Shown here in pieces: positions 1 through 64,000 of a DNA stretch of 64,000 nucleotides. Each line of letters opens with the position of its first letter. Within the stretch, counting starts at the first letter, position 1. The notes beneath the pieces were generated by a model. The model had not been told where the DNA came from. It made no database searches and saw nothing but the letters and a program-made list of their open reading frames with translations. The position numbers and the translations under genes were made by a program. The DNA comes from Micromonospora inyonensis (GTDB lineage Bacteria; Actinomycetota; Actinomycetes; Mycobacteriales; Micromonosporaceae). The stretch is from positions 868,001-932,000 of the forward strand of contig NZ_FMHU01000001.1 of NCBI RefSeq assembly GCF_900091415.1, read 5' to 3'.

Positions 1-241
1 GGCGTTCCCGACCCGCCCGGACCGCGTCCCGTCCCGACTCGTACGCGTGACGGAGCCGTCCGCGTACCCGTTCCAAGCGGCTCACGCGCACCTCCAGGTA
101 ACCAACTGTTGTCATACGGTAACCACTGAACCGGAACCGTCGCCGAGGCCACGGTAGGCACGGTCCGCCACACCTTGCCCCCGCGCCGCACCCGGTAACC
201 ACCAGCGGGAGGGCACGCCCGGACACGGTAGCGTTCCTCCC

Positions 242-580
242 GTGACCGCTGACCAGAATGGTGACCCCGGGCTGCCGATCCGTCTCCTGCACGACCGCGT
301 GCTGGTGCGGCTGGAGGGGAACGAGGGTGAGCGCCGCTCCACCGCCGGCATCGTGATCCCGGCGACCGCGGCCGTGGGCAAGCGTCTCGCCTGGGCGACC
401 GCGGTGGGCGTCGGGCCCAACGTCCGGTCCATCGTCTCCGGCGACCGCGTGCTCTTCGACCCCGACGACCGGTCCGAGGTCGAACTGCACGGCCGAGGTT
501 ACGTCCTGCTCCGCGAGCGGGACGTGCACGCCGTCGCCGCCGAACGGGTCGAACCCGACTCGACCGGCCTGTACCTCTAG
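242..580 (+). CDS. GroES-like co-chaperonin family protein
   Basis: A 112-residue protein with the GroES (Cpn10) fold signature: an N-terminal LHDRVLVRLEG strand, a GIVIPATA segment, a GDRVLF turn and a C-terminal LLRERDVHAV strand. GroES caps the GroEL chamber and helps fold proteins in the cytosol. This copy is divergent and stands alone, about 11 kb from the groEL gene in this window, so it may be an accessory paralogue and not the partner of the main chaperonin. The GTG start is the first in-frame start giving the family's usual N-terminus. No CIRCE operator is visible upstream. Family membership is clear; function as a true co-chaperonin is inferred. Confidence 0.8.
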   Translation: MTADQNGDPGLPIRLLHDRVLVRLEGNEGERRSTAGIVIPATAAVGKRLAWATAVGVGPNVRSIVSGDRVLFDPDDRSEVELHGRGYVLLRERDVHAVAAERVEPDSTGLYL

Positions 581-681
581 CTCGACGTCCTCCCCCACCG
601 ACCGGGCAGCCGCCCGGTCGGTGCTCGTTTGCGCCCTGCGACGGCGGGAAGCCAGGCACGTCCACGCCCCGGGGAGGGACG

Positions 682-849
682 ATGCCGGTTTTCCTGAAGA
701 AGCTGCTGATCTGGGGAGGCGTCGCCTTCCTGATCTACTTCATGGCGTTCCGGCCGCAGGGGGCGGCAGAGATGTTCAAGGCCATCGGGGTCGCCCTCCT
801 GGCCATCGCCGCCGGCCTGGGCGACTTCCTGAGCAGCCTGCTGACCTGA
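682..849 (+). CDS. Small membrane protein (55 aa), function unknown
   Basis: This short ORF starts with ATG behind a strong ribosome-binding site (ggggaggga at 671-679). It encodes 55 residues with two hydrophobic stretches, roughly residues 4-22 and 33-50, separated by a short polar turn, so it is probably a two-helix inner-membrane hairpin. It lies 101 bases after the GroES-like gene and converges on the PrsW gene. I do not recognise a named family. The strong RBS and sensible hydrophobic pattern argue that it is a real gene. Confidence 0.6.
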   Translation: MPVFLKKLLIWGGVAFLIYFMAFRPQGAAEMFKAIGVALLAIAAGLGDFLSSLLT

Positions 850-891
850 CACCGCCCCCGACGACCAGATCGAGGCCGTCCCGGGGGCGGA

Positions 892-2346
892 TCAGCGGTG
901 GGGCGGCCAGGGGGCGACCGGCGGGGGTGGGCCGTACCAGGCGGGAGGACCGGGGAGGTGGACCGGCGGGGGCGGTGGCGCGAGCACCACCGGGATCGGC
1001 ACCACCGGCTCGTCCGGCGGGTCGACCGGACGCTGCTGGCCGTCCGGGAAACGCAGGTGGTAGCGCTCCCCGTCCCAGATCCCGACCGGGGCGTACGGAT
1101 CCCGCCCCACGAAGAACGCCCGGTACGCGCTGATCGTGTCCAGCAGGTGCCGCTCCTCGGCGAGGGCCCGCTGCCGGTCGGCCGGACGAGCGTCCAGGCC
1201 CCGCCGCATGCCGTCGCGCAGCAGGGCCAGCCGGGTGGCGGAGAACTGGTACTCCCGCATCGCCTTTACCGCGCGGTCGCCCCCGACCCGGCGGGCCCAG
1301 CTCCGGGCCGCGTGCCGGCGGCCGAGGCTGCCCAGCGCGGCCACCTCGGGCGGGGTGAGCCAACCGGCACGGACGTAGTCGGGCAGGATGCGCTCGGTCA
1401 GCCGGCCCTCCCAGGCCCGCAACCAGACCGCCAGCCCGACCATGGCGAAGAAGATCGGCACCATCACGCCGATGTAGCCGTAGAGGGCGACCAGGGGCTG
1501 CCCGATGGCCAGGGACAGCGACGGCAGGAAGTTCCAGGCGCCGTGCAGCATCATCGCCAGCAGCAGCCCGGCGATCGGGGCGAGCACGCGGACCCGACGG
1601 TCGGCGGTCCGGGCGGCGATGCCCAGCCCCACCCCGGTCATCGCGGTGAAGAGGGGGTGGGCGAACCCGAAAATCAGGATCCGGACGATGAAGGTCAGCA
1701 GGACCTGCTGCGCGCCGGTGGCCGGGCCGTACTCCTCGACACCGGTGCGGTAGCCGTACCCGCCCAGGTAGAGGATGTTCTCCACCATGGCGAACCCGAC
1801 CGCGGAGAGCCCGCAGTAGACCAGCCCGTCGGTGATGCCGGACCACTCCCGCCGCCGGAAGATCAGCAGCAGGATCGGCCCGAGGGCCTTGGTCAGTTCC
1901 TCGATGAACGGGGCGCTGAACACGGCGGTGAGGGTTTCCGGCAGCCCCCAGTCGGCGAACCGGTCGGCGAAGAACCCGTTGACCTCGATCGACGCCGCCG
2001 TGGAGACGAACGCCCCCCAGGCGAAGCAGAAGAGAAGGTACTTCAGCGGCTCCGGCTCGTACCGGTCGAGCCACAGGAAACAGGTCACCAGCACCGGGAC
2101 CGGCAGGATCGCGGCGACCAGGCCGACCAGCAGCGCCTCCGCGCCCAGGCTCTCGCCGAGCGTGAACAGCATGAAGACCGCGCAGGCGGCGATGAGCAGG
2201 ATCGCGCCGGCCAGCACCACGTACCGCCACCAGGTGCGACGCCGGTACGGCAGCGGCACGCCGGGCGGTCCGCCCAACGGGGTGAGGGCGGGGCTCGGCG
2301 GCGAGGGAGCAGCCGGGGTGGCTCCGCCGGACGGGGTGTCGGCCAT
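892..2346 (-). CDS. PrsW-family intramembrane metalloprotease
   Basis: A 484-residue polytopic membrane protein. Motifs typical of PrsW-type proteases (CPBP/glutamic superfamily) are in order: RYEPEP at about 95-100, FIEELTK at 148-153 (the EE pair), MVEN at 188-190, a histidine in GFAH near 230 and HGAWN near 268. In Bacillus PrsW performs site-1 cleavage of the anti-sigma factor RsiW; the target here is unknown. About eight transmembrane helices are followed by a hydrophilic C-terminal tail of about 180 residues ending in a proline-rich run. I chose the ATG at 2346; an upstream GTG would add only an arginine-rich leader. Confidence 0.82.
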   Translation of the reverse strand: MADTPSGGATPAAPSPPSPALTPLGGPPGVPLPYRRRTWWRYVVLAGAILLIAACAVFMLFTLGESLGAEALLVGLVAAILPVPVLVTCFLWLDRYEPEPLKYLLFCFAWGAFVSTAASIEVNGFFADRFADWGLPETLTAVFSAPFIEELTKALGPILLLIFRRREWSGITDGLVYCGLSAVGFAMVENILYLGGYGYRTGVEEYGPATGAQQVLLTFIVRILIFGFAHPLFTAMTGVGLGIAARTADRRVRVLAPIAGLLLAMMLHGAWNFLPSLSLAIGQPLVALYGYIGVMVPIFFAMVGLAVWLRAWEGRLTERILPDYVRAGWLTPPEVAALGSLGRRHAARSWARRVGGDRAVKAMREYQFSATRLALLRDGMRRGLDARPADRQRALAEERHLLDTISAYRAFFVGRDPYAPVGIWDGERYHLRFPDGQQRPVDPPDEPVVPIPVVLAPPPPPVHLPGPPAWYGPPPPVAPWPPHR

Positions 2347-2448
2347 GCGGTCAGCGTAGCCACCCCGCACCGGACCGGCCGGGCGCATTCGGTACCGGTG
2401 ACGCGTCCGTCGGACGCGGGTGGCCACCGCGCCACCGGAGCCCGGTGG

Positions 2449-3699
2449 TCAGGGCGGCGGGGGCGGGGCGGGCCGGGGCGGGGCGGGCCGCCCGGCGCTC
2501 TCCTGTTCACCGAAGGAGGCCCGGATCAGTCGGTTGGCCTCCTCCTGTTCCAGGCCGGAGGCGACCATCAGGTCGCTGGCCGTGGTGCGCACCTGCGCCA
2601 CCACCACGCTGCCGGAGAAGCCCACCCCCTGCGTGTACGCCCGGCCGGCCTCGCTGACCGCGCGCAGGGAGCGTTCCCGGCTGTCCTGCGGTTCCGCCCC
2701 GACGGCGAACTCGTGCCGGAGCAGCCGGACCGACTCGGCGAGGTGCCCGATCGCGTCGGGCAGCGGGTCGGGCACCGGTTCCCCGTCCTCGATCATGGTG
2801 ACCGCCCGGCGGATCAACGTGCCGCTGTTGCGCATCGCCCGGTCGACCGGCACGGCGGCCTCCGCGTAGTGGGCCAGCTCGTCGCGCCGGTGCCAGCGGG
2901 CCGGGGAGATGGTGATGGTCTCCTTCGCCCCCTCGATCGCCTCGGCGAAGGCGGTCAGCTCCTCGTGGTTGGCCCGGAGCCGCTCCAGCGCCCCCTGGCA
3001 CCGGTCCCGGTCCCGGTCCCGGATTCCCTGCGCCGCCCGGTCGAGCTGGTCGGCGAGCAGGTCCAGGGCCGGGCGGGCGGCCCGGTTGATCACGCGGAGT
3101 GGGTTGAGCGGCAGCAGCACCGCCGTGACCAGCAGCGCGATGCCACCACCGACGAAGGCATCCACGAACCGGGGGATCTCCAGGTTCTCGGTGGACGGGC
3201 TGAGCGTGGCGATCAGCACGGCCGTCGCCGCCGCCTGGATGACCACCGCGGCGCTGCCACCGAGGAAAGTCGAGAGGACGACGGCGAGGATCACCACGAG
3301 GGCGAGCTGCCAGGGCCCGGTCCCGAGGAAGTAGATGAGCACGTCGCCGATGAGCACCCCGATGGCCACCCCGAGGATCAGCTCGACCGTCCGGCGCATC
3401 CGCTGGCCCACCGAGGCGGCCAGCGTGCCGACCGCCGAGATCGGCGCGAAGACCGGTTCGGGGTTGCCGAGCAGCTCGTGCGCGGCCAGCCAGGCCAACG
3501 CCGCCGCCAGCCCGGCCTGCAAGGCGAGCACCATCGCGCTGCGTACCCGGTGCAGCCGGTCGCGGAGAGTGGCGTGCCCCCGGTGCCGCAACTCGGACAT
3601 GGCGCCGGCGATCCGGGCGCTGTCGACGTCGACCAGCCCGTCCCGTAGCCGCCCGGTGCGATGCCTCAGGACACGGCGACGGTTACGGGCAACAGCCAT
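2449..3699 (-). CDS. FUSC/aromatic-acid-exporter family membrane protein
   Basis: A 416-residue membrane protein. After a basic N-terminus (MAVARNRRR), about six hydrophobic segments lie between residues 50 and 190, including GVAIGVLIGDVLIYFLG and a VTAVLLPLNPLRV exit. A long, charged, probably helical cytoplasmic region follows, ending in a proline-rich tail. This arrangement matches the FUSC/ArAE_1 group of putative small-molecule efflux proteins. The substrate cannot be read from sequence. The ATG at 3699 excludes the low-complexity upstream extension, which is really the intergenic hairpin repeat at 3776-3835. Confidence 0.72.
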   Translation of the reverse strand: MAVARNRRRVLRHRTGRLRDGLVDVDSARIAGAMSELRHRGHATLRDRLHRVRSAMVLALQAGLAAALAWLAAHELLGNPEPVFAPISAVGTLAASVGQRMRRTVELILGVAIGVLIGDVLIYFLGTGPWQLALVVILAVVLSTFLGGSAAVVIQAAATAVLIATLSPSTENLEIPRFVDAFVGGGIALLVTAVLLPLNPLRVINRAARPALDLLADQLDRAAQGIRDRDRDRCQGALERLRANHEELTAFAEAIEGAKETITISPARWHRRDELAHYAEAAVPVDRAMRNSGTLIRRAVTMIEDGEPVPDPLPDAIGHLAESVRLLRHEFAVGAEPQDSRERSLRAVSEAGRAYTQGVGFSGSVVVAQVRTTASDLMVASGLEQEEANRLIRASFGEQESAGRPAPPRPAPPPPP

Positions 3700-3775
3700 G
3701 GGCGGGACTACCCGCGCCGGGGCGGGTGAATCCTGCCACCGTGCCGCTGGCGGCGGTGGTGCCGCTCGCTCCCCG

Positions 3776-3860
3776 GGTGTTTGCAGGGGCACCCTGCTCA
3801 CGCTTTCTGCATTGCAGGGTGCCCCTGCAAACACCTCGTGCCCCTGCAAACATCTCGGCG
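3776..3860. repeat. Dispersed intergenic hairpin repeat, copy 1 (plus an extra half-copy)
   Basis: Perfect 22-bp inverted arms lie at 3776-3797 and 3814-3835, with core TTGCAGGGGCACCCTGC, separated by a 16-base loop containing cgctttctg. An extra half arm (gtgcccctgcaaaca) follows at 3838-3852. The element sits between divergently transcribed genes, so it is not simply a transcription terminator. It belongs to the same family as the repeats near 10.36, 15.34, 42.57, 51.49 and 57.06 kb. Confidence 0.85.
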
Positions 3861-3877
3861 TACGGCACACTGCATCC

Positions 3878-4528
3878 GTGGAGACGCTGGTGCGACGGTG
3901 GCGGGCGGCGGCCCGGGGAGCGGGTGCCCCGGACACGGACGCGTTGACCCGGGCCGGGGAGGAACTGCTCGCCCGGTGGCGGGAGCCGCAACGGCACTAC
4001 CACACCGTGACGCACCTGACCGCCGTGCTGGACGTGGTCGACGCGTACGCCGGGCACGCCGACCGGCCCGACCTGGTCCGGCTCGCCGCCTGGTGCCACG
4101 ACGCGGTCTACGACCCGCACGCCACCGGGGACGCCAACGAGCGCGACAGCGCCGCGCTGGCCGGTACCCTGCTCACCGCTCTGGGGATGCCGGCCGGCGC
4201 GGTGGCCGAGGTCGGCCGGCTGGTGCTGCTCACCGCCGGGCACGGGGTCGCCCCCGACGACCGCGACGGGGCCCTGCTCTGCGACGCCGACCTGGCGATC
4301 CTCGGGGCCGACCCGCAGCGGTACGACGATTACGCCGCACACGTCCGCCGGGAGTACGCGCACGTGCCCGAACCGGCGTTCCGGGCCGGCCGGGCCCGGG
4401 TACTGGCGGGTCTGCTCGCCCTGCCGGCCCTGTTCCGTCTTCCCGAGCCGGCGCAGCGGTGGGAGGCCGCGGCGCGGGCGAACCTGACCCGGGAGCTGGT
4501 CGCCCTGCGGTCCGCCGCACGGGCCTGA
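3878..4528 (+). CDS. HD-superfamily metal-dependent phosphohydrolase
   Basis: A 216-residue soluble protein resembling the predicted HD phosphohydrolases of COG4339. It contains RHYHTVTHL at about 39-47, the HD pair in WCHDAVYDP at 74-75 and a later CDADLAILG aspartate. HD proteins use these His/Asp residues to bind metal and hydrolyse phosphomonoesters or nucleotides; the substrate here is unknown. The GTG start at 3878 follows the hairpin repeat. The gene lies 96 bases before the GlcD-like gene on the same strand, possibly as an operon. Confidence 0.78.
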   Translation: METLVRRWRAAARGAGAPDTDALTRAGEELLARWREPQRHYHTVTHLTAVLDVVDAYAGHADRPDLVRLAAWCHDAVYDPHATGDANERDSAALAGTLLTALGMPAGAVAEVGRLVLLTAGHGVAPDDRDGALLCDADLAILGADPQRYDDYAAHVRREYAHVPEPAFRAGRARVLAGLLALPALFRLPEPAQRWEAAARANLTRELVALRSAARA

Positions 4529-4624
4529 GGGGGACGCCGGCCGCCCTGCGGTCCGCCGCGCGGGCCGGTCCGGGTGCTGGCCGCACTGTGGTCTGCGAGC
4601 TGGGCCGACGCTAACCTCTCCTGC

Positions 4625-6025
4625 ATGCCCGCCACCCCTCTCCTCGACGAACTGCGCGCCGCGCTCGGTGGGACCGCCGTGCTGACCGACCCGGACCTGC
4701 TGCGGATGCACCAGCGGGACGAGGCCGACCTCTGCGCCGCCGGTACCCCGCTGGTCGTGGTCCGCCCGCGGGACACCGCAGGGGTGGTCGCGGTGGTCCG
4801 CGCGGCGGCGCGGCACGGCGTACCGGTGGTGCCGCAGGGCGCACGGACCGGACTGGCCGGTGCGGCGAACGCGGTCGACGGCGCGGTGGTGCTGAGCACC
4901 TCGGCGATGGACGCCATCCTGGAGATCGACCCGGTCAGCCGGCTCGCCGTGGTGCAGCCCGGGGTGGTCAACGCCACCCTGGCCGGCGCGGTCCGCCGGG
5001 AGGGGCTCTACTACCCGCCCGACCCGGGCTCCTGGGAGTCGTCCACCATCGGCGGCAACGTCGCCACCAACGCCGGTGGGATGTGCTGCGTGAAGTACGG
5101 CGTGACCACCGAGTACGTGCTCGGCCTGGAGGTGGTGCTCGCCACCGGCGAGGTGCTGCGCACCGGGCGGCGCACCGCCAAGGGCGTCGCCGGGTACGAC
5201 CTGACCCGCCTCTTCGTCGGCTCGGAGGGGACCCTCGGGATCATCACCGAGGTGACCCTGGCGCTGCGCCCCGCCCCGGAGGAGTCGCTGACCCTGGTGG
5301 CGGTCTTCGACTCCACCGCCGACGCCGGCACGGCGGTCGCCGGCATCGCCGCGCAGGGGTTGAGCCCGAGCCTGCTGGAACTGCTCGACCGCACCCACCT
5401 CGAGGCGATCGAGGCGTACCAGCCGATGGGGCTGCGCACCGACGCCGAGGCGCTGCTGCTCGCGGCGGCCGACACCGGCCCCCGGGCCGCCGAGGACCTG
5501 GCCCGGCTGGAGAAGATCTGCGAGGCAGCCGGCGCGTCCGAGGTGTACGTCGCCACCGACGCCGTGGAGGCGGCGGCGCTGCTCCAGGCCCGCCGACTGG
5601 CGCACCCGGCGATGGAGGCGTTCGCCGCCCGGTCGTACCCGGAGGGCAACGGCGGTCTGGTGATCGACGACGTGGCGGTGCCGCGCGGCGCGCTCGCCGC
5701 GCTGCTCGACGGGGTGGCCCGGATCGCCGCCGAGTGTGACGTGCCGATCGGCGTGGTCGGGCACGCCGGCGACGGCAACATGCACCCCAACATCGTGGTC
5801 GACCGGGCCGACCCGGCCAGCCTGGAGCGGGGTCGCCGGGCCTTCGACGAGATCATGCGGCTCGGCCTGGAACTGGGCGGCACCTGCACCGGCGAGCACG
5901 GGGTGGGCCTGCTCAAGCGGGAGTGGCTGGCCCGCGAGATCGGCCCGGTCGGCGTCCGGGTGCACCACGCGATCAAGGCGGCGCTCGACCCGGACGGCCT
6001 GTTCAACCCGGGCAAGGTGCTCTGA
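4625..6025 (+). CDS. FAD-linked oxidase, GlcD/D-lactate dehydrogenase type
   Basis: A 466-residue flavoprotein. The N-terminal PCMH-type FAD domain shows VPVVPQGARTGLAGAA and IGGNVATNAGGM, followed by a YDLTRLFVGSEGTLGIITE motif. The C-terminal FAD-oxidase domain carries VVGHAGDGNMHPN and CTGEHGVGLLK and ends in DPDGLFNPGKVL. Such enzymes oxidise 2-hydroxyacids (glycolate, D-lactate, 2-hydroxyglutarate) to 2-keto acids. The exact substrate is not determinable. I chose the ATG at 4625 because it gives the conventional N-terminus. The gene converges on glpD with a 21-base gap. Confidence 0.88.
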   Translation: MPATPLLDELRAALGGTAVLTDPDLLRMHQRDEADLCAAGTPLVVVRPRDTAGVVAVVRAAARHGVPVVPQGARTGLAGAANAVDGAVVLSTSAMDAILEIDPVSRLAVVQPGVVNATLAGAVRREGLYYPPDPGSWESSTIGGNVATNAGGMCCVKYGVTTEYVLGLEVVLATGEVLRTGRRTAKGVAGYDLTRLFVGSEGTLGIITEVTLALRPAPEESLTLVAVFDSTADAGTAVAGIAAQGLSPSLLELLDRTHLEAIEAYQPMGLRTDAEALLLAAADTGPRAAEDLARLEKICEAAGASEVYVATDAVEAAALLQARRLAHPAMEAFAARSYPEGNGGLVIDDVAVPRGALAALLDGVARIAAECDVPIGVVGHAGDGNMHPNIVVDRADPASLERGRRAFDEIMRLGLELGGTCTGEHGVGLLKREWLAREIGPVGVRVHHAIKAALDPDGLFNPGKVL

Positions 6026-6046
6026 CCGCAGGGGCCCGCGGCAGGG

Positions 6047-7876
6047 TCAGTACGGGGCGGGCAGTCCGCTCAGGTCGCTGTCCGTGCCCCGGTCGGCGGC
6101 GAAGCCCCGGACGTCGGGCGCGCCGAGCCGGGCCGCGTCGGCGGTGGCGTCGTCCGGCATCCGCTGCGACTGCCGTTCCGCCTCCACCCGGGCCCGGTAG
6201 TGCGCGACCTCGCGGGCCCGCACGTCGGCGTCCCAGCCCAGCACCGCGCCCATCAGCTCGGCCGTGTGCTCCACCGACTCCAGCCCCCGGTGGCTGGTCT
6301 CGAAGGAGATCCGGGTACGTCGGGTCAGCACGTCCTCCAGGTGCAGCGCGCCCTCCGCCTGGGCCGCGTAGGTGACCTCGGCGGCCAGGTACTCGGGGGC
6401 ACCGGCGAGCGGGGCGGCGAGCAGCGGATCCGCCGCGATCAGGGCGAGCAGGTCCAGGGTGAGGCTGCCGTACCGCTCCAGCAGGTGTTCCACCACGCCG
6501 ACCGGCACCCCGTGGCGGCGGGCCAGGTCGGCCCGGTCCCGCCACATCGCCGCGTACCCGTCCGCGCCGAGCAGCGGCAGGTCGGCGGTGCGGGAGGGCC
6601 GGACGTTGCCGAGCCGGCGGGCGGCCCGGTCGACCACGTCGCCGGCCATCACCCGGTACGTCGTGTACTTCCCACCGGCCACCAGCAGCAGCCCGAGCAT
6701 CGGCTCGACCACGGCGTGCTCGCGGGAGAGCTTCGAGGTGGAATCCGCCTCGCCGGAGAGCAGCGGGCGCAGCCCGGCGTAGACGCCCTCGATGTCGGCG
6801 GTGGTCAACGGCTTGTCCAGCACCAGGTTGACCTGCTCCAGCAGGTATTCGATGTCGCGCGCGGAGGCGGCCGGGTGGGACCGGTCCAGCCGCCAGTCCG
6901 TGTCGGTGGTGCCGATGATCCAGTGCCCGCCCCACGGGATGACGAAGAGCACCGACGTCGGCGTCCGCAGGATCAGCCCGGCCTCGCCGGTGATCGCCGA
7001 GCGGGGCACCACCAGGTGCACCCCCTTGGAGGCGCGGACCCGCACCCCGGGGCGGAGTCCCACGTCGTTGAGCATCCGGGACATGTCGTCGCTCCACACC
7101 CCGGTGGCGGCGATGACCGTACGGGCGTGCACCTCGAACTCGGCGCCCGGTGAGCCGGGCGGTGCCTCCAGGTCACGGACCCGCACCCCGGTCACCTCCC
7201 GGGCCTGCCGGATCAGACCGACCGCGCGGGCGCTGGTCACCATCGTCGCGCCGAGGCTCGCCGCGGTGCGGGCCAGGGTGACCACCAGTCGGGCGTCGTC
7301 CACCTGCCCGTCGAAGTAGCGGATCGCGCCGGCCACCTTGTCGGGCCGCAGGCTGGGGAAGACCCGCCGGGTGCCCTCCCGGGTCAGGTGCCGGTGCAGC
7401 GGCATGCCCCGACCGCCGCCGAAGAGGCCGGCGAAGACGTCGTACGCGGCCACGCCGGTGCCGTAGTAGGCCCGCCGCCAGGCGCGGGCCGGCAGGTCGC
7501 GCACCCCGCCGCCGTCCGGCAGCGGCACCAGGATCGGCACCGGACGGACCAGGTGCGGCGCGAGCCGGGTGGCGAGCAGCCCCCGCTCGGTGAGCGCCTC
7601 GTGCACCAGGCCGAACTCCAACTGCTCCAGGTAGCGCAGGCCACCGTGGATCAGCTTGCTCGACCGGCTGGAAGTGCCGGCGGCGAAGTCCCGCGCCTCG
7701 ACCAGGGCGACCTTGAGGCCCCGGGACGCGGCGTCCAGCGCGGCACCCGCACCCGTCACCCCACCCCCGATGACCAGGACGTCGAACCGTTCGGCCCGAA
7801 GCCGGCGCAGGTCGGCGGCCCGCCGGACGGGCGACAGTTGACCGGCGGCGGCACGGGAGATGTTGGGGTCACGCAC
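6047..7876 (-). CDS. glpD: Aerobic glycerol-3-phosphate dehydrogenase
   Basis: A 609-residue FAD enzyme that oxidises sn-glycerol 3-phosphate to dihydroxyacetone phosphate and feeds electrons to the quinone pool at the membrane. The Rossmann motif VLVIGGGVTGAGAALDAA is near residue 30, followed by the family signatures GTSSRSSKLIHGGLRYLE and later ASKGVHLVVPR and WIIGTTDTDW. The C-terminal DAO_C domain is complete. The GTG at 7876 gives a normal N-terminus; longer in-frame extensions would run into the divergent protease gene. No glycerol kinase or facilitator gene lies next to it. Confidence 0.93.
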   Translation of the reverse strand: MRDPNISRAAAGQLSPVRRAADLRRLRAERFDVLVIGGGVTGAGAALDAASRGLKVALVEARDFAAGTSSRSSKLIHGGLRYLEQLEFGLVHEALTERGLLATRLAPHLVRPVPILVPLPDGGGVRDLPARAWRRAYYGTGVAAYDVFAGLFGGGRGMPLHRHLTREGTRRVFPSLRPDKVAGAIRYFDGQVDDARLVVTLARTAASLGATMVTSARAVGLIRQAREVTGVRVRDLEAPPGSPGAEFEVHARTVIAATGVWSDDMSRMLNDVGLRPGVRVRASKGVHLVVPRSAITGEAGLILRTPTSVLFVIPWGGHWIIGTTDTDWRLDRSHPAASARDIEYLLEQVNLVLDKPLTTADIEGVYAGLRPLLSGEADSTSKLSREHAVVEPMLGLLLVAGGKYTTYRVMAGDVVDRAARRLGNVRPSRTADLPLLGADGYAAMWRDRADLARRHGVPVGVVEHLLERYGSLTLDLLALIAADPLLAAPLAGAPEYLAAEVTYAAQAEGALHLEDVLTRRTRISFETSHRGLESVEHTAELMGAVLGWDADVRAREVAHYRARVEAERQSQRMPDDATADAARLGAPDVRGFAADRGTDSDLSGLPAPY

Positions 7877-7942
7877 CCGTTCACGGTAACCGGGACCGAC
7901 GGTCGGCGGCACGCCGCGGACCCGCCTGCGTACCGTACGGGC

Positions 7943-10360
7943 ATGCAGCCCGTGTACCCGCCCGGTCCTCCCGTACCCCCGTTCGCGGCGGCCCCACCCG
8001 GGCCGTTGGCGGTGGTCGCGGCCGTTCTGGCCGGTTGCTGGACGGTCGCGGTGGTCCTGCTCCCCCAGGTCGTCGGGTGGGGTGCCGAGCAGGCGCTGCT
8101 CGCCAGCGGGCTCAACCGGCCGGTCTGGCTCTGGCCGGTGGTCTCCCTGGTCACCCTCGTCGCGGTCGGGGTGCCCGCGCTGCTGCTGGCCCTGGTGCCC
8201 CGCTCCGGGGCGGTCCGCGCCACCGGCCGGGCCTGGCTCGCCGGGTCGGTGGCGCTCGGCGTGCTCGGGCTGCTCCGGATGGTGCCGGCGGTGCACCACG
8301 AGGCGTACCTCGCCGCGCTCGCCCTGGTCGCCGCCCTGACCGCCGTGGTCGCCGCCCGCCTGCTCCGCAGCGACACCCCGGCCCTCGCCGACACCCCGGC
8401 CCCCGCCGACGGCCCATCCCCCGGCGGGGTCACCCCGCTCGCGGTCGCCGCCGGCCTGGCCCTGCTGCTGCCCTGGCTCTGGGTGGGCGCACTCGGCGGG
8501 CTGCTGGAGACGGTGCTCGCCGCCCTGGCCGCGGCGGCGGTCGGTCTCCTCGCCGGGGTCCTGCTCGACGCCGGGTTCTGGGCCCGCTTCGGTGCCGGTC
8601 GGCCCACCCGCCCGGCGCTGCTGGTGCTGTGCGGCGGCCTGGTCGCCGGGGTGACGCTGCTACTGCTCGTCGCCGGCACCGGCCACTCCGGTGCGCAGCT
8701 CGCCCCGCTGCTGACCCTCCCACCTGCCGGTTTCGTGCTCGGCGCACTCCAGGTGCCCACCGACCCACGCGGGCGGCCGACCGGCCGCGCCCCGGTGCGG
8801 TGGCTGGTCGGGCTGGGTGTGTTCGGTCCGCTGGCCTTCACCGACCCGGAGGAGGTCAGCCTGCTGCTGAGCACCACCCGGGACGTGCCGTTCTGGGTGA
8901 TGGTCAGCGCCGGGACCGGGCTGGCCGTCGCGCTCGTGCTCGCGGTGGGGTACGGCGTGCTGCTGCCGCGCCGCGTGCCGGGGCGGCGGTTCGCCGTGGC
9001 CGCCGTCGCGGTCCTCGCGGTGGCGGGCGCCCTGGTGTACGCCGGCCCGGGCCAGCCGGGGCTGCACGGCGAACGCCTGCTGGTGGTGCTGCGGCAGCAG
9101 GCCGACCTGCGGGACGTGCCCGCCACCCCGGGCGTGGCCGGGCGGGACGCCCGGGTCCGCGAGGTCTACCGCCGGCTGGTCGACACCGCCGACCATACCC
9201 AGGCCGACCTGCGCCAGGATCTGGACCGGTTGCGACTGGCCCACACCCCGTACTACCTGGTCAACGCGATCGAGGTGGACGGCGGTCCAGCGGTGCGGGC
9301 CTGGCTCGCGAGCCGCCCCGAGGTGGACCGGGTGCTGGTCAGCCAACGGTTGCGTCCGCTTCCCGCGCCGGCCGGCACCAGCCGGGGCGACGCCGCCGGC
9401 CCCACCGGTCCCGAGTGGAACATCCGTCTGATCGGGGCGGACCGGGTCTGGTCGGAGCTGGACGTGGACGGCTCCGGTATCACCGTGGGCAGCTCGGACT
9501 CGGGCGTGGACGCGGGCCACCCGGCGCTTCAGGCCGGGTTCCGGGGCGGCGACGACTCCTGGTACGACCCGTGGGAGGGCAGCCGGTCCCCGCGGGACAA
9601 GGGCGGGCACGGCACCCACACCATGGGCAGCGCGGTGGGGCGGAACGGCATCGGGGTCGCGCCCGGCGCGAACTGGACCGGCTGCGTGAACCTCGACCGC
9701 AACCTCGGCAGCCCGGCACGTTACCTGGACTGCCTCCAGTTCATGCTGGCCCCGTTCCCGCCCGGCGGTGACCCGTTCACCGACGGCCGGCCCGAGCGGG
9801 CCCCACACGTGCTGACCAACTCGTGGGGCTGTCCGACGATCGAGGGCTGCGACCCGCACGTGCTGCGACCGGCCACCGCCGCCTTCGACGCGGCCGGGGT
9901 GTTCGTGGTGGCCGCGGCCGGCAACACCGGCCCGTACTGCGGGTCGATCGACGACCCGACGGCACCCTACGCGGACGTGTTCACGGTCGGCGCGGTGGAC
10001 CGGTCCCGCCGGGTCACCGACTTCTCCAGCCGGGGACCGGTGCCGGGGGTCGCCAAACCGGACCTGGTCGCGCCGGGCGCGGCGGTACGCTCCGCGATGC
10101 CCGGCGGCGGGTACTCCGTGCTGGACGGCACGTCGATGGCGACCCCGCAGGTGGCCGGCGTGGTGGCGCTGATGTGGTCGGCCGATCCGGCGCTCGTCGG
10201 TGACCTGGACCGCACCCGGAGCATCCTGCGGGAGACCGCCACCCCGGTGGAGACGTCGCCGCAACCGGGCGGGGAGACCGGATCGTGCGGCGGCACCGCC
10301 AACGTCGCCGGAGCCGGTCTGGTCGACGCCTACGCCGCCGTCCGCGCCGCCCGGGTGTAA
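7943..10360 (+). CDS. Multi-pass membrane protein fused to an S8 (subtilisin) serine protease
   Basis: An 805-residue protein. The first ~360 residues contain about ten hydrophobic helices. A linker of about 100 residues resembling a protease prodomain follows (VREVYRRLVDTADHTQADL; ASRPEVDRVLVSQRL). Then comes a full subtilisin domain with catalytic Asp519 (SSDSGVD), His556 (GGHGTHTMG), oxyanion Asn661 (AAAGNTG) and Ser731 (DGTSMATPQVAG). All triad residues are intact, so it should be an active, membrane-tethered protease whose catalytic domain probably faces outside. Ordinary secreted S8 proteases have one signal peptide, so the polytopic N-terminus is unusual. The ATG at 7943 follows the divergent glpD start by 66 bases. 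Confidence 0.87.
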   Translation: MQPVYPPGPPVPPFAAAPPGPLAVVAAVLAGCWTVAVVLLPQVVGWGAEQALLASGLNRPVWLWPVVSLVTLVAVGVPALLLALVPRSGAVRATGRAWLAGSVALGVLGLLRMVPAVHHEAYLAALALVAALTAVVAARLLRSDTPALADTPAPADGPSPGGVTPLAVAAGLALLLPWLWVGALGGLLETVLAALAAAAVGLLAGVLLDAGFWARFGAGRPTRPALLVLCGGLVAGVTLLLLVAGTGHSGAQLAPLLTLPPAGFVLGALQVPTDPRGRPTGRAPVRWLVGLGVFGPLAFTDPEEVSLLLSTTRDVPFWVMVSAGTGLAVALVLAVGYGVLLPRRVPGRRFAVAAVAVLAVAGALVYAGPGQPGLHGERLLVVLRQQADLRDVPATPGVAGRDARVREVYRRLVDTADHTQADLRQDLDRLRLAHTPYYLVNAIEVDGGPAVRAWLASRPEVDRVLVSQRLRPLPAPAGTSRGDAAGPTGPEWNIRLIGADRVWSELDVDGSGITVGSSDSGVDAGHPALQAGFRGGDDSWYDPWEGSRSPRDKGGHGTHTMGSAVGRNGIGVAPGANWTGCVNLDRNLGSPARYLDCLQFMLAPFPPGGDPFTDGRPERAPHVLTNSWGCPTIEGCDPHVLRPATAAFDAAGVFVVAAAGNTGPYCGSIDDPTAPYADVFTVGAVDRSRRVTDFSSRGPVPGVAKPDLVAPGAAVRSAMPGGGYSVLDGTSMATPQVAGVVALMWSADPALVGDLDRTRSILRETATPVETSPQPGGETGSCGGTANVAGAGLVDAYAAVRAARV

Positions 10361-10412
10361 GGAGGGGTCCCTTGTTACCGCTTTTTGTGTAGGAAGGGCC
10401 CCCTGCAACCAC
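10361..10412. repeat. Dispersed intergenic hairpin repeat, copy 2
   Basis: An imperfect inverted repeat with arms GGAGGGGTCCCTTGTTACC and GGAAGGGCCCCCTGCAACC around the loop gctttttgtgta. It begins right at the stop codon of the membrane protease gene and lies 90 bases before the next gene on the same strand, where it could act as a terminator. Arm core and loop match the other five copies in this window. Confidence 0.75.
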
Positions 10413-10502
10413 CCAACCCAACCACCCAACCCACCCCGGCCGGCAGCCGTCGCCGCGGCAGTCGTTCACGTGCTGCCGTGCCATGGCCTAGGGTCGGCGA
10501 CC

Positions 10503-11453
10503 ATGGACGACGACCGGATCAGCGTGACCGAGCTGACCGACGACCGGCTGCCCGAGGTGGTCGCGCTCTGCCGCCGGGGACTGGACCTCCCCGAGGATGC
10601 CGTCGAGGCCGAGGCCATCGTGGACACCCTCTACCGGCGGGCGCGGGTCGGTCGGCCGGTGGTCGGGCTGCTGGCCGTACGCGGTAGGACGCTGGTCGGC
10701 GCACTGGTCTGTTCCGTACCCGAGCGGCCGGATCCGCCCGGGACGGCGGCGTACGGGTGCGTGGACCTGGTGGTGGTTGCGCCGGAGGAGCGGCGACGCG
10801 GCGTCGGGCGGACGCTGCTGGCGCACGCCGAACGACGGCTCGCCGAGTGGGGCGCGCGGGAGGTGCTGCTCGCCGGAAACCCGCCGTACTACGCCTGGCC
10901 GGGCGTTGACGTCCGCTACACCCCGGCGGTCTGCGCCGCGCTGGCGCTGGGCTACCGCCAGGACCGGACCGCCTGGAACATGACCGTCGACCTGTCGTAC
11001 GACGACTCGCCGGCGCTGCGCTCCACCGCCGGGGCGGAGCAGCGGCTCGCCGCCGCGGGGGTGACGGTACGCCGGGCGCAGCCGGAGGACCTGCCGGCGC
11101 TGACCGGGTTCGCCCGGGACACCTTCGGCGGTGTCTGGGACGTCGAGCTGGCCGGCTCGGTGGGGCGTACCGGAGCGGGGTGTCATGCGGCGTGGCGCGA
11201 CGGCACCGTGGTCGGTTTCGCCGCGTGGGGGTCGTCCCGGCCGAGCTGGTTCGGGCCGATGGGCACCGATCCGACGGCGGCCGGTTCGGGGATCGGCGGC
11301 GTGCTGCTGCGGCGGTGCCTGCGTGATCAGCGGGACGCCGGGATCGCACACGCCCAGATCGGCTGGGTGGGGCCGGTGCCGTTCTACGTGGGTAGCGCCG
11401 GTGCCCGGATCGAGCGGGTCTTCCTGCTCTACCGAAAGGACATCAGCTCCTAA
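10503..11453 (+). CDS. Tandem GNAT N-acetyltransferase
   Basis: A 316-residue protein with two Gcn5-related acetyltransferase modules. The first has the acetyl-CoA loop motif VVVAPEERRRGVGRTLL at about residue 90-105. The second, after residue 190, has GSGIGGVLLRRCL. GNAT enzymes transfer acetyl from acetyl-CoA to amines; the acceptor here is unknown. In double-GNAT proteins one module often loses catalytic ability. The ATG at 10503 gives a compact N-terminus after the hairpin repeat. Confidence 0.82.
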   Translation: MDDDRISVTELTDDRLPEVVALCRRGLDLPEDAVEAEAIVDTLYRRARVGRPVVGLLAVRGRTLVGALVCSVPERPDPPGTAAYGCVDLVVVAPEERRRGVGRTLLAHAERRLAEWGAREVLLAGNPPYYAWPGVDVRYTPAVCAALALGYRQDRTAWNMTVDLSYDDSPALRSTAGAEQRLAAAGVTVRRAQPEDLPALTGFARDTFGGVWDVELAGSVGRTGAGCHAAWRDGTVVGFAAWGSSRPSWFGPMGTDPTAAGSGIGGVLLRRCLRDQRDAGIAHAQIGWVGPVPFYVGSAGARIERVFLLYRKDISS

Positions 11454-11544
11454 AGCCCCCAACAACAGGCACGGATCCGAATAGTCCCGTTCCACCCCGG
11501 GCCACGCCCTGGACCTCCTACCGTTTCGGCAGGAGGAGGCAGTC

Positions 11545-11781
11545 ATGAGGATGGACGACGAACCTGCCGACGACACCGCGCCGCTCGTCTGGGCACCCGT
11601 CGGCGACCCGCCCGGCCACCTACCGCTCGACTGGCTGGACTACGGCGACGCCGAACAACTGGTGGAGATGTCGGCCCCCGCCGAGCCGCCGTCCGGGGAA
11701 CCGGTGGAGATGGTGGACGCGCCCCTCGGGGCCGACCCGCCGGACGACCGTCCGGGCCGACGACGGCCCCTGCCGACGTGA
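11545..11781 (+). CDS. Small acidic hypothetical protein (78 aa)
   Basis: A 78-residue protein with a strong RBS (aggagg at 11531-11536) before the ATG. It is rich in Asp, Glu and Pro, has no transmembrane segment and no recognised domain, and may be largely disordered. It precedes the bidirectional hairpin at 11855-11886 and converges with groEL. The RBS quality is the main evidence that it is translated. Confidence 0.5.
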   Translation: MRMDDEPADDTAPLVWAPVGDPPGHLPLDWLDYGDAEQLVEMSAPAEPPSGEPVEMVDAPLGADPPDDRPGRRRPLPT

Positions 11782-11854
11782 CCGGACCGGGACTTGAGGC
11801 CGGTGCGGCGAGGAGCACGATCGGCCGGGTGGACACCCGGGCCGGGCAAGGCGG

Positions 11855-11886
11855 AAGGGGCGGACCGCTGACGCGGTCCGCCCCTT
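11855..11886. terminator. Bidirectional hairpin terminator after groEL
   Basis: A perfect 14-bp inverted repeat, AAGGGGCGGACCGC / GCGGTCCGCCCCTT, with a TGAC loop. It starts 22 bases beyond the groEL stop codon and also lies 73 bases after the small ORF ending at 11781, so it can terminate convergent transcription from both sides. There is no U-tract, as is common in high-GC actinomycetes. Confidence 0.8.
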
Positions 11887-11907
11887 CGGCGTGTGTCGGA
11901 ACCGGAC

Positions 11908-13707
<1,800 letters not shown>

Positions 13708-13722
13708 CTACCGCCCCGACCA

Positions 13723-13749
13723 TTGGCACTCGCGCCATGCGAGTGCCAA
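13723..13749 (-). promoter_or_regulatory. CIRCE operator (HrcA site) for groEL, proximal
   Basis: The arms TTGGCACTC and GAGTGCCAA are perfect inverted 9-mers with a 9-base spacer, matching the CIRCE consensus TTAGCACTC-N9-GAGTGCTAA at 16 of 18 positions. It lies about 190 bases upstream of the groEL ATG. HrcA binding here represses transcription until heat stress. Confidence 0.93.
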
Positions 13750-13757
13750 TGACTTGT

Positions 13758-13784
13758 TTAGCACTCTCCCCTGCCGAGTGCAAG
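13758..13784 (-). promoter_or_regulatory. Second CIRCE operator overlapping the likely groEL promoter
   Basis: The arms TTAGCACTC and GAGTGCAAG with a 9-base spacer match the CIRCE consensus at 16 of 18 positions and lie 8 bases from the first operator. On the minus strand TTGCAC (13784-13779), followed 17 bases later by TAAACA, could be the -35 and -10 elements, so HrcA bound here would occlude RNA polymerase. The promoter assignment is inference. Confidence 0.82.
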
Positions 13785-13983
13785 CACGATGCCTCCGCCG
13801 GGCGCTCTCACCGGCGGCCCCACACCGCGCCGGACGCGAGAGGGCCATGAGTCAGACGAACGGGTCGACTTTCCGGGACACGTCCAGTTCATGATCGACG
13901 CGGCGAGGGGCAAGAGGGGAGGGCGCCGGACGGGCGGACACCCCAACGGCGGAACACCCCGGACGAGCGAGGCCCGGGAAGCC

Positions 13984-14104
13984 GAGAGGCCCGGGGAGAC
14001 GCGAGAGGCCGGGGAGACGCGAGAGGCCGGGGAGACGCGAGAGGCCGGGGAGACGCGAGAGGCCGGGGAGACGCGAGAGGCCGGGAAGACGCGAGAGGCC
14101 CGGG
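13984..14104. repeat. 18-bp tandem repeat array (seven copies)
   Basis: The octamer gagaggcc recurs at 13984, 14003, 14021, 14039, 14057, 14075 and 14093, an 18-bp period after a first 19-bp step. The unit is about gagaggccggggagacgc. Because 18 is divisible by three and the unit lacks stops, it creates spurious ORFs on both strands. It lies in the 560-base stretch between the groEL operators and the cold-shock gene, where I see no convincing gene. Confidence 0.93.
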
Positions 14105-14115
14105 GTCCGCCGCAC

Positions 14116-14147
14116 ATCGGGGCGTCCGCACGGAGGGACGCCCCGAT
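14116..14147. terminator. Stem-loop between groEL leader and cold-shock gene
   Basis: A perfect 12-bp inverted repeat, ATCGGGGCGTCC / GGACGCCCCGAT, with an 8-base loop. It lies about 206 bases downstream of the cold-shock gene's stop codon and could end that transcript before it reaches groEL. The distance makes the assignment uncertain. The remaining sequence at 14148-14353 shows nothing I can assign. Confidence 0.5.
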
Positions 14148-14353
14148 ATGCCGCAGTTCACGTCGGGTCGGCGACTCAGCGAGCCGCCGAGACGGATTGG
14201 TGGACGGGGGCGCGCCCGGCTCCGAAGGGTCGGATCCGGGCAGGCCCGGAGGGGACGGGTCGACCGTGGCCCCGCCGGCAGACTGCGCGCCGGAGCAGCG
14301 TGGCGTTCCCGGTCGTGGCGGCGGCACGGCAGCGTCGCCTCCACGTGGTCGGC

Positions 14354-14557
14354 TCAGGCGATGACGCGCACCCGCTCGGCCTGCGGACCCTTCTGCCCCT
14401 GAGCGATCTCGAACTCGACCCGCTGCCCGTCGTCCAGCGCCTTGTAGCCGTCCATCTCGATCGCGGAGAAGTGGACGAAGACGTCCTGCCCTCCGTCGAC
14501 GGCGATGAAGCCGTAGCCCTTTTCGGCGTTGAACCACTTGACGGTGCCTTGCGCCAC
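14354..14557 (-). CDS. Cold-shock domain protein (CspA family)
   Basis: A 67-residue protein of exactly the usual Csp length. It carries RNP-1 (KGYGFIAVD) and RNP-2 (VFVHFSAIE) motifs, which bind single-stranded RNA and DNA. The GTG at 14557 gives the canonical start [24 protein letters not shown] just upstream is the RBS. Such proteins act as RNA chaperones or antiterminators, and many in actinomycetes are constitutive. Confidence 0.95.
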
Positions 14558-14781
14558 GGTGCACTTCCTCACTTCGCTGGGCGACACGCAACCCCCGACA
14601 CCGACCCGACCGGCATCGGGATCACCGCTTTCCGCACCGGCCCGGAGCGGCCGATGTTCGGTGACCGAAATCGCACGCTACACGAAGCGTGACCGCAGCG
14701 CACGATCACAAAACGGGGCATAACGGGCGGCTGTCGACCCGGAATCACATTGGCGACCATCATTGCGGTAGGCATTCGGAC

Positions 14782-15312
14782 ATGACGCGGAATCCGGCCG
14801 GTTCGACAGCACGCGTACCCGCCGTCCGCCGGGTCCGCCCGACCGACGCCGCACGAATGCGGGCCCTGCGCCTGGAGATGCTCGCGGACGCTCCGCTGGC
14901 CTTCCTGGAGACCCTCGCGGACGCCGCCGCCCGTCCGCACGGCGAGTTCGCCGCCCGGATCGCGTACACCTCGACCGGCCCGCACACCGCGCAGTTCGTC
15001 GCCGATCCCGACGGTCGCCTGGTCGGCCACGCCGGGGGCGTCGCCTCGCCGCACGAGGCGGGCCTGACCGTGGTGTTCGGGGTCTACGTCACCCCCGCCT
15101 GGCGCGGCACCGGGCTGCTCGCCGCCCTGATCGACGGGGTAGGGGCCTGGTCCCGGGCGTGCGGACGCCCGGAACTCATGCTGGAGGTGGTGATCGGCAA
15201 CGACCGGGCCTACCGGTCGTACCTGCGGCTGGGCTTCACCGACACCGGGGTACGCGTACCGCACCCCACGATCCCGTCGATGCGCGAACTCCAGATGCGC
15301 CGACCCGCCTGA
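14782..15312 (+). CDS. GNAT-family N-acetyltransferase
   Basis: A 176-residue single-domain acetyltransferase. The acetyl-CoA site is VFGVYVTPAWRGTGLLAALIDGV, followed by a NDRAYRSYLRLGF segment typical of the C-terminal GNAT core. The substrate is unknown. The ATG at 14782 is favoured; a GTG at 14689 would add 31 unconserved-looking residues. It converges on paaN across a hairpin repeat. Confidence 0.8.
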   Translation: MTRNPAGSTARVPAVRRVRPTDAARMRALRLEMLADAPLAFLETLADAAARPHGEFAARIAYTSTGPHTAQFVADPDGRLVGHAGGVASPHEAGLTVVFGVYVTPAWRGTGLLAALIDGVGAWSRACGRPELMLEVVIGNDRAYRSYLRLGFTDTGVRVPHPTIPSMRELQMRRPA

Positions 15313-15334
15313 GGGAGCGCGCCGAGCCGCCTGA

Positions 15335-15395
15335 GGTGGTTGCAGGGAGCCCCTCCTACCAAAAAACGGTAGGAAGGGTCCCCTGCAAACAACCA
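15335..15395. repeat. Dispersed intergenic hairpin repeat, copy 3
   Basis: A long, slightly imperfect inverted repeat: arms ggtggttgcagggagcccct and its counterpart ending agggtcccctgcaaac, continuing inward as cctacc / ggtagg around an a-rich loop (aaaaaac). It lies between two convergent genes, where it can serve as a bidirectional terminator. Confidence 0.83.
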
Positions 15396-15402
15396 ACCCC
15401 GG

Positions 15403-17079
15403 TCAGGCGGTGTGGCGACGGCTCTGCACGACGCGGAACCGGTTCGCCACGTACGCGCCGTCGGTCAGGGCGGCGTTGGCGGCCGGGTTGGCGCCGCTGG
15501 CGTGGAAGTCGGAATACGCCGCCGACTGGTTGACGAAGACCCCTCCGGTCAGGTTGCAGGACAGGTGCACCCCGACCTCGACCGCCGTCGCCTCGGCCGC
15601 GTCGAGCACCGCCTCGTCGGTGGAGTAGACGGCGGCGGTCAGCGCGCCCTTCCGTCCGACCGTGGTGCGGAGGATCTCCAGGCTCTGCGCGGTCGAGCCG
15701 GTGGCGATCACGAACGAGATGGGACCGAACCACTCCCGGCCGTAGGTCGTGGTCGCGTCCGCGCCGAGCTTGACGATGGTCGGCGTACGGACCACCGCGT
15801 CGGGGTGTGCCGGGTGCGCCAACGGACGCGACTCCAGCACGACGTCACCGAGCTTGGCCGCCTCGTCCAGCCGCTCCAGCACGCCGTCGTTGACGATCGC
15901 GCCGGTCAGCTCGACGGCGCGGGCCGGGTCGGCGGTGAGCTTGCCGACCGCCCCGGCGATCCCGGCGGCGACCTCGTCGAAGCTCTTGTGCCCCTGGTCG
16001 GTGGTGATACCGCCGGCCGGGACGAGGATGTTCTGGGAAGTGGTGCACATCTGGCCGCTGTACAGGGTCAGCGTGAAACCGAGGTTGCGGCACAGGCCGG
16101 CGAAGTCGTCGGTGGAGTCGATCACCACCGTGTTCAGCCCGGCCTTCTCGGTGTAGACCGAGGCCTGGCGGGCGTGCTGTTCCAGCCAGTCGCCGTACTC
16201 GGTGGAGCCGGTGAAGTCGACGATCTTCACGGCCGGGTGCAGGGCCAGGTCGGAGGCGAGCTTCTCGCCGGGGGCCTCCGCGGCGAGCAGCACCAGGTTC
16301 GGGTCGAACCCGGCCTCGGCGAGCACCTCCCGGGCCACCTGGACGGTGATCGCCAGCGGCAGCACCGCGCGCGGGTGCGGCTTCACGAGCACCGGGTTGC
16401 CGGTGACCAGCGAGGCGAAGAGACCGGGGTACGAGTTCCAGGTCGGGAAGGTGTTGCAGCCGATCACCAGCGCGACCCCGCGGGGCACCACGTGGAACGT
16501 CTTGGTCATCCGCAGCGGATCGCCCTTGCCGGCCGGCTTCTCCCACCGGGCCGTCGCCGGGTGCCGGGTCATTTCCGCGTACGCGTACGCGATCGCCTCC
16601 AGCGCCCGGTCGAGCGCGTGCGCCCCGCCGGCCTGGAACGCCATCACGAAGGCCTGCCCGCTGGTGTACTGCACCGCGTTGGCCAGCTCGAAGATGCGCT
16701 TGTGCAGGCGGGACAGGATCTCCAGGCAGACCCCGGCACGGGCCTGCGGGCCGGCGTCCCGCCAGGCGGGCAGGGCGGCGGAGGCGACGGTCACCAGCTC
16801 GTCGACCCGGGCGTGCGGGTAGCGCACGCCCAGCGGCACCCCGAACGGGCTCGCCTCGGTGGCGACCCGCTCGCCGGTGCCCGGCTGGTCGAGGGGGAAA
16901 TCGCCGTCCAGGTACGCCTCGAAGGCGGCCCGCCCGTCGGCCGCGGCGGTCTCGCCGTACACGCGGGGACTGGGGGACTCGGGGTAGGCGGACCAGTACC
17001 CGCGCTCGGAGATCGCGGTCAGCGCGCGGGCGAGGGTGTCGGCGTGCGTGGCGTACAGGGGATGCGGGGTCTCCGTCAT
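15403..17079 (-). CDS. paaN: PaaN-type aldehyde dehydrogenase (phenylacetate degradation)
   Basis: A 558-residue aldehyde-dehydrogenase-fold protein. It shows the cofactor Lys233 in VLVKPHP, Glu311 in YTEKAG and catalytic Cys345 in [10 protein letters not shown]. The N-terminus ([15 protein letters not shown]) and overall pattern match the stand-alone PaaN-2 family linked to ring-opened phenylacetyl-CoA metabolism. No other paa genes are in the window, so a role in another aldehyde oxidation is possible. Alternative ATG starts lie 9 and 12 bases upstream. Confidence 0.85.
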
Positions 17080-17162
17080 GCCCGCCATCATGCCGTAGCC
17101 CGGGACCGGTCGGTAGGAGCCGCCGGGTGGCCGCGTTCGACCCGACGGCGCATCCTGGAGCC

Positions 17163-17705
17163 GTGCGGCAGCGGACGCGGACCACGCTCACCTGGCTCAA
17201 CGGCACCACGCCGGTCGGCCTGGCGCTGGCGGTGCTGGCCCGCACCACCCGGCGGCGCACGCCGGACGGGCTGGTCGTCGCCGGGGGGTACCGGCTGCCG
17301 GTGCCGAGGCAGGCGTGCTTCACGGTCGGCGCGGTGGTGCTGACCCGCCGCCCACCCGAGTGGCTGCTGCACCCGGACCGCGCCGACCTGCTCGGCCACG
17401 AGCGGCGGCACACCGGCCAGTACGCGCTGCTCGGGCCGCTCTTCTGGCCGGCGTACTGGCTCGCCTGTGCCTGGTCGTACGCGTTGACCGGCGGCTACGG
17501 TCCGGGCAACGTCTTCGAGCGGCGGGCCGGCCTGGCCGCCGGCGGATACCCCGAGCCGACCCTACGCCCCTGGGCGGCGGCACTGCGCCCTGCGGCGCCG
17601 GGCCAGGGCACCGCCGGGCGGGGGCCGGGCGGGGAGGCCGCGCTCAGAGGTCGAGCTGCCAGTTCGTCCAGGCGTCGACGGGACGGAACCCGAGCTGCTC
17701 GTTGA
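17163..17705 (+). CDS. Hypothetical protein with an HEXXH metallopeptidase-like motif
   Basis: A 180-residue protein with a [10 protein letters not shown] segment: His79-Glu80-x-x-His83 is the HEXXH zinc motif. It is followed by hydrophobic, Trp-rich helices ([23 protein letters not shown]) and ends in a low-complexity basic tail. It may be a small membrane-associated metallopeptidase or a degenerate relative. The third metal ligand is not evident. Its last 62 bases overlap the end of the convergent GNAT gene. Start GTG at 17163. Confidence 0.6.
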
Positions 17706-18663
17706 TGGCGATCATGTGACGGTTGTCGGCGGCGTTCCAGGTGTCGATCTCCCGCAGCTCCGGCTCGTGCGCCAGCACGTACCGCAGGTTTTCGATCTTG
17801 GCTAGCAGGCCGAGCCGGCGCCCACGGTGCTCCGGATCCACGATGGTGATCTGCTGATCGGCGTGCCGTGGGATGGACGGCAGGACGATGATCATCGTCC
17901 AGGCGACCAGCCGGCCACTCTCCTCGTGCACCACGCCGCAGTGGTACGGGGCCCGGCCCCGGGCCGCCAGCGCGCGCTCGATGCCCCGGACCCGGTCCGC
18001 GTCGACGTGGTCCGGCTCGATCACCAGGTCTCCCGTCGGGGAATCGAGCACGAGCCGACTGTCGAGGTAACCGACGTCGGCGACGTACGCCTCGGGGGTC
18101 TCCGCCTGCCAGGTGATCGTGCGGTACCCGGTGGCCCGCTCGCGCGCGTCGGCCAGCAGCGCGCCGAGGGCGGCGTGGTCCAGCCGGTCGACCACGAGTC
18201 GGCGGCGTACCTCGCCCAGCGCCGGCTGCGCACCGAGCGCGGCGGCGAACCGCGCACCGACCGCCGGTCGTTCCGGCCCCTCCGGCAGCGGCCCGACCGA
18301 TGCCGCGATGATCCGCTTCCGGCCGTGCTCGCGCAGCACCCGCACGGCGTGCTGGTACAGCGCCCGCCCGACGCCCCGTCGCCGGTGGGCCGGGTGGACG
18401 ACCAGGTCGACACCCGCGTTGTCGACGTTCTCCACGTGCGACAGGTACAGGTTCAGGTAGCCCACCGGGACGTCGTCCAGGGTGGCCAACGCGGTCAGGT
18501 GTGTCTTGCCCGGCATCGGGTGCCGGATCCCGCCCTCGAACTGCTGACGGGACAGCTCCGGGAAGTCCGGCAGGTCGACGGCCTGCGCGGCGGCGGCCAC
18601 CTGGAACGCCGCGTCGATCGCCGCCTGGTCGGACTCGTCGAAGGACGCGATGACGATGCTCAT
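17644..18663 (-). CDS. Tandem GNAT N-acetyltransferase
   Basis: A 339-residue two-module acetyltransferase. Module one has the acetyl-CoA loop [19 protein letters not shown] near residues 88-106. Module two has [21 protein letters not shown] near 275, followed by [20 protein letters not shown]. The intact second loop suggests that module is catalytically competent. The gene's upstream region is interrupted by the IS5-family element, whose edge lies 44 bases from the ATG at 18663, so its native promoter may have been displaced. Confidence 0.85.
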
Positions 18664-18707
18664 GCCAACGAGCGTGCGCGACCGGCACGGAAACGGGCCA
18701 GCGATTA

Positions 18708-19763
18708 GGCCGTGTGTCATAAGTGCCCGTGGTCCTGGCTGTGAGGTTGATCGGCTGGGCGTGTCGGTGATCGATATGCGGTGAGGTCTCCGGTAGATGG
18801 GTTATCGACCAAGACAACCATCTGCACGGAGACCTCGTGGCCAGCGTAGCGGTGACGAGGCGGCACGACCTGACTGACGCGCAGTTTGCGGTGTTGGAGC
18901 CGCTGCTGCCCAGACCGAAGAAGGCAGGTCGACCGCCGAAGTGGAGCAAGCGGCAGCTCATTGACGGGATCAGGTGGCGGGTCCGCACGGGTGCGCCGTG
19001 GCGGGACGTGCCGGACTGCTACGGGCACTGGCGCACGGTGTACGGGCTGTACCGGCGCTGGCAGCGGGCCGGTGTGTGGGCGCGGATCCTGGCCGGGTTG
19101 CAGGGTAGGGCCGACGCGGTCGGGTTGATCACCTGGGACGTGAGCGTGGACTCCACGATCGCCCGGGCGCATCAGCACGCCGCCGGTGCCCGCCGGGACA
19201 GTCACACGCAGGTCGAGCCGCCGGGCGGCAGTGGCGCCGTCGAGCCGGCCGATCACGCGCTGGGCCGCTCGCGTGGCGGTCTGACGACGAAGCTGCACCT
19301 GGCCTGCGAGCAGGGCCGCATGGTGCTGGCGTTCGTCATCACCGGTGGGCAGCGCGGCGACAGCCCGCAGTTCACCACGGTGCTGCACCGCGTCCGGGTG
19401 CCTCGCCTCGGCGTCGGCCGACCCCGGTGCCGGCCGGACCGGGTCCTGGCCGACAAGGCGTACAGCAGCAAGGCCAACCGGAGCTACCTGCGCCGGCGCG
19501 GCATCGGCTGCGTCATCCCGGTCAAGGCCGACCAGGCCGCGAACCGACGCAAGAAGGGCTCGGCGGGTGGCCGTCCACCCGCCTTCGACCCCAGCGCATA
19601 CCGGCAGCGTCACGCCGTGGAGTGCGGCATCAACCTGCTCAAACAGCACCGTGCCGTGGCCACCCGATACGACAAGCTCGCCGTGCGGTACGAAGCCACC
19701 GCCACCATCAGCATGATCGACATCTGGCTCCGACGCCTCGAACGGCACTTATGACACACGGCC
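18708..19763 (+). mobile_element. IS5-family insertion sequence, apparently complete
   Basis: A 1056-bp element bounded by perfect 20-bp terminal inverted repeats (GGCCGTGTGTCATAAGTGCC at the left end). It is flanked by a TA dinucleotide on each side, consistent with a 2-bp target duplication. It carries one intact transposase gene whose TGA stop lies within the right terminal repeat. Intact ends and ORF suggest recent insertion. Confidence 0.92.
18837..19754 (+). CDS. IS5-family transposase
   Basis: A 305-residue DDE transposase in a single frame. The N-terminal DUF4096-type DNA-binding region ([30 protein letters not shown]) is followed by the catalytic core: Asp105 ([15 protein letters not shown]), Asp206 (LADKAYSSK) and Glu262 ([10 protein letters not shown]). 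Related elements often split this gene into two frames joined by frameshifting; here it is continuous. The GTG start lies 129 bases inside the left end. Confidence 0.94.
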
Positions 19764-19945
19764 TAAATCGCTGGCCCGGAAGCTCTGGTCGGGAGGGACG
19801 ATCGCACAACGCCGCCGGCGTTGGGTCGCAAGGCTTGAAAAGTCTTCGGCGATCGCCCTCCCGCAGGAAGCATCCTGCGCCTGACCGGTTACTGGCGTCA
19901 AGTCCCCGGAGGGTGGTTTCTGCACCCTGGGCGAACGGTCGGTTA

Positions 19946-19997
19946 CCCGACGGATCGGCCCGATCCCCCGTTCGGGCGATTCGGCCGATCCGTCGGG
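19946..19997 (-). terminator. Terminator of thrC
   Basis: Perfect 15-bp arms, CCCGACGGATCGGCC (19946-19960) and its complement (19983-19997), with a smaller internal stem in the loop. The structure begins 12 bases after the thrC stop codon on the minus strand, the usual place for an intrinsic terminator. No U-tract is visible. Confidence 0.82.
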
Positions 19998-20009
19998 GCG
20001 GTACGCAGG

Positions 20010-21296
20010 TCAGCCGAGCAGCCCAGCGTCCCGGGCGGCACGCAGCGACGGCTTGATCCGGTGCGTCGGGCCGACCTGGCCGGCGACCGCGTCGATGGTC
20101 TTCAGACCCTCGCCGGTGTTGAAGACCACCGTCTCGGCGGTCCGGTCCAGCCGGCCGGAGGCGACCAGCTTGCGCAGCACCGCGACGGTCACCCCACCGG
20201 CCGTCTCGGCGAAGACCCCGGTGGTCCGGGCGAGCAGCCGGATCCCCGCGCGGATCTCCTCGTCGTCGGCGTGGTCCATCCACCCACCGGTACGGCGCAC
20301 CGCCTCCAGGGCGTAGAGGCCGGCGGCCGGGTCGCCGATGTTCAACGACTTGGCGATGCCGGTCGGCTTGACCGGGGTGATGGTGTCGGTGTCGGCGTGC
20401 AGGGCGGTGGCGATCGGGTTGCAGCCGGTCGACTGCGCGCCGAACACCTTCCAGCCGCCGGCCGGGGCCTCGACCAGCCCGATCTCGACCAGCTCGCTGA
20501 ACGCCTTGTCGACCTTGGTGAGCAGTTCGCCGCTGGCCATCGGGATGACCACCTGAGCCGGGATCCGCCACCCGAGCTGTTCGGCCACCTCGTACCCGAG
20601 GGTCTTCGACCCCTCGGCGTAGTAGGGACGGACGTTCACGTTGACGAACGCGGTGTCCTCGAACTCGTCGGTCTCGACCAGCTCGCCGCAGAGGCGGTTC
20701 ACGTCGTCGTACGAGCCGTCGATGGCGACCAGGTCGCCGCCGTACACGGCGGTGGTGATCACCTTGCCCTGTTCCAGGTCACCCGGGATGAAGACCACCG
20801 AGGGCACGCCGGACCGGGCGGCGTGCGCGGCCACGGAGTTCGCCAGGTTGCCCGTCGAGGCGCAGGCGAAGCGGGTGAAGCCGAGCGCGCGGGCGGCGGT
20901 CAGCGCCACCGAGACCACCCGGTCCTTGAACGAGTGGGTCGGGTTGGCGCTGTCGTCCTTGATCCAGAGCGGGGCGGTGATACCCAGCTCGGCGGCGAGG
21001 TTGCCGGCGGCGACCAGCGGGGTCAGCCCGGGGTCGAGGGTGACCCGGGTGGCCGGGTCCTGGCCGGCGGGCAGGAGGGCGGCGTACCGCCAGAGGTTCT
21101 GCGGGCCGGCCTCGATCTGCTCCCGGGTGACCCGCGCCAGCGCGGCGGTGTCGTAGTCGACCTCGAGCGGGCCGAAACACTCGTAGCAGGCGTGCTGGGC
21201 GGCGAGCGGGTACCGGGCCGAACAGGCGCGGCAGACGAGGGCGCGGGCGGGGCTGGCGGTGGTGTCGATACCGGGGGCGACGATCGTCGACGTCAT
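20010..21296 (-). CDS. thrC: Threonine synthase
   Basis: A 428-residue PLP enzyme that converts O-phosphohomoserine to threonine. Lys124 in ANPTHSFKDR binds the cofactor, and STGNLANSVAAHA is the phosphate-binding loop. The N-terminus carries two Cys pairs (CRAC and CYEC) forming a zinc-ribbon-like segment, common in actinobacterial ThrC. The ATG sits only 12 bases after the end of a SAM-I riboswitch (21309-21440), so expression should fall when S-adenosylmethionine is high. thrC competes with the methionine branch for phosphohomoserine. Confidence 0.95.
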   Translation of the reverse strand: MTSTIVAPGIDTTASPARALVCRACSARYPLAAQHACYECFGPLEVDYDTAALARVTREQIEAGPQNLWRYAALLPAGQDPATRVTLDPGLTPLVAAGNLAAELGITAPLWIKDDSANPTHSFKDRVVSVALTAARALGFTRFACASTGNLANSVAAHAARSGVPSVVFIPGDLEQGKVITTAVYGGDLVAIDGSYDDVNRLCGELVETDEFEDTAFVNVNVRPYYAEGSKTLGYEVAEQLGWRIPAQVVIPMASGELLTKVDKAFSELVEIGLVEAPAGGWKVFGAQSTGCNPIATALHADTDTITPVKPTGIAKSLNIGDPAAGLYALEAVRRTGGWMDHADDEEIRAGIRLLARTTGVFAETAGGVTVAVLRKLVASGRLDRTAETVVFNTGEGLKTIDAVAGQVGPTHRIKPSLRAARDAGLLG

Positions 21297-21308
21297 GTCG
21301 AGGGTCCT

Positions 21309-21440
21309 CTCATCTTTCCCCGCGTCGCACCCTGCGGCGGGGACGGACTTGGCACCTGCCCCGTCGGACGCTCAGCTCTGAGCGCACGGGGTGGTTGCCG
21401 GGGCGTCGTCGGGCCGTATCCCTCAGCCCCTCTGGATGAG
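21309..21440 (-). promoter_or_regulatory. SAM-I (S-box) riboswitch controlling thrC
   Basis: Read on the minus strand, the leader shows all the SAM-I landmarks: P1 strand CTCATC, then CAGAGGGGCTGAGGGA, GGCCCGACGACGCCC, CGGCAACC, GGTGCCAAGTCC and GGAAAGATGAGAGG closing P1. The 3' P1 strand runs straight into a purine-rich Shine-Dalgarno-like GAGAGGA just before the thrC ATG. This suggests translational control, with ribosome access blocked when SAM binds. No separate terminator hairpin is evident between P1 and the start codon. Confidence 0.93.
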
Positions 21441-21574
21441 GTATTCAGTTGTGCAGCAGATTCTACGAGCAGCCTGCGCTTTTGCCGACCCTCCTTCCCA
21501 CGCTGTGAGCCACCTCGCCCCCGCCGGTCCCCGGCGGGCGGGTGGGCCCGGGGCGGGAGGGATAGGGTGCGGCG

Positions 21575-22306
21575 GTGTTGGCGGCTGCGCTGGGGTGCGG
21601 GGTGGCGGGGGCGTTCGTCCCGGCGGTGGCGTACCGCCTCGCCGTGCCGTACGGGCAGCCCGCCCGGCGGGACTGCGCCGCATGCGGTGCCCCGCTGGCG
21701 GCCGGGGCACGCGGGTGGGTGGCGGCCCGGTGCGGGTACGGACACCGGCTGGGGGTGCCGCGCTGGCTGACCGCTTCGGTCGCCGGGTCGGCCGGCGGGC
21801 TGCTCGGGGCGGCGCTGGGACCGGTGGCCGTACTGCCGATCTTCCTCGCCCTCACGGTGCTCGGCGTGCTGCTCGGCGTCGTCGACGTCGCCTGTCAGCG
21901 CCTGCCCGACCAGGTGGTGCTGCCGGCACTGGCGGCCACTCCGGTGCTGCTCGGTGCCGTCGCCGGCCGGAGCGGCGCGTGGGACGACTGGTGGCGAGGG
22001 CTGCTCGCCTGCCTGGTGGTCGGCCTGGTCCTCACCGGGATGGTGCTGCTGCCCGGCGGTGGCCTCGGCGTCGGTGACGCGAAGGTGGGCGCGCTGCTCG
22101 GCTGGTACCTCGGCTGGCTGGGGTGGGAGGCGGTGGTCCTGGGCGTGGTGCTGCCCTGGGTGGTGAACGTCCCCGTGCTGCTGGTGCTCCTCGCCACCCG
22201 CCGGGTCGGTTGGCGGACGGCGATGCCCTTCGGGCCGGCGCTCCTGGTCGGCGCGCTGCTGGCGGTGCCGGCGGTCACCTGGTGGCCGGCGCTCGCGGCC
22301 TTCTGA
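21575..22306 (+). CDS. A24-family prepilin peptidase
   Basis: A 243-residue membrane protein with the two catalytic aspartates of the aspartic prepilin peptidases: Asp104 in LGVVDVACQRLPD and Asp168 in GLGVGDAKVGALLG (the GxGD motif). These enzymes cleave the leader of type IV prepilins or pseudopilins at the membrane. An N-terminal CAAC pair resembles half of the cytosolic zinc motif of larger enzymes. No pilin genes are nearby. Start GTG at 21575. Confidence 0.88.
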   Translation: MLAAALGCGVAGAFVPAVAYRLAVPYGQPARRDCAACGAPLAAGARGWVAARCGYGHRLGVPRWLTASVAGSAGGLLGAALGPVAVLPIFLALTVLGVLLGVVDVACQRLPDQVVLPALAATPVLLGAVAGRSGAWDDWWRGLLACLVVGLVLTGMVLLPGGGLGVGDAKVGALLGWYLGWLGWEAVVLGVVLPWVVNVPVLLVLLATRRVGWRTAMPFGPALLVGALLAVPAVTWWPALAAF

Positions 22307-22402
22307 GCCCGCCGTCCGACGGCCTGCGGATCAGCCCTCGACCGGCACTGGCATCCATTCAGTACTGTCCCGCTCACCGGTTCGAGGGAAAGGTGGCGGA
22401 CG

Positions 22403-23080
22403 ATGCGTCGGAGGATCGTGCCAGTGGTGGCACTGGTGCTGGTCTGCGTACTGACCGCCTGTGGCGGCAGTGGCAGCGGCAAGAAGAAGCGGTCCCGGGA
22501 CAGCCGGCCGGCGGCCGGTTCCTCCGCGAAGAAGGTCGTCACCCCGTCGACCGACCGGGACGACGAGGCACCGGTCGACCCCACCCCGAGCCCCACCACG
22601 ACGCCACGACGCAAGGTACGCGCGCTGACCTGCGGGGACCTCCGCGACGCGCAGGTGGGCAGCAGCACGGTGCGGTACCAGGGGTACCCGGACCACCTGC
22701 CGCTGCACGAGGGCCGGTGGAGCGGCGAGGACGGCGCGACCGTCCTGCTCCAGGAGCCCTGCGCGATCGGTGACCTCGACGGCGACGGGGCGGCCGACGC
22801 GGTCGGCGCCGTCATGCTGGAGACGGGCGGGACGGGACGCTTCTGGAGCCTGGTGGTGTGGCGCAACGTCGGTGGCGAGCCGCGCTACGTCACCGTCACC
22901 GACCTCGGCGACCGTACCCCGGTACAGTCGATCCGGATCACCGACCGGAAGGCCACCGTCATCTACCTCACCCGGTCGGCGGACGCGGCCATGGCGGAGC
23001 TGGACATCCGCCGGACCGCCGTCCACCGCCTCTCCGGCACCCGGTTCGCCGAGGTGAGCCACACCGACGCCGCCGCCTGA
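22403..23080 (+). CDS. Secreted lipoprotein, function unknown
   Basis: A 225-residue protein with a signal peptide and lipobox (VLTAC, Cys20), so it should be lipid-anchored outside the membrane. A lysine/serine/proline-rich linker (about 25-70) is followed by a folded domain beginning LTCGDLRDAQVG. That domain includes IGDLDGDGAADAVGAVML, resembling an FG-GAP/calcium-loop motif. No enzyme signature is visible. RBS gaaagg precedes the ATG. Confidence 0.75.
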   Translation: MRRRIVPVVALVLVCVLTACGGSGSGKKKRSRDSRPAAGSSAKKVVTPSTDRDDEAPVDPTPSPTTTPRRKVRALTCGDLRDAQVGSSTVRYQGYPDHLPLHEGRWSGEDGATVLLQEPCAIGDLDGDGAADAVGAVMLETGGTGRFWSLVVWRNVGGEPRYVTVTDLGDRTPVQSIRITDRKATVIYLTRSADAAMAELDIRRTAVHRLSGTRFAEVSHTDAAA

Positions 23081-23083
23081 CGA

Positions 23084-23914
23084 TCAGTCGGCGAGCCGAC
23101 GGGCGAGTTCGGCGGAGACCTTCTGCGCCAGGTCGGGCGGGATCGCGGCGGCGATGGCCTCCGGGGTCAGCGTGGCCAGCACCCCACGGACGATCTCCTC
23201 GCTGGGGTTGCGGGCCAGCAGGTCCCGGACGTTCAGGAAGGTCTCGTTGAGCACCCGGAGGGTGGAGTAGTCGGTCGGGATGCCGCCACCGACGTACTGC
23301 CACGGCAGGGCGCGCATGGTCCGGGCGACGGCAGGGTCCTGGAGGATGGCCAGGAACTGTGCGGGGGTCATATCGTCCTCACTCTGGTTGAGGGCCTGCT
23401 CGACCGTGGTCAGCAGGTGGTCCCAGGGGAAGTTCGCGCCGGGATCGGTGTGGGTGGTGCCACCCCAGGCCAGCCGCATGTCGTCGTGGCCGTAGAAGGC
23501 CCGGACCCGCGGGTTCGAACTCATCTCGGCCACAGTGGCGCGGCGGGGCACGACACCGTGCCGGCGACAGACCACGGCCAGCACGTCGGCGAGCCGGTCC
23601 CAGGCCACGTTGTCGAGCCACCACTGTCGGGATCTGGCGCTGGTGCCGGTGATCTCAACGGCGATGGCGTTCTCGTTGCCGGTGCCTGAGCCGGCGTGAC
23701 CGGCGCGTGCGTCGGTGTCCAGGGACTGGACGATGGAGTTCGAGTCGACGTAGAAGTGCGAGCTGACCCCGTCGGTGCGCCGGGTGGCGTAGTCCGCCTC
23801 CTGCTCGGCGGTGGCGTCGTTGGCCGTGGCGTGGATCGCGATGCCGTACTTCAGACCGTCCTGGTCGCGGTAGGCGTTGCGGCCCTGGACGAAGGGAATT
23901 CCGGGGACCTTCAT
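23084..23914 (-). CDS. N-acetylmuramoyl-L-alanine amidase (Amidase_2 family)
   Basis: A 276-residue predicted peptidoglycan amidase. The N-terminal domain (about 20-175) carries the zinc-site residues His28 (IAIHATAN), Glu87 (AIAVEITG) and His155/Asp157 (THTDPG), close to T7-lysozyme-type amidases. The C-terminal 100 residues are helical and lack a recognised binding repeat. No signal peptide is visible, so it may be released by a holin-like route, act in the cytosol, or be a phage-derived lysin. No other phage genes are adjacent. Confidence 0.8.
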   Translation of the reverse strand: MKVPGIPFVQGRNAYRDQDGLKYGIAIHATANDATAEQEADYATRRTDGVSSHFYVDSNSIVQSLDTDARAGHAGSGTGNENAIAVEITGTSARSRQWWLDNVAWDRLADVLAVVCRRHGVVPRRATVAEMSSNPRVRAFYGHDDMRLAWGGTTHTDPGANFPWDHLLTTVEQALNQSEDDMTPAQFLAILQDPAVARTMRALPWQYVGGGIPTDYSTLRVLNETFLNVRDLLARNPSEEIVRGVLATLTPEAIAAAIPPDLAQKVSAELARRLAD

Positions 23915-24055
23915 GGTGGTTCTGCCTTCGGTCGGGCACCGAGCGCACCACAGCGGTCGTCAATGCCCCATCAACCAGGAGGCGTCACCTCGTGCCCGGT
24001 CCGTGACGGATCGGGAGTGGACTGGCATCCCGAGCCCACGAAAGGGTGACGACAG

Positions 24056-25423
24056 GTGCCCAGATCCCGATACGCCGCAGCGCTCGTCCTAGCAATCCTG
24101 GCCGGAACCCTCACCTTCGCCCCTCCGGTGCGGGCAAACGGAAACTTCGTCTTCTACCCCACCAACGACAGCCACGTGAGTGCGAGCGCGCCGAACAGCA
24201 ACTTCGACAACCAACCGGTGCTGGCGGTGGCCGGCAGCCCGACGCGGATCTCCTACCTCAAGTTTTCGGTCACCGGTCTCCTCGACCCCGTGATCCACGC
24301 CCGGCTGCGCATCCACGTGTCGACCATCCCCGACTCCGGCAGCCGCACCGGCGGCACCGTGCAGCGGAGCGGAACCGGCTGGCTGGAGACGAGCCTGACC
24401 TACGCCAACCGTCCCGCCCTCATCGGTTCGCCGCTCGGCGCCTACGGTCAGGTGACCGCCAACACCTGGTACGACGTCGAGGTCACCGCAGCGGTGATCA
24501 ACAACGGGATCGTCAGTTTCGGGATCAGCTCCGCCGACGCCAACGGCGCCTACTACGACAACCGGGAGAGCGGTTCGACCGCACCGCAGTTGCTCGTGGA
24601 GACCGGTATCCCCGGCACCGGCGAGAACGTCCTCCTGGCCGCCGGTGACATCGCCTCCTGTGACCGGGACACCGACGAGCAGACCGCGCGGATCCTCGAC
24701 CGGGAACCCGGCACGGTGGCGGCCCTCGGCGACCTGGTGTACGAACAGGGCACTCCCGCCGAGTTCGCCAACTGCTACGGGCCGACCTGGGGGCGGCACA
24801 AGGCCCGCACCAAGCCCGCCGTCGGCAACCACGAGTACCTCACCGCCGACGCAGCCGGCTACTTCGGATACTTCGGCGCCGCGGCCGGCCGGCCCGACGA
24901 GGGTTGGTACTCGTACGACATGCCGGCGGGCGGCTGGCACATCATCGTGCTGAACTCCAACTGCAGCAAGGTCGGCGGGTGTCACGTCGGTTCGCCCCAG
25001 GAACGCTGGCTCCAGGCTGATCTGGCCGCCAACCCCGCGCGGTGCACCCTGGCGTACTGGCACCACCCGATCTTCAGTTCCGGCGACCGGGAACGAGCGG
25101 AGCTGCTCCCGCTCTTCCAGGCGCTCTACGACGCGGACGTCGAGCTCCTCCTCACCGGCCACGCCCACCAGTACGAGCGGTTCGCCCCGCAGACCCCGAC
25201 CCGGGTGGACGATCCCGTGCAGGGCATCCGCCAGTTCGTGGTCGGTACGGGCGGTCGTTCCCTCCAGCCGGACTTCGGGACCATCGTGCCGAACAGCGAG
25301 ATCCGCAACGGCACCACCTACGGGGTGCTCAAGCTGACCCTGGTCCCCGGGATCTACCAGTGGCGTTTCCTGCCGGTGGCGAACCAGACCTTCACCGACA
25401 GCGGCGCCGGCACCTGCCACTGA
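24056..25423 (+). CDS. Secreted calcineurin-like metallophosphatase with N-terminal DNRLRE/CBM96-type domain
   Basis: A 455-residue secreted protein. A signal peptide (AALVLAILAGTLTFAPPVRA) is followed by a beta-rich domain (FVFYPTNDSHVSASAPNSNF to PQLLVET, about 30-185) typical of DNRLRE surface modules. The metallophosphoesterase domain then shows GDIAS, GDLVYE, GNHEY, YWHHPIF and GHAHQYE, the full set of di-metal ligands. It probably hydrolyses phosphate esters outside the cell. Start is GTG at 24056. Confidence 0.88.
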   Translation: MPRSRYAAALVLAILAGTLTFAPPVRANGNFVFYPTNDSHVSASAPNSNFDNQPVLAVAGSPTRISYLKFSVTGLLDPVIHARLRIHVSTIPDSGSRTGGTVQRSGTGWLETSLTYANRPALIGSPLGAYGQVTANTWYDVEVTAAVINNGIVSFGISSADANGAYYDNRESGSTAPQLLVETGIPGTGENVLLAAGDIASCDRDTDEQTARILDREPGTVAALGDLVYEQGTPAEFANCYGPTWGRHKARTKPAVGNHEYLTADAAGYFGYFGAAAGRPDEGWYSYDMPAGGWHIIVLNSNCSKVGGCHVGSPQERWLQADLAANPARCTLAYWHHPIFSSGDRERAELLPLFQALYDADVELLLTGHAHQYERFAPQTPTRVDDPVQGIRQFVVGTGGRSLQPDFGTIVPNSEIRNGTTYGVLKLTLVPGIYQWRFLPVANQTFTDSGAGTCH

Positions 25424-25777
25424 CCGGCCGCCGGGATTTCCTGGTGGGAAAACGTCCAGGCGGACATATCAAAGGGTCTGCTACTGATCCGCTGCAGCCA
25501 TGCGGCCGATCAGCAACAGCAAAATGAAGCACGATCAGACGTCCGCCCGCCGTAAAGCTCCAACGGATGACGGAAAGGCCGAAAGGCCCTTAGGCCACAC
25601 ATTCAGCGAAGCTAAACGCTACCTACCTACCTACCTACCTACCTACCTACCTACCTACCTACCTACCTACCTACCTACCTCTCTTGAATCAGCAGCACAA
25701 TTCGCACACCCACTTCCCCACCGCGAGGCCCGACAACGGAACCACCGCATGTCCAGACCGACGGGCCCTATGGCCGA
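25424..25777. other. 354-base intergenic region with a microsatellite
   Basis: Between the metallophosphatase stop and the DUF397 stop there is no supported gene. The ORF at 25500-26009 on the plus strand runs through the tetranucleotide repeat and antisense to DUF397 and has no credible protein features. Base composition dips towards AT around 25590-25620. Apart from the (CTAC)n tract I can assign nothing here. Confidence 0.7.
25619..25680. repeat. (CTAC)n tetranucleotide microsatellite, about 15.5 copies
   Basis: Sixty-two consecutive bases follow a perfect CTAC period with no interruption. Such long, AT-containing short tandem repeats are rare in high-GC actinomycete DNA and are prone to slippage. 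It lies about 100 bases beyond the DUF397 stop codon and 195 bases beyond the metallophosphatase stop, outside any supported gene. Confidence 0.97.
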
Positions 25778-25990
25778 TTATTCACGTGCGGTGGGTCCGT
25801 CAGCGTGCCGAGCCACCCGGGCGAGGAACATCCGCCAAGACCCGGGGGAGAAGGCCAAGGTGCCACCGTGGGGATCTTTCGAGTCGCGGACGAGGACACA
25901 ACCGCGAACGCTGTCGGAAACCTCCACACACGCACCGCCGTTCTGGCTACTCCGCGTGCTCTTGCGCCAGACCGTTCCGGTCAGTTCCAT
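25778..25990 (-). CDS. DUF397 domain protein
   Basis: A 70-residue protein with the DUF397 pattern: WRKSTRSSQNGGACVEVSDS, then VLVRDSKDPHGGTLAFSP and a C-terminal helix beginning WRMFLARV. DUF397 proteins are small actinomycete partners of XRE regulators and resemble antitoxin or sporulation-switch components. The ATG overlaps the end of the upstream XRE gene by ten bases, so the two are translationally coupled. Confidence 0.9.
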   Translation of the reverse strand: MELTGTVWRKSTRSSQNGGACVEVSDSVRGCVLVRDSKDPHGGTLAFSPGSWRMFLARVARHADGPTARE

Positions 25991-26802
25991 TGCTCAGCCA
26001 CCTCCATAATCAGCTTGGCTGACTGTCCGTACGGAAGGGCCTCACCCCGGATTGACTCCCAGGCCTGCCGGAGCCAGATCAACGCGGACGGGTCGTCGAC
26101 CACCTGACCCCGGTACTGGTTGTCCAGGTAGGCGACGTCGTCACCACCCGCAAGGGTTGCCAGCACGAACGGTCCACTCAGACCAGCGTACGCGCCAGCC
26201 ATCGACGGAACGACATGCAGACGCACATGCGGCAACGCGTTTGAAAGATCGAGCAGGTGAAATAGCTGCTCCCGCATGACCGCAGGGCCGCCGACCGCCC
26301 GACGCAGGAGGCTCTCGTCCAGGACTGCCACGAACTGCGGAGCGTTCTCCCGGGTGAGGACGTCCTGACGGGCGACGCGCGCCCCCAACCGGCGCTCGAT
26401 CTCGTCCGCCTTCAACAGTCCGCCGCTCGCGAAGATGGCGCGGGCGTACGCCTCCGTCTGCAACAGCCCCGGCACCACTGCCATCTCGTACCAGCAGAGG
26501 GACACCGCCTCGCGCTCGACCTGAATCCAGTCGCGGAACCAGACCGGAGCCCCGCTGTCTCTGACCAGGTCCTCCCAGAGGTTGAGGAGCAGGCCGTCGG
26601 TGTCGAGCGCCACGTCCACCGCGCGGAGGAAGTCGGGCTTCGGCGGCTTGAGCCCGTTCTCCACGGCGCTCACGTGCTTGTTGGAGTAGTGCACCCGCTC
26701 GCCCAGCGCCTTCCAGGCTGTACACCGACGGCCACGCCCGAGGTGGCCTCGTCTCCGCGGATCGCCGGCCTTCCCCCGTTCGCGCGGCCGGAGGTGGGCC
26801 AC
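25981..26802 (-). CDS. XRE-family regulator with DUF5753 domain, probably 5'-truncated
   Basis: From residue about 33 the protein reads as a normal XRE-DUF5753 regulator: KALGERVHYSNKHVSAVENG (recognition helix), LKPPKPDFLRAVDVALDTDG, then the DUF5753 region with VPGLLQTEAYARAI and EWN-like end. The expected first helices (LRxLRxxxGLTQ) are missing. The 32 residues before the junction near 26710 are arginine-rich with no HTH character, and no other frame restores them. There is also no RBS before the GTG at 26802. I infer a 5' replacement or truncation that may abolish DNA binding. Confidence 0.7.
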   Translation of the reverse strand: MAHLRPRERGKAGDPRRRGHLGRGRRCTAWKALGERVHYSNKHVSAVENGLKPPKPDFLRAVDVALDTDGLLLNLWEDLVRDSGAPVWFRDWIQVEREAVSLCWYEMAVVPGLLQTEAYARAIFASGGLLKADEIERRLGARVARQDVLTRENAPQFVAVLDESLLRRAVGGPAVMREQLFHLLDLSNALPHVRLHVVPSMAGAYAGLSGPFVLATLAGGDDVAYLDNQYRGQVVDDPSALIWLRQAWESIRGEALPYGQSAKLIMEVAEQWN

Positions 26803-26883
26803 CGGCCGTCGTCGGGGCCGCCCGTCCCATCGGACCGGGAGGGCGGCCCCGCTTCCCGTTCACCACGTCGGAGGAGGTCACCC

Positions 26884-27399
26884 GTGTCGCACCGTCCCGT
26901 ACCACTCGCCCCACGCCACCGCCGCGACTGGCGTACCTGGTGGCGACGGTGCACCTGCGGGCTGGCCTGGCCCTGCCCCGACCGGCGGCTCCCGGTGCCG
27001 GTCGAGTCCGCGCCGGACGGGCCGCTGCCAGCGGCGGACGTGGTACGGGCCGCCGGACCGGCCCGGGGTGGGTGCCGGGCTCCGGTCGGTACGCGCGCGC
27101 GAGCCTGCCGGCCGTCCCCGCCCGCCCCGGTGCCCCCGGCGCACCGGTCCGGCGTGGTCTACCTGGCACGGACCGGACTACGGCCGTACCAGATCCGCCA
27201 CGCCGTCTTCGACCGGCGGTGGGTTGGTTTCGCGCCCGAGCAGGTCCATGCCTACCTCGACCGGGTCGCCGCCGAACTGGACCGGCTCCACCGGGAGGTG
27301 GTCGTCACCACCGAACAGGCCGACCGGATCCGGGACGGGCTTCGGCAGTGGCAGACCCGACACGCCGGATGCCGGTTCGACCACGCGCCGCGCCGGTGA
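26884..27399 (+). CDS. DivIVA-domain-like protein
   Basis: A 171-residue protein with a strong RBS (ggaggagg at 26869-26876) before GTG. The first 90 residues are basic and proline-rich. The C-terminal half, TGLRPYQIRHAVFDRRWVGF and EQVHAYLDRVAAELDRLHREV, matches the N-terminal DivIVA motif followed by a short coiled coil. Full DivIVA/Wag31 proteins are longer and scaffold polar growth; this is a small relative. Its stop overlaps the next start (GTGA). Confidence 0.72.
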   Translation: MSHRPVPLAPRHRRDWRTWWRRCTCGLAWPCPDRRLPVPVESAPDGPLPAADVVRAAGPARGGCRAPVGTRARACRPSPPAPVPPAHRSGVVYLARTGLRPYQIRHAVFDRRWVGFAPEQVHAYLDRVAAELDRLHREVVVTTEQADRIRDGLRQWQTRHAGCRFDHAPRR

Positions 27400-27686
27400 C
27401 CACGGTGGACGATCCCCGTTGGGTGATCCACCTGCCGACCACGCTGACCAGCCTCGCCACCGTGGTCGCGCTCGCCGCCGCGCTGCGCGACTCCCTCGGG
27501 CACGTCGACGTGCTCGACTTCGGCGAGGTGACGGTCAGCGCGGAGGACGACCAGGGCATGCGTACCCGGGTCTGGTGCGACGCCCGGCTGCCCGGCGGCG
27601 GCCGGTGCCCCCTGCCAACCGCGCACGCCGGTCCCTGCCGGCCACCGGAAGTGGGAGCGCCGACGGGCCCGGCGGTCAGCTCGTGA
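27396..27686 (+). CDS. Hypothetical protein (96 aa) coupled to the DivIVA-like gene
   Basis: It begins with GTG overlapping the preceding stop codon. The 96-residue product has a folded-looking N-terminal half (WVIHLPTTLTSLATVVALAAAL, VDVLDFGEVTVSAEDDQGM). A Cys-containing C-terminus (VWCDARLPGGGRCPLPTAHAGPC) resembles a small metal-binding knuckle. No family is recognised. It converges with the ABC permease gene and overlaps its end by about 11 bases. Confidence 0.6.
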   Translation: MTTVDDPRWVIHLPTTLTSLATVVALAAALRDSLGHVDVLDFGEVTVSAEDDQGMRTRVWCDARLPGGGRCPLPTAHAGPCRPPEVGAPTGPAVSS

Positions 27687-28548
27687 CGTCCTTGCGGGTG
27701 AAACGCCAGAAGGCGAGCCCCCAGAAGAGGGTGGCGTAGCAGATCGCCGAGACGCAGCCACGGACCACGTCGTCGGTCTGCACGGGCGTGGAGAGCAGGC
27801 CCAGCCAGGCGTTGCTGTAGTGGGTGGGCAGGAACTCGCGCAGCACGCCGAGGGCGGTGATCTGGTCGAGGATGCTGGACAGGATCCAGAGCAGCACCGC
27901 GCCGCCGACCGCGCCGAGCGCCGCGTCCGTGGTCACCGACAGCAGGAAGGCCAGACCGGCGACGACCAGCATCACCACCGCCAGGTAGCCGAGGACGGCC
28001 AGCAGCCGCAGCAACCCCTCCCCCGGGGCCAGTTCGGCGGCGACCAGGCTGCGCAGCGGCGACCAGCCGTACCGGAGGGTGCCGACCAGCAGGGCGGTGC
28101 CGGCGAGCGTGAGCAGCGCCAGCGCCGAGTAGGTGAGCGCGACCAGCAGCTTCACCGCCAGCAGCCGGGCCCGGGGCACCGGGATGGCCAGCAGGTAGCG
28201 CAGGCTCCCCCAGCTCGCCTCGCTGGCCACGGTGTCCCCGCAGAACAGCGCCACCACCACGACCAGCAGGAAGGACGCCGACACGAAGATGGTGAAGAGG
28301 GTGAAGTTCAGTCCACCGGTGGTGGCGAACTCGACCAGGCTGGCGTACTCGCCGCCACCGTTGCCGTCGTCGTCACCCGAGTCGAACTGGAACGCGATCA
28401 GGATGATCAACGGCAGCAGCACCATGAACCCGAGCGCGAGCTGGGTACGCCGCCGCGACGCCTGCCGACGGAACTCCGCCCAGAACGGCAGGGTCGCCGA
28501 CGGGCGGTAACCGGGGGCCGCGCCCACCGTGGCGGACGACGTCGTCAT
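27676..28548 (-). CDS. ABC transporter permease (ABC-2 type)
   Basis: A 290-residue permease with about six transmembrane helices (ALGFMVLLPLIILIAF, FVSASFLLVVVVALFCGD, and later LLRLLAVLGYLAVVMLVVAG). The GDTVASEASWGSLRYLLA cytoplasmic loop is typical of ABC-2 exporters. It is the membrane partner of the ATPase encoded just upstream. An alternative ATG at 28608, overlapping the ATPase stop (TGATG), would add 20 low-complexity residues; both starts are preceded by nearly the same cggggaccggtg sequence. Confidence 0.85.
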   Translation of the reverse strand: MTTSSATVGAAPGYRPSATLPFWAEFRRQASRRRTQLALGFMVLLPLIILIAFQFDSGDDDGNGGGEYASLVEFATTGGLNFTLFTIFVSASFLLVVVVALFCGDTVASEASWGSLRYLLAIPVPRARLLAVKLLVALTYSALALLTLAGTALLVGTLRYGWSPLRSLVAAELAPGEGLLRLLAVLGYLAVVMLVVAGLAFLLSVTTDAALGAVGGAVLLWILSSILDQITALGVLREFLPTHYSNAWLGLLSTPVQTDDVVRGCVSAICYATLFWGLAFWRFTRKDVTS

Positions 28549-28607
28549 CACCGGTCCCCCGCTTCCCCGCGACTGCACCGCCGGCCCCCCACCTTCCTGG
28601 GACTCCA

Positions 28608-31475
28608 TCACCGGTCCCCGCTTCCCCGGGAGTTCTCGCCGACCAGGGCGAGGAAGGCGTCCTCCAGGCGACGCCGGGGCACCACCCGGTCCACCCCGAC
28701 CCCGGCCCGGACCAGCTCGGCCACCACCTCGCTGCGCGCGGTGCCGTTGGTGTCCACCACGAGTTGACCGTCGGAGTCGGGCAGCACCCGTACGCCGTCC
28801 AGCCGGGCCAGCACCTCGCGCGCGGCGTCCGGATCGGTGACGTCGAACAGCACGCTCGGCGACTCGCCGACGATCTCCTCGACCGGGCCGGAGGCGACGA
28901 TCCGCCCCTTGTTGACCACCACGGCGTGGGTGCAGGTCTGCTCCACCTCGGCGAGGAGGTGGCTGGAGACCAGCACGGCCCGGCCGTCGGTGGCGTACCG
29001 CTGGAGCACCCGGCGCATCTCGGCGATCTGCGGCGGGTCCAGGCCGTCGGTCGGCTCGTCGAGCACCAGCAGCTCGGGCAGGCCGAGCATGGCCTGGGCG
29101 ATGGCGAGCCGCTGCCGCATACCGTGGCTGTAGTTGTTGGTCCGGCGGTGCACCGACGCGCCGAGGCCGGCGATCTCCAGCGCCTCGTCGAAGTGCGCCT
29201 CGGCCTCCGGTCGGCCGGTGGCCCGCCAGTACGCCTTCAGGTTCTCCAGGCCGCTGAGGTGCGGCAGGAAGCCCGGCCCCTCGACCAGCGCGCCGATCCG
29301 GGAGAGCACCGGTGAGCCGGGCACCAGCCGGTGCCCGAAGACGTAGATCTCCCCGGCGGTGGGCTGGGTCAGCCCCATCAGCACCCGCAGGGTGGTGGTC
29401 TTGCCCGCCCCGTTCGGCCCGAGCAGCCCCACCACCTGCCCGGGGTGCACCTCGAAGTCGACGTTCGACACGGCGACGAAACCGTCGGCGTACTCCTTGC
29501 GGAGCTGCCGGACGGCCAGCGGCGTGCCCGCGTACGCCGGATGCACGGAGCTGTCCTGACGGCGGTGCCGGCGACGGAGCACGGCGACGAGCACGACGAG
29601 CCCGACCGCGATGGTGGCGAGCAGTCCGGCGAGCACCCAGCGCCAGACGGTGGCCGTGGTGGGGATCGGCTCGCCGGTCACCGAGGGCAGCACGACCGGC
29701 CCGTCTCCCATGGCGACGGTGTGGACGGTCGGTTCGGCCGGGGTGGCGTACGCCTGGTCGCTGGTGGCGACGACGACCCGCAGCCGGTGACCGGCCTCGA
29801 TCCGGCGGACGATCGCCGGCAGGGTGACGGTGACCGGCCGGGCCTGGTCGATGGTCGCCGGCAGCCCGCTCAGCCGGACCGGGGCGACCAGGCCGCTGGG
29901 GAGGGTGGCGGTGCCGTCCGGGGCGACGTCGTAGAGCTTGACGAAGAGGACGGCCTCCCCGGTCGGGGCGGCGGCCCGGATGCTCACGGTGGGTGCGCCG
30001 ACCACGTCGACGGCCCGGCCCAGCGGCGCGGACTCGAAGCGGGCGTGCTGGCCGGGCAGGTCCCCGGCGACCCCGTCGAGCAGGGACGAGAAGGACCCGG
30101 CGAGCGGCAACGAGGAGATCGCCGCCGGGTTGCCGGCGGGCGGGTTGGCGATCGGCTGCGCCGGGCCGGTCACGGTCACCTCGCGCCGCCCGTCGCCGCC
30201 GACGCCCGGGTAGTCGCCGGTGCGGTAACCGGTGGCCACCAGCCCCCGGTCGAGCGCGTCGAACCCGGCGATCCGCGACCAGGTGAAGTCGTCGCCGGGG
30301 GCGGCACCGTTGCCGGCGACGTAGTGGTCGAGCCACTGCACGGTCAGGAACTTCACCCGGTCCGAGTCGGTCTCCGGGCCGTCGCCGCCGTCGTGCCCGC
30401 CGGTGAACCAGGCGACCCGGACCGGGGTGCCGTTGGCCGCGATCCCGCGCGCGTTGGCGTCGGCCTCGGCGATCGGGAAGAGGCTGTCCGCGGTGCCCTG
30501 AACCAGCAGGGTCGGGGACGTGATCCGGTCCAGCACGGTGGCCGGGCTGGACCGGCGGAGCAGGTCGACGGCGGCCTGGTCGCCCCGGCCGGTCGCGGCG
30601 ATACGCAGGTACGCGGCGCAGACGTCGGCGGCGAACCGGCCGCAGGCGGGGTCCCCGCCACCCGGCGGGGAGCCGGACGCGGTCGGCCCGCCCGGGGTGT
30701 TCCCAGTCGGCTCGCCGGGCTGGCCGGTGCCGTCGTCCCCGCTCTCCTCCTCGGCGTCGCCGCCGCCGGGCGGGCCGGTCAGGCCGGCGGGGGCGGCTCC
30801 CGCCCCGCCGAAGAAGATCCCGGCCCAGCCCTTCTTGAAGACCCCCTCGGTCGCCTGGCGGCCGGTGCTCTCCGGCAGGAACGCCCGGGGCAGGTCGTTC
30901 CAGGTGATCATGGGCACGATCGCGTCGACCCGCCGGTCCTGGGCGGCCAGGAGCAGCGCCAGCCCGCCGCCGTACGAGCCGCCGACCACGCCGACCCTCG
31001 GGTCACCGGCGGCGTCGGTGCGCACCTGCGGACGGGCGGCCAACCAGTCCAGCAGCCGCTGCGCGTCGCGTACCTCGTGGTCGGGGCTGTTCAGGTGGAT
31101 CTGCCCACCGCTGCGACCGAAGCCACGCGCGGTCCAGGTCAGCACCGCGTAGCCCCGGGCGGCGATCTCCTCGGCGTCGGCGCGGACCGTCTCCTTCGTA
31201 CCGCCGAAGCCGTGCGCCAGCAGCACCGCCGGCACCCGGCTGTCGGTCGAGGCGCCCTCGGGCAGGTAGAAGGTGGTGTCCAGGTCGACCGGCTCGTCAC
31301 CGGACGGTCCGGAGCGGACGGTCAGCAGCGCGGACTCCGTCGTGTAGGCGGGACGCTCCGGCCACGCGGCCCAACCGACGGCGACGGCGACCAACGCGGT
31401 CGCCACCGAGGCGGCGACGAGCCGGCGACCGGTGGGGAGGGCACGCCGGAGCCGCGCGACCGACAGGGTTGGCAT
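28608..31475 (-). CDS. Fusion: extracytoplasmic S15/CocE-type serine hydrolase + ABC transporter ATPase
   Basis: One 955-residue ORF. A transmembrane anchor lies at about 20-38. The alpha/beta hydrolase follows with nucleophile Ser167 (VGGSYGGG), Asp330 (GTADSLFP) and His361 (GGHDGGD), interrupted by a Gly/Pro-rich insertion (about 230-275). A CocE/X-Pro peptidase C-terminal beta domain (about 435-600) and a second transmembrane helix (611-633) come next. The ABC ATPase then shows Walker A GPNGAGKT (686-693), signature YSHGMRQ (782-788) and Walker B LLVLDE (802-807). The two helices place the hydrolase outside and the ATPase inside. With the downstream permease it should form an exporter with a built-in surface hydrolase. 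Confidence 0.9.
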   Translation of the reverse strand: MPTLSVARLRRALPTGRRLVAASVATALVAVAVGWAAWPERPAYTTESALLTVRSGPSGDEPVDLDTTFYLPEGASTDSRVPAVLLAHGFGGTKETVRADAEEIAARGYAVLTWTARGFGRSGGQIHLNSPDHEVRDAQRLLDWLAARPQVRTDAAGDPRVGVVGGSYGGGLALLLAAQDRRVDAIVPMITWNDLPRAFLPESTGRQATEGVFKKGWAGIFFGGAGAAPAGLTGPPGGGDAEEESGDDGTGQPGEPTGNTPGGPTASGSPPGGGDPACGRFAADVCAAYLRIAATGRGDQAAVDLLRRSSPATVLDRITSPTLLVQGTADSLFPIAEADANARGIAANGTPVRVAWFTGGHDGGDGPETDSDRVKFLTVQWLDHYVAGNGAAPGDDFTWSRIAGFDALDRGLVATGYRTGDYPGVGGDGRREVTVTGPAQPIANPPAGNPAAISSLPLAGSFSSLLDGVAGDLPGQHARFESAPLGRAVDVVGAPTVSIRAAAPTGEAVLFVKLYDVAPDGTATLPSGLVAPVRLSGLPATIDQARPVTVTLPAIVRRIEAGHRLRVVVATSDQAYATPAEPTVHTVAMGDGPVVLPSVTGEPIPTTATVWRWVLAGLLATIAVGLVVLVAVLRRRHRRQDSSVHPAYAGTPLAVRQLRKEYADGFVAVSNVDFEVHPGQVVGLLGPNGAGKTTTLRVLMGLTQPTAGEIYVFGHRLVPGSPVLSRIGALVEGPGFLPHLSGLENLKAYWRATGRPEAEAHFDEALEIAGLGASVHRRTNNYSHGMRQRLAIAQAMLGLPELLVLDEPTDGLDPPQIAEMRRVLQRYATDGRAVLVSSHLLAEVEQTCTHAVVVNKGRIVASGPVEEIVGESPSVLFDVTDPDAAREVLARLDGVRVLPDSDGQLVVDTNGTARSEVVAELVRAGVGVDRVVPRRRLEDAFLALVGENSRGSGDR

Positions 31476-31965
31476 GGGATCACGGTACGGTGTCGATCCT
31501 GAGCGTTGGCTGGGATCCCCCGTACGGCCGTCCGCCTCGCCCGATCGGCGAACCGACGTGGTCGACCGCGTACCCCTCGACGCAATCCGGCGTATTGAAT
31601 TCGCATCTCGTGAATTCGGAACCTTCCCCCGGAATAGCGTGAGACATCACCATGCCACCACGCGTTTCTCACCAAGCGCGTCCAGGACGTCACACTCCGA
31701 CCGGCCGGGGCGGATCCGGGCGGAACGGTCCGGTCGGAGGGCAGAGCGCGCCCAGCCTTCCGGGTACATTTCCGGTCCGGTGCACCGGACCGGATCGGGC
31801 GCGTGCCCGACCCCATCCGCCGCGCCTCACGGACCGGTCGCCGGATCGGTGGTCCGCACCGCCACCGACCCGGCGACCTTCCGACCCCCTCGTCCCGGCG
31901 GCAGTGCCGCGTGTCCCCCGCCTCGACCCGGGGCGACCTGGGCGGCGGCGGCTAACCTCGGGCGG
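31476..31965. other. 490-base divergent intergenic region
   Basis: This gap separates the minus-strand hydrolase-ATPase gene from the plus-strand AAA+ gene and should contain promoters for both. Around 31596-31617 it is unusually AT-rich, with two GAATTCG copies 12 bases apart (ttgaattcgcatctcgtgaattcgg). I see no convincing protein-coding gene, RNA or canonical -35/-10 pair. Confidence 0.55.
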
Positions 31966-34245
31966 GTGGCCCAACCCGAACTCACCCTGATCGCCAGCCT
32001 GCGGCCGGCAGCCCTGGACGCCCGTCGGGGCGTCGTCCGGCTGCACCCGGAGGTGCTCACCGCGCTGGCCCTGCGTCCCGGCGACCCGGTCCGGCTGACC
32101 GGGCGGCGGCAGACCGCCGGGATCGTGGCGCTGGCCGAGCCGGGTGCCGGCACCGGTCTGCTCCACGCCGACGACCTCATCCTCGGCAACCTGGGCGTCC
32201 GGGACGGCGGGCAGGTCACGCTCAGCCCGATGTCGCTCACCGCAGCCGTCCGGGTGACGTTGCGCGGCCCGGTGGAGATCGTCGCCGTCGTCTCGCCGGA
32301 GATGCTCCGGCTCGCCCTGCTGGGCAAGGTGGTCACCGCCGGGGACGACGTCTCGCTGCTGCCCCAGGACGTCAGCCCGGACGCCCCGGTCCGCCCGCTG
32401 GTCGAGGCCGCGCGTCGCAGCCTCGCCAACACCGTCGGGTACGCCTGGACCAGCGCCCTGCTCACCGTGGCCGCCGTCGAGCCGGGAGCCGGATCGCTGG
32501 TCACCACGGACACCGTCGTCGGCTGGGAACACGGTCCGGTCACCCACGGCGTCCCCGCCGCGAACGGTTCCCACCCCGGCTCCCTCGCGACGCGCGCTCC
32601 CGACTCCCGTGCGTCGGGCGGGTGGGCGGGTGTCCACCACGACGACGCGGTCGGAACCGACGGGGAGGCGGACCCGGCCCAGGCGCCGGGCGTCGACGAA
32701 CTGCCCGGCCTGCGCACCCAGGCCGAGGAGCTGACCGAGCTGCTCGACCTCGGTTTCCACCACCGGGAGGTGCTCGGCCGGCTGAACACCACGGTGTCGC
32801 TCGGCGTGCTGCTCAGCGGGCCGGCCGGATCGGGGAAGTCGGCGCTGGTCCGGGCGGTCGCCGCCGCCGTGCGGGCCCGGCTCCACCCGGTCTGGGCACC
32901 GGAGCTGGCAGCGCTGACCAACCAGGCCGCCGCCGAACGACTGCGCGCCGCGGCCGCCGCCGCCGGCGCCGACGGGCCGGCGGTGCTCCTGGTCACCGAC
33001 GTGGACGCACTCGCCCCGGCGGACCAGCCCGGACCGCTGGCCACCGTCTTCCGGCAGGTGGTCGCGGAGACCGTACGGGCCGGGGCGGCGGTGGTCTGCA
33101 CGACCAGCCGTCCGGAGGCGGTCGACCCGGCACTGCGCTCCCCCGACCTGCTCTCCCTGCCGATCACCGTGCCGCTGCCCGACGCGGCGCTGCGCCGGGA
33201 GCAGCTGGCCGCGCTGACCCGGCGGATGCCACTCGCCGGGGACGTACGGCTGGACGAGGTCGCCGGTCGTACGCCGGGTTTCGTCGCCGCCGACCTGGCC
33301 GGGCTGGTCCGGGAGGCGGGGGTACGGGCGGCGCTGCGGCAGAAGTCGACGGAGACGCCGACCGTGGCGATGGCCGACTTCACCGCCGCCCTGGAGGTGG
33401 TCCGCCCGACCTCGATGGCCTCCGCGACGCTGGAACTGGCCACTGTCACCCTGGAGGACGTCGGCGACCTGGTCGAGGTGAAGGAGACGCTGACCGAGTC
33501 GGTGCTCTGGCCGCTGACCTACCCGGACACCTTCGCCCGGCTCGGCGTGCGGCCACCGCGCGGGGTGCTGCTCTACGGCCCGCCGGGCTGCGGCAAGACG
33601 TACCTGGTCACCGCGCTGGCCGGCTCGGGCCGGGCGAACGTGCTCTCGGTCAAGGGCGCGGAGCTGCTCTCCAAGTGGGTCGGCGAGAGCGAACGCGCCG
33701 TCCGGGAGCTGTTCCGCCGGGCCCGCGAGGCCGCTCCCACGCTGATCTTCCTGGACGAGGTGGACGCGCTCGCGCCGGTACGCGGCCAGGCCACCGACGG
33801 GGGCACCACCGACCGGGTGGTCGCCGCGCTGCTGACCGAACTGGACGGGGTGGAGACGCTGCGCAACGTGGTCGTGGTGGGCGCGACGAACCGCCCGGAC
33901 CTGATCGACCCGGCCCTGCTGCGGCCCGGACGGCTGGAGCGGCTGGTCTACGTCCCGCCGCCGGACGCCGACGCGCGGGTGGAGATCCTGCGGGCCACCG
34001 CCCGCAACGTGCCGCTGGCCGACGACGTGGACCTCGCCGGGCTGGCCGGGTCGCTGGACGGCTTCTCGGCGGCGGACTGCGCCGCGCTCGTCCGAGAGGC
34101 GGCGCTCGCCGCGATGCGGGAGTCGCTGACCGCCTCCACGGTCACCGCCGCGCACGTCGAGCAGGCCCGGACCCGGGTGCGGCCCTCCCTGGACCCGGCA
34201 CAGGTCGCCTGGCTCGCCGCGTACGCCGCCGAACGCCAGAGCTGA
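31966..34245 (+). CDS. CDC48/VCP-like double AAA+ ATPase
   Basis: A 759-residue ATPase. An N-terminal double-psi-barrel-like region (VVRLHPEVLTALALRPGDPVRL) precedes two AAA+ modules. Module one has Walker A GPAGSGKS (about 284-291) but a degenerate Walker B (VTDVDAL lacks the catalytic Glu), so it may bind without hydrolysing ATP. Module two is canonical: GPPGCGKT (about 538-545), LIFLDEVDAL and GATNRPDLIDPALLRPGRLE. Such hexameric unfoldases remodel protein complexes. The gene ends 12 bases from the convergent gvpK, inviting a link to gas vesicle assembly, since no gvpN AAA gene is present. Confidence 0.9.
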   Translation: MAQPELTLIASLRPAALDARRGVVRLHPEVLTALALRPGDPVRLTGRRQTAGIVALAEPGAGTGLLHADDLILGNLGVRDGGQVTLSPMSLTAAVRVTLRGPVEIVAVVSPEMLRLALLGKVVTAGDDVSLLPQDVSPDAPVRPLVEAARRSLANTVGYAWTSALLTVAAVEPGAGSLVTTDTVVGWEHGPVTHGVPAANGSHPGSLATRAPDSRASGGWAGVHHDDAVGTDGEADPAQAPGVDELPGLRTQAEELTELLDLGFHHREVLGRLNTTVSLGVLLSGPAGSGKSALVRAVAAAVRARLHPVWAPELAALTNQAAAERLRAAAAAAGADGPAVLLVTDVDALAPADQPGPLATVFRQVVAETVRAGAAVVCTTSRPEAVDPALRSPDLLSLPITVPLPDAALRREQLAALTRRMPLAGDVRLDEVAGRTPGFVAADLAGLVREAGVRAALRQKSTETPTVAMADFTAALEVVRPTSMASATLELATVTLEDVGDLVEVKETLTESVLWPLTYPDTFARLGVRPPRGVLLYGPPGCGKTYLVTALAGSGRANVLSVKGAELLSKWVGESERAVRELFRRAREAAPTLIFLDEVDALAPVRGQATDGGTTDRVVAALLTELDGVETLRNVVVVGATNRPDLIDPALLRPGRLERLVYVPPPDADARVEILRATARNVPLADDVDLAGLAGSLDGFSAADCAALVREAALAAMRESLTASTVTAAHVEQARTRVRPSLDPAQVAWLAAYAAERQS

Positions 34246-34257
34246 TCGACGGTCGGG

Positions 34258-34650
34258 TCAGTGGGGCGGGTTGTCGGTGGGCAGCAGCGGGCCGAGCGGA
34301 CCGAGGTCCAGGTTCAGGTCCTCGGGAGCCAGGCCGAAGTGCTCACGCAGCCCGCCCATCTGCTCCTCCAGCGCCATCAGGGTCACCCCGATCCGCTCGA
34401 TCTGCTCGTCGGTCAGGTCACCCAGTTCGACCCGGCGCAACGCCTGCCGTTCCATCAGCTGGCGCAGCAGCTCGACCACGGTCAGCACCAGGCTGGCGAG
34501 GCCCTTCTCCACCGAGTCCCGGTCCACCGCGAGCCGCCGGTCCAGGGGCGTCACCCGGGGCGGCTGCCACGGCGATCCACCGAGGGCGGCAGCCAGCGCG
34601 GCGGCCTCGTCGCGGGCGTCCGGTCCGGCGGCCTCGTCCCGGGAGGTCAT
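34258..34650 (-). CDS. gvpK: Gas vesicle protein GvpK
   Basis: A 130-residue protein with the GvpK core: RLAVDRDSVEKGLASLVLTVVELLRQLMERQALRRVE, then LTDEQIERIGVTLMALEEQM and a C-terminal LAPEDLNLDLGPLG. GvpK is an essential accessory protein in gas vesicle formation with an unsettled biochemical role. It is last in the operon; its ATG overlaps the gvpS stop (ATGA). Confidence 0.95.
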   Translation of the reverse strand: MTSRDEAAGPDARDEAAALAAALGGSPWQPPRVTPLDRRLAVDRDSVEKGLASLVLTVVELLRQLMERQALRRVELGDLTDEQIERIGVTLMALEEQMGGLREHFGLAPEDLNLDLGPLGPLLPTDNPPH

Positions 34651-34871
34651 CCGGCACCGCCGGGTGGTTCCGGCGCGGTGAGCGCGCCCACCGAGGAGAT
34701 CAGCGCACGCAGCGAGACGTACACCAGGTCGACGTCGGCGATGGAGATGGTGATGTCGCCGCTGACCACCACCCCGGTCGCCAGGACCCGGTCGAGCAGG
34801 TCCACCAGGGCGACCGGACGGTAGGCCAGCGGGTCGTCGGCGCTGCTCGGCACGAGCGGGGTGATGCCCAT
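34647..34871 (-). CDS. gvpS: Gas vesicle protein GvpS (GvpA/J/M/S family)
   Basis: A 74-residue GvpA-like minor protein. The core LVDLLDRVLATGVVVSGDITISIADVDLVYVSLRALISSV aligns with the two-helix/two-strand fold of shell proteins. The IADVDLVYVSLR segment is typical of GvpS/GvpM. It probably caps or nucleates the vesicle. The start lies one base after the gvpL stop; its end overlaps gvpK. Confidence 0.9.
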   Translation of the reverse strand: MGITPLVPSSADDPLAYRPVALVDLLDRVLATGVVVSGDITISIADVDLVYVSLRALISSVGALTAPEPPGGAG

Positions 34872-34872
34872 G

Positions 34873-35730
34873 TCAGCTCCCGGGCTGCCCGACGATGAAG
34901 GAGTACGGCGGCCAGGGGCCGGTCAGCTCCAGCCGAAGCGCCGGGTAGCGTGCGGCGAGCGCCGCGACGGCCGCACGGAACCCGGCGAGCCCCTCGACCG
35001 GCACCAGGTACGCGCCGTTGAGCACCATCGGGTGCGACGCACCGGAGAGCCGCCGGTCCTGCGGCGTGTGCCGGCAGGACTCGGTCGCCTGGCCGGCCAG
35101 TTCCGCGTGCACCGCCGCCGCGCTGCGCGCCGCGACCTGCTGACCGTCCTCCCGGGCCTGCAACTGGGCCCGACGCCGTCGCAGGTAGGCCGCTCCCGCC
35201 CCGGTCTCGCGGGCCACCGGTGCATCCGCACCGCCGACGGTTGTCCCCGGTCCGGCCGGACCGGTTTCACCGGGGGCCGGGCCGGTTTCACCGGGGGCCG
35301 GGCCACCGGGCAGCAGGTATCCCTTGACGCCCCACTCCTGGTGGCCGGCGAGCCGGGCCAGGGTGGCGCTCAGGTCGGCCCCACGGTCGCGCAGCAGCGC
35401 CGCCAGTCGGCGTTCGTCGGTGTGCACGGTGGCCAGCCGGGCGGGCACCACCGGACCGGTACGGGCCAGTGCGTCGACCACCCGGTGGTGTGCGCGGGCG
35501 GTGCGCTCCAGCCACCCCAGGTCCTCCAGGTTGCGGCGCAGCGGCTGCTCACCGTACTCGTCGAGCGGGACGGCGCTGAACACGGCGGCCAGGCCGGCCC
35601 CGCAAACCGTTCGGACCGGCCTGTCGGCCAGACCGGCCACCGGGGCCAGCGCCCCGGCGACGGACGCCGGGACGATGCCGTGCAGCCAGGTGCCGGCGGG
35701 TGCCGTCGTGACGACCGGGTCAGGCCCCAT
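34873..35730 (-). CDS. gvpL: Gas vesicle protein GvpL (GvpL/F family)
   Basis: A 285-residue GvpL/F-family protein. It begins with the family strand TWLHGIVPAS, continues through VVPARLATVHTDERRLAALL and EWGVKGYLL, and ends in the C-terminal domain LNGAYLVPVEGLAGFRAAVAALAARYPALRLELTGPWPPYSF. An insertion after residue 140 contains a short duplicated GPAPGET unit. These proteins interact with GvpA and act in early assembly. The ATG at 35730 overlaps the gvpJ stop by 11 bases. Confidence 0.92.
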   Translation of the reverse strand: MGPDPVVTTAPAGTWLHGIVPASVAGALAPVAGLADRPVRTVCGAGLAAVFSAVPLDEYGEQPLRRNLEDLGWLERTARAHHRVVDALARTGPVVPARLATVHTDERRLAALLRDRGADLSATLARLAGHQEWGVKGYLLPGGPAPGETGPAPGETGPAGPGTTVGGADAPVARETGAGAAYLRRRRAQLQAREDGQQVAARSAAAVHAELAGQATESCRHTPQDRRLSGASHPMVLNGAYLVPVEGLAGFRAAVAALAARYPALRLELTGPWPPYSFIVGQPGS

Positions 35731-36085
35731 CCCGGTCCTCCAGACGGTCGCTGCGCGCGGCGATCCGCGCCCGCCGCCCGGCCTCGACCTCCTCCGGGTC
35801 ACGCGGTCCCGGCTCGATCGGCGGACGGGCCCGGGAGCTGAGCCACGGATCGTGCTCCCACCAGTCGATGCCGATCTGCCGGGCGGTGTCGACCGAGGCG
35901 ATCACCAGCCGCAGCTTCAACGTCAGCAGCTCGATGTCGAGCAGGCTGACCCGGATGTCACCGGCGATGACGATGCCCCGGTCGAGCACCCGTTCGAGGA
36001 TGTCGCCGAGGTTCGCCGGTTCGTGTCCGGCCGGCAGCACCTGCCCCGAGTTCTGCACCACCGAGGGAACCTGTCCCATGGTCAT
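35720..36085 (-). CDS. gvpJ: Gas vesicle protein GvpJ
   Basis: A 121-residue member of the GvpA/J family. The core LGDILERVLDRGIVIAGDIR plus LLDIELLTLKLRLVIASVDTARQIGIDWWEHD is diagnostic for GvpJ. A charged C-terminal tail extends beyond it. GvpJ is a minor component thought to shape the conical ends. Two possible starts (MTMGQ at 36085, MGQ at 36079) differ by two residues; the first begins one base after the gvpO stop. Confidence 0.94.
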   Translation of the reverse strand: MTMGQVPSVVQNSGQVLPAGHEPANLGDILERVLDRGIVIAGDIRVSLLDIELLTLKLRLVIASVDTARQIGIDWWEHDPWLSSRARPPIEPGPRDPEEVEAGRRARIAARSDRLEDRDGA

Positions 36086-36086
36086 C

Positions 36087-36497
36087 TCAGCCCACCTCGC
36101 CCTTGCCCCGCTGGTAGCGGCGGACCCGCCGGAAGGAGAGCACCTCACCGTCGGCGTCCAGGTCGACCTCGTAGAGGCCGAGCAGGTCGGTCGACGCCGG
36201 GATGCGGTGGTCCTCCACCAGTTCCACCCCGATCCGCCAGCCGTCCTGGGTGGGCTGCACCGAGGTCACCCCGGACGGGTCCCGGCCGGTGAGCTGGCTG
36301 GCCTGCCGCAGTCCCTCCCGGGCCGCCTCACCGGCGGGGATGGGCTCGACCTCCTCCTCGTACGACTCGTCCTCGTCGTCGTACCGGTCGTCGTCCTCCG
36401 GGTACCGGTCGTCGTCCTCCGCGTACCGGTCGTCGGTCGACTCGCGCCGACCCGGGCTCCCGCGCCGGGGCTCCGGTCCGCTCCGGTTCGTCCTCAC
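36087..36497 (-). CDS. gvpO: Gas vesicle protein GvpO
   Basis: A 136-residue protein. The C-terminal GvpO domain (AAREGLRQASQLTGRDPSGV through YEVDLDADGEVLSFRRVRRYQRG) is preceded by a highly acidic repeat region, DDRYAED / DDRYPED / DDRYDDE, with a seven-residue period. GvpO is required for vesicle formation in several organisms, with an uncertain role. In the Streptomyces order I recall gvpO comes first; here it sits between gvpG and gvpJ. The GTG start overlaps the gvpG stop (GTGA). Confidence 0.92.
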   Translation of the reverse strand: MRTNRSGPEPRRGSPGRRESTDDRYAEDDDRYPEDDDRYDDEDESYEEEVEPIPAGEAAREGLRQASQLTGRDPSGVTSVQPTQDGWRIGVELVEDHRIPASTDLLGLYEVDLDADGEVLSFRRVRRYQRGKGEVG

Positions 36498-36754
36498 CCT
36501 CGCTCACCTCCCTCGCGCCGGCCGGGACGGGTTCCGCCGACGAGCCGGTCCAGGACCTGCTGCTGCGCCCGGTTCCGCTGCTCGGTGGTCAGCTCGCCGG
36601 CCGCCGCGGCCGCGTCGATCTCCTCCAGCTCACGGCGGACGTGGACCGGGTCGTGCTGGCGGGCCTCCGCCTCCCGGGCCAACACCTTCACCACCGCGGT
36701 CAGCCCGCGCACCGGCGCGTACGGAAGGGTCAGCAGCGCCCACAGGATGTCCAC
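36494..36754 (-). CDS. gvpG: Gas vesicle protein GvpG
   Basis: An 86-residue protein with the GvpG signature: LLTLPYAPVRGLTAVVKVLAREAE followed by a charged helical region (RRELEEIDAAAAAGELTTEQRNRAQQQVLDRL). GvpG is an accessory factor that works with GvpF/L. GTG start, three bases after the gvpF stop. Confidence 0.92.
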   Translation of the reverse strand: MDILWALLTLPYAPVRGLTAVVKVLAREAEARQHDPVHVRRELEEIDAAAAAGELTTEQRNRAQQQVLDRLVGGTRPGRREGGERG

Positions 36755-36757
36755 CGC

Positions 36758-37513
36758 TCACCCTGCCAGGTGGTGCGCGTCGACGAAGTCGTACGGGGCG
36801 AGCGGGCCGAGCAGGCGCATCCGCACCAGCTCCCGCCGCTGGCCGGCGAAGTCCTCCGCCGCCGCCACGAACTCGTCCACCCGCTCGCTGTCGACCAGGA
36901 ACGCCACGTGCAGGGCGTCCAGTTCGTGCCCGGGTGGGCGGACCGTGCTGGTCACGGTCACCGGGCCGAGCACGTCGACCAGTTCCCGGGTCTCCGCCTC
37001 ACGGCGCAGTTCCACCGCCTGACTGATGATCTCGCCCAGCCGCATGCGCTGTTCCCGGCTGACCGCCTCGGGCTGCCCGCGCACCTGCTCGGCGAGCTGC
37101 GCCGCGGCCGGGTTCCCGGCGAGCACCGCCTTGATCAGCTCCGCCTCCTGGAACCGCCCCCGCACGGTGTACTGGGTCCGTCCCTCGAACTCCTCCAGGG
37201 CGGTCCGGAAGCGGTCCCGGTGGGCGTCCAGCAGGTCGTGCACCGCGTCCGGCCCGGTGACCACCGTGCCGAACCGCACCGGTACGACCGGGGCCACCGC
37301 CGCCGTGGCGTCGAGCAGTTCCTGGTACACGGTCAGGTCCACGGGTCGACCCAGCGGCTGCTCCAGGTCCACCTCGCTGACCAGGGCGGCCAGCTCACCG
37401 TGGACCACGGCGGTCACCTCGCCCGGCGGATCGCCCACCCCGACGGCGTCCTCGGTCGGCTCCACGTCGGCGGGGACGATGCCGTACACGAACGTCCCTC
37501 TCTGCCCGGCCAT
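36758..37513 (-). CDS. gvpF: Gas vesicle protein GvpF (GvpL/F family)
   Basis: A 251-residue GvpF: N-terminal FVYGIVPADVEPTED, central VAPVVPVRFGTVVTGPDAVHDLL, the helical VRGRFQEAELIKAVLAG region and C-terminal LDALHVAFLVDSERVDEFVAAAEDFA then LLGPLAPYDFVDAHH. GvpF lines the inner face of the vesicle wall and contacts GvpA. The ATG lies one base after the gvpA stop. Confidence 0.95.
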   Translation of the reverse strand: MAGQRGTFVYGIVPADVEPTEDAVGVGDPPGEVTAVVHGELAALVSEVDLEQPLGRPVDLTVYQELLDATAAVAPVVPVRFGTVVTGPDAVHDLLDAHRDRFRTALEEFEGRTQYTVRGRFQEAELIKAVLAGNPAAAQLAEQVRGQPEAVSREQRMRLGEIISQAVELRREAETRELVDVLGPVTVTSTVRPPGHELDALHVAFLVDSERVDEFVAAAEDFAGQRRELVRMRLLGPLAPYDFVDAHHLAG

Positions 37514-37514
37514 C

Positions 37515-37907
37515 TCAGCGTTCCTCTTTCCGGCGGGCGGGCCGGTCGCGTTTCCCGGCCGTGCCGCCCAACTCCCGGGCGGTGCCGCCCAACTCCCGGG
37601 CGGTACCGCCGAGCCCGGAGGTGATGCCCTGGGCGGCGTCGGTGACGTCCTCCACCACCCCGCCCAGGCCCGGCCCCTTGCTCGACGTGATGTCCAGCCG
37701 GTCGACCGCCTCGGCGAAGCGCAGGTACGTCTCCACGCTCGCCACCACCACCCGAGCGTTGATCTCCAGCAGGGGAATGCCGATCACCCCCACGACGACC
37801 TGGGCGTCGATCACCACGCCCTTGTCGAGAACGGTCTCGACGACGTCCGCCAGGCTCGACGTGGTGCCCCGGTCCAAGACGCCGTTCCCGCCCGGTGCGG
37901 CGCTCAC
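37515..37907 (-). CDS. gvpA: Gas vesicle shell protein GvpA
   Basis: A 130-residue GvpA homologue. The shell core [51 protein letters not shown] matches in order, though the usual AWARVSLVGIELL is [15 protein letters not shown]-terminal extension of about 55 residues carries a seven-residue repeat (GGTAREL). GvpA polymerises into the ribs of the protein shell that holds gas. Start is GTG overlapping the upstream stop (GTGA), an unusually weak-looking start for the major structural protein. Confidence 0.9.
37560..37620. repeat. 21-bp tandem repeat inside gvpA
   Basis: The unit gtgccgcccaactcccgggcg occurs about 2.8 times, encoding the heptapeptide GGTAREL in the GvpA C-terminal extension. A multiple-of-three period keeps the frame if the copy number changes, allowing tail-length variation between strains. 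Confidence 0.85.
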
Positions 37908-39106
37908 TCGTCGCGCTCCTCACGTCGACGCCGGACCACCGGTCGGCGGGGCCCGTCCGAGGGACGCCGGACAGCCGGACGAGGACGAGACTCCTCGCGG
38001 GGCTGGGGACGACCCGCCCGCTCCGGACGTCGACGGCGGGCTTCTTCCTCCTCCTCGGGTTCCTCCTCCGGCTCCTCGTCGTACTCGTCGTACTCGTCCT
38101 CGTACTCCTCCTCGGCGGGACGGCGACGCGGGGCCGGGCGGCGGCGGGCCCGCTCGGCGGGCCGGCCGCGTCCGGGCCGTTCCCGCTCGGCCTCCTCCGG
38201 CTCCTCGCCCTCCTCCGGCTCCTCGCCCTCCTCGGGCTCCTTCGATTCCGCCTCGGCGCGTTCCCGCTCCTCCCGCAGCGCGGTCTCGTGGTCCTTGACC
38301 ACCCGGGAGTCGCGGATCTCGCCACGCCAGCCCTCGACCTCGTCCGGCTCCAGCACGGCCTGGGTCATCACGTGCCGGACGAAGTGCTTGAGTTCGAGGC
38401 GAACCCGTCGGCCCTGGGCGCGCCAGAGGTTGCCGGTGTGCTCGAAGAGGCCCTGCGGGTGGTACTCCAGCACGACCAGGATCCGGGTGAGGTCCGGTGC
38501 CACCGCGTGGAAGCTGACCGTCCCGTCGACCGCCCCCTTCTCCCCCTTGGAACGCCAGTGGATGTGCCGGTCCGGCACCTGCTGGACGATGGTCGACTCC
38601 CAGGTCCGGTGCGACCAGAAGACCTGCGCCTTCCAGGTCAGCTTCTCGTCGGACTCCTGGTCGACGTTCTCGACCTTCTTCATGAAGCTCGGGAAGTCGG
38701 CGAACTGCGTCCACTGGTTGTAGGCGACCCGCACGGGGACACCCACCTCGATCGTCTCGACGATGTTGGTGACCTTGAGCTTCTTCCCGCCCCGGTTCTT
38801 CCCGCCCCGGGCACCGACCGCCGCCATCAACTTCTCCTTACCGCCGGCCAGACCGGCGCTGACCATCGCCCGTACCGGTGACTTGCCCTCGGCGAGCGCC
38901 CGCGTGCCCGTCGCCGCCGCGACCAGGCCCGGCCCGCCGCCCTGTCTCGCGTACTCACTGAGCCGGCCGGTCGCGCCGGTGACCCGCTCGGTCACCGCGG
39001 AGACGGCCCGCTCGCCGATCGCAGCGGCCAGGTCCCGGACGTCGCGGAGCAACTGGTCGCGCAGCTTGCCGCGCAGGTCCAGGCCCGGGTTCGCGGGTGC
39101 CGACAT
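37904..39106 (-). CDS. SRPBCC-domain protein of the gas vesicle operon (GvpZ-like)
   Basis: A 400-residue protein. An N-terminal helical region ([25 protein letters not shown]) is followed by an SRPBCC/polyketide-cyclase-like domain, about 118-250 ([60 protein letters not shown]). A long acidic-then-basic low-complexity tail (repeated EEGEEPE, then Arg/Pro-rich) completes it. By position and content it corresponds to what is called GvpZ in Streptomyces clusters; the name is from memory and unsettled. It may bind a hydrophobic ligand or act as an assembly chaperone. Start at ATG 39106; GTG alternatives at 39115 and 39112 overlap the upstream stop. Confidence 0.82.
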
Positions 39107-39108
39107 GG

Positions 39109-39603
39109 TCACCACCCCCGCTGCCCGGCGGCGTTCCCGCTCGGGCCGTCGTCGTCATCGGACCCCCGGCCACCGTTCCCACCGGCCCGTGCACCCTCGG
39201 ACGCGGCGTCCCGCCGCCCGGCACCGTCGCCGGAGTCGCGCTCCCCACCGCCGTCACCACCGGCTCCGCCACTGCCGCCCTCACCGCCGTCGCCGCCGGT
39301 CTTCCGGCGCAACGCCTCGGCCCGATCCCGGAGCTTGCCGCTCACCGCGTCGATCCCGCTGCCGACGGCAGCGGTCGCCGCCGCGCGGCCGGCGCCCACC
39401 AGTGGTCCGCCGAGGCGGCCCAGGTTGTGCAGGTGCGGCGCCCCCTTCGCCACCTCACCGAGCTTGCGCAGTCCGGCCGGGTCCCGACTCATCCGTCCGG
39501 CCGCCACGGCGGCGGCCAGGGTCAGGGCGGTACGCAGCCGGCGACGCCGGCCGAGGACGTAGCCGAGACCGACGGCGAGCCCGATTCGTGTCCCGCTCTT
39601 CAT
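39109..39603 (-). CDS. First protein of the gas vesicle operon (GvpY-like)
   Basis: A 164-residue protein beginning MKSGTRIGLAVGLGYVLGRRRRLRTALTLAAAVAAGR: one short hydrophobic helix, an Arg patch and a second helix, suggesting membrane or vesicle-surface association. The C-terminal third is a Gly/Asp-rich disordered tail. AAGGAGTGG just before the ATG is a strong RBS, making this the best-initiated gene of the operon. The equivalent position in Streptomyces is called gvpY; function unknown. Confidence 0.75.
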   Translation of the reverse strand: MKSGTRIGLAVGLGYVLGRRRRLRTALTLAAAVAAGRMSRDPAGLRKLGEVAKGAPHLHNLGRLGGPLVGAGRAAATAAVGSGIDAVSGKLRDRAEALRRKTGGDGGEGGSGGAGGDGGGERDSGDGAGRRDAASEGARAGGNGGRGSDDDDGPSGNAAGQRGW

Positions 39604-39721
39604 GGTCCACTCCTTACCTCCCCGGTGCGGCGTAATAGCCCGATACGCGAGGTCGTGACAATTCCGGGGGCCTGAAAACGACAAGGGCGCTTATTCGGGC
39701 AGTCCTGTTTCAACCGACTGG

Positions 39722-39753
39722 GTCGGCAATACCCGGGCCCCTGCCGGCAAAAC
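39722..39753 (-). promoter_or_regulatory. SigB-like promoter of the gas vesicle operon
   Basis: On the minus strand GTTT (39753-39750), a 15-base spacer and GGGTAT (39734-39729) match the actinobacterial stress sigma-B consensus GNNT-N14-16-GGGTAY. The predicted start would be about 120 bases before the first gvp gene. A second, weaker match (GCCT-N14-GGGTAT, with the -10 at 39843-39848) lies further upstream. Streptomyces gvp genes are reported to respond to osmotic stress via SigB, which fits. Not experimentally shown here. Confidence 0.6.
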
Positions 39754-39878
39754 CTCGGAACGCCATAGCCGGAGCATCCCGAAAGGGACGATCAGCCCCC
39801 GAACGGCCAGGTCGAAGCGGACAGACGGGTATCCGGAAACGAATACCCCATAGCGTCGAAAAAGGCGAAGGAAATGAG

Positions 39879-40388
39879 TTACGGCACCGGCGGGGCGGAA
39901 TCCAGACAGATTTCCGCGTGTACGTTCCGCCCGTCCTCGCGTAGCTTCGCGCCGCACCGGGTGAGCACACCGAGCGCCCCGGTGTTGTCGACGGTCGTCT
40001 CGGCCACCACGGTACGCATGCCGTGCGCGGCGGCGACGTTGAGCAGTTCCCGCAGGGCCGCCGCGCCGATTCCCTGGCCCCGGGCCGAGAGCCCCAGCCA
40101 CATGCCGGTCTCCACGGTGCCGGGCTCCGTCCGGCGGGCCATCCGGATCATGCCGACGACCTCACCACCGAGCAGGATCGCGAACATGACCGTGCCGGTG
40201 GGACCGTCGAAGCCGCCGAAGTGCGCACGGTGGAACTCGCGGAACGCCTCCCGACGGGCCGCCGACCAACCGGCCGGTGCCTCCACCGGCGGCATCACGT
40301 CACTCGGCTCCGCCTCGGCGGCGGCCACCGAGAGCAGCGGCTCCAGGTTCCGCTCGTCCACCGGCTCCAGCCGGACCCCACCTGCCAC
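39879..40388 (-). CDS. GNAT-family N-acetyltransferase (RimJ/RimL-like)
   Basis: A 169-residue acetyltransferase. TETGMWLGLSARGQGIGAAAL-type spacing gives the acetyl-CoA loop (WLGLSARGQGIGAAALREL), and VDNTGALGVLTRCGAKLR matches the RimJ/L C-terminal motif. It may acetylate a protein N-terminus or a small amine. GTG start at 40388. The 275 bases downstream hold the gas vesicle promoter region. Confidence 0.83.
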   Translation of the reverse strand: MAGGVRLEPVDERNLEPLLSVAAAEAEPSDVMPPVEAPAGWSAARREAFREFHRAHFGGFDGPTGTVMFAILLGGEVVGMIRMARRTEPGTVETGMWLGLSARGQGIGAAALRELLNVAAAHGMRTVVAETTVDNTGALGVLTRCGAKLREDGRNVHAEICLDSAPPVP

Positions 40389-40493
40389 GTGCCGCAGTCT
40401 GCCGGCCCCACCCGACCGGCGTCCACCCTTCCGCCGCGCACCACCGGTCCGGCGGGCCGGTACCGGCCGGTCGGCCGGGGTGAGTGTTCCTGG

Positions 40494-41339
40494 TCACGCT
40501 CCGGCGTCGGCCGGTCCCGAGAACTCGCACAGGACGACCGACGCGTCGTCGGCACGTTTGGTCCGCCGCAGCCGGTCCGGCTGTTCCCGCTCGGCGGTCC
40601 GGACCCGTTCGATCAGCGCGCCCGGCCCCTCGGTGGTGACCACATCCAGCAGACCGTCCCAGCCGAACAGGCCGAACTGCTCGACCGCGCAGGAGGCACC
40701 GTCGCTGAGCAGCACCGCCCGGCGCAACGCGTCCGGCCCGCGCAGCGGCACCGACCCGGTCACCGCGTGGTACGCCGCATCCGGGTCGCTGGCCGCCACC
40801 CAGTAGCCGTGCGTACGGTTCATCCGTTCCCGCTGCACGGCGACCGCCCGGCGGAACCGGGTGGCCGGGTCGTCGGCGCCGGCCGGCACGGTGTGCGCCA
40901 CCGCGCGCAGCTCGACCAGGGCGGCAGCCAGCCGGTCGTCGGAGACCACCGCCACCCGGCCGGTGTCCAGCACCAGGGGACTGTCGCAGAGCACCAGGTA
41001 GTCGGCCCGGTCCCCACCGTCGCGGAGCAGGCAGACGGTCGCCGACGGCGTACCGGGGTGGTCCAGGTCGCAGACGCCGCCGTGGTCGGCCCGGACCGCC
41101 AGGATCGCCGCCGCGAGGTTGCTCATCAGGGTGGCGGCCGGGCGCGTCGCCTCGGCGAACCCGATCCGGGCGGCGAGATGTCGGACGTACCAGGCCGGAC
41201 CGTGGACACAGCCGGTGTCGAAGCCGTCGGGCACGGTCGCGCCGTCGAGCACCCCGACCAGGGGCCCGAAGCGGAGGACCAGGTCCTCGTTCTCCAGCCG
41301 GCCGGGCGAGGCCGTGGAGGCGGATCTGACCTGCATCAT
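40494..41339 (-). CDS. PP2C-fold phosphatase-like protein
   Basis: A 281-residue protein with the outline of a PP2C-type Ser/Thr phosphatase: RLENEDLVLRF, GPLVGVLDGATVP, YLVLCDSPLVL, AVLLSDGASCAV and the final DDASVVLCEF. The DG and DD pairs are the expected metal-binding aspartates, though the DGATVPDGF spacing differs from textbook PP2C, so activity is uncertain. A strong RBS (gggggag) precedes the double ATG at 41339/41336. A GTG at 41381 overlapping the upstream stop is an alternative. Confidence 0.7.
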   Translation of the reverse strand: MMQVRSASTASPGRLENEDLVLRFGPLVGVLDGATVPDGFDTGCVHGPAWYVRHLAARIGFAEATRPAATLMSNLAAAILAVRADHGGVCDLDHPGTPSATVCLLRDGGDRADYLVLCDSPLVLDTGRVAVVSDDRLAAALVELRAVAHTVPAGADDPATRFRRAVAVQRERMNRTHGYWVAASDPDAAYHAVTGSVPLRGPDALRRAVLLSDGASCAVEQFGLFGWDGLLDVVTTEGPGALIERVRTAEREQPDRLRRTKRADDASVVLCEFSGPADAGA

Positions 41340-41377
41340 CGGTCTTGCTCCCCCCGTCGGTGGCCGGGCATGGTCCG

Positions 41378-41701
41378 TCACGGCGGCATGCCGCCGGGAA
41401 CGTCGGTTCGCCGTGGACGCGCCGCCGGGGAGTACCGGGGCCGCCCGCTGTAGGGCTCCTCGGCGGTGTACGGCGCGTCGACCGCCGCCCCCTCCGGGAA
41501 CGGCACGGGTTCCGTCATCGGGGACGGCCCCCGCGTCGGCCCGGTCCGGGCCGGTCGCGCCACGGTCGGCGGCGCTACGGTCGGTGCGCCCGCGCCCCGG
41601 TGCGCCACGCGGGACCGGGCCAGCCAGCCCGCCAGTGCCCCGGCCAGCACGGCGGCGGTCAGCACCAGCGCCGGACGGTGGGCGTACCAGCCTGCCGCCA
41701 T
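41378..41701 (-). CDS. Single-pass membrane protein, function unknown
   Basis: A 107-residue protein with one N-terminal hydrophobic segment (ALVLTAAVLAGALAGWLA, about 11-28). A proline- and arginine-rich, probably disordered tail follows. No family is recognised. It directly precedes the PP2C-like gene on the same strand and may be co-transcribed with it. Confidence 0.55.
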   Translation of the reverse strand: MAAGWYAHRPALVLTAAVLAGALAGWLARSRVAHRGAGAPTVAPPTVARPARTGPTRGPSPMTEPVPFPEGAAVDAPYTAEEPYSGRPRYSPAARPRRTDVPGGMPP

Positions 41702-41841
41702 GCCCGCTTCCCCCTCCTCGCCCCCGGTTCGCGCTCGAGCCGGACCAGGACCCGCCTACCCGTCCCGCCCGCCGACATGCCCCGGATCAGGCCGGCACCC
41801 GGCGGTCACGTTCCGCCGGCCGTACGCGGACCACCAGCCGG

Positions 41842-42453
41842 TCAGCGACGGCGGTTCCGGGCCCGGGACGAGCGCAGCCGGCGGAGCCGGCCCACCAGCA
41901 ACGGCTCGGCGGCGAGGGCGGCCGGATTGTCCAGCAGCGCGTTGAGGAGCTGGTAGTACCGGGTGGCGGAGAGACCGAAGGTGTCCCGGATGGCCTGTTC
42001 CTTGGCTCCGGCGTGCCGCCACCAGTGCCGTTCGAAGGCGAGTATCCCCCGCTCGCGCTCGGTCAGCCCGTCCGCGGCACCGGCGTCCCCGGGCGTCGCC
42101 CCCGGGTCAGCGGCAGCCCCGCCACCGGACTTCCGGGGCGGCGCATCCGGGTCAGCCGCGTTCCGGGACGGCGCGTCCGGGCCAACGGCGTTCCGGGACG
42201 GCGCGTCCGGGCCAGCCGCGTTCCGGGGCGACGGGACGGCGTCCGTGTCGGGGATCGTGGTCCGCGCTGCGGCGGCCTCCGCGTCGGCCGGAGCGGGCCG
42301 TGCCGCCGGTGTCCCGGGCGTGCGGTCCGAGGCAGGCGCGTTGGACTCCACCTCCGGAGCGGACCGGGGCGGGGGCACGCCACGCGAGGACGGCGACGAC
42401 GCTGGTTCCGCGCGGTCGGCACGGCCGGGGAACGCGTCGGCGGACGGCTGCAT
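41842..42453 (-). CDS. DUF3263 domain protein
   Basis: A 203-residue protein. The last 80 residues are the DUF3263 domain (LTERERGILAFERHWWRHAGAKEQAIRDTFGLSATRYYQLLNALLDNPAAL), a small helical actinobacterial domain that looks like a helix-turn-helix. The first 120 residues are disordered and contain about three copies of a ten-residue repeat (RNAVGPDAPS-like). Most DUF3263 proteins are about 100 residues, so the extension is unusual. Start at ATG 42453. Confidence 0.82.
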   Translation of the reverse strand: MQPSADAFPGRADRAEPASSPSSRGVPPPRSAPEVESNAPASDRTPGTPAARPAPADAEAAAARTTIPDTDAVPSPRNAAGPDAPSRNAVGPDAPSRNAADPDAPPRKSGGGAAADPGATPGDAGAADGLTERERGILAFERHWWRHAGAKEQAIRDTFGLSATRYYQLLNALLDNPAALAAEPLLVGRLRRLRSSRARNRRR

Positions 42454-42566
42454 GGCGCTCCTCGGGCAGACGGCCGGCCGGGCGACGCCAACCGGGAACC
42501 CCAGGGTAACCAGGCCCGGCCAGCCTCGCATCGCACGTCCGGTGCGTCCGACCGCCCCAGGTGCCG

Positions 42567-42612
42567 GCAGGGGCCCCCTCCTCATCAATAATGATGAACA
42601 GGGGGCCCCTGC
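42567..42612. repeat. Dispersed intergenic hairpin repeat, copy 4
   Basis: Perfect outer arms GCAGGGGCCCCCT / AGGGGGCCCCTGC plus inner TCATCA / TGATGA around an AATAA centre. It lies between the ABC permease stop (42680) and the DUF3263 start, on the minus strand, where it could terminate the exporter operon. A short direct repeat (caacgaaggacggcgg) follows at 42616-42650. Confidence 0.83.
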
Positions 42613-42679
42613 AGACAACGAAGGACGGCGGCAGGCAACGAAGGACGGCGGCCGGTACGAAAGGCGGCGGCCGGCGGTG

Positions 42680-43696
42680 TCAGGCGATGTCGCGGCGGCG
42701 CATCGCCCAGAGGGCCGCGCCGAGGGCGAGCACCAGTCCGGTGACGAGCAGCACCGACGAGTGCTGCCAGGTGATGGTCAGGATGTCGGGCTTGCAGTCG
42801 CCGGACGTCGAGAAGTTACAGGCGTCGTAGTTCTCCAACGTGACCTCCTTCCCCATCCAGGCCAGGCCGTAGGTGGGGATCAGCCATGCCTCGGGGAACT
42901 TCACGTCGGCCAGGGCCAGCACCACGCCGAGACCGAACTGCCCGACGACGCCCACCGCGAGCACGCCGCCCAGGGCGAAGGCGGTGTGCCGCCCCAGCGA
43001 GGCCAGCGCGAACCCGATCACGGCCGCGACCACCACCAACGCGAACGCGCGCAGGCCGGTGAGGGCGAAGGACTGCCAGACGCCCGAGGTCATCTTCTCC
43101 GTGGTGCCGCGGAAGCTGCCGATCGCCCAGAACGCCGCCGTCCAGGCGAGCAGACCGAGCACGGTCACCGTAGCCACGCCGGTGAGCAGGGCGGCCAGTT
43201 TGGTCAGCAGGACGGTGAGCCGTTTCGGCCGCCAGAGCAGCAGGTTCATCATTCCGCCGGTGCTCCACTCGGCCCCGACGAAGGAGGCGCCGACCACGAA
43301 GGTGATCAACCCCAGGATGGCCGCGTACGTGACCAGGGTGGCCCCGAAGCTGTTCCGGAAGTCGAAGGTCGACGGCAGGAACCACCGCGCCTCGAACGCT
43401 TCGCGCGGCGGCGGGGTGATGACCGAACAGTCGTCGGGGAAACGGCCCTCGCTCTGTTCCCCGGTCGCCTTCGCCCGCTCGCACGCGTTGCGTTCCCGCT
43501 CCGCGTGCCGGATCTGCTCCTCGTACTGCGTCTGGGCCTCGCGCTCGGCGGCGGCACGCTGCTCCGGGCCGATCTGCTCGTTGGTGACGAACGTGCCGAC
43601 CGCCACGGCGACGAGCACCAGGAGGCCGATCAGGGCCATGTACCGGGTGAAGCGGCGCTTGCCGAGACGACGCAGCTCGGTGACGTACAGGCTCAT
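42680..43696 (-). CDS. ABC transporter permease (ABC-2 type)
   Basis: A 338-residue membrane protein: one N-terminal helix (YMALIGLLVLVAVAVGTFV) and an extracytoplasmic loop of about 90 residues with Cys72 and Cys90. Five further helices follow, with the cytoplasmic GAEWSTGGMMNLLLWRPKR loop characteristic of ABC-2 permeases. A second outer loop with CNFSTSGDC lies near the C-terminus. Its ATG overlaps the ATPase stop (ATGA), so the pair is one exporter. Cargo unknown. Confidence 0.87.
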   Translation of the reverse strand: MSLYVTELRRLGKRRFTRYMALIGLLVLVAVAVGTFVTNEQIGPEQRAAAEREAQTQYEEQIRHAERERNACERAKATGEQSEGRFPDDCSVITPPPREAFEARWFLPSTFDFRNSFGATLVTYAAILGLITFVVGASFVGAEWSTGGMMNLLLWRPKRLTVLLTKLAALLTGVATVTVLGLLAWTAAFWAIGSFRGTTEKMTSGVWQSFALTGLRAFALVVVAAVIGFALASLGRHTAFALGGVLAVGVVGQFGLGVVLALADVKFPEAWLIPTYGLAWMGKEVTLENYDACNFSTSGDCKPDILTITWQHSSVLLVTGLVLALGAALWAMRRRDIA

Positions 43697-44688
43697 GCGC
43701 TCCGTCCTCCCTGGGTGCTGCCGCCGACCTTGCGGGACTGGTCGACCTGGCGGTGCTGGCCGGGAACCGGCGCGGTGGCCGTCAGTTCCAGGAAGACGCT
43801 CTCCAGGTCGGCGGTGACCGGGGCGAGTTCACTGACGTAGAGGCCGTTCTCGGCGAGCAGCCGGGTGACCGTCGCCGGCTTGTCGACGCCGGCCAGCATC
43901 AGGTGGTCGTCGTAGCCGGTGACCTGCACGTTGGCCCGGCGCAGCGTCTCGGCGGCGAGCGGCAGGTCGGTGACCGCGTCGAGCCGGACCCGCACCGCGC
44001 CACCGGAGTAGCGGGCGAGCACGTCGTCGACCGGCCCGAAGGCGACCCGACGGCCCAGCGAGATGATGGTGACCGAGTCGCAGATGAGCTGGATCTCGCC
44101 CAGGATGTGACTGGAGAGCACCACGGTCATCCCGGAGGCGGCCAGGTCCCGCATGAGGGTGCGCATCTCCCGGATGCCACCCGGGTCGAGGCCGTTGGCC
44201 GGCTCGTCGAGGATCAGCAGCTTGGGGTTCTTGAGCAGCGCCGAGGCGACCGCGAGGCGCTGCTTCATGCCCAGCGAGTACGTCTTGACCCGTTCCCCGG
44301 CGCGGTCGCGGAGCCCGACCAGTTCCAGCACCTCGTCGACCCGGTGGCGCGGGACGTCCCCGGCCCCGGCGAGCAGCGAGAGGGTGTCCCGCGCGGAGAA
44401 GTGCGGGAAGAACTGTGGACTTTCCACGATCGCACCGACCTGACCGGCCACCTCGGGCAGCGCGGCCGGGACCTCGCGACCCAGCAGCGCCATCCGGCCG
44501 GCGTTCGGCCGGATCAGGCCGAGCAGGGTACGGAGGGTGGTGGTCTTGCCCGATCCGTTCGGGCCGAGGAAGCCGTGTACCTGCCCGGCGTCGACCCGCA
44601 TGTCGAAGCCGTCCAGCGCGTGCCGCTCGCCGCGCCTCCGACTCTTGTACGTCTTGCGTAGACCTTCTATCTCCAGCACGGCGGGCAC
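43693..44688 (-). CDS. ABC transporter ATP-binding protein
   Basis: A 331-residue DrrA/CcmA-type ATPase: Walker A GPNGSGKTTT, Q-loop region VESPQFFPHFSARD, signature YSLGMKQRL, Walker B LLILDEPANGLDP and H-loop VVLSSHILGE. A C-terminal accessory domain of about 100 residues follows. It powers the adjacent permease. GTG start behind GGGGAGG; it overlaps the permease gene by four bases. Confidence 0.93.
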   Translation of the reverse strand: MPAVLEIEGLRKTYKSRRRGERHALDGFDMRVDAGQVHGFLGPNGSGKTTTLRTLLGLIRPNAGRMALLGREVPAALPEVAGQVGAIVESPQFFPHFSARDTLSLLAGAGDVPRHRVDEVLELVGLRDRAGERVKTYSLGMKQRLAVASALLKNPKLLILDEPANGLDPGGIREMRTLMRDLAASGMTVVLSSHILGEIQLICDSVTIISLGRRVAFGPVDDVLARYSGGAVRVRLDAVTDLPLAAETLRRANVQVTGYDDHLMLAGVDKPATVTRLLAENGLYVSELAPVTADLESVFLELTATAPVPGQHRQVDQSRKVGGSTQGGRSA

Positions 44689-44756
44689 GTTGACCTCCCC
44701 CGCTCGGGTTTATGACGGGAGCGACAATACTGTGTTATCCGCAATAGCGGAACCGA

Positions 44757-44795
44757 AACGCCGTCGTCGCGCCCACTTTTCGCGACGACGGCGTT
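44757..44795. terminator. Hairpin terminator between the broken surface-protein gene and the ABC exporter
   Basis: Perfect 15-bp arms AACGCCGTCGTCGCG / CGCGACGACGGCGTT with a nine-base loop, starting 48 bases after the stop codon at 44844 on the minus strand. It separates the pseudogene from the downstream ABC operon. Confidence 0.82.
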
Positions 44796-44843
44796 CACCA
44801 GCGGCCCCGCAACCCGAGGGGATCCCGGTGGGCGGCCGGACGG

Positions 44844-46075
44844 TCAGTGTTCGGCTGGCACCGTCACCACGCGGCGTCGCCGGCCGGCCAGCGTCAGTCC
44901 GACCCCGGCAAGGATCAGCGCCAACGCGCCACCGGCCATCGGCACCACCGGCGGGGAGTCGGTGATCGGCAGGGTGCCGGAGCCGTCCCCACCGCCGGAT
45001 CCCCCTGCGGTCACCCGGACGACGACGGTCCGAGACGCCCCGACCAGTTCCGGGTCGGGGTTCGGGACGATCACCCGGTACTGGTGGCCGCCGGCCCCCT
45101 TCGGCGTGACCCGGAGGGTGCAGCGACCGTCGTCCCCGATCATCCCGTCGGCCACGGTGCGCCAGGTCCCGTCGACCCGCTCCTGGAGTTCCAGACTGCT
45201 CGCGCTGGACGGTTCGACCGTGCCGGTGAAGGCGACCTCCGTGCCCGGCGGGACGCTGGCCCGGTCGACCTCGGCGGTGAGGGTCGGCCTGACCCGAGGG
45301 AAACGGGACGCGCCGACGATGAAGGCGGGCGACCTCGCCATGGTGGACGGACGCAGGATGCCGCCACATCGCAGGTAGACCCCGCCCTACGGATACACCT
45401 TGGAGAAGCTGCCGTCGGCGGCGGTTCTGCCGTTCGGCACCCCGGGGTGCTCCACCCAGAGGCTGTCCTCACCGAAGAAGATCGGCTGGTGGGGGATGCC
45501 CTTTCCGGTGTCCTCGTAGAAGAACCTGCCCCGCATCGTCAACCGGCCGTCGCCGACCAGTGGGTCGGGCACGAACTCCATTGTCACCGCCGGCAGGTGG
45601 GTCCCCGCCACGTCGAGGGTCGCCGCCGACGAGAGGTTCCGGGGGTCGACGTCGAGGCGCCGGGACCCCTCGTCCACCGCGACCAGCCGGCTGGGCTCCC
45701 ACCGGCCGTTCCAGGTCGACGGCACCTGGATCGTCGCGCTCCACACGCCGTCCTGCGCGGTGCCGGAGGTGAGCGCGAGTTCCGCGCCCTCGGTGACCGC
45801 CGGCCCGCCGGACACCCGCGTGAGGACGACGTAGGGCAGTTGGACCCCGTCCATGTCGGTGGAGGTTATGACCCCGGACTCGTCGGTGAGTGGACGGAGA
45901 CGGTGACCGGCACCAGGTCGACGCCGGAGACGGAGACGCTGTCGGGCGTGACCGTGATGCCCTCCACGACCGGAGGCGCCGTGTCGGACGCCGCAGCGGC
46001 GAGCCCTGCGGGGGCGGCGAGCACGCTACCGACGGTGAAGAAGATCGCGGTGAGCCCGATCTTCAGTTTTGACAT
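44844..46075 (-). pseudogene. Broken gene for a secreted, C-terminally anchored surface protein
   Basis: Three ORF pieces join into one protein of about 410 residues. Piece one has a good RBS (GGAGG) and signal peptide (MSKLKIGLTAIFFTVGSVLA), then IgG-like sequence. A one-base loss near 45890 shifts frame; restoring it reads VSVHLTDESGVITSTDMDGV. Piece two ends at an in-frame TAG (45387-45389) after FSKVYP, and the same frame continues GGVYLRCGGILRPSTMARSPAF into piece three. Piece three ends with LPITDS, a hydrophobic helix and RRRR, resembling a sortase or membrane-retention tail. Two independent lesions indicate decay, unless they are sequencing errors. Confidence 0.8.
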
Positions 46076-46188
46076 CTGATGACCTCCAGGGAAGGTGGTC
46101 GTGGCCGGGAGCCACGCCGACACCCTTCCAGTCCTCCCCTGGCCGACCACCGTTCACGACTGTCGGCTTTCCGACTCGGGATGGCCTT

Positions 46189-46974
46189 TCAGGCACAGAC
46201 GACGGTGACCCCGGCAGCCCGGAACTCGGCGACCACGGTGGGATCGGCCCCGGAGTCGGTGACCAGGGTCTCCACCCGGTCCACCGGGCAGATCCGGGCG
46301 AAGGCGTGACCGCCCAGCTTGGACGAGTCGGCGATGATCACCACCCGTCGGGCCCGGGCCACCATCAGGTTGTTCATCGCCGCCTCCCCCTCGTGGTGGG
46401 CGGCTGCCCCGAGATGCGGATCGATCGCGTCCACCCCGAGCAGGGCGACGTCCAGGGTGACCTCGCGCAGCAGCGCCCCGCCCAGCGGGCCGACCAGTTC
46501 GAACGACTTCGGCCGCACCACCCCGCCGGCCACCACGATCTTCATCCGGGACCGGACCAGCAGTTCGTTGGCGATGTTCAGGGCGTTGGTGACCACGGTG
46601 AGCTGGGCGCCCTCGGCGCTGGTGTTGAGGTCGGGCCGGACGGCGAGGGCCCGGGCGACCTCGGTGCTGGTGGTGCCGCCGTTGAGGCCGACCACGGTGC
46701 CGGGCGAGACCAGCGCGGCGGCGGCCGCCCCGATCCGCTGCTTCTCGGCCGAGTGCTTGGCGGTCTTGTACCGCAGCGGCAGGTCGTACGAGACCCCGTT
46801 GGCCACCGCCCCACCCCGGGTGCGGGTGATCATCTGCTGTTGGGCGAGCTGGTCGAAGTCGCGACGGATGGTGGCCTGGGAGACGTCCAGCCGCGCGGCG
46901 GCCTCCTCGACGCTGACTCGACCGTCGTCGGTCAGCATCTCCAGCAGAGCGTTCCATCGGGCGTACCGGTCCAC
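46189..46974 (-). CDS. DeoR-family transcriptional regulator
   Basis: A 261-residue repressor-type protein. The N-terminal winged HTH (VSVEEAAARLDVSQATIRRDFDQLAQ) and TRTRGGAV wing are typical of DeoR regulators. The C-terminal sugar-phosphate sensor domain shows GLNGGTTSTEVARAL, VVTNALNIANEL, VVAGGVVRP and LGVDAIDPHLGAA. The GTG at 46974 is preceded by GGAGG. It is divergent from the SIS-ROK-nagA genes, with a perfect inverted repeat between, so it probably represses them and responds to an amino-sugar phosphate. Confidence 0.92.
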   Translation of the reverse strand: MDRYARWNALLEMLTDDGRVSVEEAAARLDVSQATIRRDFDQLAQQQMITRTRGGAVANGVSYDLPLRYKTAKHSAEKQRIGAAAAALVSPGTVVGLNGGTTSTEVARALAVRPDLNTSAEGAQLTVVTNALNIANELLVRSRMKIVVAGGVVRPKSFELVGPLGGALLREVTLDVALLGVDAIDPHLGAAAHHEGEAAMNNLMVARARRVVIIADSSKLGGHAFARICPVDRVETLVTDSGADPTVVAEFRAAGVTVVCA

Positions 46975-46993
46975 CGCAGGAGCCTCCACTGAC

Positions 46994-47020
46994 TGCACGC
47001 AACGTGATTGATTGCGTGCA
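46994..47020. promoter_or_regulatory. Candidate operator of the DeoR-family regulator
   Basis: A perfect inverted repeat TGCACGCAA-N9-TTGCGTGCA lies 20 bases upstream of the regulator's start codon. A second, degenerate GCAA-N9-TTGC site is at 47045-47061, and a lone ttgcgcac half-site lies near 47140. Position in the divergent promoter region and repeated half-sites support an operator for autoregulation and control of the SIS operon. Which protein binds is inferred. Confidence 0.72.
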
Positions 47021-47169
47021 CAGTAGTGCGCGAAACGCGGGTACGCAAAGCAATGCGTTGCTCGATCGCGCAAGTGGTTGCCAGGGCCCCCCAGCTTCGC
47101 GCAGAATGACGCTCGAAACATGCCTGTAACGAGCCGTATTGCGCACAGTCTCCCCTGTGAGGAGTTCTC

Positions 47170-48099
47170 ATGGCGTACGTGGACGCGGAGATCGCCAGCC
47201 AGCCCGACTGCTGGCGGGAAGCGGCGAACCTGGCCCCGACCGTCACTGATCGGCTTCCCCACCCCGGCGAGCGGGTGGCCGTCGTCGGCTGCGGGACCTC
47301 CTGGTTCATGAGCAGCGCGTACGCGGCCCGCCGCGAAGCCGCCGGGCTCGGCGAGACCGACGCCTTCCAGGCTTCCGAATTCCCCCTCGGTCGCCGTTAC
47401 GACCGGCTCGTGGCGATCACCCGCTCCGGCACCACCACCGAGGTCACCGACCTGCTCGCCGCGCTGCGCGGCCAACTGCCGACCACGGTGATCGTCGGCG
47501 ACCCGGACTCCCCCGCGGCCCGCCTCGCCGACGCCGCCGTCACGCTGCCCTTCGCCGACGAGCGTTCGGTGGTGCAGACCCGCTTCGCCACCACCGCCCT
47601 GGCCCTGCTCCGCGCCCACCTCGGCGACAACGTCCCCGCGCTGGCCGCCGACGCCGAGGTGGCCGTCCGCGCGCCGCTGCCGCTCGACCCGGCCCGGGTC
47701 GAGCAGGCCACCTTCCTCGGTCGGGGCTGGACCGTCGGCCTGGCCCAGGAGGCCGCGCTCAAGTGCCGGGAGGCGGCCACCTACTGGGCCGAGGCATACC
47801 CGGCGATGGACTACCGGCACGGGCCGATCTCGATCGCCGCCCCCGGGCGGCTGGTCTGGGCCTTCGGCGACATCCCGGACGGGCTCGCCGAGGACGTCGC
47901 CGCCACCGGCGCGGCCTTCGTGCACAGCCGTACCAACGGTTGCCGCACCGTGCTCGGACGGTGGGCCGCCGGGCGCAACCCGGTGGACCCGATGGCCGAC
48001 CTGATCCTGGCGCAGCGGTTCGCGGTCGCGCTCGCCACCTGCCGGGGCCTCGACCCCGACGCTCCCCGGCACCTGTCCCGTTCCGTGGTCCTCGCGTGA
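47170..48099 (+). CDS. SIS-domain sugar isomerase/deaminase-like protein (AgaS/GlmS-C type)
   Basis: A 309-residue protein with two SIS phosphosugar-binding modules: RVAVVGCGTSWFMSSAYAARRE and DRLVAITRSGTTTEVTDLL, then GRGWTVGLAQEAALKCREAATYWAEAYPAMDYRHGPIS. It lacks the GlmS glutaminase domain, so it should isomerise or deaminate amino-sugar phosphates. With nagA and the ROK kinase it completes conversion of N-acetylhexosamine to a hexose phosphate. RBS gaggag precedes the ATG; its end overlaps the kinase start (GTGA). Confidence 0.86.
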   Translation: MAYVDAEIASQPDCWREAANLAPTVTDRLPHPGERVAVVGCGTSWFMSSAYAARREAAGLGETDAFQASEFPLGRRYDRLVAITRSGTTTEVTDLLAALRGQLPTTVIVGDPDSPAARLADAAVTLPFADERSVVQTRFATTALALLRAHLGDNVPALAADAEVAVRAPLPLDPARVEQATFLGRGWTVGLAQEAALKCREAATYWAEAYPAMDYRHGPISIAAPGRLVWAFGDIPDGLAEDVAATGAAFVHSRTNGCRTVLGRWAAGRNPVDPMADLILAQRFAVALATCRGLDPDAPRHLSRSVVLA

Positions 48100-49046
48100 C
48101 CGCAGAACCGCCCGTCGCCGGCCCGGCCGGCGACCCGGTGGTCGTCGCGCTCGACGTCGGCGGAACCGGGATGAAGTGCGCCCTGGTCCGCCCGGACGGC
48201 TCCGTCGTGCACGCCGAACGGCACCCGACCGGGGCCGACCGGGGTCCGGACGCGGTGGCGGGGACCATCCTGGACGTCGCCGGGGGACTCGCCGACACCG
48301 CCCGCGCCGGTGGGTTCACCCCGCAGGCGCTCGGCGTCGCCGTACCCGGCGTGATCGACGAGGCCACCGGGGTGGCGGTCTGGTCGGCGAACCTGGGCTT
48401 CCGGGACGTACCGCTGCGGAAGCTGGCGGCCAAACGGCTCGGGCTGCCCACGGCGCTCGGCCACGACGTGCGCGCCGGGGGCCTGGCCGAGGCCCGGCTG
48501 GGTGCCGGGCGCGGCACGCGGCACGTCCTCTTCGTCGCGGTCGGCACCGGCATCGCCGCCGCCCACGTGGTCGACGGCTCGGCCGCCGTCGGCGCGCACG
48601 GCGCCGCCGGGGAGATCGGCCACATCCTGGTACGCCCCAACGGTCCGCGCTGCGGCTGCGGAGGGACCGGCTGCCTGGAGGCGGTGGCCTCGGCCGCCGC
48701 GATCGGCCGCCGTTACGCCGAACTGTCCGGTGTGCCGGGAAGCACCGCCGCCGAGGTGGTCGAGCGGGCGGTGGCCGGCGAGGAACTGGCCCGCGAGGTG
48801 TGGAGCAGTGCCGTCGAGGCGCTCGCCGACGGCCTCGCCACCGGTCAGGCGCTCTTCGACGTGGAGACCATCGTGCTCGGCGGCGGCCTGGTCCGGGCCG
48901 GTCGGCATCTGCTCGACCCGCTGCGTACCGCAGTGCGGGAACGGATGACCTTCCACCGGGAGCCGCGCCTGGTCGCCGCCACACTCGGCGACGAGGCCGG
49001 CTGTCTCGGTGCGGCCCTGCTCGCCCTCGACTCCCGGGAGACGTGA
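48096..49046 (+). CDS. ROK-family sugar kinase
   Basis: A 316-residue kinase: ATP-binding ALDVGGTGMKCALV near residue 19-32, catalytic GHDVRAGGLAEARLG, and GEIGHILVRPNGPRCGCGGTGCLEAVAS with the ROK zinc Cys cluster. The substrate is probably N-acetylglucosamine or another amino sugar, given its place between the SIS gene and nagA; glucokinase activity is an alternative. GTG start overlaps the previous stop, and its stop overlaps nagA (TGATG). Confidence 0.9.
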   Translation: MTAEPPVAGPAGDPVVVALDVGGTGMKCALVRPDGSVVHAERHPTGADRGPDAVAGTILDVAGGLADTARAGGFTPQALGVAVPGVIDEATGVAVWSANLGFRDVPLRKLAAKRLGLPTALGHDVRAGGLAEARLGAGRGTRHVLFVAVGTGIAAAHVVDGSAAVGAHGAAGEIGHILVRPNGPRCGCGGTGCLEAVASAAAIGRRYAELSGVPGSTAAEVVERAVAGEELAREVWSSAVEALADGLATGQALFDVETIVLGGGLVRAGRHLLDPLRTAVRERMTFHREPRLVAATLGDEAGCLGAALLALDSRET

Positions 49047-50155
49047 TGACCCAACGGGTGACCGGCAAGGTGGTGACCCCGACCGGTGTGATCCGCCAGG
49101 GGTGCGTGGAGATCGGTGACGGCAAGATCCGGGCAGTCGCCGAGTATCCGTCGGTGCGCGACGGGCACTGGATCGTCCCCGGCTTCGTGGACATGCACAC
49201 CCACGGCGGCGGCGGGCACACCTTCACCACCGGCGACCCGCAGGCCGCCCGGCGGGCCGCCGCGTTCCACCTGCGGCACGGCACCACCACCCTGCTGGCC
49301 AGCCTGGTCAGCTCCCCGTTCGCGCTGATGCGGGAGGCCACCACGGCGTTCGCCCCGCTGGTGCGGGAGGGGGTGCTCGCCGGCATCCACTTCGAGGGTC
49401 CGTACCTGTCGACGGCCCGGTGCGGGGCGCAGAACCCGGAGTTCCTGCGGGACCCGTCCACCGAGGAGCTCAGCGAGTTGATCCGCCTCGGCGAGGGCGC
49501 GGTCCGGATGGTCACCCTGGCCCCGGAGCGGACCGGCGCGCTGGAGGCGATCAAACTGCTCGCCGGCAACCGGGTGGTCGCGGCGATCGGGCACACCGAC
49601 GCCAGCTACGACCAGACCCGGGCGGCGGTCACCGCCGGAGCCAGCGTCGGCACCCACCTGTTCAACGGGATGCGCCCGGTGCACCACCGCGAGCCGGGAC
49701 CGGCGGTGGCCCTGCTCTCCGCGCCGAACGTGGTCTGCGAGCTGGTCGCCGACGGAGTGCACCTGCACGACGGGATGCTCGCCTTCGCCACCACGGTCGC
49801 CGGCCCCGAGCGGACCGCCCTGATCACCGACGCGATGGCCGCCGCCGGCATGACCGACGGCGAGTACGAGCTGGGTGGCCAGTCGGTCACCGTGGCCGAC
49901 GGGGTGGCCCGGCTGACCCGGGACGGCGCGATCGCCGGAAGCACCCTCACCATGGATGCCGCACTGCGGCACGCGGTGGCCGCCGGGATCGAGATGTCCG
50001 ACGCCTGCCGGATGACCGCCACCACCCCGGCCCGTGCGCTCGGTCTCGGCGACCGCCTCGGTGCGTTGCAGGTCGGCCTCCGCGCCGACCTGGTGGTCCT
50101 CGACGACGACCTCGCCGTGGTCCGGGTGATGCGCGGCGGTGAGTGGCTGGACTGA
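49046..50155 (+). CDS. nagA: N-acetylglucosamine-6-phosphate deacetylase
   Basis: A 369-residue amidohydrolase-fold enzyme that removes acetate from GlcNAc-6-phosphate. Key residues are in order: His51/His53 (DMHTHGGGG), Glu117 (HFEGPY), His183 (IGHTDA), His204 (GTHLFNGM) and catalytic Asp262 (LITDAMAAAG). It is the third gene of the amino-sugar operon, translationally coupled to the kinase. Expression is probably under the divergent DeoR regulator. Confidence 0.95.
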   Translation: MTQRVTGKVVTPTGVIRQGCVEIGDGKIRAVAEYPSVRDGHWIVPGFVDMHTHGGGGHTFTTGDPQAARRAAAFHLRHGTTTLLASLVSSPFALMREATTAFAPLVREGVLAGIHFEGPYLSTARCGAQNPEFLRDPSTEELSELIRLGEGAVRMVTLAPERTGALEAIKLLAGNRVVAAIGHTDASYDQTRAAVTAGASVGTHLFNGMRPVHHREPGPAVALLSAPNVVCELVADGVHLHDGMLAFATTVAGPERTALITDAMAAAGMTDGEYELGGQSVTVADGVARLTRDGAIAGSTLTMDAALRHAVAAGIEMSDACRMTATTPARALGLGDRLGALQVGLRADLVVLDDDLAVVRVMRGGEWLD

Positions 50156-50177
50156 GCGGCGGGTGGCGGGCCGGAGG

Positions 50178-51386
50178 TCAGACGGCGTCCACGTCGACGC
50201 CGAGGACGGCCTGCTCGTCCGGGCGGTGCACCAGCACGTCGCTCAGGAAGGACTGGACCGCCGGTCCCATGCCGACGTCCCGGCCGGCCCGCTCGGAGAG
50301 CAGCCACTTGTGCTCGACGATCTGGGTGAACAGCTCCTGCGGTTCCAGCTTGCGCCGCAGGTGGGCGGGGACCGCCCGGACCACCGGCTCGAACACCTCG
50401 GTCAGCCAGCGGTGCGCGGCCTGCTGCTCGTCGGTCAGGTCGCTCTCCGCCCGGTACGCGTCCAGGTCGTTGAGGAGCTTGCGGGCCTGGTTCTCCTCCG
50501 CGTCCAGGCCGGTCAGCCGGAGCAGCCGCCGGGTGTGGTAGCCGGCGTCGACGACCTTCGGACGAACGAGGTAACGCCCGTTGTCGATCGTGGAGAGCGC
50601 CACCTCGGCCACGTCGAAGCCCATCTCGTTGAGACGCCGGATCCGCCGCTCGATGTCGTGGCGGGCGTCCCGCTCGACCTGCTGCTCGTAGGTGATCTCG
50701 TGCCAGAGCCGCTCGTACCGCTGCACGACCTCCTCGCAGACCATCTCCGGGTCGACCGACTCGTGCAGCAGGCCGGCCGCCTGGAGGTCCAGCGCCTCTC
50801 CGAAGATGTTCACCCGGGCGATCTCCAGGTCCTCGCCCCGCTGGCCGTTGGAGAGGGAACTGTGCAGGGCCCCGGTCTCGGCGTCCACCAGGTACGCGGC
50901 GAACGCACCGGCGTCCCGGCGGAACAGCGTGTTCGACAGCGAGCAGTCGCCCCAGAAGAACCCGGTCAGGTGCATCCGGACGATCAGCGCGGCGAGCGCG
51001 TCGAGGAGCCGTTCCAGGGTCTCCGGACGCAGGGTGTGCGAGAAGAGCGCCCGGTACGGCAGGGAGAACTGGAGGTGCCGGGTGATCAGCACCGGGTCCA
51101 GCGGCTGCCCGTCCGGGGCGTGCCGGTCGGCGACGATCGCCACCGCCTCCACGGCCGGGAAGTCGATCCGTTCCAGCGCCCGGAGCAGGTCGTACTCCCG
51201 CTCGGCGACCCGCTCACCGGTCTCCTTGACCGCGTAGACGTAACCGCCGAGCCGGACGAACCGGACGATGTGCCGGGAGATGCCCTGTGGGAGGGCCACC
51301 AGGTGCTCGGCAGGCCACTCCTCCAACGGGGTCGCCCAGGGCAGGTCGAGCAACGCCGGGTCGACGAGAGCCGAAGTGATCCGCAC
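50178..51386 (-). CDS. DUF4032 (LPS-kinase-like) protein
   Basis: A 402-residue protein. The N-terminal half resembles a protein/sugar-kinase fold: GGYVYAVKETGERVAEREYDLLRAL (ATP-site Lys and Glu), LTGFFWGDCSLSNTLF (catalytic loop Asp) and AYLVDAETGALH (metal Asp). The DUF4032 region follows (LTGLDAEENQARKLLNDLDAYR, LTEVFEPVVRAVP). Intact kinase-like residues suggest activity, but the substrate is unknown. GTG start at 51386; it converges on nagA with a 22-base gap. Confidence 0.85.
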   Translation of the reverse strand: MRITSALVDPALLDLPWATPLEEWPAEHLVALPQGISRHIVRFVRLGGYVYAVKETGERVAEREYDLLRALERIDFPAVEAVAIVADRHAPDGQPLDPVLITRHLQFSLPYRALFSHTLRPETLERLLDALAALIVRMHLTGFFWGDCSLSNTLFRRDAGAFAAYLVDAETGALHSSLSNGQRGEDLEIARVNIFGEALDLQAAGLLHESVDPEMVCEEVVQRYERLWHEITYEQQVERDARHDIERRIRRLNEMGFDVAEVALSTIDNGRYLVRPKVVDAGYHTRRLLRLTGLDAEENQARKLLNDLDAYRAESDLTDEQQAAHRWLTEVFEPVVRAVPAHLRRKLEPQELFTQIVEHKWLLSERAGRDVGMGPAVQSFLSDVLVHRPDEQAVLGVDVDAV

Positions 51387-51489
51387 GGGACAAGCATGCC
51401 GTCTCCGCCCGTACGGCGCTTCCCTTCGTGGCTGGGCACACAGCCATCGACGTCCCGTCGCACCGTTGGTCGGGGTGCGCACGGTGGTC

Positions 51490-51551
51490 GGGTGGTTGCA
51501 GGGGACCCTTCCTACCGCATTCTGACGAGCAGGGGTCCCCTGCAACCACCC
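51490..51551. repeat. Dispersed intergenic hairpin repeat, copy 5 (most perfect)
   Basis: Perfect 19-bp arms GGGTGGTTGCAGGGGACCC (51490-51508) and its complement (51533-51551) with a 24-base loop containing taccgcattctg. It lies between divergently transcribed genes, so it cannot be a simple terminator for either. Confidence 0.9.
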
Positions 51552-51618
51552 GACGGACAGCGACGTGCACCCGGGCCGCACCCGAGCGGCGTCGTCGGCG
51601 GCCGGTAGCGTGGTCGCC

Positions 51619-52389
51619 GTGCGGGAGCCGACGACGGTACGACGGGACGCGCGGCTGCGGCCGGTCCGCCCCGCCGGCTGGTGGTGCGACGCGCTGCTGC
51701 TGGCCGGGCTGGTGGCGATCACCGTGGCGCTCGCCAACCGCCACCTCTTCGGCGTCGACCGGGCGGTGGCCGACTGGGCCGAGGCGCACCGGCCCCCGGT
51801 GGCGTACGGCGTCGCGGTGGTCTTCAACTACCTCGGGCAGGGCACCCCGCTGACCCTGCTCACGGCGGGGCTCGGGCTCCTGCTGGCGGTCCGGCTCCAC
51901 TCGCTGCGTCCGCTCCTGCCCACCGTGGTGGCCTTCGCGCTGACGAACGTCACCATCGGCCCGGCGAAGGTGTGGACCGCACGACCCGCGCCGAGTGCCA
52001 GCATCAAGGAGCCGTGCCTGCCGCCCGAGCAGACGCTCCCCCTCTTCCAGGACGACCTGCCTTTCAAGTACGCCCAGTCGTACCCGTCGGGGCACGTGGC
52101 CAACGCCATCGTCTGGTACGGCGTCCTGGCGCTGCTGCTCGCCCCACTGCTGCGCAGCTACGGCCGGAGCATGTCACCCCGGCTGGTGACCGTGGTCCGG
52201 GTGGTTCCGCCGGTGGTGGTCATGTTCACCACGACCTACCTGGGCTGGCACTGGCTGACCGACTCGGTGGCCGGTCTGCTGCTCGGGCTGCTTCTGGACC
52301 GCATCCTGCACCGGATGCCCTGGAACGACCTGCCGCTGCCGGGGCGGCTGCGCAAGTGGGCCGGACCGTTCGTCCCGCACGCCGGGTAG
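51619..52389 (+). CDS. PAP2-family membrane phosphatase
   Basis: A 256-residue membrane protein with the three phosphatidic-acid-phosphatase motifs: Lys117 to Arg122-Pro (KVWTARP), Pro-Ser-Gly-His 156-159 (YPSGHVAN) and His211/Asp215 (GWHWLTDSVAG). About five transmembrane helices surround them. It probably dephosphorylates a lipid phosphate such as phosphatidate or a polyprenyl pyrophosphate on the outer face. The GTG at 51619 is favoured. Confidence 0.88.
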   Translation: MREPTTVRRDARLRPVRPAGWWCDALLLAGLVAITVALANRHLFGVDRAVADWAEAHRPPVAYGVAVVFNYLGQGTPLTLLTAGLGLLLAVRLHSLRPLLPTVVAFALTNVTIGPAKVWTARPAPSASIKEPCLPPEQTLPLFQDDLPFKYAQSYPSGHVANAIVWYGVLALLLAPLLRSYGRSMSPRLVTVVRVVPPVVVMFTTTYLGWHWLTDSVAGLLLGLLLDRILHRMPWNDLPLPGRLRKWAGPFVPHAG

Positions 52390-52583
52390 ACGCCTGCGAG
52401 CGTCGTCGGGTATCGGGTGCCGGCACCCTCGAGTCCGACGAATGAACCCCGCACCCGCCGGGAAGACGTGTGCCGACCGGCTGGAGCGCCACCTTCGAGG
52501 TCACCCGGCGCCACGTCACGGGTTCACGGGTGGGGAAGCCATCGGGGGAACGGTGTTCAGTCACAGCTACGGGAGGAGAAAGT

Positions 52584-52934
52584 ATGTCTGTCTCGATGTC
52601 CCAGAAGCTGGTGGACCCCACCAACGCCACCGACAAGCGGACTGTCGAGTCGGCCGTGGTGGAGGGCCGTACGCTCGAGTTCCGGGTCGGTGACATCAAC
52701 GGCGTACAGCATGCCTGGACACGCCTGATCAACGCCCAGAGCGGTGACGAGATCTGGATCAACCAGACCACCGACGGCGGCAAGACCTGGCAGTCGAACC
52801 TCGGCCGACGCAAGATCCAGGCGGGGGGCCGCAACTACACCGACGCCCTGCCGACGAGCAGCAGCGACCAGGTGCGGATGCAGGGCTGGACGCGGCTCAC
52901 CAGCGGCAAGGAGTACAACACCCGCGCCTTCTGA
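52584..52934 (+). CDS. Hypothetical protein with an Asp-box-like motif (116 aa)
   Basis: A 116-residue soluble protein with a strong RBS (gggaggag) before the ATG. TTDGGKTWQS resembles a single Asp-box of sialidase-type beta-propellers, and aromatic residues are spread as in beta-rich domains (INGVQHAWTRLINAQSGDEIWINQ). One repeat alone cannot make a propeller. No signal peptide is visible. Family unknown. Confidence 0.65.
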   Translation: MSVSMSQKLVDPTNATDKRTVESAVVEGRTLEFRVGDINGVQHAWTRLINAQSGDEIWINQTTDGGKTWQSNLGRRKIQAGGRNYTDALPTSSSDQVRMQGWTRLTSGKEYNTRAF

Positions 52935-53123
52935 CCAGCCGATCAGATCTGTCGCCCCGCCGACGTCCGTTCGGCGGGGCGGCGGCCGACCGCACGACGG
53001 CCCGACAGGCCGCACGGGTGACGCCCCAGCGGGCCGGTCCGGTTCGCTTCGCTCCTGAACTCCTGACGGACGCCGGCCGCACGCGGCCGACCCCGGTGCC
53101 GTCGCGGTACTAGAGTCGCCCTC

Positions 53124-54371
53124 GTGGAACGGCTGGCGCGGCGCTTGGGCGTACCCGATGCGGTGGTCATCGGACTGGGTTCGATGCTCGGCGCGGGTGT
53201 CTTCGTGGTCTTCGCGCCGGCCGCGTCGGCAGCTGGCGGCGCGGGTCTGCTGCTCGCCCTGGCCCTGGCCGGGTTCATCGCGTTCTGCAACGCGACCAGC
53301 TCGGCCCGGCTGGCCGCCCGCTACCCCGAGTCCGGCGGCACCTATGTGTACGGACGGGAACGGCTCGGCCCGTACGCCGGTTTCCTCGCCGGCTGGGGAT
53401 TCGTCGTCGGCAAGACGGCGAGCTGCGCGGCGATGGCGCTGACCATCGGGGCGTACCTCTGGCCGGGGCAGGCGCGGCTCGTCGCGGTCGCCGCGGTCGT
53501 GGCGGTGACCGGCGTGAACCTGCGCGGCATCGGCAAGACCGCGACCGCGACGAAGGTCCTGGTCGGCGTGGTGCTGGCGGTGCTGGCCCTGGTCGCGGTG
53601 ACCGGCGTCGGCTCGGTCTCGGTCGACCGGCTCGGTGACCTCGACGGCACCGGCCGGGGCGTGCTCACCGCCGCCGGGCTGCTCTTCTTCGCCTTCGCCG
53701 GGTACGCCCGGATCGCCACCCTCGGCGAGGAGGTCCGCGACCCGGAACGGACCATCCCCCGGGCGGTGCCGCTGGCGCTCGGCATCGTGCTGGCGATCTA
53801 CCTGGCCCTGGGCATGGTCGCGGTCGGCGTGCTCGGGGCCGACGCGCTGGCCTCGTCCGTCGCGCCCCTGGCCGACGTGGTCACCGCCGCCGGGCTGCCC
53901 GACCTGGCCTGGGTGGTCCGCGCCGGGGCGACCGTCGCGGTGACCGGGGTGCTGCTCTCCCTGGTCGCCGGGGTCGGCCGGACGACACTGGCGATGGCCC
54001 GCCGCCGCGACCTGCCCGGCGCCCTCGCCGCCGTGCACCCCCGGTACCAGGTGCCGCACCGCGCCGAACTGGCCGTCGCCGCCGTGGTGATCGTCGTGGT
54101 GCTGCTCGGTGACGTACGCGGGGCGATCGGCTTCTCGAGCTGCACCGTGCTGGTCTACTACGCGATCACCAACGCGTCGGCCCTGACGTTGGAGCGGGAG
54201 CCGGGCCGGTGGTTGCCGGTGCGGGCGCTGGCGGTGGCGGGACTGGTCGGCTGTCTGCTGCTCGCGGTCAACCTGCCACTGTCGAGCGTGCTCGCCGGCT
54301 TCGGCGTCCTCGCCCTCGGCACGATCTGGTACGCCGTCCGCCACCACCTCGCCTCCCAACGGTCTGGTTGA
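53124..54371 (+). CDS. APC-superfamily amino acid permease
   Basis: A 415-residue transporter with about 12 helices. Helix 1 carries the substrate-loop signature GLGSMLGAGVFVVFAP, and ESGGTYVYGRERLGPYAGFLAGWGF is the conserved second region. FFAFAGYARIATLGEEVRDPERTIPRAVP matches helix 6 and the following loop. It should import or exchange amino acids or amines. GTG start at 53124. A hairpin at 54386-54435 follows. Confidence 0.88.
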   Translation: MERLARRLGVPDAVVIGLGSMLGAGVFVVFAPAASAAGGAGLLLALALAGFIAFCNATSSARLAARYPESGGTYVYGRERLGPYAGFLAGWGFVVGKTASCAAMALTIGAYLWPGQARLVAVAAVVAVTGVNLRGIGKTATATKVLVGVVLAVLALVAVTGVGSVSVDRLGDLDGTGRGVLTAAGLLFFAFAGYARIATLGEEVRDPERTIPRAVPLALGIVLAIYLALGMVAVGVLGADALASSVAPLADVVTAAGLPDLAWVVRAGATVAVTGVLLSLVAGVGRTTLAMARRRDLPGALAAVHPRYQVPHRAELAVAAVVIVVVLLGDVRGAIGFSSCTVLVYYAITNASALTLEREPGRWLPVRALAVAGLVGCLLLAVNLPLSSVLAGFGVLALGTIWYAVRHHLASQRSG

Positions 54372-54385
54372 CCGGGCCGACAGGT

Positions 54386-54435
54386 TGATCGTGGCGGCCG
54401 ATGGCCCCCGGAGGTGCCGACAGCCACCACGATCA
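54386..54435. terminator. Bidirectional terminator between convergent transporter genes
   Basis: Inverted arms TGATCGTGGCGGC and GCCACCACGATCA (one mismatch that can form a G-U pair) with a 24-base loop. It occupies the 79-base gap between the convergent APC permease and channel-like genes. Confidence 0.7.
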
Positions 54436-54450
54436 GCAGCCGGACGACCG

Positions 54451-56433
54451 TCAGGACACGACAGACTCGTCCGGCCCGGTGGACGGCGACGCCACCGGGG
54501 CCGGCGGCCCGGCGTGGGCGGCTGGTTCCGGTGCCGTGCCCGACGGCCTCGACGGACGGTCGGACGGGGGCGGTCCGCCGGCTGGGGTCGAGGTGTCGCC
54601 GGGGGCCGGAGCGCCACGGACAGCGGGCGGAACGGAGCCCCGGGCGGACGGGACGGCACCGCGAGCCGGGGTTGGACCACCGGGGGCGGCGACCTCGCGG
54701 AGCAGGGCGTTCAGTCCGGCGCGCCGGGCCAGCACGGTCATCCGGTCCCCGGCCGTGATCACCATGCGGGAGTCCGGGTTCCACTCGAAGCGCGGCTGGC
54801 CGGCGCGGGCGTGCGCGAGCAGCCGTACGCCGCCGGGGCGGCCGACCGCCTCGAGAGCGCGACCGTCCAGCGGCGATCCGGCGGCCACGGACACCTCGGT
54901 GACCAGCAACGCGTGCCGGCCGACCGGGATGGTGGCGATCATCGCGCGCTCCAGCAACGCGGCGGTGAAGGCCGGCGCGGCCAGGTACGACACGCTGCGC
55001 GAGATACCGATGCCGAAGGCCCGTTGGACGCGTTCGGCGAAGTCCCCGTCGAAGAGGCGCAGCACCACGCGCAGGTCGTCGTTGAGCGCGCGCGCGTTCA
55101 GCGCGGCCTGGAGGTTGGTGCCGTCGTCGGTGGAGACCACCACCAGCGCCTGGCAGGTGCCCACCGACGCCGCGCGGAGGGTTTCCTCCAGGGCCGCGTC
55201 GCCGACGATCAGCGAGACCCCGAGCCGGCGGGCCAGGGACGCGCCGCGCGGCTCGGGGTGCTTGTCGATCACCACGACCTCGACGCCGAAGTCGTGCAAC
55301 TGGGCCATCACCCTCGTCCCGACGTTGCCGAGGCCGACGACGACCACGTGCCCGGAGCGGTCCGGCTGGATCCGCCCGGAGTGCAGGGCCAGCCGGGCCC
55401 GGACGACGCCGTCGACCACCACGGCGGTGATCAGCGGGATCAGCGCCAGCCCGGCGACGCTGAGCACCACCTGCATGACCTGCTCGGCGAAGGGCTTGTT
55501 GACGTCCGGATCCTGCCCGCTGAGCGTGGTGACCAGGGTGAGGTAGAGCGCGTCGATCCCGTCGAGGTGGGCGGCCCGGCCGTTGAGCCAGCCGAGCACC
55601 CCGATCAGCGCGAGCACCGCCAACACGGCGATGCCGATCTTCCGGCTGGCGAAGCTGCGCACCGCGCGGAGCAGCACCGTCACCGGCCGACGGCGACGCC
55701 GGTCGCGTCGGGCCCGCGCCAGTCGCCGCGCGGCCAGTTCGGTGCCCGGCAACCGGCCGGTCGCCTCGGCGAGCACCACGTCCGCGCCGGCCTCGTCGGC
55801 GGGGAGCACCCGCACCTCGCGTGGATCGCGGGTGTCGGCCACCGCGCAGACGACGTCCTCCGGGCGGACGTCGTCACGGCGGGCGACGTAGAGGGTGCGG
55901 CCGGCATGCCGGAAGTGGGTGGGGGCGACCTCGCCCAGCGCGGCGGCCACGAACGCCGGGGCGGCCATGGTGGCGTCGGAGAGGACCGCCGAGTCGGGGA
56001 AGATCTGCCGTACGCCGTTGGCCAGGCCGGTGTTGAACATCCGGACCACCAGGCGCAGCCTCGGCTCGACCTCCTGGGCACAGAGCGCGGCATGCATGTT
56101 GCCCACGTCGTCCTGGTGCAGCAGGGCCAGCCCGTCCGCGCCGGCCAGCCCGGCTCGGCGGAACGTCGCCTCGTCGAGCCGGTCGGCCAGCACCACGTCG
56201 ATGCCGTGGAGGTCCCGGCCGTCGGGCCCGTCGGAGCGGCGCCGCTCGGGCACGATCAGGGTGACCCGGATCCGGCCGGTGGACACCTCGCCGGCGAGCA
56301 GCGCCCGCACCACCCAGTAGGCGAGCGGGTCGTGCCCGCAGACCACGTAGTGGGGGCGGGAGCCCGCGTTGGCCCGTAACCGCCGGCTGGCCCGCCACGC
56401 ACGGTCGAGCAGGGGCTCCGCCATGTGCGGCAT
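54451..56433 (-). CDS. RCK-2TM-RCK potassium-channel-like protein
   Basis: A 660-residue protein. An N-terminal RCK-like Rossmann domain (HYVVCGHDPLAYWVVRAL, about 28-150) and its C-domain come first. A pair of helices follows: IGIAVLAVLALIGVLGW (about 266-283) and VVLSVAGLALIPLITAVVV (about 322-340). A second RCK domain comes next (HVVVVGLGNVGTRVM, about 362-376; VVIDKHPEP; LIVGDAALEETLRAA) and then a proline-rich tail. The loop between helices reads TLVTTLSGQDPD, not the TVGYG filter, so ion selectivity is doubtful. It may gate ions in response to NAD or nucleotides. ATG at 56433 or 56424. Confidence 0.84.
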   Translation of the reverse strand: MPHMAEPLLDRAWRASRRLRANAGSRPHYVVCGHDPLAYWVVRALLAGEVSTGRIRVTLIVPERRRSDGPDGRDLHGIDVVLADRLDEATFRRAGLAGADGLALLHQDDVGNMHAALCAQEVEPRLRLVVRMFNTGLANGVRQIFPDSAVLSDATMAAPAFVAAALGEVAPTHFRHAGRTLYVARRDDVRPEDVVCAVADTRDPREVRVLPADEAGADVVLAEATGRLPGTELAARRLARARRDRRRRRPVTVLLRAVRSFASRKIGIAVLAVLALIGVLGWLNGRAAHLDGIDALYLTLVTTLSGQDPDVNKPFAEQVMQVVLSVAGLALIPLITAVVVDGVVRARLALHSGRIQPDRSGHVVVVGLGNVGTRVMAQLHDFGVEVVVIDKHPEPRGASLARRLGVSLIVGDAALEETLRAASVGTCQALVVVSTDDGTNLQAALNARALNDDLRVVLRLFDGDFAERVQRAFGIGISRSVSYLAAPAFTAALLERAMIATIPVGRHALLVTEVSVAAGSPLDGRALEAVGRPGGVRLLAHARAGQPRFEWNPDSRMVITAGDRMTVLARRAGLNALLREVAAPGGPTPARGAVPSARGSVPPAVRGAPAPGDTSTPAGGPPPSDRPSRPSGTAPEPAAHAGPPAPVASPSTGPDESVVS

Positions 56434-56568
56434 GGTAGCCAGTCCCGGCGAACCGTTGGTGTCCGCATGATCCTCATGCCGGCCCACGTGCTTCCCTGCG
56501 CCGGCCGCCGGCCCGGCCGCACGACCGCGGGCAGGCATGTGCCGGCCCGGGGCGGGTAGAGCGGGGTC

Positions 56569-57054
56569 GTGCAGACCTTCCTGCCGTACCCGGACTTCGC
56601 GGCCAGCGCACGGGCGCTGGACCAGCGGCGGCTGGGCAAGCAGCGGGTGGAGGCGATCCAGGTGCTGCGCGGGCTGACCTGGCCCGGTTACGGCTGGCGT
56701 AACCACCCGGCGGTGAGGATGTGGGCCGGCTACGAGGAGGCGCTGGTCCGGTACGGGCTGGACGTCTGCGCGGTGTGGTGCGCGCCGGGGCGGGCGGACA
56801 CCTGCGCGACCACGCTCACCGCCGATCTCGCCGCCGCCTGCGGCATCACCGGAGTACGCGGTCAGGCCGAACTGGCCGCAGCCGGTGAACTGCCACCCTG
56901 GCTGGGCCGGCCGGACCTGCACCGGAGCCACCAGTCGTCCCTGCTGCGCAAGGATCCCGACCACTACCGCCCGGTCTTCGGGGACGTCCCGCCCGACCTG
57001 GAGTACGTCTGGCCCGACTCGGATCGGCCGCGCCGGTGCCTGCCCACCGTGTGA
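56569..57054 (+). CDS. MSMEG_6728-type / pyrimidine-dimer glycosylase-like protein
   Basis: A 161-residue protein beginning MQTFLPYPDFAASARALDQRRLGKQRVEAIQVLRGL, the pattern of the MSMEG_6728 family related to the T4 endonuclease V fold. It includes the conserved NHPAVRMWAGYEEAL and LHRSHQSSLLRKDPDHY segments. Relatives are predicted DNA glycosylases, but activity in this branch is unproven. GTG start at 56569. Confidence 0.83.
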   Translation: MQTFLPYPDFAASARALDQRRLGKQRVEAIQVLRGLTWPGYGWRNHPAVRMWAGYEEALVRYGLDVCAVWCAPGRADTCATTLTADLAAACGITGVRGQAELAAAGELPPWLGRPDLHRSHQSSLLRKDPDHYRPVFGDVPPDLEYVWPDSDRPRRCLPTV

Positions 57055-57056
57055 GG

Positions 57057-57167
57057 TGGTAGCAGGGGTCCCCTGCTACCGCTTTTTGTCGTGCAGGGTG
57101 CCCCTGCAACCACTCGGCACACGCGATGCGTGCAGGGTGCCCCTGCAACCACTCGGCACCCGCGATG
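57057..57167. repeat. Dispersed intergenic hairpin repeat, copy 6, with a 39-bp tandem duplication
   Basis: A perfect TAGCAGGGG-T-CCCCTGCTA palindrome (57060-57078) is followed by the loop motif cgctttttgtcgt. A second arm then occurs twice as tandem 39-bp units (tgcagggtgcccctgcaacc at 57092 and 57131). It lies between two same-strand genes. The duplication shows that the element can expand locally. Confidence 0.85.
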
Positions 57168-57241
57168 CGCGGCCACCTCGGCCAGCGCGCCCCGCACCCA
57201 CCAGGGCACCGCAGGCGACAATCTGCGGCAAACTCGGACAT

Positions 57242-58807
57242 ATGATGCTGTCACAGCGGGTCGGCCGGTTGATCGGCGTACGCGAACACCTGGTCGACCC
57301 GGGCGGGGGCGGCGCGGCCCGCGTGCCGCACCCGGTCGACGTGGTGGTCGTCGGCGGTGGCATCGCCGGCATGTCGGCGGCGGTGGTGCTCGCCGAGCGG
57401 GGCGTACGGGTGACCGTGCTGGAGGCCGCATCCACCCTGGGCGGACGGCTGGGCGCGTGGCCGGAGACCCTCGCCGACGGCAGCCGGCAGGTCGTCGAGC
57501 ACGGCTTCCACGCGTTCTTCCGGCAGTACTACAACTGGCGGTCGATCCTGCGTCGGGTCGACCCGGCACTCGGCTTCCTCAAAGCGGTCCCGGGTTATCC
57601 GATCCTCAGTGCCCGGTGGCCGACCGAGGAATTCGGCCGGCTCCCGCCCGCCCCGCCGGCGAACCTGCTCGCGCTGCTGCTGCGCAGCCCGAGCCTGCGC
57701 CTGCGCGACCTGCGCGGAATGGACCGGGAGGCGGCCCTCCCGCTGCTGACGTACGACCCGGAGCGCACCTACGCCGAACTGGACGGCCGGAGCGCCGAGG
57801 AGCTGCTCGACTCGCTGCGGCTGCCGGACCGGGCACGGGCGATGCTCTTCGAGGTCTTCTCGCACTCGTTCTTCAACCACGAGGCGGAGATGTCCGCCGC
57901 CGAGATGGTCGCGCAGTTCCACTTCTATCTGCTCGGCAACGGCGAGGGGTTGGCGTTCGACGCCCCGGACGAGGACTACGCGACAGCGGTGTGGGCGCCG
58001 CTGGCCGACCACGTCCGGCGGCACGGCGGCCGGGTGCTGACCGGAGTGCCGGCCACCGCGTTGGGTCGGGACGCAAACGGCTGGTGGGTGGAGACCGGCG
58101 GCGGGACGGCGTACCGGGGTGGACACGTGGTGCTGGCCGTCGACCCGCCGGCACTCGCCGTGCTGGTCGGGAACTCACCCGGGCTCGCGGCGGTCGCCCC
58201 GGGCCTGGTGGCGCGGGTGCCCGCGTTCGGTCGGCCCGGTCCGCCGTACGCGGTCGCGCGGTACTGGCTGGACGGGGACGTGGCCGCCGGACGGGCGGTG
58301 TTCAGCGGGGTCTCCCGGCAACCCACCCTGGACTCGGTGACCCTCTACCACCGACTGGAGCACGGTTCCCGCCGCTGGGCGGAGCACACCGGGGGCTCGG
58401 TGGTGGAGCTGCACGCGTACGCCTGCGAGCCCGGGGTGGCCGCCGGGGTGCTGGCCGAGCGGATGCGCGCCGAGCTGGCCACGCTCTGGCCGGAGGTCGC
58501 CGGGCTGCGCGTGCGCGAGCTGCGGGCCCGGGTGGAGGCGCGGGCCCCGGTGTTCGCGCCGGGCGGCCACGCGACCCGGCCCGGGGTACGCACCGACGCG
58601 GCCGGGCTCCACCTGGCCGGCGACGGGATCCGTACGGACTTCCCGAGCGCGTTGATGGAGCGGGCGGCGGCGACCGGGATCATCGCCGCGAACCACGTCC
58701 TGCGCGCCGAGGGCGGGGCCGCCGAACCGGTCCGGTCGGTCCGCCTCCGGGGCCTGCTGGCGCGGGGAGCGAGGCCGGGCATGGCGGAGCCACCCCGGCG
58801 GGAATGA
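57242..58807 (+). CDS. FAD-dependent carotenoid oxidoreductase (CrtU/isorenieratene synthase-like)
   Basis: A 521-residue flavoprotein. The Rossmann motif VDVVVVGGGIAGMSAAVVLAER and VTVLEAASTLGGRLGAW are followed by EHGFHAFFRQYYNWRSILRRVDP, a segment I associate with CrtU-type carotene desaturase/methyltransferases. The C-terminal LHLAGDGIRTDFPSALMERAAATG is the usual amine-oxidase FAD end. It may aromatise beta-ionone rings or act on another carotenoid. No crtE, crtB or crtI is nearby, so the specific product is uncertain. Two adjacent ATGs (57242, 57245). Confidence 0.78.
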   Translation: MMLSQRVGRLIGVREHLVDPGGGGAARVPHPVDVVVVGGGIAGMSAAVVLAERGVRVTVLEAASTLGGRLGAWPETLADGSRQVVEHGFHAFFRQYYNWRSILRRVDPALGFLKAVPGYPILSARWPTEEFGRLPPAPPANLLALLLRSPSLRLRDLRGMDREAALPLLTYDPERTYAELDGRSAEELLDSLRLPDRARAMLFEVFSHSFFNHEAEMSAAEMVAQFHFYLLGNGEGLAFDAPDEDYATAVWAPLADHVRRHGGRVLTGVPATALGRDANGWWVETGGGTAYRGGHVVLAVDPPALAVLVGNSPGLAAVAPGLVARVPAFGRPGPPYAVARYWLDGDVAAGRAVFSGVSRQPTLDSVTLYHRLEHGSRRWAEHTGGSVVELHAYACEPGVAAGVLAERMRAELATLWPEVAGLRVRELRARVEARAPVFAPGGHATRPGVRTDAAGLHLAGDGIRTDFPSALMERAAATGIIAANHVLRAEGGAAEPVRSVRLRGLLARGARPGMAEPPRRE

Positions 58808-58876
58808 CCGTTTCACGAAATTAGCACTGGTATACGAATAGACTGGGCGGCGGATCGGAAGCCAGCGGGGGACACC

Positions 58877-60064
58877 GTGCATTCACGCCACCAGCAGCTC
58901 CAGGCGGAGCCGGGCACCCGTCTCGACGAGCCCGGACGCGAGGACGGCCCGGACGCCGACGAACGGGCGTGCGTGGTGACCGCGCTGCGGCTCGGCTGGT
59001 GGATGGCGGACGCGTACCACCACGCGCGGACCGCGAGCCTGGACGACGGTCCTCCTGGCCGGCCGGTCGCTCCCCGCGCCAAGCTGTCCAACCTGACGGA
59101 GATGTCGGGGCGGCAGCGGATGCGGATGTACCTCGACGCGGTGGAGGTGGCGCTCCGCCAGATCGCCGCGCTGACCCGGCACGGCGGGGACGGCCCGTCG
59201 ACCGCCGCCGCCCACGCGCACATCCGCGACGCCGGCCACGACCGCCCCGGTGACGTCGGCGCGATGCTGGTCGCCCTGGACGAGCTGAACGTGGACGTGC
59301 TGCGCTGGGCGATGGCCCGCGACCACCGGGTCGGGATCGGGTACCGCCTCGGTCGCTCCCTCGCCGACACCGTCCGCCGGTGCAACACCGAGGAGCTGCC
59401 CCAACGGTTCGGCGGCCGGCAGGACCAGCTGCGCCGCTGGCTGGACGAGCTGGCCAGCGTGCTGCCACCGTACGCGGCCCCGGTGGTGCGCCACTCCCTG
59501 GAGAGCTGGACGACCGCGGTCCGCGCGGCGGCGGCGGGCGACCCGCACGAGGCGGAGCTGCGCGACCTCGCCGACGAGCTGCGCGACCAGGGCGAACTGT
59601 GGCGCAGCGTGCTCACCGGCGGGCTGCACCCGCGGGACCTGCTCGACGAGGAGCACTACGCGATCGTCGCCCGCAACCTGATCATCCGGGACCGCCGGCT
59701 GGTGGTGCAGGCGGCGCGCGGAATCTGCTACCCGGTGCTCGTACCGCTGCTGGTGATCCTGCTGGTGGTGGTCGGGGTGAGCGCCACCGCCGCCGCCGGC
59801 TCCCCGGTCACCCGGACGGCGGTCGCACTGCTCGGCCTCGGCGCGGGGCTGGCCGCCATCTGGCGGGCGCTCTCCGGTCCGGCGCTCCAGGTCGCCGGTG
59901 AGGTCAACCGGCCGCTGCTGCACGGTGAACTGGTGGCGCAGATGGCCAGGTGCGTGGACCGGCCGCTCGACGCGGCCCGCGCCGCCACCGATGTCGCACG
60001 AGGAGGTCGCGGCCCTGCACGCCCAGATGGAGGAGATCCACTGGGGCCTGGCCGACTCCGGTGA
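58877..60064 (+). CDS. Two-helix membrane protein, function unknown; C-terminus possibly frameshifted
   Basis: A 395-residue protein. Residues 30-290 are soluble and helical (ADERACVVTALRLGWWMADAYHHAR, LSNLTEMSGRQRMRMYLDAVEVALRQI). Two hydrophobic segments follow (YPVLVPLLVILLVVVGVSA and AVALLGLGAGLAAIWRAL). The last 25 residues are Gly/Arg/Pro-rich in this frame. The +1 frame instead reads SHEEVAALHAQMEEIHWGLADSGELVGG, which looks like the true ending. A one-base change near 59990 is therefore likely. No family recognised. GTG start behind gggggac. Confidence 0.62.
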   Translation: MHSRHQQLQAEPGTRLDEPGREDGPDADERACVVTALRLGWWMADAYHHARTASLDDGPPGRPVAPRAKLSNLTEMSGRQRMRMYLDAVEVALRQIAALTRHGGDGPSTAAAHAHIRDAGHDRPGDVGAMLVALDELNVDVLRWAMARDHRVGIGYRLGRSLADTVRRCNTEELPQRFGGRQDQLRRWLDELASVLPPYAAPVVRHSLESWTTAVRAAAAGDPHEAELRDLADELRDQGELWRSVLTGGLHPRDLLDEEHYAIVARNLIIRDRRLVVQAARGICYPVLVPLLVILLVVVGVSATAAAGSPVTRTAVALLGLGAGLAAIWRALSGPALQVAGEVNRPLLHGELVAQMARCVDRPLDAARAATDVARGGRGPARPDGGDPLGPGRLR

Positions 60065-60157
60065 GCTGGTCGGCGGGCTGGGGCTCACCGCCCCTGGTCG
60101 GTCACCGTCGCCGCCCGTCGCCTGACCGACCTGCTCCGCAGCGAGCAGGCACGCCGT

Positions 60158-60489
60158 TCACCCGCCTGCCCGGCCGAGCAGCTCCTGCCGGCGGCGGCGC
60201 AGCAGTTCCCGCTCGACGGTGTTCTCCGTCCGGGCGATCGCCGACTGGTGAAGCCACCGAGGTGTTCCTTGCCCTCGGCGTACGGGCCGTCGGTCGTCAG
60301 CAGTTCCCCGTCGGTGACCCGGACCACGGTCGCCGTGCTCGGTGGGTGCAGTCCGCCGGCGAAGACCCAGACTCCGGCCGCCCGCATCTCCGCGTCGACC
60401 GCGCCCACGTCCCGCATGATCTTCTCCGGCACCTCGGCCTCCGGTGCGGGGCCGTCCGGCTGGACCACACTGAGCAGGTACTGCTACAT
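60158..60489 (-). pseudogene. YCII/DGPF-domain protein pseudogene
   Basis: With a good RBS (GGAGG) the ATG at 60489 is followed at once by TAG. If that codon is read through, the frame gives QYLLSVVQPDG, EKIMRDVGAVDAEMRAAGVW and VVRVTDGELLTTDGPYAEGKEHLGGF, an unmistakable YCII-like domain. After LGGF (about 60250) the conserved second half is absent; another frame reads SAIARTENTVERELLRRRRQ to a stop at 60158. So there is a codon-2 nonsense change plus a frameshift or deletion. Confidence 0.75.
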
Positions 60490-60584
60490 GAGGTGCCTCC
60501 TCGCCTACCGTCGCCGGCCCGGTGCCGACGCTCACCCACTACACGAACGAGCGCGAGCGGAATCGACACCGCCGGGCGGGGAAA

Positions 60585-61352
60585 TCAACCGGTCGGCGGG
60601 ATCGTCCAGGTGAAGCGGGCCGGGCGGCGCTCGTGGAACGCCACCACCCCCTCCCGCGCCTCGCCGCTGGCCCGGACCTGCCGGTGCCACCAGGCTGCCC
60701 GCCCGGCGTCGGCCCGACCGTCCACGATCTCCTTGGCGGCGACGACGCTGAGCTGGGAGCGGACGGCGACGGTGCCGGTCAGCTCGGCGATCCGGCCGGT
60801 GAACCGGTCGACGGGCACCACCTCGTCGACCAGGCCGACCCGCGCGGCCCGGTCGGCGTCCACCAGCTCGCCGGTGAAGATCAGGTACTTCGCGGTGGCC
60901 GGCCCGACCAGCGCCGCCAGACGGCGGGTGGTCGACGTCGGGTAGACCACCCCCAGCTTGGCCGGCGGGACGCCGAACCGGGCGTCGGCGGCGGCGATCC
61001 GCAGGTCACAGGCGACGGCGAGCTGACAGCCGCCGCCGACGCAGGCACCGCGAACCGCGGCGACGGTCGGCTTGGCGAACGCGGCCAGCCGTTCCTCGGC
61101 GGCCACCGCCACGCTCTGGTCCCCGGCCGCCAGCAGCTCGTCCAGGTCACCCAGGTCGGCCCCGGCGCAGAAGGTCTCCCCCGCCCCGGTGAGCACCAGG
61201 ACGCGGACGGCCCGGTCCGCCTCCAGCCGGTCGAGCAGCGGTGGCAGCTGCCGCCACATGTCCGGGGTCATCGCGTTCCGGCGGCGCGGATTACTGATCT
61301 CCACCGTCGCCACCACCCCGGTCACCCGGACGGTCAGTCCGCCAACCTCCAC
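60585..61352 (-). CDS. Enoyl-CoA hydratase/isomerase family protein
   Basis: A 255-residue crotonase-fold enzyme. The first oxyanion segment is GETFCAGADLGDL, and the second is KPTVAAVRGACVGGGCQLAVACDLRIAAADARFGVP followed by KLGVVYPTSTTRRLAALVG. The glutamate usually in the latter helix is not obvious, so it may be an isomerase or other crotonase-type reaction and not a hydratase. GTG start at 61352. Confidence 0.87.
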   Translation of the reverse strand: MEVGGLTVRVTGVVATVEISNPRRRNAMTPDMWRQLPPLLDRLEADRAVRVLVLTGAGETFCAGADLGDLDELLAAGDQSVAVAAEERLAAFAKPTVAAVRGACVGGGCQLAVACDLRIAAADARFGVPPAKLGVVYPTSTTRRLAALVGPATAKYLIFTGELVDADRAARVGLVDEVVPVDRFTGRIAELTGTVAVRSQLSVVAAKEIVDGRADAGRAAWWHRQVRASGEAREGVVAFHERRPARFTWTIPPTG

Positions 61353-61457
61353 CGTTCCCCCTCCCGCCCGGCCCTTCCGGCCCGCCGACCCTAACCCGTC
61401 GGGCCGGTCCCGAGGTCGGGGCGATCCAGGGCCTCCGCCCCACGCGGGCGGGAGGTT

Positions 61458-61868
61458 TCAGTGCATCTGGCCCACGCGGATGCGGTTGCCGAAGGGGTCA
61501 CGGATGCCGAAGTCGATGCCGTAGGGGCGGTCGGTCGGCTCGTCGGTGACGTCCACGCCCTTGGCCACCAGGTCCGCGTACGTCCGGTGCGCGTCGTCGG
61601 TGGTCATGAAGAGGTAACCGCCCAGCGCGCCCTTGGTCAGCAGCTCCCGCACCTGCTCGGCGGTGGCCGGGTCCAGGGCCGGCGGGCCGGGCTTCTCCAG
61701 CAGGATCTCCCGGCCCGGGTCGCCCGGAACCCGGACCGTCAGCCAACGCATGAAGCCGAGATCCTGGTCGGTGCTGACCTCCAGGCCGAGCTTGCCGACG
61801 TAGAAGTCGAGGGCCTCGTCCTGGTCGAGGACGTAGACCTGGGAGCGGGTGATCGCGTTCATCGTCAT
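61458..61868 (-). CDS. VOC-superfamily (glyoxalase/bleomycin resistance-like) protein
   Basis: A 136-residue protein with paired beta-alpha-beta-beta-beta modules: ITRSQVYVLDQDEALDFYVGKLGLEV, then GGYLFMTTDDAHRTYADLVAKGV and GIDFGIRDPFGNRIRVGQ. It may be a dioxygenase, isomerase or sequestering protein; the metal ligands are not certain. The AraC-type gene lies 34 bases upstream on the same strand and probably forms an operon with it. Confidence 0.87.
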   Translation of the reverse strand: MTMNAITRSQVYVLDQDEALDFYVGKLGLEVSTDQDLGFMRWLTVRVPGDPGREILLEKPGPPALDPATAEQVRELLTKGALGGYLFMTTDDAHRTYADLVAKGVDVTDEPTDRPYGIDFGIRDPFGNRIRVGQMH

Positions 61869-61902
61869 GCCACCACGCTACGACCCGGCCCTGACCTGCT
61901 GC

Positions 61903-62304
61903 TTATCCGAAACTGCTGGGTCTGGTCCAGGACTTGGTGAAGCAGCTCGGCACGGCGCCGGCCGGGCTCCGCCGCTTCCGGAACGCGGTCGGCGACTCGC
62001 CGACGATCTCGGAGAAGGTACGGCTGAACGTGCCGAGACTGCCGAAGCCGACCGCGAGGCAGATCTCGGTGACGTCGCGGTCCGACTCCAGCAGCAGGGA
62101 CATCGCCCGTTCGACCCGCCGACGCTGGAGATAGCGGTGCGGGGTCTCGCCGAAGGTCGCCCGGAAGGTACGGATGAAGTGCGCCTCGGAGACGTGGGCG
62201 ATCCGGGCCAGGGACGGGATGTCCAGCGGCTCGGCGTACGAGCGGTCCATGGCGTCCCGGGCACGCAGCATCGCCCGGTTGGACTGCTCGACGGCACGGC
62301 TCAC
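61903..62304 (-). CDS. AraC-family transcriptional regulator (DNA-binding domain only)
   Basis: A 133-residue protein consisting almost entirely of two AraC helix-turn-helices: LDIPSLARIAHVSEAHFIRTFRATFGETPHRYLQRRRVERAM and VTEICLAVGFGSLGTFSRTFSEIVGESPTAFR. There is no sugar-binding domain, so it resembles short SoxS/MarA-like activators. It probably regulates the adjacent VOC gene. GTG start at 62304. Confidence 0.9.
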   Translation of the reverse strand: MSRAVEQSNRAMLRARDAMDRSYAEPLDIPSLARIAHVSEAHFIRTFRATFGETPHRYLQRRRVERAMSLLLESDRDVTEICLAVGFGSLGTFSRTFSEIVGESPTAFRKRRSPAGAVPSCFTKSWTRPSSFG

Positions 62305-62384
62305 GCCCGCCAGCCTACGAGGGCACCCCCGGTCGGCGGGCAGCCCGCCGGCCAGGAGGTTTCGGCGGACTCGACTGCGGAAGA

Positions 62385-63266
62385 ATGTCGACCATGGACT
62401 TTCCGGTCGACACCACACCCCCGTACCGGCTCTGGGCGCGGGCGGTCGGCCCGGTCGACGCACCGCCCCTGCTCCTGGTCATGGGCGCCAACGCCAGCGG
62501 CCTCACCTGGCCGCCCGCGCTGGTCGACCGGCTCGCCACCCGGCACCGGGTGATCGTCTACGACCACCGCGACACCGGCCGCTCCACCTGGGCGTTCGAC
62601 GAGCACCCGTACCAGGTGGCCGACCTGGCCGACGACGCCGTCGCCGTGCTCGACGCGGCCGGCGTGGAGCGGGCGCACGTCGTGGGCATGTCGATGGGGG
62701 GCGTCCTGGTGCAGCTCCTCGCCCTCGACCACCCCGGACGGCTGCTGTCGGCCACCGCGTTCTGCACCACCGCGCTCGGTGCCGGGCTGGCCGGCGGCGA
62801 CGACGCACCGCCCCTGCCGGACCCGGACCCGCGCCTGCTGCGCCTCTGGGAACACTTCACCGACGAGCGGGACCGGGAGGCGGAACTCGACTGGCGGGTG
62901 GCGCACTGGCGGCTCCTCAACGGCGACGTGATCCCCTTCGACGAGACCGCCTTCCGGGAGCTCGAAATGGCCTGCATCGACCACACCGGCACCCACCGCA
63001 ACCCCGCCGCGCACGCCCGCGCCGGTCAGGACGGACTGGACCGGGGCGCGGAGCTGGCCGCCGTACGCGTGCCGTTCCTGGTCGTCGAGGCACCGGAGGA
63101 TCCGATCAACCCGCCGCCGCACGCGTCCCACCTGGCCGGACTGATTCCGTCGGCCACGCTGGTCCGCATCCCCGGCATGGGGCACGCACTGGCACCCGCG
63201 GTGCTGGATCCGCTCGCCGGTGCGCTGCTGGCCCACACCACGGGGGTCCCGCCGGCCGCGCGCTGA
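62385..63266 (+). CDS. Alpha/beta hydrolase
   Basis: A 293-residue alpha/beta hydrolase: oxyanion region LLLVMGANASGLTW, VIVYDHRDTGRS, nucleophile Ser103 (VGMSMGGVLVQLLA), acid in VEAPEDPINPP and catalytic His in IPGMGHALAP. The pattern is close to the RdmC/aclacinomycin methylesterase-like subgroup, but the substrate is unknown. Starts at ATG 62385 or 62394. Divergent from the AraC gene. Confidence 0.88.
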   Translation: MSTMDFPVDTTPPYRLWARAVGPVDAPPLLLVMGANASGLTWPPALVDRLATRHRVIVYDHRDTGRSTWAFDEHPYQVADLADDAVAVLDAAGVERAHVVGMSMGGVLVQLLALDHPGRLLSATAFCTTALGAGLAGGDDAPPLPDPDPRLLRLWEHFTDERDREAELDWRVAHWRLLNGDVIPFDETAFRELEMACIDHTGTHRNPAAHARAGQDGLDRGAELAAVRVPFLVVEAPEDPINPPPHASHLAGLIPSATLVRIPGMGHALAPAVLDPLAGALLAHTTGVPPAAR

Positions 63267-63355
63267 GCCGCCTGACGGACAGGACGGTCGGATCCGGACG
63301 CCCGTCGTCCGGGTCCGTGCCGTGGCGGAACGGACCCGGAACCGACGGGAATGTG

Positions 63356-63429
63356 AGCCCCCGGCCGGGATCGAACCGGCGACATCTCGCTTACAAGGCG
63401 AGTGCTCTGGCCAGCTGAGCTACAGGGGC
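63356..63429 (-). tRNA. tRNA-Thr (anticodon TGT)
   Basis: On the minus strand a 74-base cloverleaf folds with acceptor stem GCCCCTG / CGGGGGC, D-stem GCTC / GAGC, anticodon stem CTCGC / GCGAG around loop CTTGTAA, and T-arm GCCGGTTCGATCCCGGC. The anticodon is TGT, reading threonine ACA. CCA is not encoded. Confidence 0.95.
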
Positions 63430-63804
63430 GCGGGCGTCCGTGGTCAGCATAGCGACTGGCGTCCGGATTTCCTCCCTCACCAGGCCCCTCAGCACCGGAA
63501 ACGTGATCCGGCGGTGTCCTTCTGGTCGGGTTGTGATCCTACAGTGCACGCAACGCAGTCAACGTCCCGGCGATTGATGGTTGTGCGTGCCCTACTGACC
63601 GGTATGCGAATGTCGTCGGTCCCACCCGGTGCTCACCGTCTTGGCAGCGGGCAGAATCCCGTTTACGGTGCAGTGACGCGGACGACATTCCGGTGACCCC
63701 CGGGTGACGGGAATTCGGCCGACGGGCCGGCGCGGCCACGCGCCGGTCGCTCCTTCACTCGGATCGTCCGGCACGTTCCTGCCGGTGAAAGGAAGCGCTT
63801 CACC
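63430..63804. other. 375-base intergenic region upstream of the sugar-ABC ATPase
   Basis: No gene is supported here. At 63545 there is TGCACGCAA, identical to the half-site of the DeoR operator at 46994, with a loosely related ttgtgcgtgc at 63581. The region should hold the ATPase promoter; GAAAGGAAG before 63805 is its RBS. Short ORFs on both strands here have no recognisable features. Confidence 0.5.
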
Positions 63805-64000
63805 ATGGCCACGGTCACCTACGCCAAGGCGTCCCGCATCTACGCGGGCACCGAGCGGCCCGCCGTCAACCAGCTCGACCTGGAGATCGGCGACGGGGAG
63901 TTCCTCGTCCTGGTCGGCCCCTCCGGTTGCGGCAAGTCCACCAGCCTGCGGATGCTCGCCGGCCTGGAGGACGTCGACGAGGGCTCGATCTACATCGACC
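63805..64000 (+). CDS. Sugar ABC transporter ATPase (MsiK/UgpC-like), partial
   Basis: The first 65 residues are visible before the window ends: [20 protein letters not shown], then [24 protein letters not shown] (Walker A). This N-terminus is typical of MsiK/UgpC-type ATPases, which energise several carbohydrate importers in actinomycetes. The rest of the gene lies outside the window. Confidence 0.88.

Follow-up and report, generated by a model that had tools for sequence, protein, structure and literature searches.

A dispersed 68-bp hairpin family at gene 3' ends in Micromonospora and its possible role as a two-way, terminator-like element

REP/BIME elements with RAYT are short palindromes dispersed between genes, with a bias toward 3' ends and no target duplication, and MITEs are short, non-coding, dispersed elements with inverted ends. 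The Micromonospora element described here resembles both, as a short palindrome present in many intergenic copies that has terminal inverted repeats of the CTGAGG...CCTCAG type. TRIT-type terminators of Mycobacterium are reportedly abundant, sequence-conserved actinobacterial hairpins at gene 3' ends, and transcript ending without U-tracts in high-G+C actinobacteria is, to our knowledge, poorly understood. For Neisseria meningitidis, the part of PMC1852404 drawn on here counts 94 tail-to-tail, 124 tandem, 10 head-to-head and 3 intragenic paired uptake-sequence hairpins, and its table places most uptake signals outside hairpins. Species-specific dialects of the DUS of Neisseriaceae are described in an excerpt of PMC3630211, and an excerpt of PMC8355165 reports that poly-U is not needed in all bacteria and that terminator hairpins lie near stops. 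Our literature search returned no description of the present hairpin family, which is not proof of its being unpublished.

Here, we found that six hairpins in the window, the 64-kb stretch of DNA that was analysed, belong to a family of 68-bp units (CTGAGG…CCTCAG) with sharp borders. We consider it probable, at roughly 0.55, that this lineage-amplified family is a bidirectional, terminator-like 3'-end element. Model R1 represents 34 copies, the six window copies included; alignment A1 holds 29 of the 30 pattern loci (L001 was left out) and five window copies taken directly, the sixth being L008. R1 matched all 150 candidates scored, out of 2610 first-look candidates in the 6.9-Mb genome, so that 150 copies is a floor, and a recapture estimate gives about 180. 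A degenerate core pattern had 30 exact matches in the genome, and its reversed form had none. The sequence-only reading had suspected a dispersed repeat with similar hairpins in Micromonospora genomes and had proposed a covariance-model search; the search with R1 bore it out, with further copies both well beyond the window in this genome and in other species of the genus.

Searching the window with R1 returned exactly six full copies and one half copy (weakest full copy E 4e-13, better strand), and the long hairpin, with TTGCAGGG(G)/CCCCTGCAA-type arms as first described, folds at all six sites. Copies 1 (3772..3839, plus strand, 71.7 bits) and 5 (51487..51554, plus strand, 85.2 bits, with a long stem) lie in divergent gaps. 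Copy 3 (15331..15397, minus strand, 69.3 bits) occupies the convergent gap between a GNAT gene (14857-15312, plus) and an aldehyde dehydrogenase gene (15403-17091, minus). Tandem gaps hold copy 2 (10350..10417, plus strand, 61.7 bits) at the stop codon of a subtilase gene (7388-10360), whose TAA falls within the element end; copy 4 (42556..42623, minus strand, 58.1 bits) downstream of an ABC-2 permease gene (42680-43696, minus); and copy 6 (57051..57118, plus strand, 68.8 bits), whose TGA end is the stop codon of the gene at 56569-57054. These contexts, based on our codon-based gene calls, agree with those given earlier for the hairpins at 3776 and 51490 (divergent), 15335 (convergent) and 10361, 42567 and 57057 (tandem). 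The supposedly usual loop, CGCTTTTTGT, is exact only at 10361 and 57057; variants of it occur at 3776, 51490 and 15335, and the hairpin at 42567 has another loop. The "extra arms" attributed to copies 1 and 6 are tandem duplications of the right arm (19 and 39 bp) rather than extra insertions. In copy 1 the two 19-bp units span 3819..3856 (plus strand; CCCTGCAA at 3823 and 3842), and the 39-bp tandem duplication that covers the right half of copy 6 with its flank contains the half element at 57121..57157 (plus strand; 14.9 bits, E 0.11; CCCTGCAA at 57102 and 57141). The window is rich in copies as compared to a 400-kb genome sample (20 stretches), which has 7, and its share of divergent copies (2/6) is untypical of the genome. 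At curated score, Rfam matched only SAM, tRNA and msiK in the window and nothing at the hairpin element.

Placement was evaluated with genes called by a custom codon-based script, not an established program. From 153 places considered, 133 had sequence, 132 had both neighbours called, and 125 were in register for column counts. The 132 copies comprise 62 convergent, 56 tandem and 14 divergent cases, as compared to 44, 130 and 76 among 250 background gaps of at least 60 bp (21 segments, 475 kb, window included; 13 of the 250 hold a copy), which amounts to a convergent excess (Fisher p 2e-9) and a divergent deficit (p 8e-6). The core lies at most 60 bp from a stop codon on 124 of 180 3' sides, and just 8 of the 132 copies reach more than 15 bp into a called gene. 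As at intrinsic terminators, a G+C-rich hairpin directly follows stop codons, and the gene stop is exactly the element-end TGA in 19 copies (TGA in 19/19). In tandem gaps the loop showed no clear bias in orientation to gene direction (34 same, 22 opposite). Elsewhere in the genus, 31 copies from five genomes comprised 19 convergent, 12 tandem and no divergent cases; they were the model hits with the highest scores and so lean toward copies that pair and have intact CTGAGG ends. The earlier statement that termination cannot explain every copy is right for the 14 divergent ones; across the genome as a whole, copies are placed as 3'-end hairpins are. The same bias toward gene ends could also arise if a neutral repeat were under purifying selection.

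We propose that the element, transcribed from either side, would fold into one long G+C-rich stem made up of an outer and an inner pair of arms and closed by a small loop. Such a hairpin may halt RNA polymerase, shield the 3' end, or both, and a single copy would thereby serve two converging genes; in some copies the CTGA end would double as the TGA stop of the gene. Copies may spread by a copying process, probably one that is not RAYT-based, and would be retained mainly at 3' ends, divergent copies appearing to be recent. The copies within each species share a local version of the sequence.

The long form was predicted for 122 of 125 copies of this genome, with a mean of -44.9 kcal/mol as compared to -23.3 for letter shuffles. 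In other species, the architecture is kept in sequence versions of their own, and arm changes are compensatory: 19 copies gave 46 double-change cells for the long hairpin against 22.2 after shuffling, with 0 of 500 shuffles as high. This set (alignment A4, 19 of 20 fetched copies, with L174 left out as near-identical to L171) consists of top-scoring model hits and is biased toward paired copies with intact CTGAGG ends; of the five measures, the one for further pair types showed no excess (25 vs 25.2 shuffled). Two local hairpins in place of one long hairpin gave no double-change excess in other species and were rejected there; in this genome, according to the 125-copy column counts, that arrangement retains standing. 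The compensatory changes that the sequence-only reading proposed to look for are found in other species, but the pairing signal is weak in the genome itself. In 34 copies 79.5% of cells pair (shuffled: 78.2%), a level reached in 24 of 500 shuffles, and in 125 copies the Watson-Crick share is only 38% at pair 19/50 and 54% at pair 23/46. On the transcribed strand, G-U and C-A pairs were found 64 and 58 times, which shows no preference and hence no RNA strand bias. A U-tract (at least four T in the first 8 bases), which an intrinsic terminator would be expected to have, was seen on none of 180 sides. The terminator reading is weakened by this lack of a U-tract, by the weak pairing in the genome itself, by the 14 divergent copies and by copy 4, at 42567, which is not shared.

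Comparison of orthologous gaps, which rests on gap lengths and sequences rather than hairpin scores, showed that relative G006 shares the position of three of the six window copies, all at 3' ends. In G006 a copy lies at the end of the ortholog of the subtilase gene, and the next gene differs. Neither divergent window copy was found in relatives with a comparable gap: the gap of copy 1 is 178 bp here and 59-60 bp in G018, G008 and G012, and copy 5 has no counterpart in G006, G018, G012 and G002. Copy 4, a 3'-end site, is absent from the orthologous gap in all five relatives compared; in several of these, visual inspection shows other hairpins in the gap. The TGA stop at copy 6 is found in five relatives, and four of them are missing the element. 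The other window sites are empty in relatives, and the element-end CTGA matches a stop codon already present in relatives that have no element.

These empty sites, the sharp borders and the estimated copy number would also suit a palindromic repeat of REP or MITE type that is selfish, serves no host function and is moved in trans by an enzyme preferring CTGA, with the placement reflecting loss of hits in promoters and genes. The weak pairing noted above is in keeping with such a repeat, as is its uneven distribution: of the 61 genomes of the genus, 23 have at least 30 matches and the rest 0-12, and the element occurs in 50 of 121 family genomes and 19 of 44 genera (84 and 42 candidates scored per genome, respectively, making the rich counts floors). 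A contig scan with the pattern of a relative found 14 stretches, all Micromonospora, and one with the own-type pattern found no match, near records possibly having been left out of the scan. However, a PF01797 (Y1/RAYT) search of the 61 genomes gave no match in 19 of the 23 element-rich ones, and no copy lies within about 1.5 kb of any of the seven Y1 genes of the host. The linked RAYT looked for since the first reading is therefore rejected. The seven genes look like ordinary IS copies; five have 230-aa frames with similar scores (three identical), and L181, the one locus read, also seems to have a frame resembling tnpB. Target-site duplications were sought in 125 copies, and no length or border exceeded the expectation from the many combinations tried; separated arms were absent among 100 half-arm places listed of 154. 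Because no RAYT is linked, the family falls outside REP/BIME, and because no target site is duplicated, outside MITEs, as against the membership first suggested. The compensatory changes in other species and the occupation of the same slot by unrelated families further argue against a selfish repeat, which we regard as possible but somewhat doubtful.

The slot sharing was seen in the convergent gap of copy 3, which among 20 genomes holds this hairpin (A) or one of three unrelated ones (B, C, D), depending on the species; the assignments were made by eye, and pattern or model matches confirm those of G006, G018, G002, G004, G001 and G007. Unrelated family C, with 20 copies in two genomes, has 12 convergent, 8 tandem and no divergent copies, and its listed arm positions imply 32 bases between its words. 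Families A and C exclude each other weakly (Spearman -0.28, p 0.03 without a correction for kinship). A more speculative possibility, which we think unlikely, is a mobile stop-and-terminate cassette that would insert at TGA stops (CTGA at both ends) and provide two converging genes with both a stop and a two-way terminator. Together with B, C and D, it would turn over in gene-end slots across Micromonosporaceae, and some of the transcript 3' ends of a species would change through dispersal, not point mutation.

Each arm is also an odd palindrome (GCAGGGGnCCCCTGC), with 31 bp, or some three turns of the helix, between the two centres, and the element might be a DNA-level site for a dimeric or nucleoid protein, the hairpin being incidental. 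Consistent with this are the GGG/CCC columns, which do not vary in 125 copies of this genome while the central bases next to them are free, the lack of strand preference and a region of contig C2 (about 1.02-2.37 Mb) with one listed copy. We consider it improbable, since the arms in other species co-vary across the long stem and not within each palindrome, placement follows gene ends, and no half-arm stands alone (all 11 sites fetched from beyond the copy list were full copies). A DNA-uptake-signal system is highly improbable: abundance, species-specific versions like DUS dialects and inverted pairs at gene ends recall what the sections of PMC1852404 and PMC3630211 used here describe, but there are merely about 180 copies, and at 70 distinct places on contig C1 the 14-mer half-arm is always within a full hairpin and never alone, unlike the Neisseria signals tabulated in PMC1852404.

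For the terminator-like 3'-end reading, the near-identical natural copies, empty orthologous sites and species versions together make a ready test set for terminator function, gene-end targeting and RAYT-free spread. Antibiotic-producing hosts could draw on the family for two-way terminators; should termination not hold up, what remains is a dispersed repeat needing a mobilising enzyme. As compared to MITEs, the element has no target-site duplication, and no related transposon turned up among the half-arm sites listed. It differs from REP/BIME in having no linked RAYT, in that most element-rich genomes have no Y1 match, and in that compensatory changes preserve the stem in relatives. From TRIT it is set apart, by description and not by sequence, through its symmetric 68-bp form, its lineage versions and its empty sites. 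The U-tract-less terminators in the excerpt of PMC8355165 are not described there as repeat families, unlike the Micromonospora hairpin. As compared to the paired uptake terminators of Neisseria and Pasteurellaceae, in the portion of PMC1852404 used, its arms are longer and not found singly, it has no A/T tail, and no uptake system is implied; the two are alike in many near-identical hairpins per genome, tail-to-tail enrichment, rare head-to-head copies, two-way use and species versions.

All six hairpins proposed in the window by the sequence-only reading (3776, 10361, 15335, 42567, 51490 and 57057) are real, and we rate the 68-bp elements to which they belong, family A, as dispersed, terminator-like hairpins that come in species-specific versions. 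Across the 6.92-Mb assembly the core pattern is matched exactly 30 times, its reversed control never. Model R1, built from 34 copies (alignment A1), finds exactly six full copies and one half copy in the window, and the suggested genome-wide search revealed further ones: 150 of 150 scored candidates (of 2610 at first look) matched, the weakest with an E-value of 6e-8, giving at least 150 copies. As a check on copy number, a 400-kb sample of 20 stretches contained 7 full copies. On contig C1 a half-arm 14-mer picked out 70 distinct copies; 58 of them were already among R1's 150, an overlap that indicates a genome total of about 181; 11 half-arm sites off the R1 list were extracted, and all 11 were full hairpins. 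Sparse tracts are also present, with one listed copy at about 1.02-2.37 Mb of contig C2 and none listed at about 2.0-2.47 Mb of C1; stretches sampled in the former contain genes of core type (gcvP) as well as genes of conjugation (TraG/TraD-like). A 2228-aa frame (L077:12306-18992, minus strand) has many winged-helix family matches, with no single stretch passing alone, and may encode a protein built of repeats.

Aligned in register, 125 copies give the consensus CTGAGGTGGTAGCAGGGGTCCCCTGTTACCGCTTTTTGTCGAGCAGGGGTCCCCTGCAACCACCCCAG; information is near background immediately beyond the 68 columns, and no direct duplication flanking them was found in these copies. The arm centres (columns 19 and 50) accept any base, and the adjoining columns are almost invariant. 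Energy folding brings 122 of the 125 copies into a single long stem, with a mean folding energy of -44.9 kcal/mol as compared to -23.3 in letter shuffles; since each arm is itself near-palindromic, two short hairpins form an alternative fold. Tandem repeats with a period of 12-80 are commoner near copies (37/133) than in control gaps (29/390), which is what slippage at hairpins would produce. The extra arms noted earlier at 3776 and 57057 are tandem duplications of this kind.

With genes called by our own script, 62 of 132 copies lie in convergent gaps, 56 in tandem and 14 in divergent ones. The corresponding counts are 44, 130, and 76 among 250 background gaps measuring 60 bp or more, 13 of which hold a copy. 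Overlap with a called gene exceeds 15 bp in 8 of the 132. The core lies within 60 bp of the stop on 124 of 180 gene 3' sides, and in 19 copies the TGA within the CTGA end of the element coincides exactly with the gene's stop codon; no convergent copy uses both ends as stops. Five other genomes supplied a further 31 copies, taken from top-scoring matches, which favours intact ends: 19 of these are convergent, 12 tandem, and none divergent, and exactly the TGA-stop distance is seen on 21 of 50 3' sides.

Placement by itself cannot separate function from the strongest rival, a neutral or selfish repeat excluded from promoters by selection. Two results weigh against function: the absence of a strand preference, and the weak pairing signal in the own genome, where 34 copies are 79.5% paired against 78.2% when shuffled (24 of 500 shuffles as high). 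None of the 180 gene 3' sides carries a T-rich tail. Some inner pairs are free to vary among the 125 copies, and the pairing constraint looks relaxed there. The compensatory changes that the sequence-only reading had proposed to look for are seen in other species and favour function. In 19 copies from these species, arm sequences differ, yet outer pairs with outer and inner with inner; 81.5% of cells are paired, and 46 cells are double-changed as compared to 22.2 in shuffles (0 of 500 reach 46). The choice of these copies, top matches of a pairing-rewarding model, inflates the figure. Further pair types in these copies are not above shuffles (25 vs 25.2), and the two-hairpin alternative shows no excess of compensating changes.

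Unrelated hairpin families in one slot also favour function. The aldehyde dehydrogenase gene (15403-17091, minus strand) beside the copy at 15335 is matched once in each of 19 genomes of the genus, Micromonospora, and also in 1 of 12 genomes from other families of the order. Assigned by eye in 20 genomes, the gap downstream of it holds family A in G000 (the own genome), G006, G009, G017, and G018; the long hairpin of family B in G002 and G004, with variants in G003 and G005; family C in G008 and G012; family D in G001 and G007; and ordinary hairpins or hardly any gap in seven (G010, G011, G013-G016, and G068). Family C is a 56-bp A+T-richer hairpin, TGATCAAGAGGTTTGCGTC...GACGCAAACCTCTTGATCA, with a variable loop and nearly invariant arms, in part owing to selection by exact arms. 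Its exact half-arms occur in 45 of 61 Micromonospora genomes (maximum 94 arms, G008) and not in the own genome, the reversed control being 0 in all 61; 20 copies (L277-L296; G034, G020) are 12 convergent, 8 tandem, and 0 divergent. Family B half-arms occur in 31 of 61 genomes, at most 6 each (reversed control 1 in four genomes), and those of family D in nine, at most 13, where control matches of 1-2 in nine genomes leave only G007 (13) and G001 (9) clear. Families B (arms TTTCCGGGGnAGCC; L186, L189; G004, G002) and D (arms GCCGATCTAGGG; L198, L200; G001, G007) are low-copy long hairpins in this gap. A-rich and C-rich genomes weakly tend to be different ones.

At least 30 R1 matches are present in 23 of 61 genus genomes, and the remaining 38 have 0-12; the broader model R2, used to survey the bacterial family (Micromonosporaceae), matches in 50 of 121 genomes and 19 of 44 genera, patchily even inside one genus. 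We compared the window region with five relatives (G006, G018, G008, G012, and G002). The 3776 gap measures 178 bp in the own genome, and in three relatives it is 59-60 bp long; all five have the TGA at 57057, where four lack the element and G006 carries a version of its own. Three of the six positions are also occupied in G006 (10361, where the next gene differs, 15335, and 57057), G018 shares 15335, and G008, G012, and G002 share none; the copies at 42567 and 51490 have no counterpart in any relative in which the site was compared. The three pairs shared with G006 are 69-71% identical, below the means within the own genome (76-81%) or within G006 (72-85%), which suggests either that the copies of each species are homogenised with one another or that the same slots were hit again.

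Spread by a RAYT, whose linkage had been proposed as a check, is rated unlikely after searches for Y1 genes. Five 230-aa Y1 transposase frames with similar scores in the own genome (C2:1182079, 2011053, 3078057, and 3266111; C1:2940125) may represent several copies of one IS200/IS605-type element, and at L181 a tnpB-like frame apparently accompanies the Y1 frame. Other features of the window are a SAM riboswitch (21307-21442, minus strand, 70 bits) immediately upstream of the gene at 20010-21296 (minus strand), an msiK RNA motif (63742-63800, plus strand, 52 bits), a tRNA-Thr (63355-63429, minus strand), and a further inverted repeat at 19946-19997, within the convergent gap 19755-20009, whose 25-nt arms are separated by 2 nt and are 88% complementary.

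The best fit is that family A is a putative RNA hairpin that could be read from either side and would end or protect transcripts at gene 3' ends. No description of it was found in the literature searched, which covers few subscription papers. PMC8355165 reports termination that does without a U-tract. PMC1852404 counts 94 tail-to-tail, 124 tandem, 10 head-to-head, and 3 intragenic paired uptake-signal hairpins in Neisseria, for which a two-way role at gene 3' ends is proposed, like that suggested here for family A.
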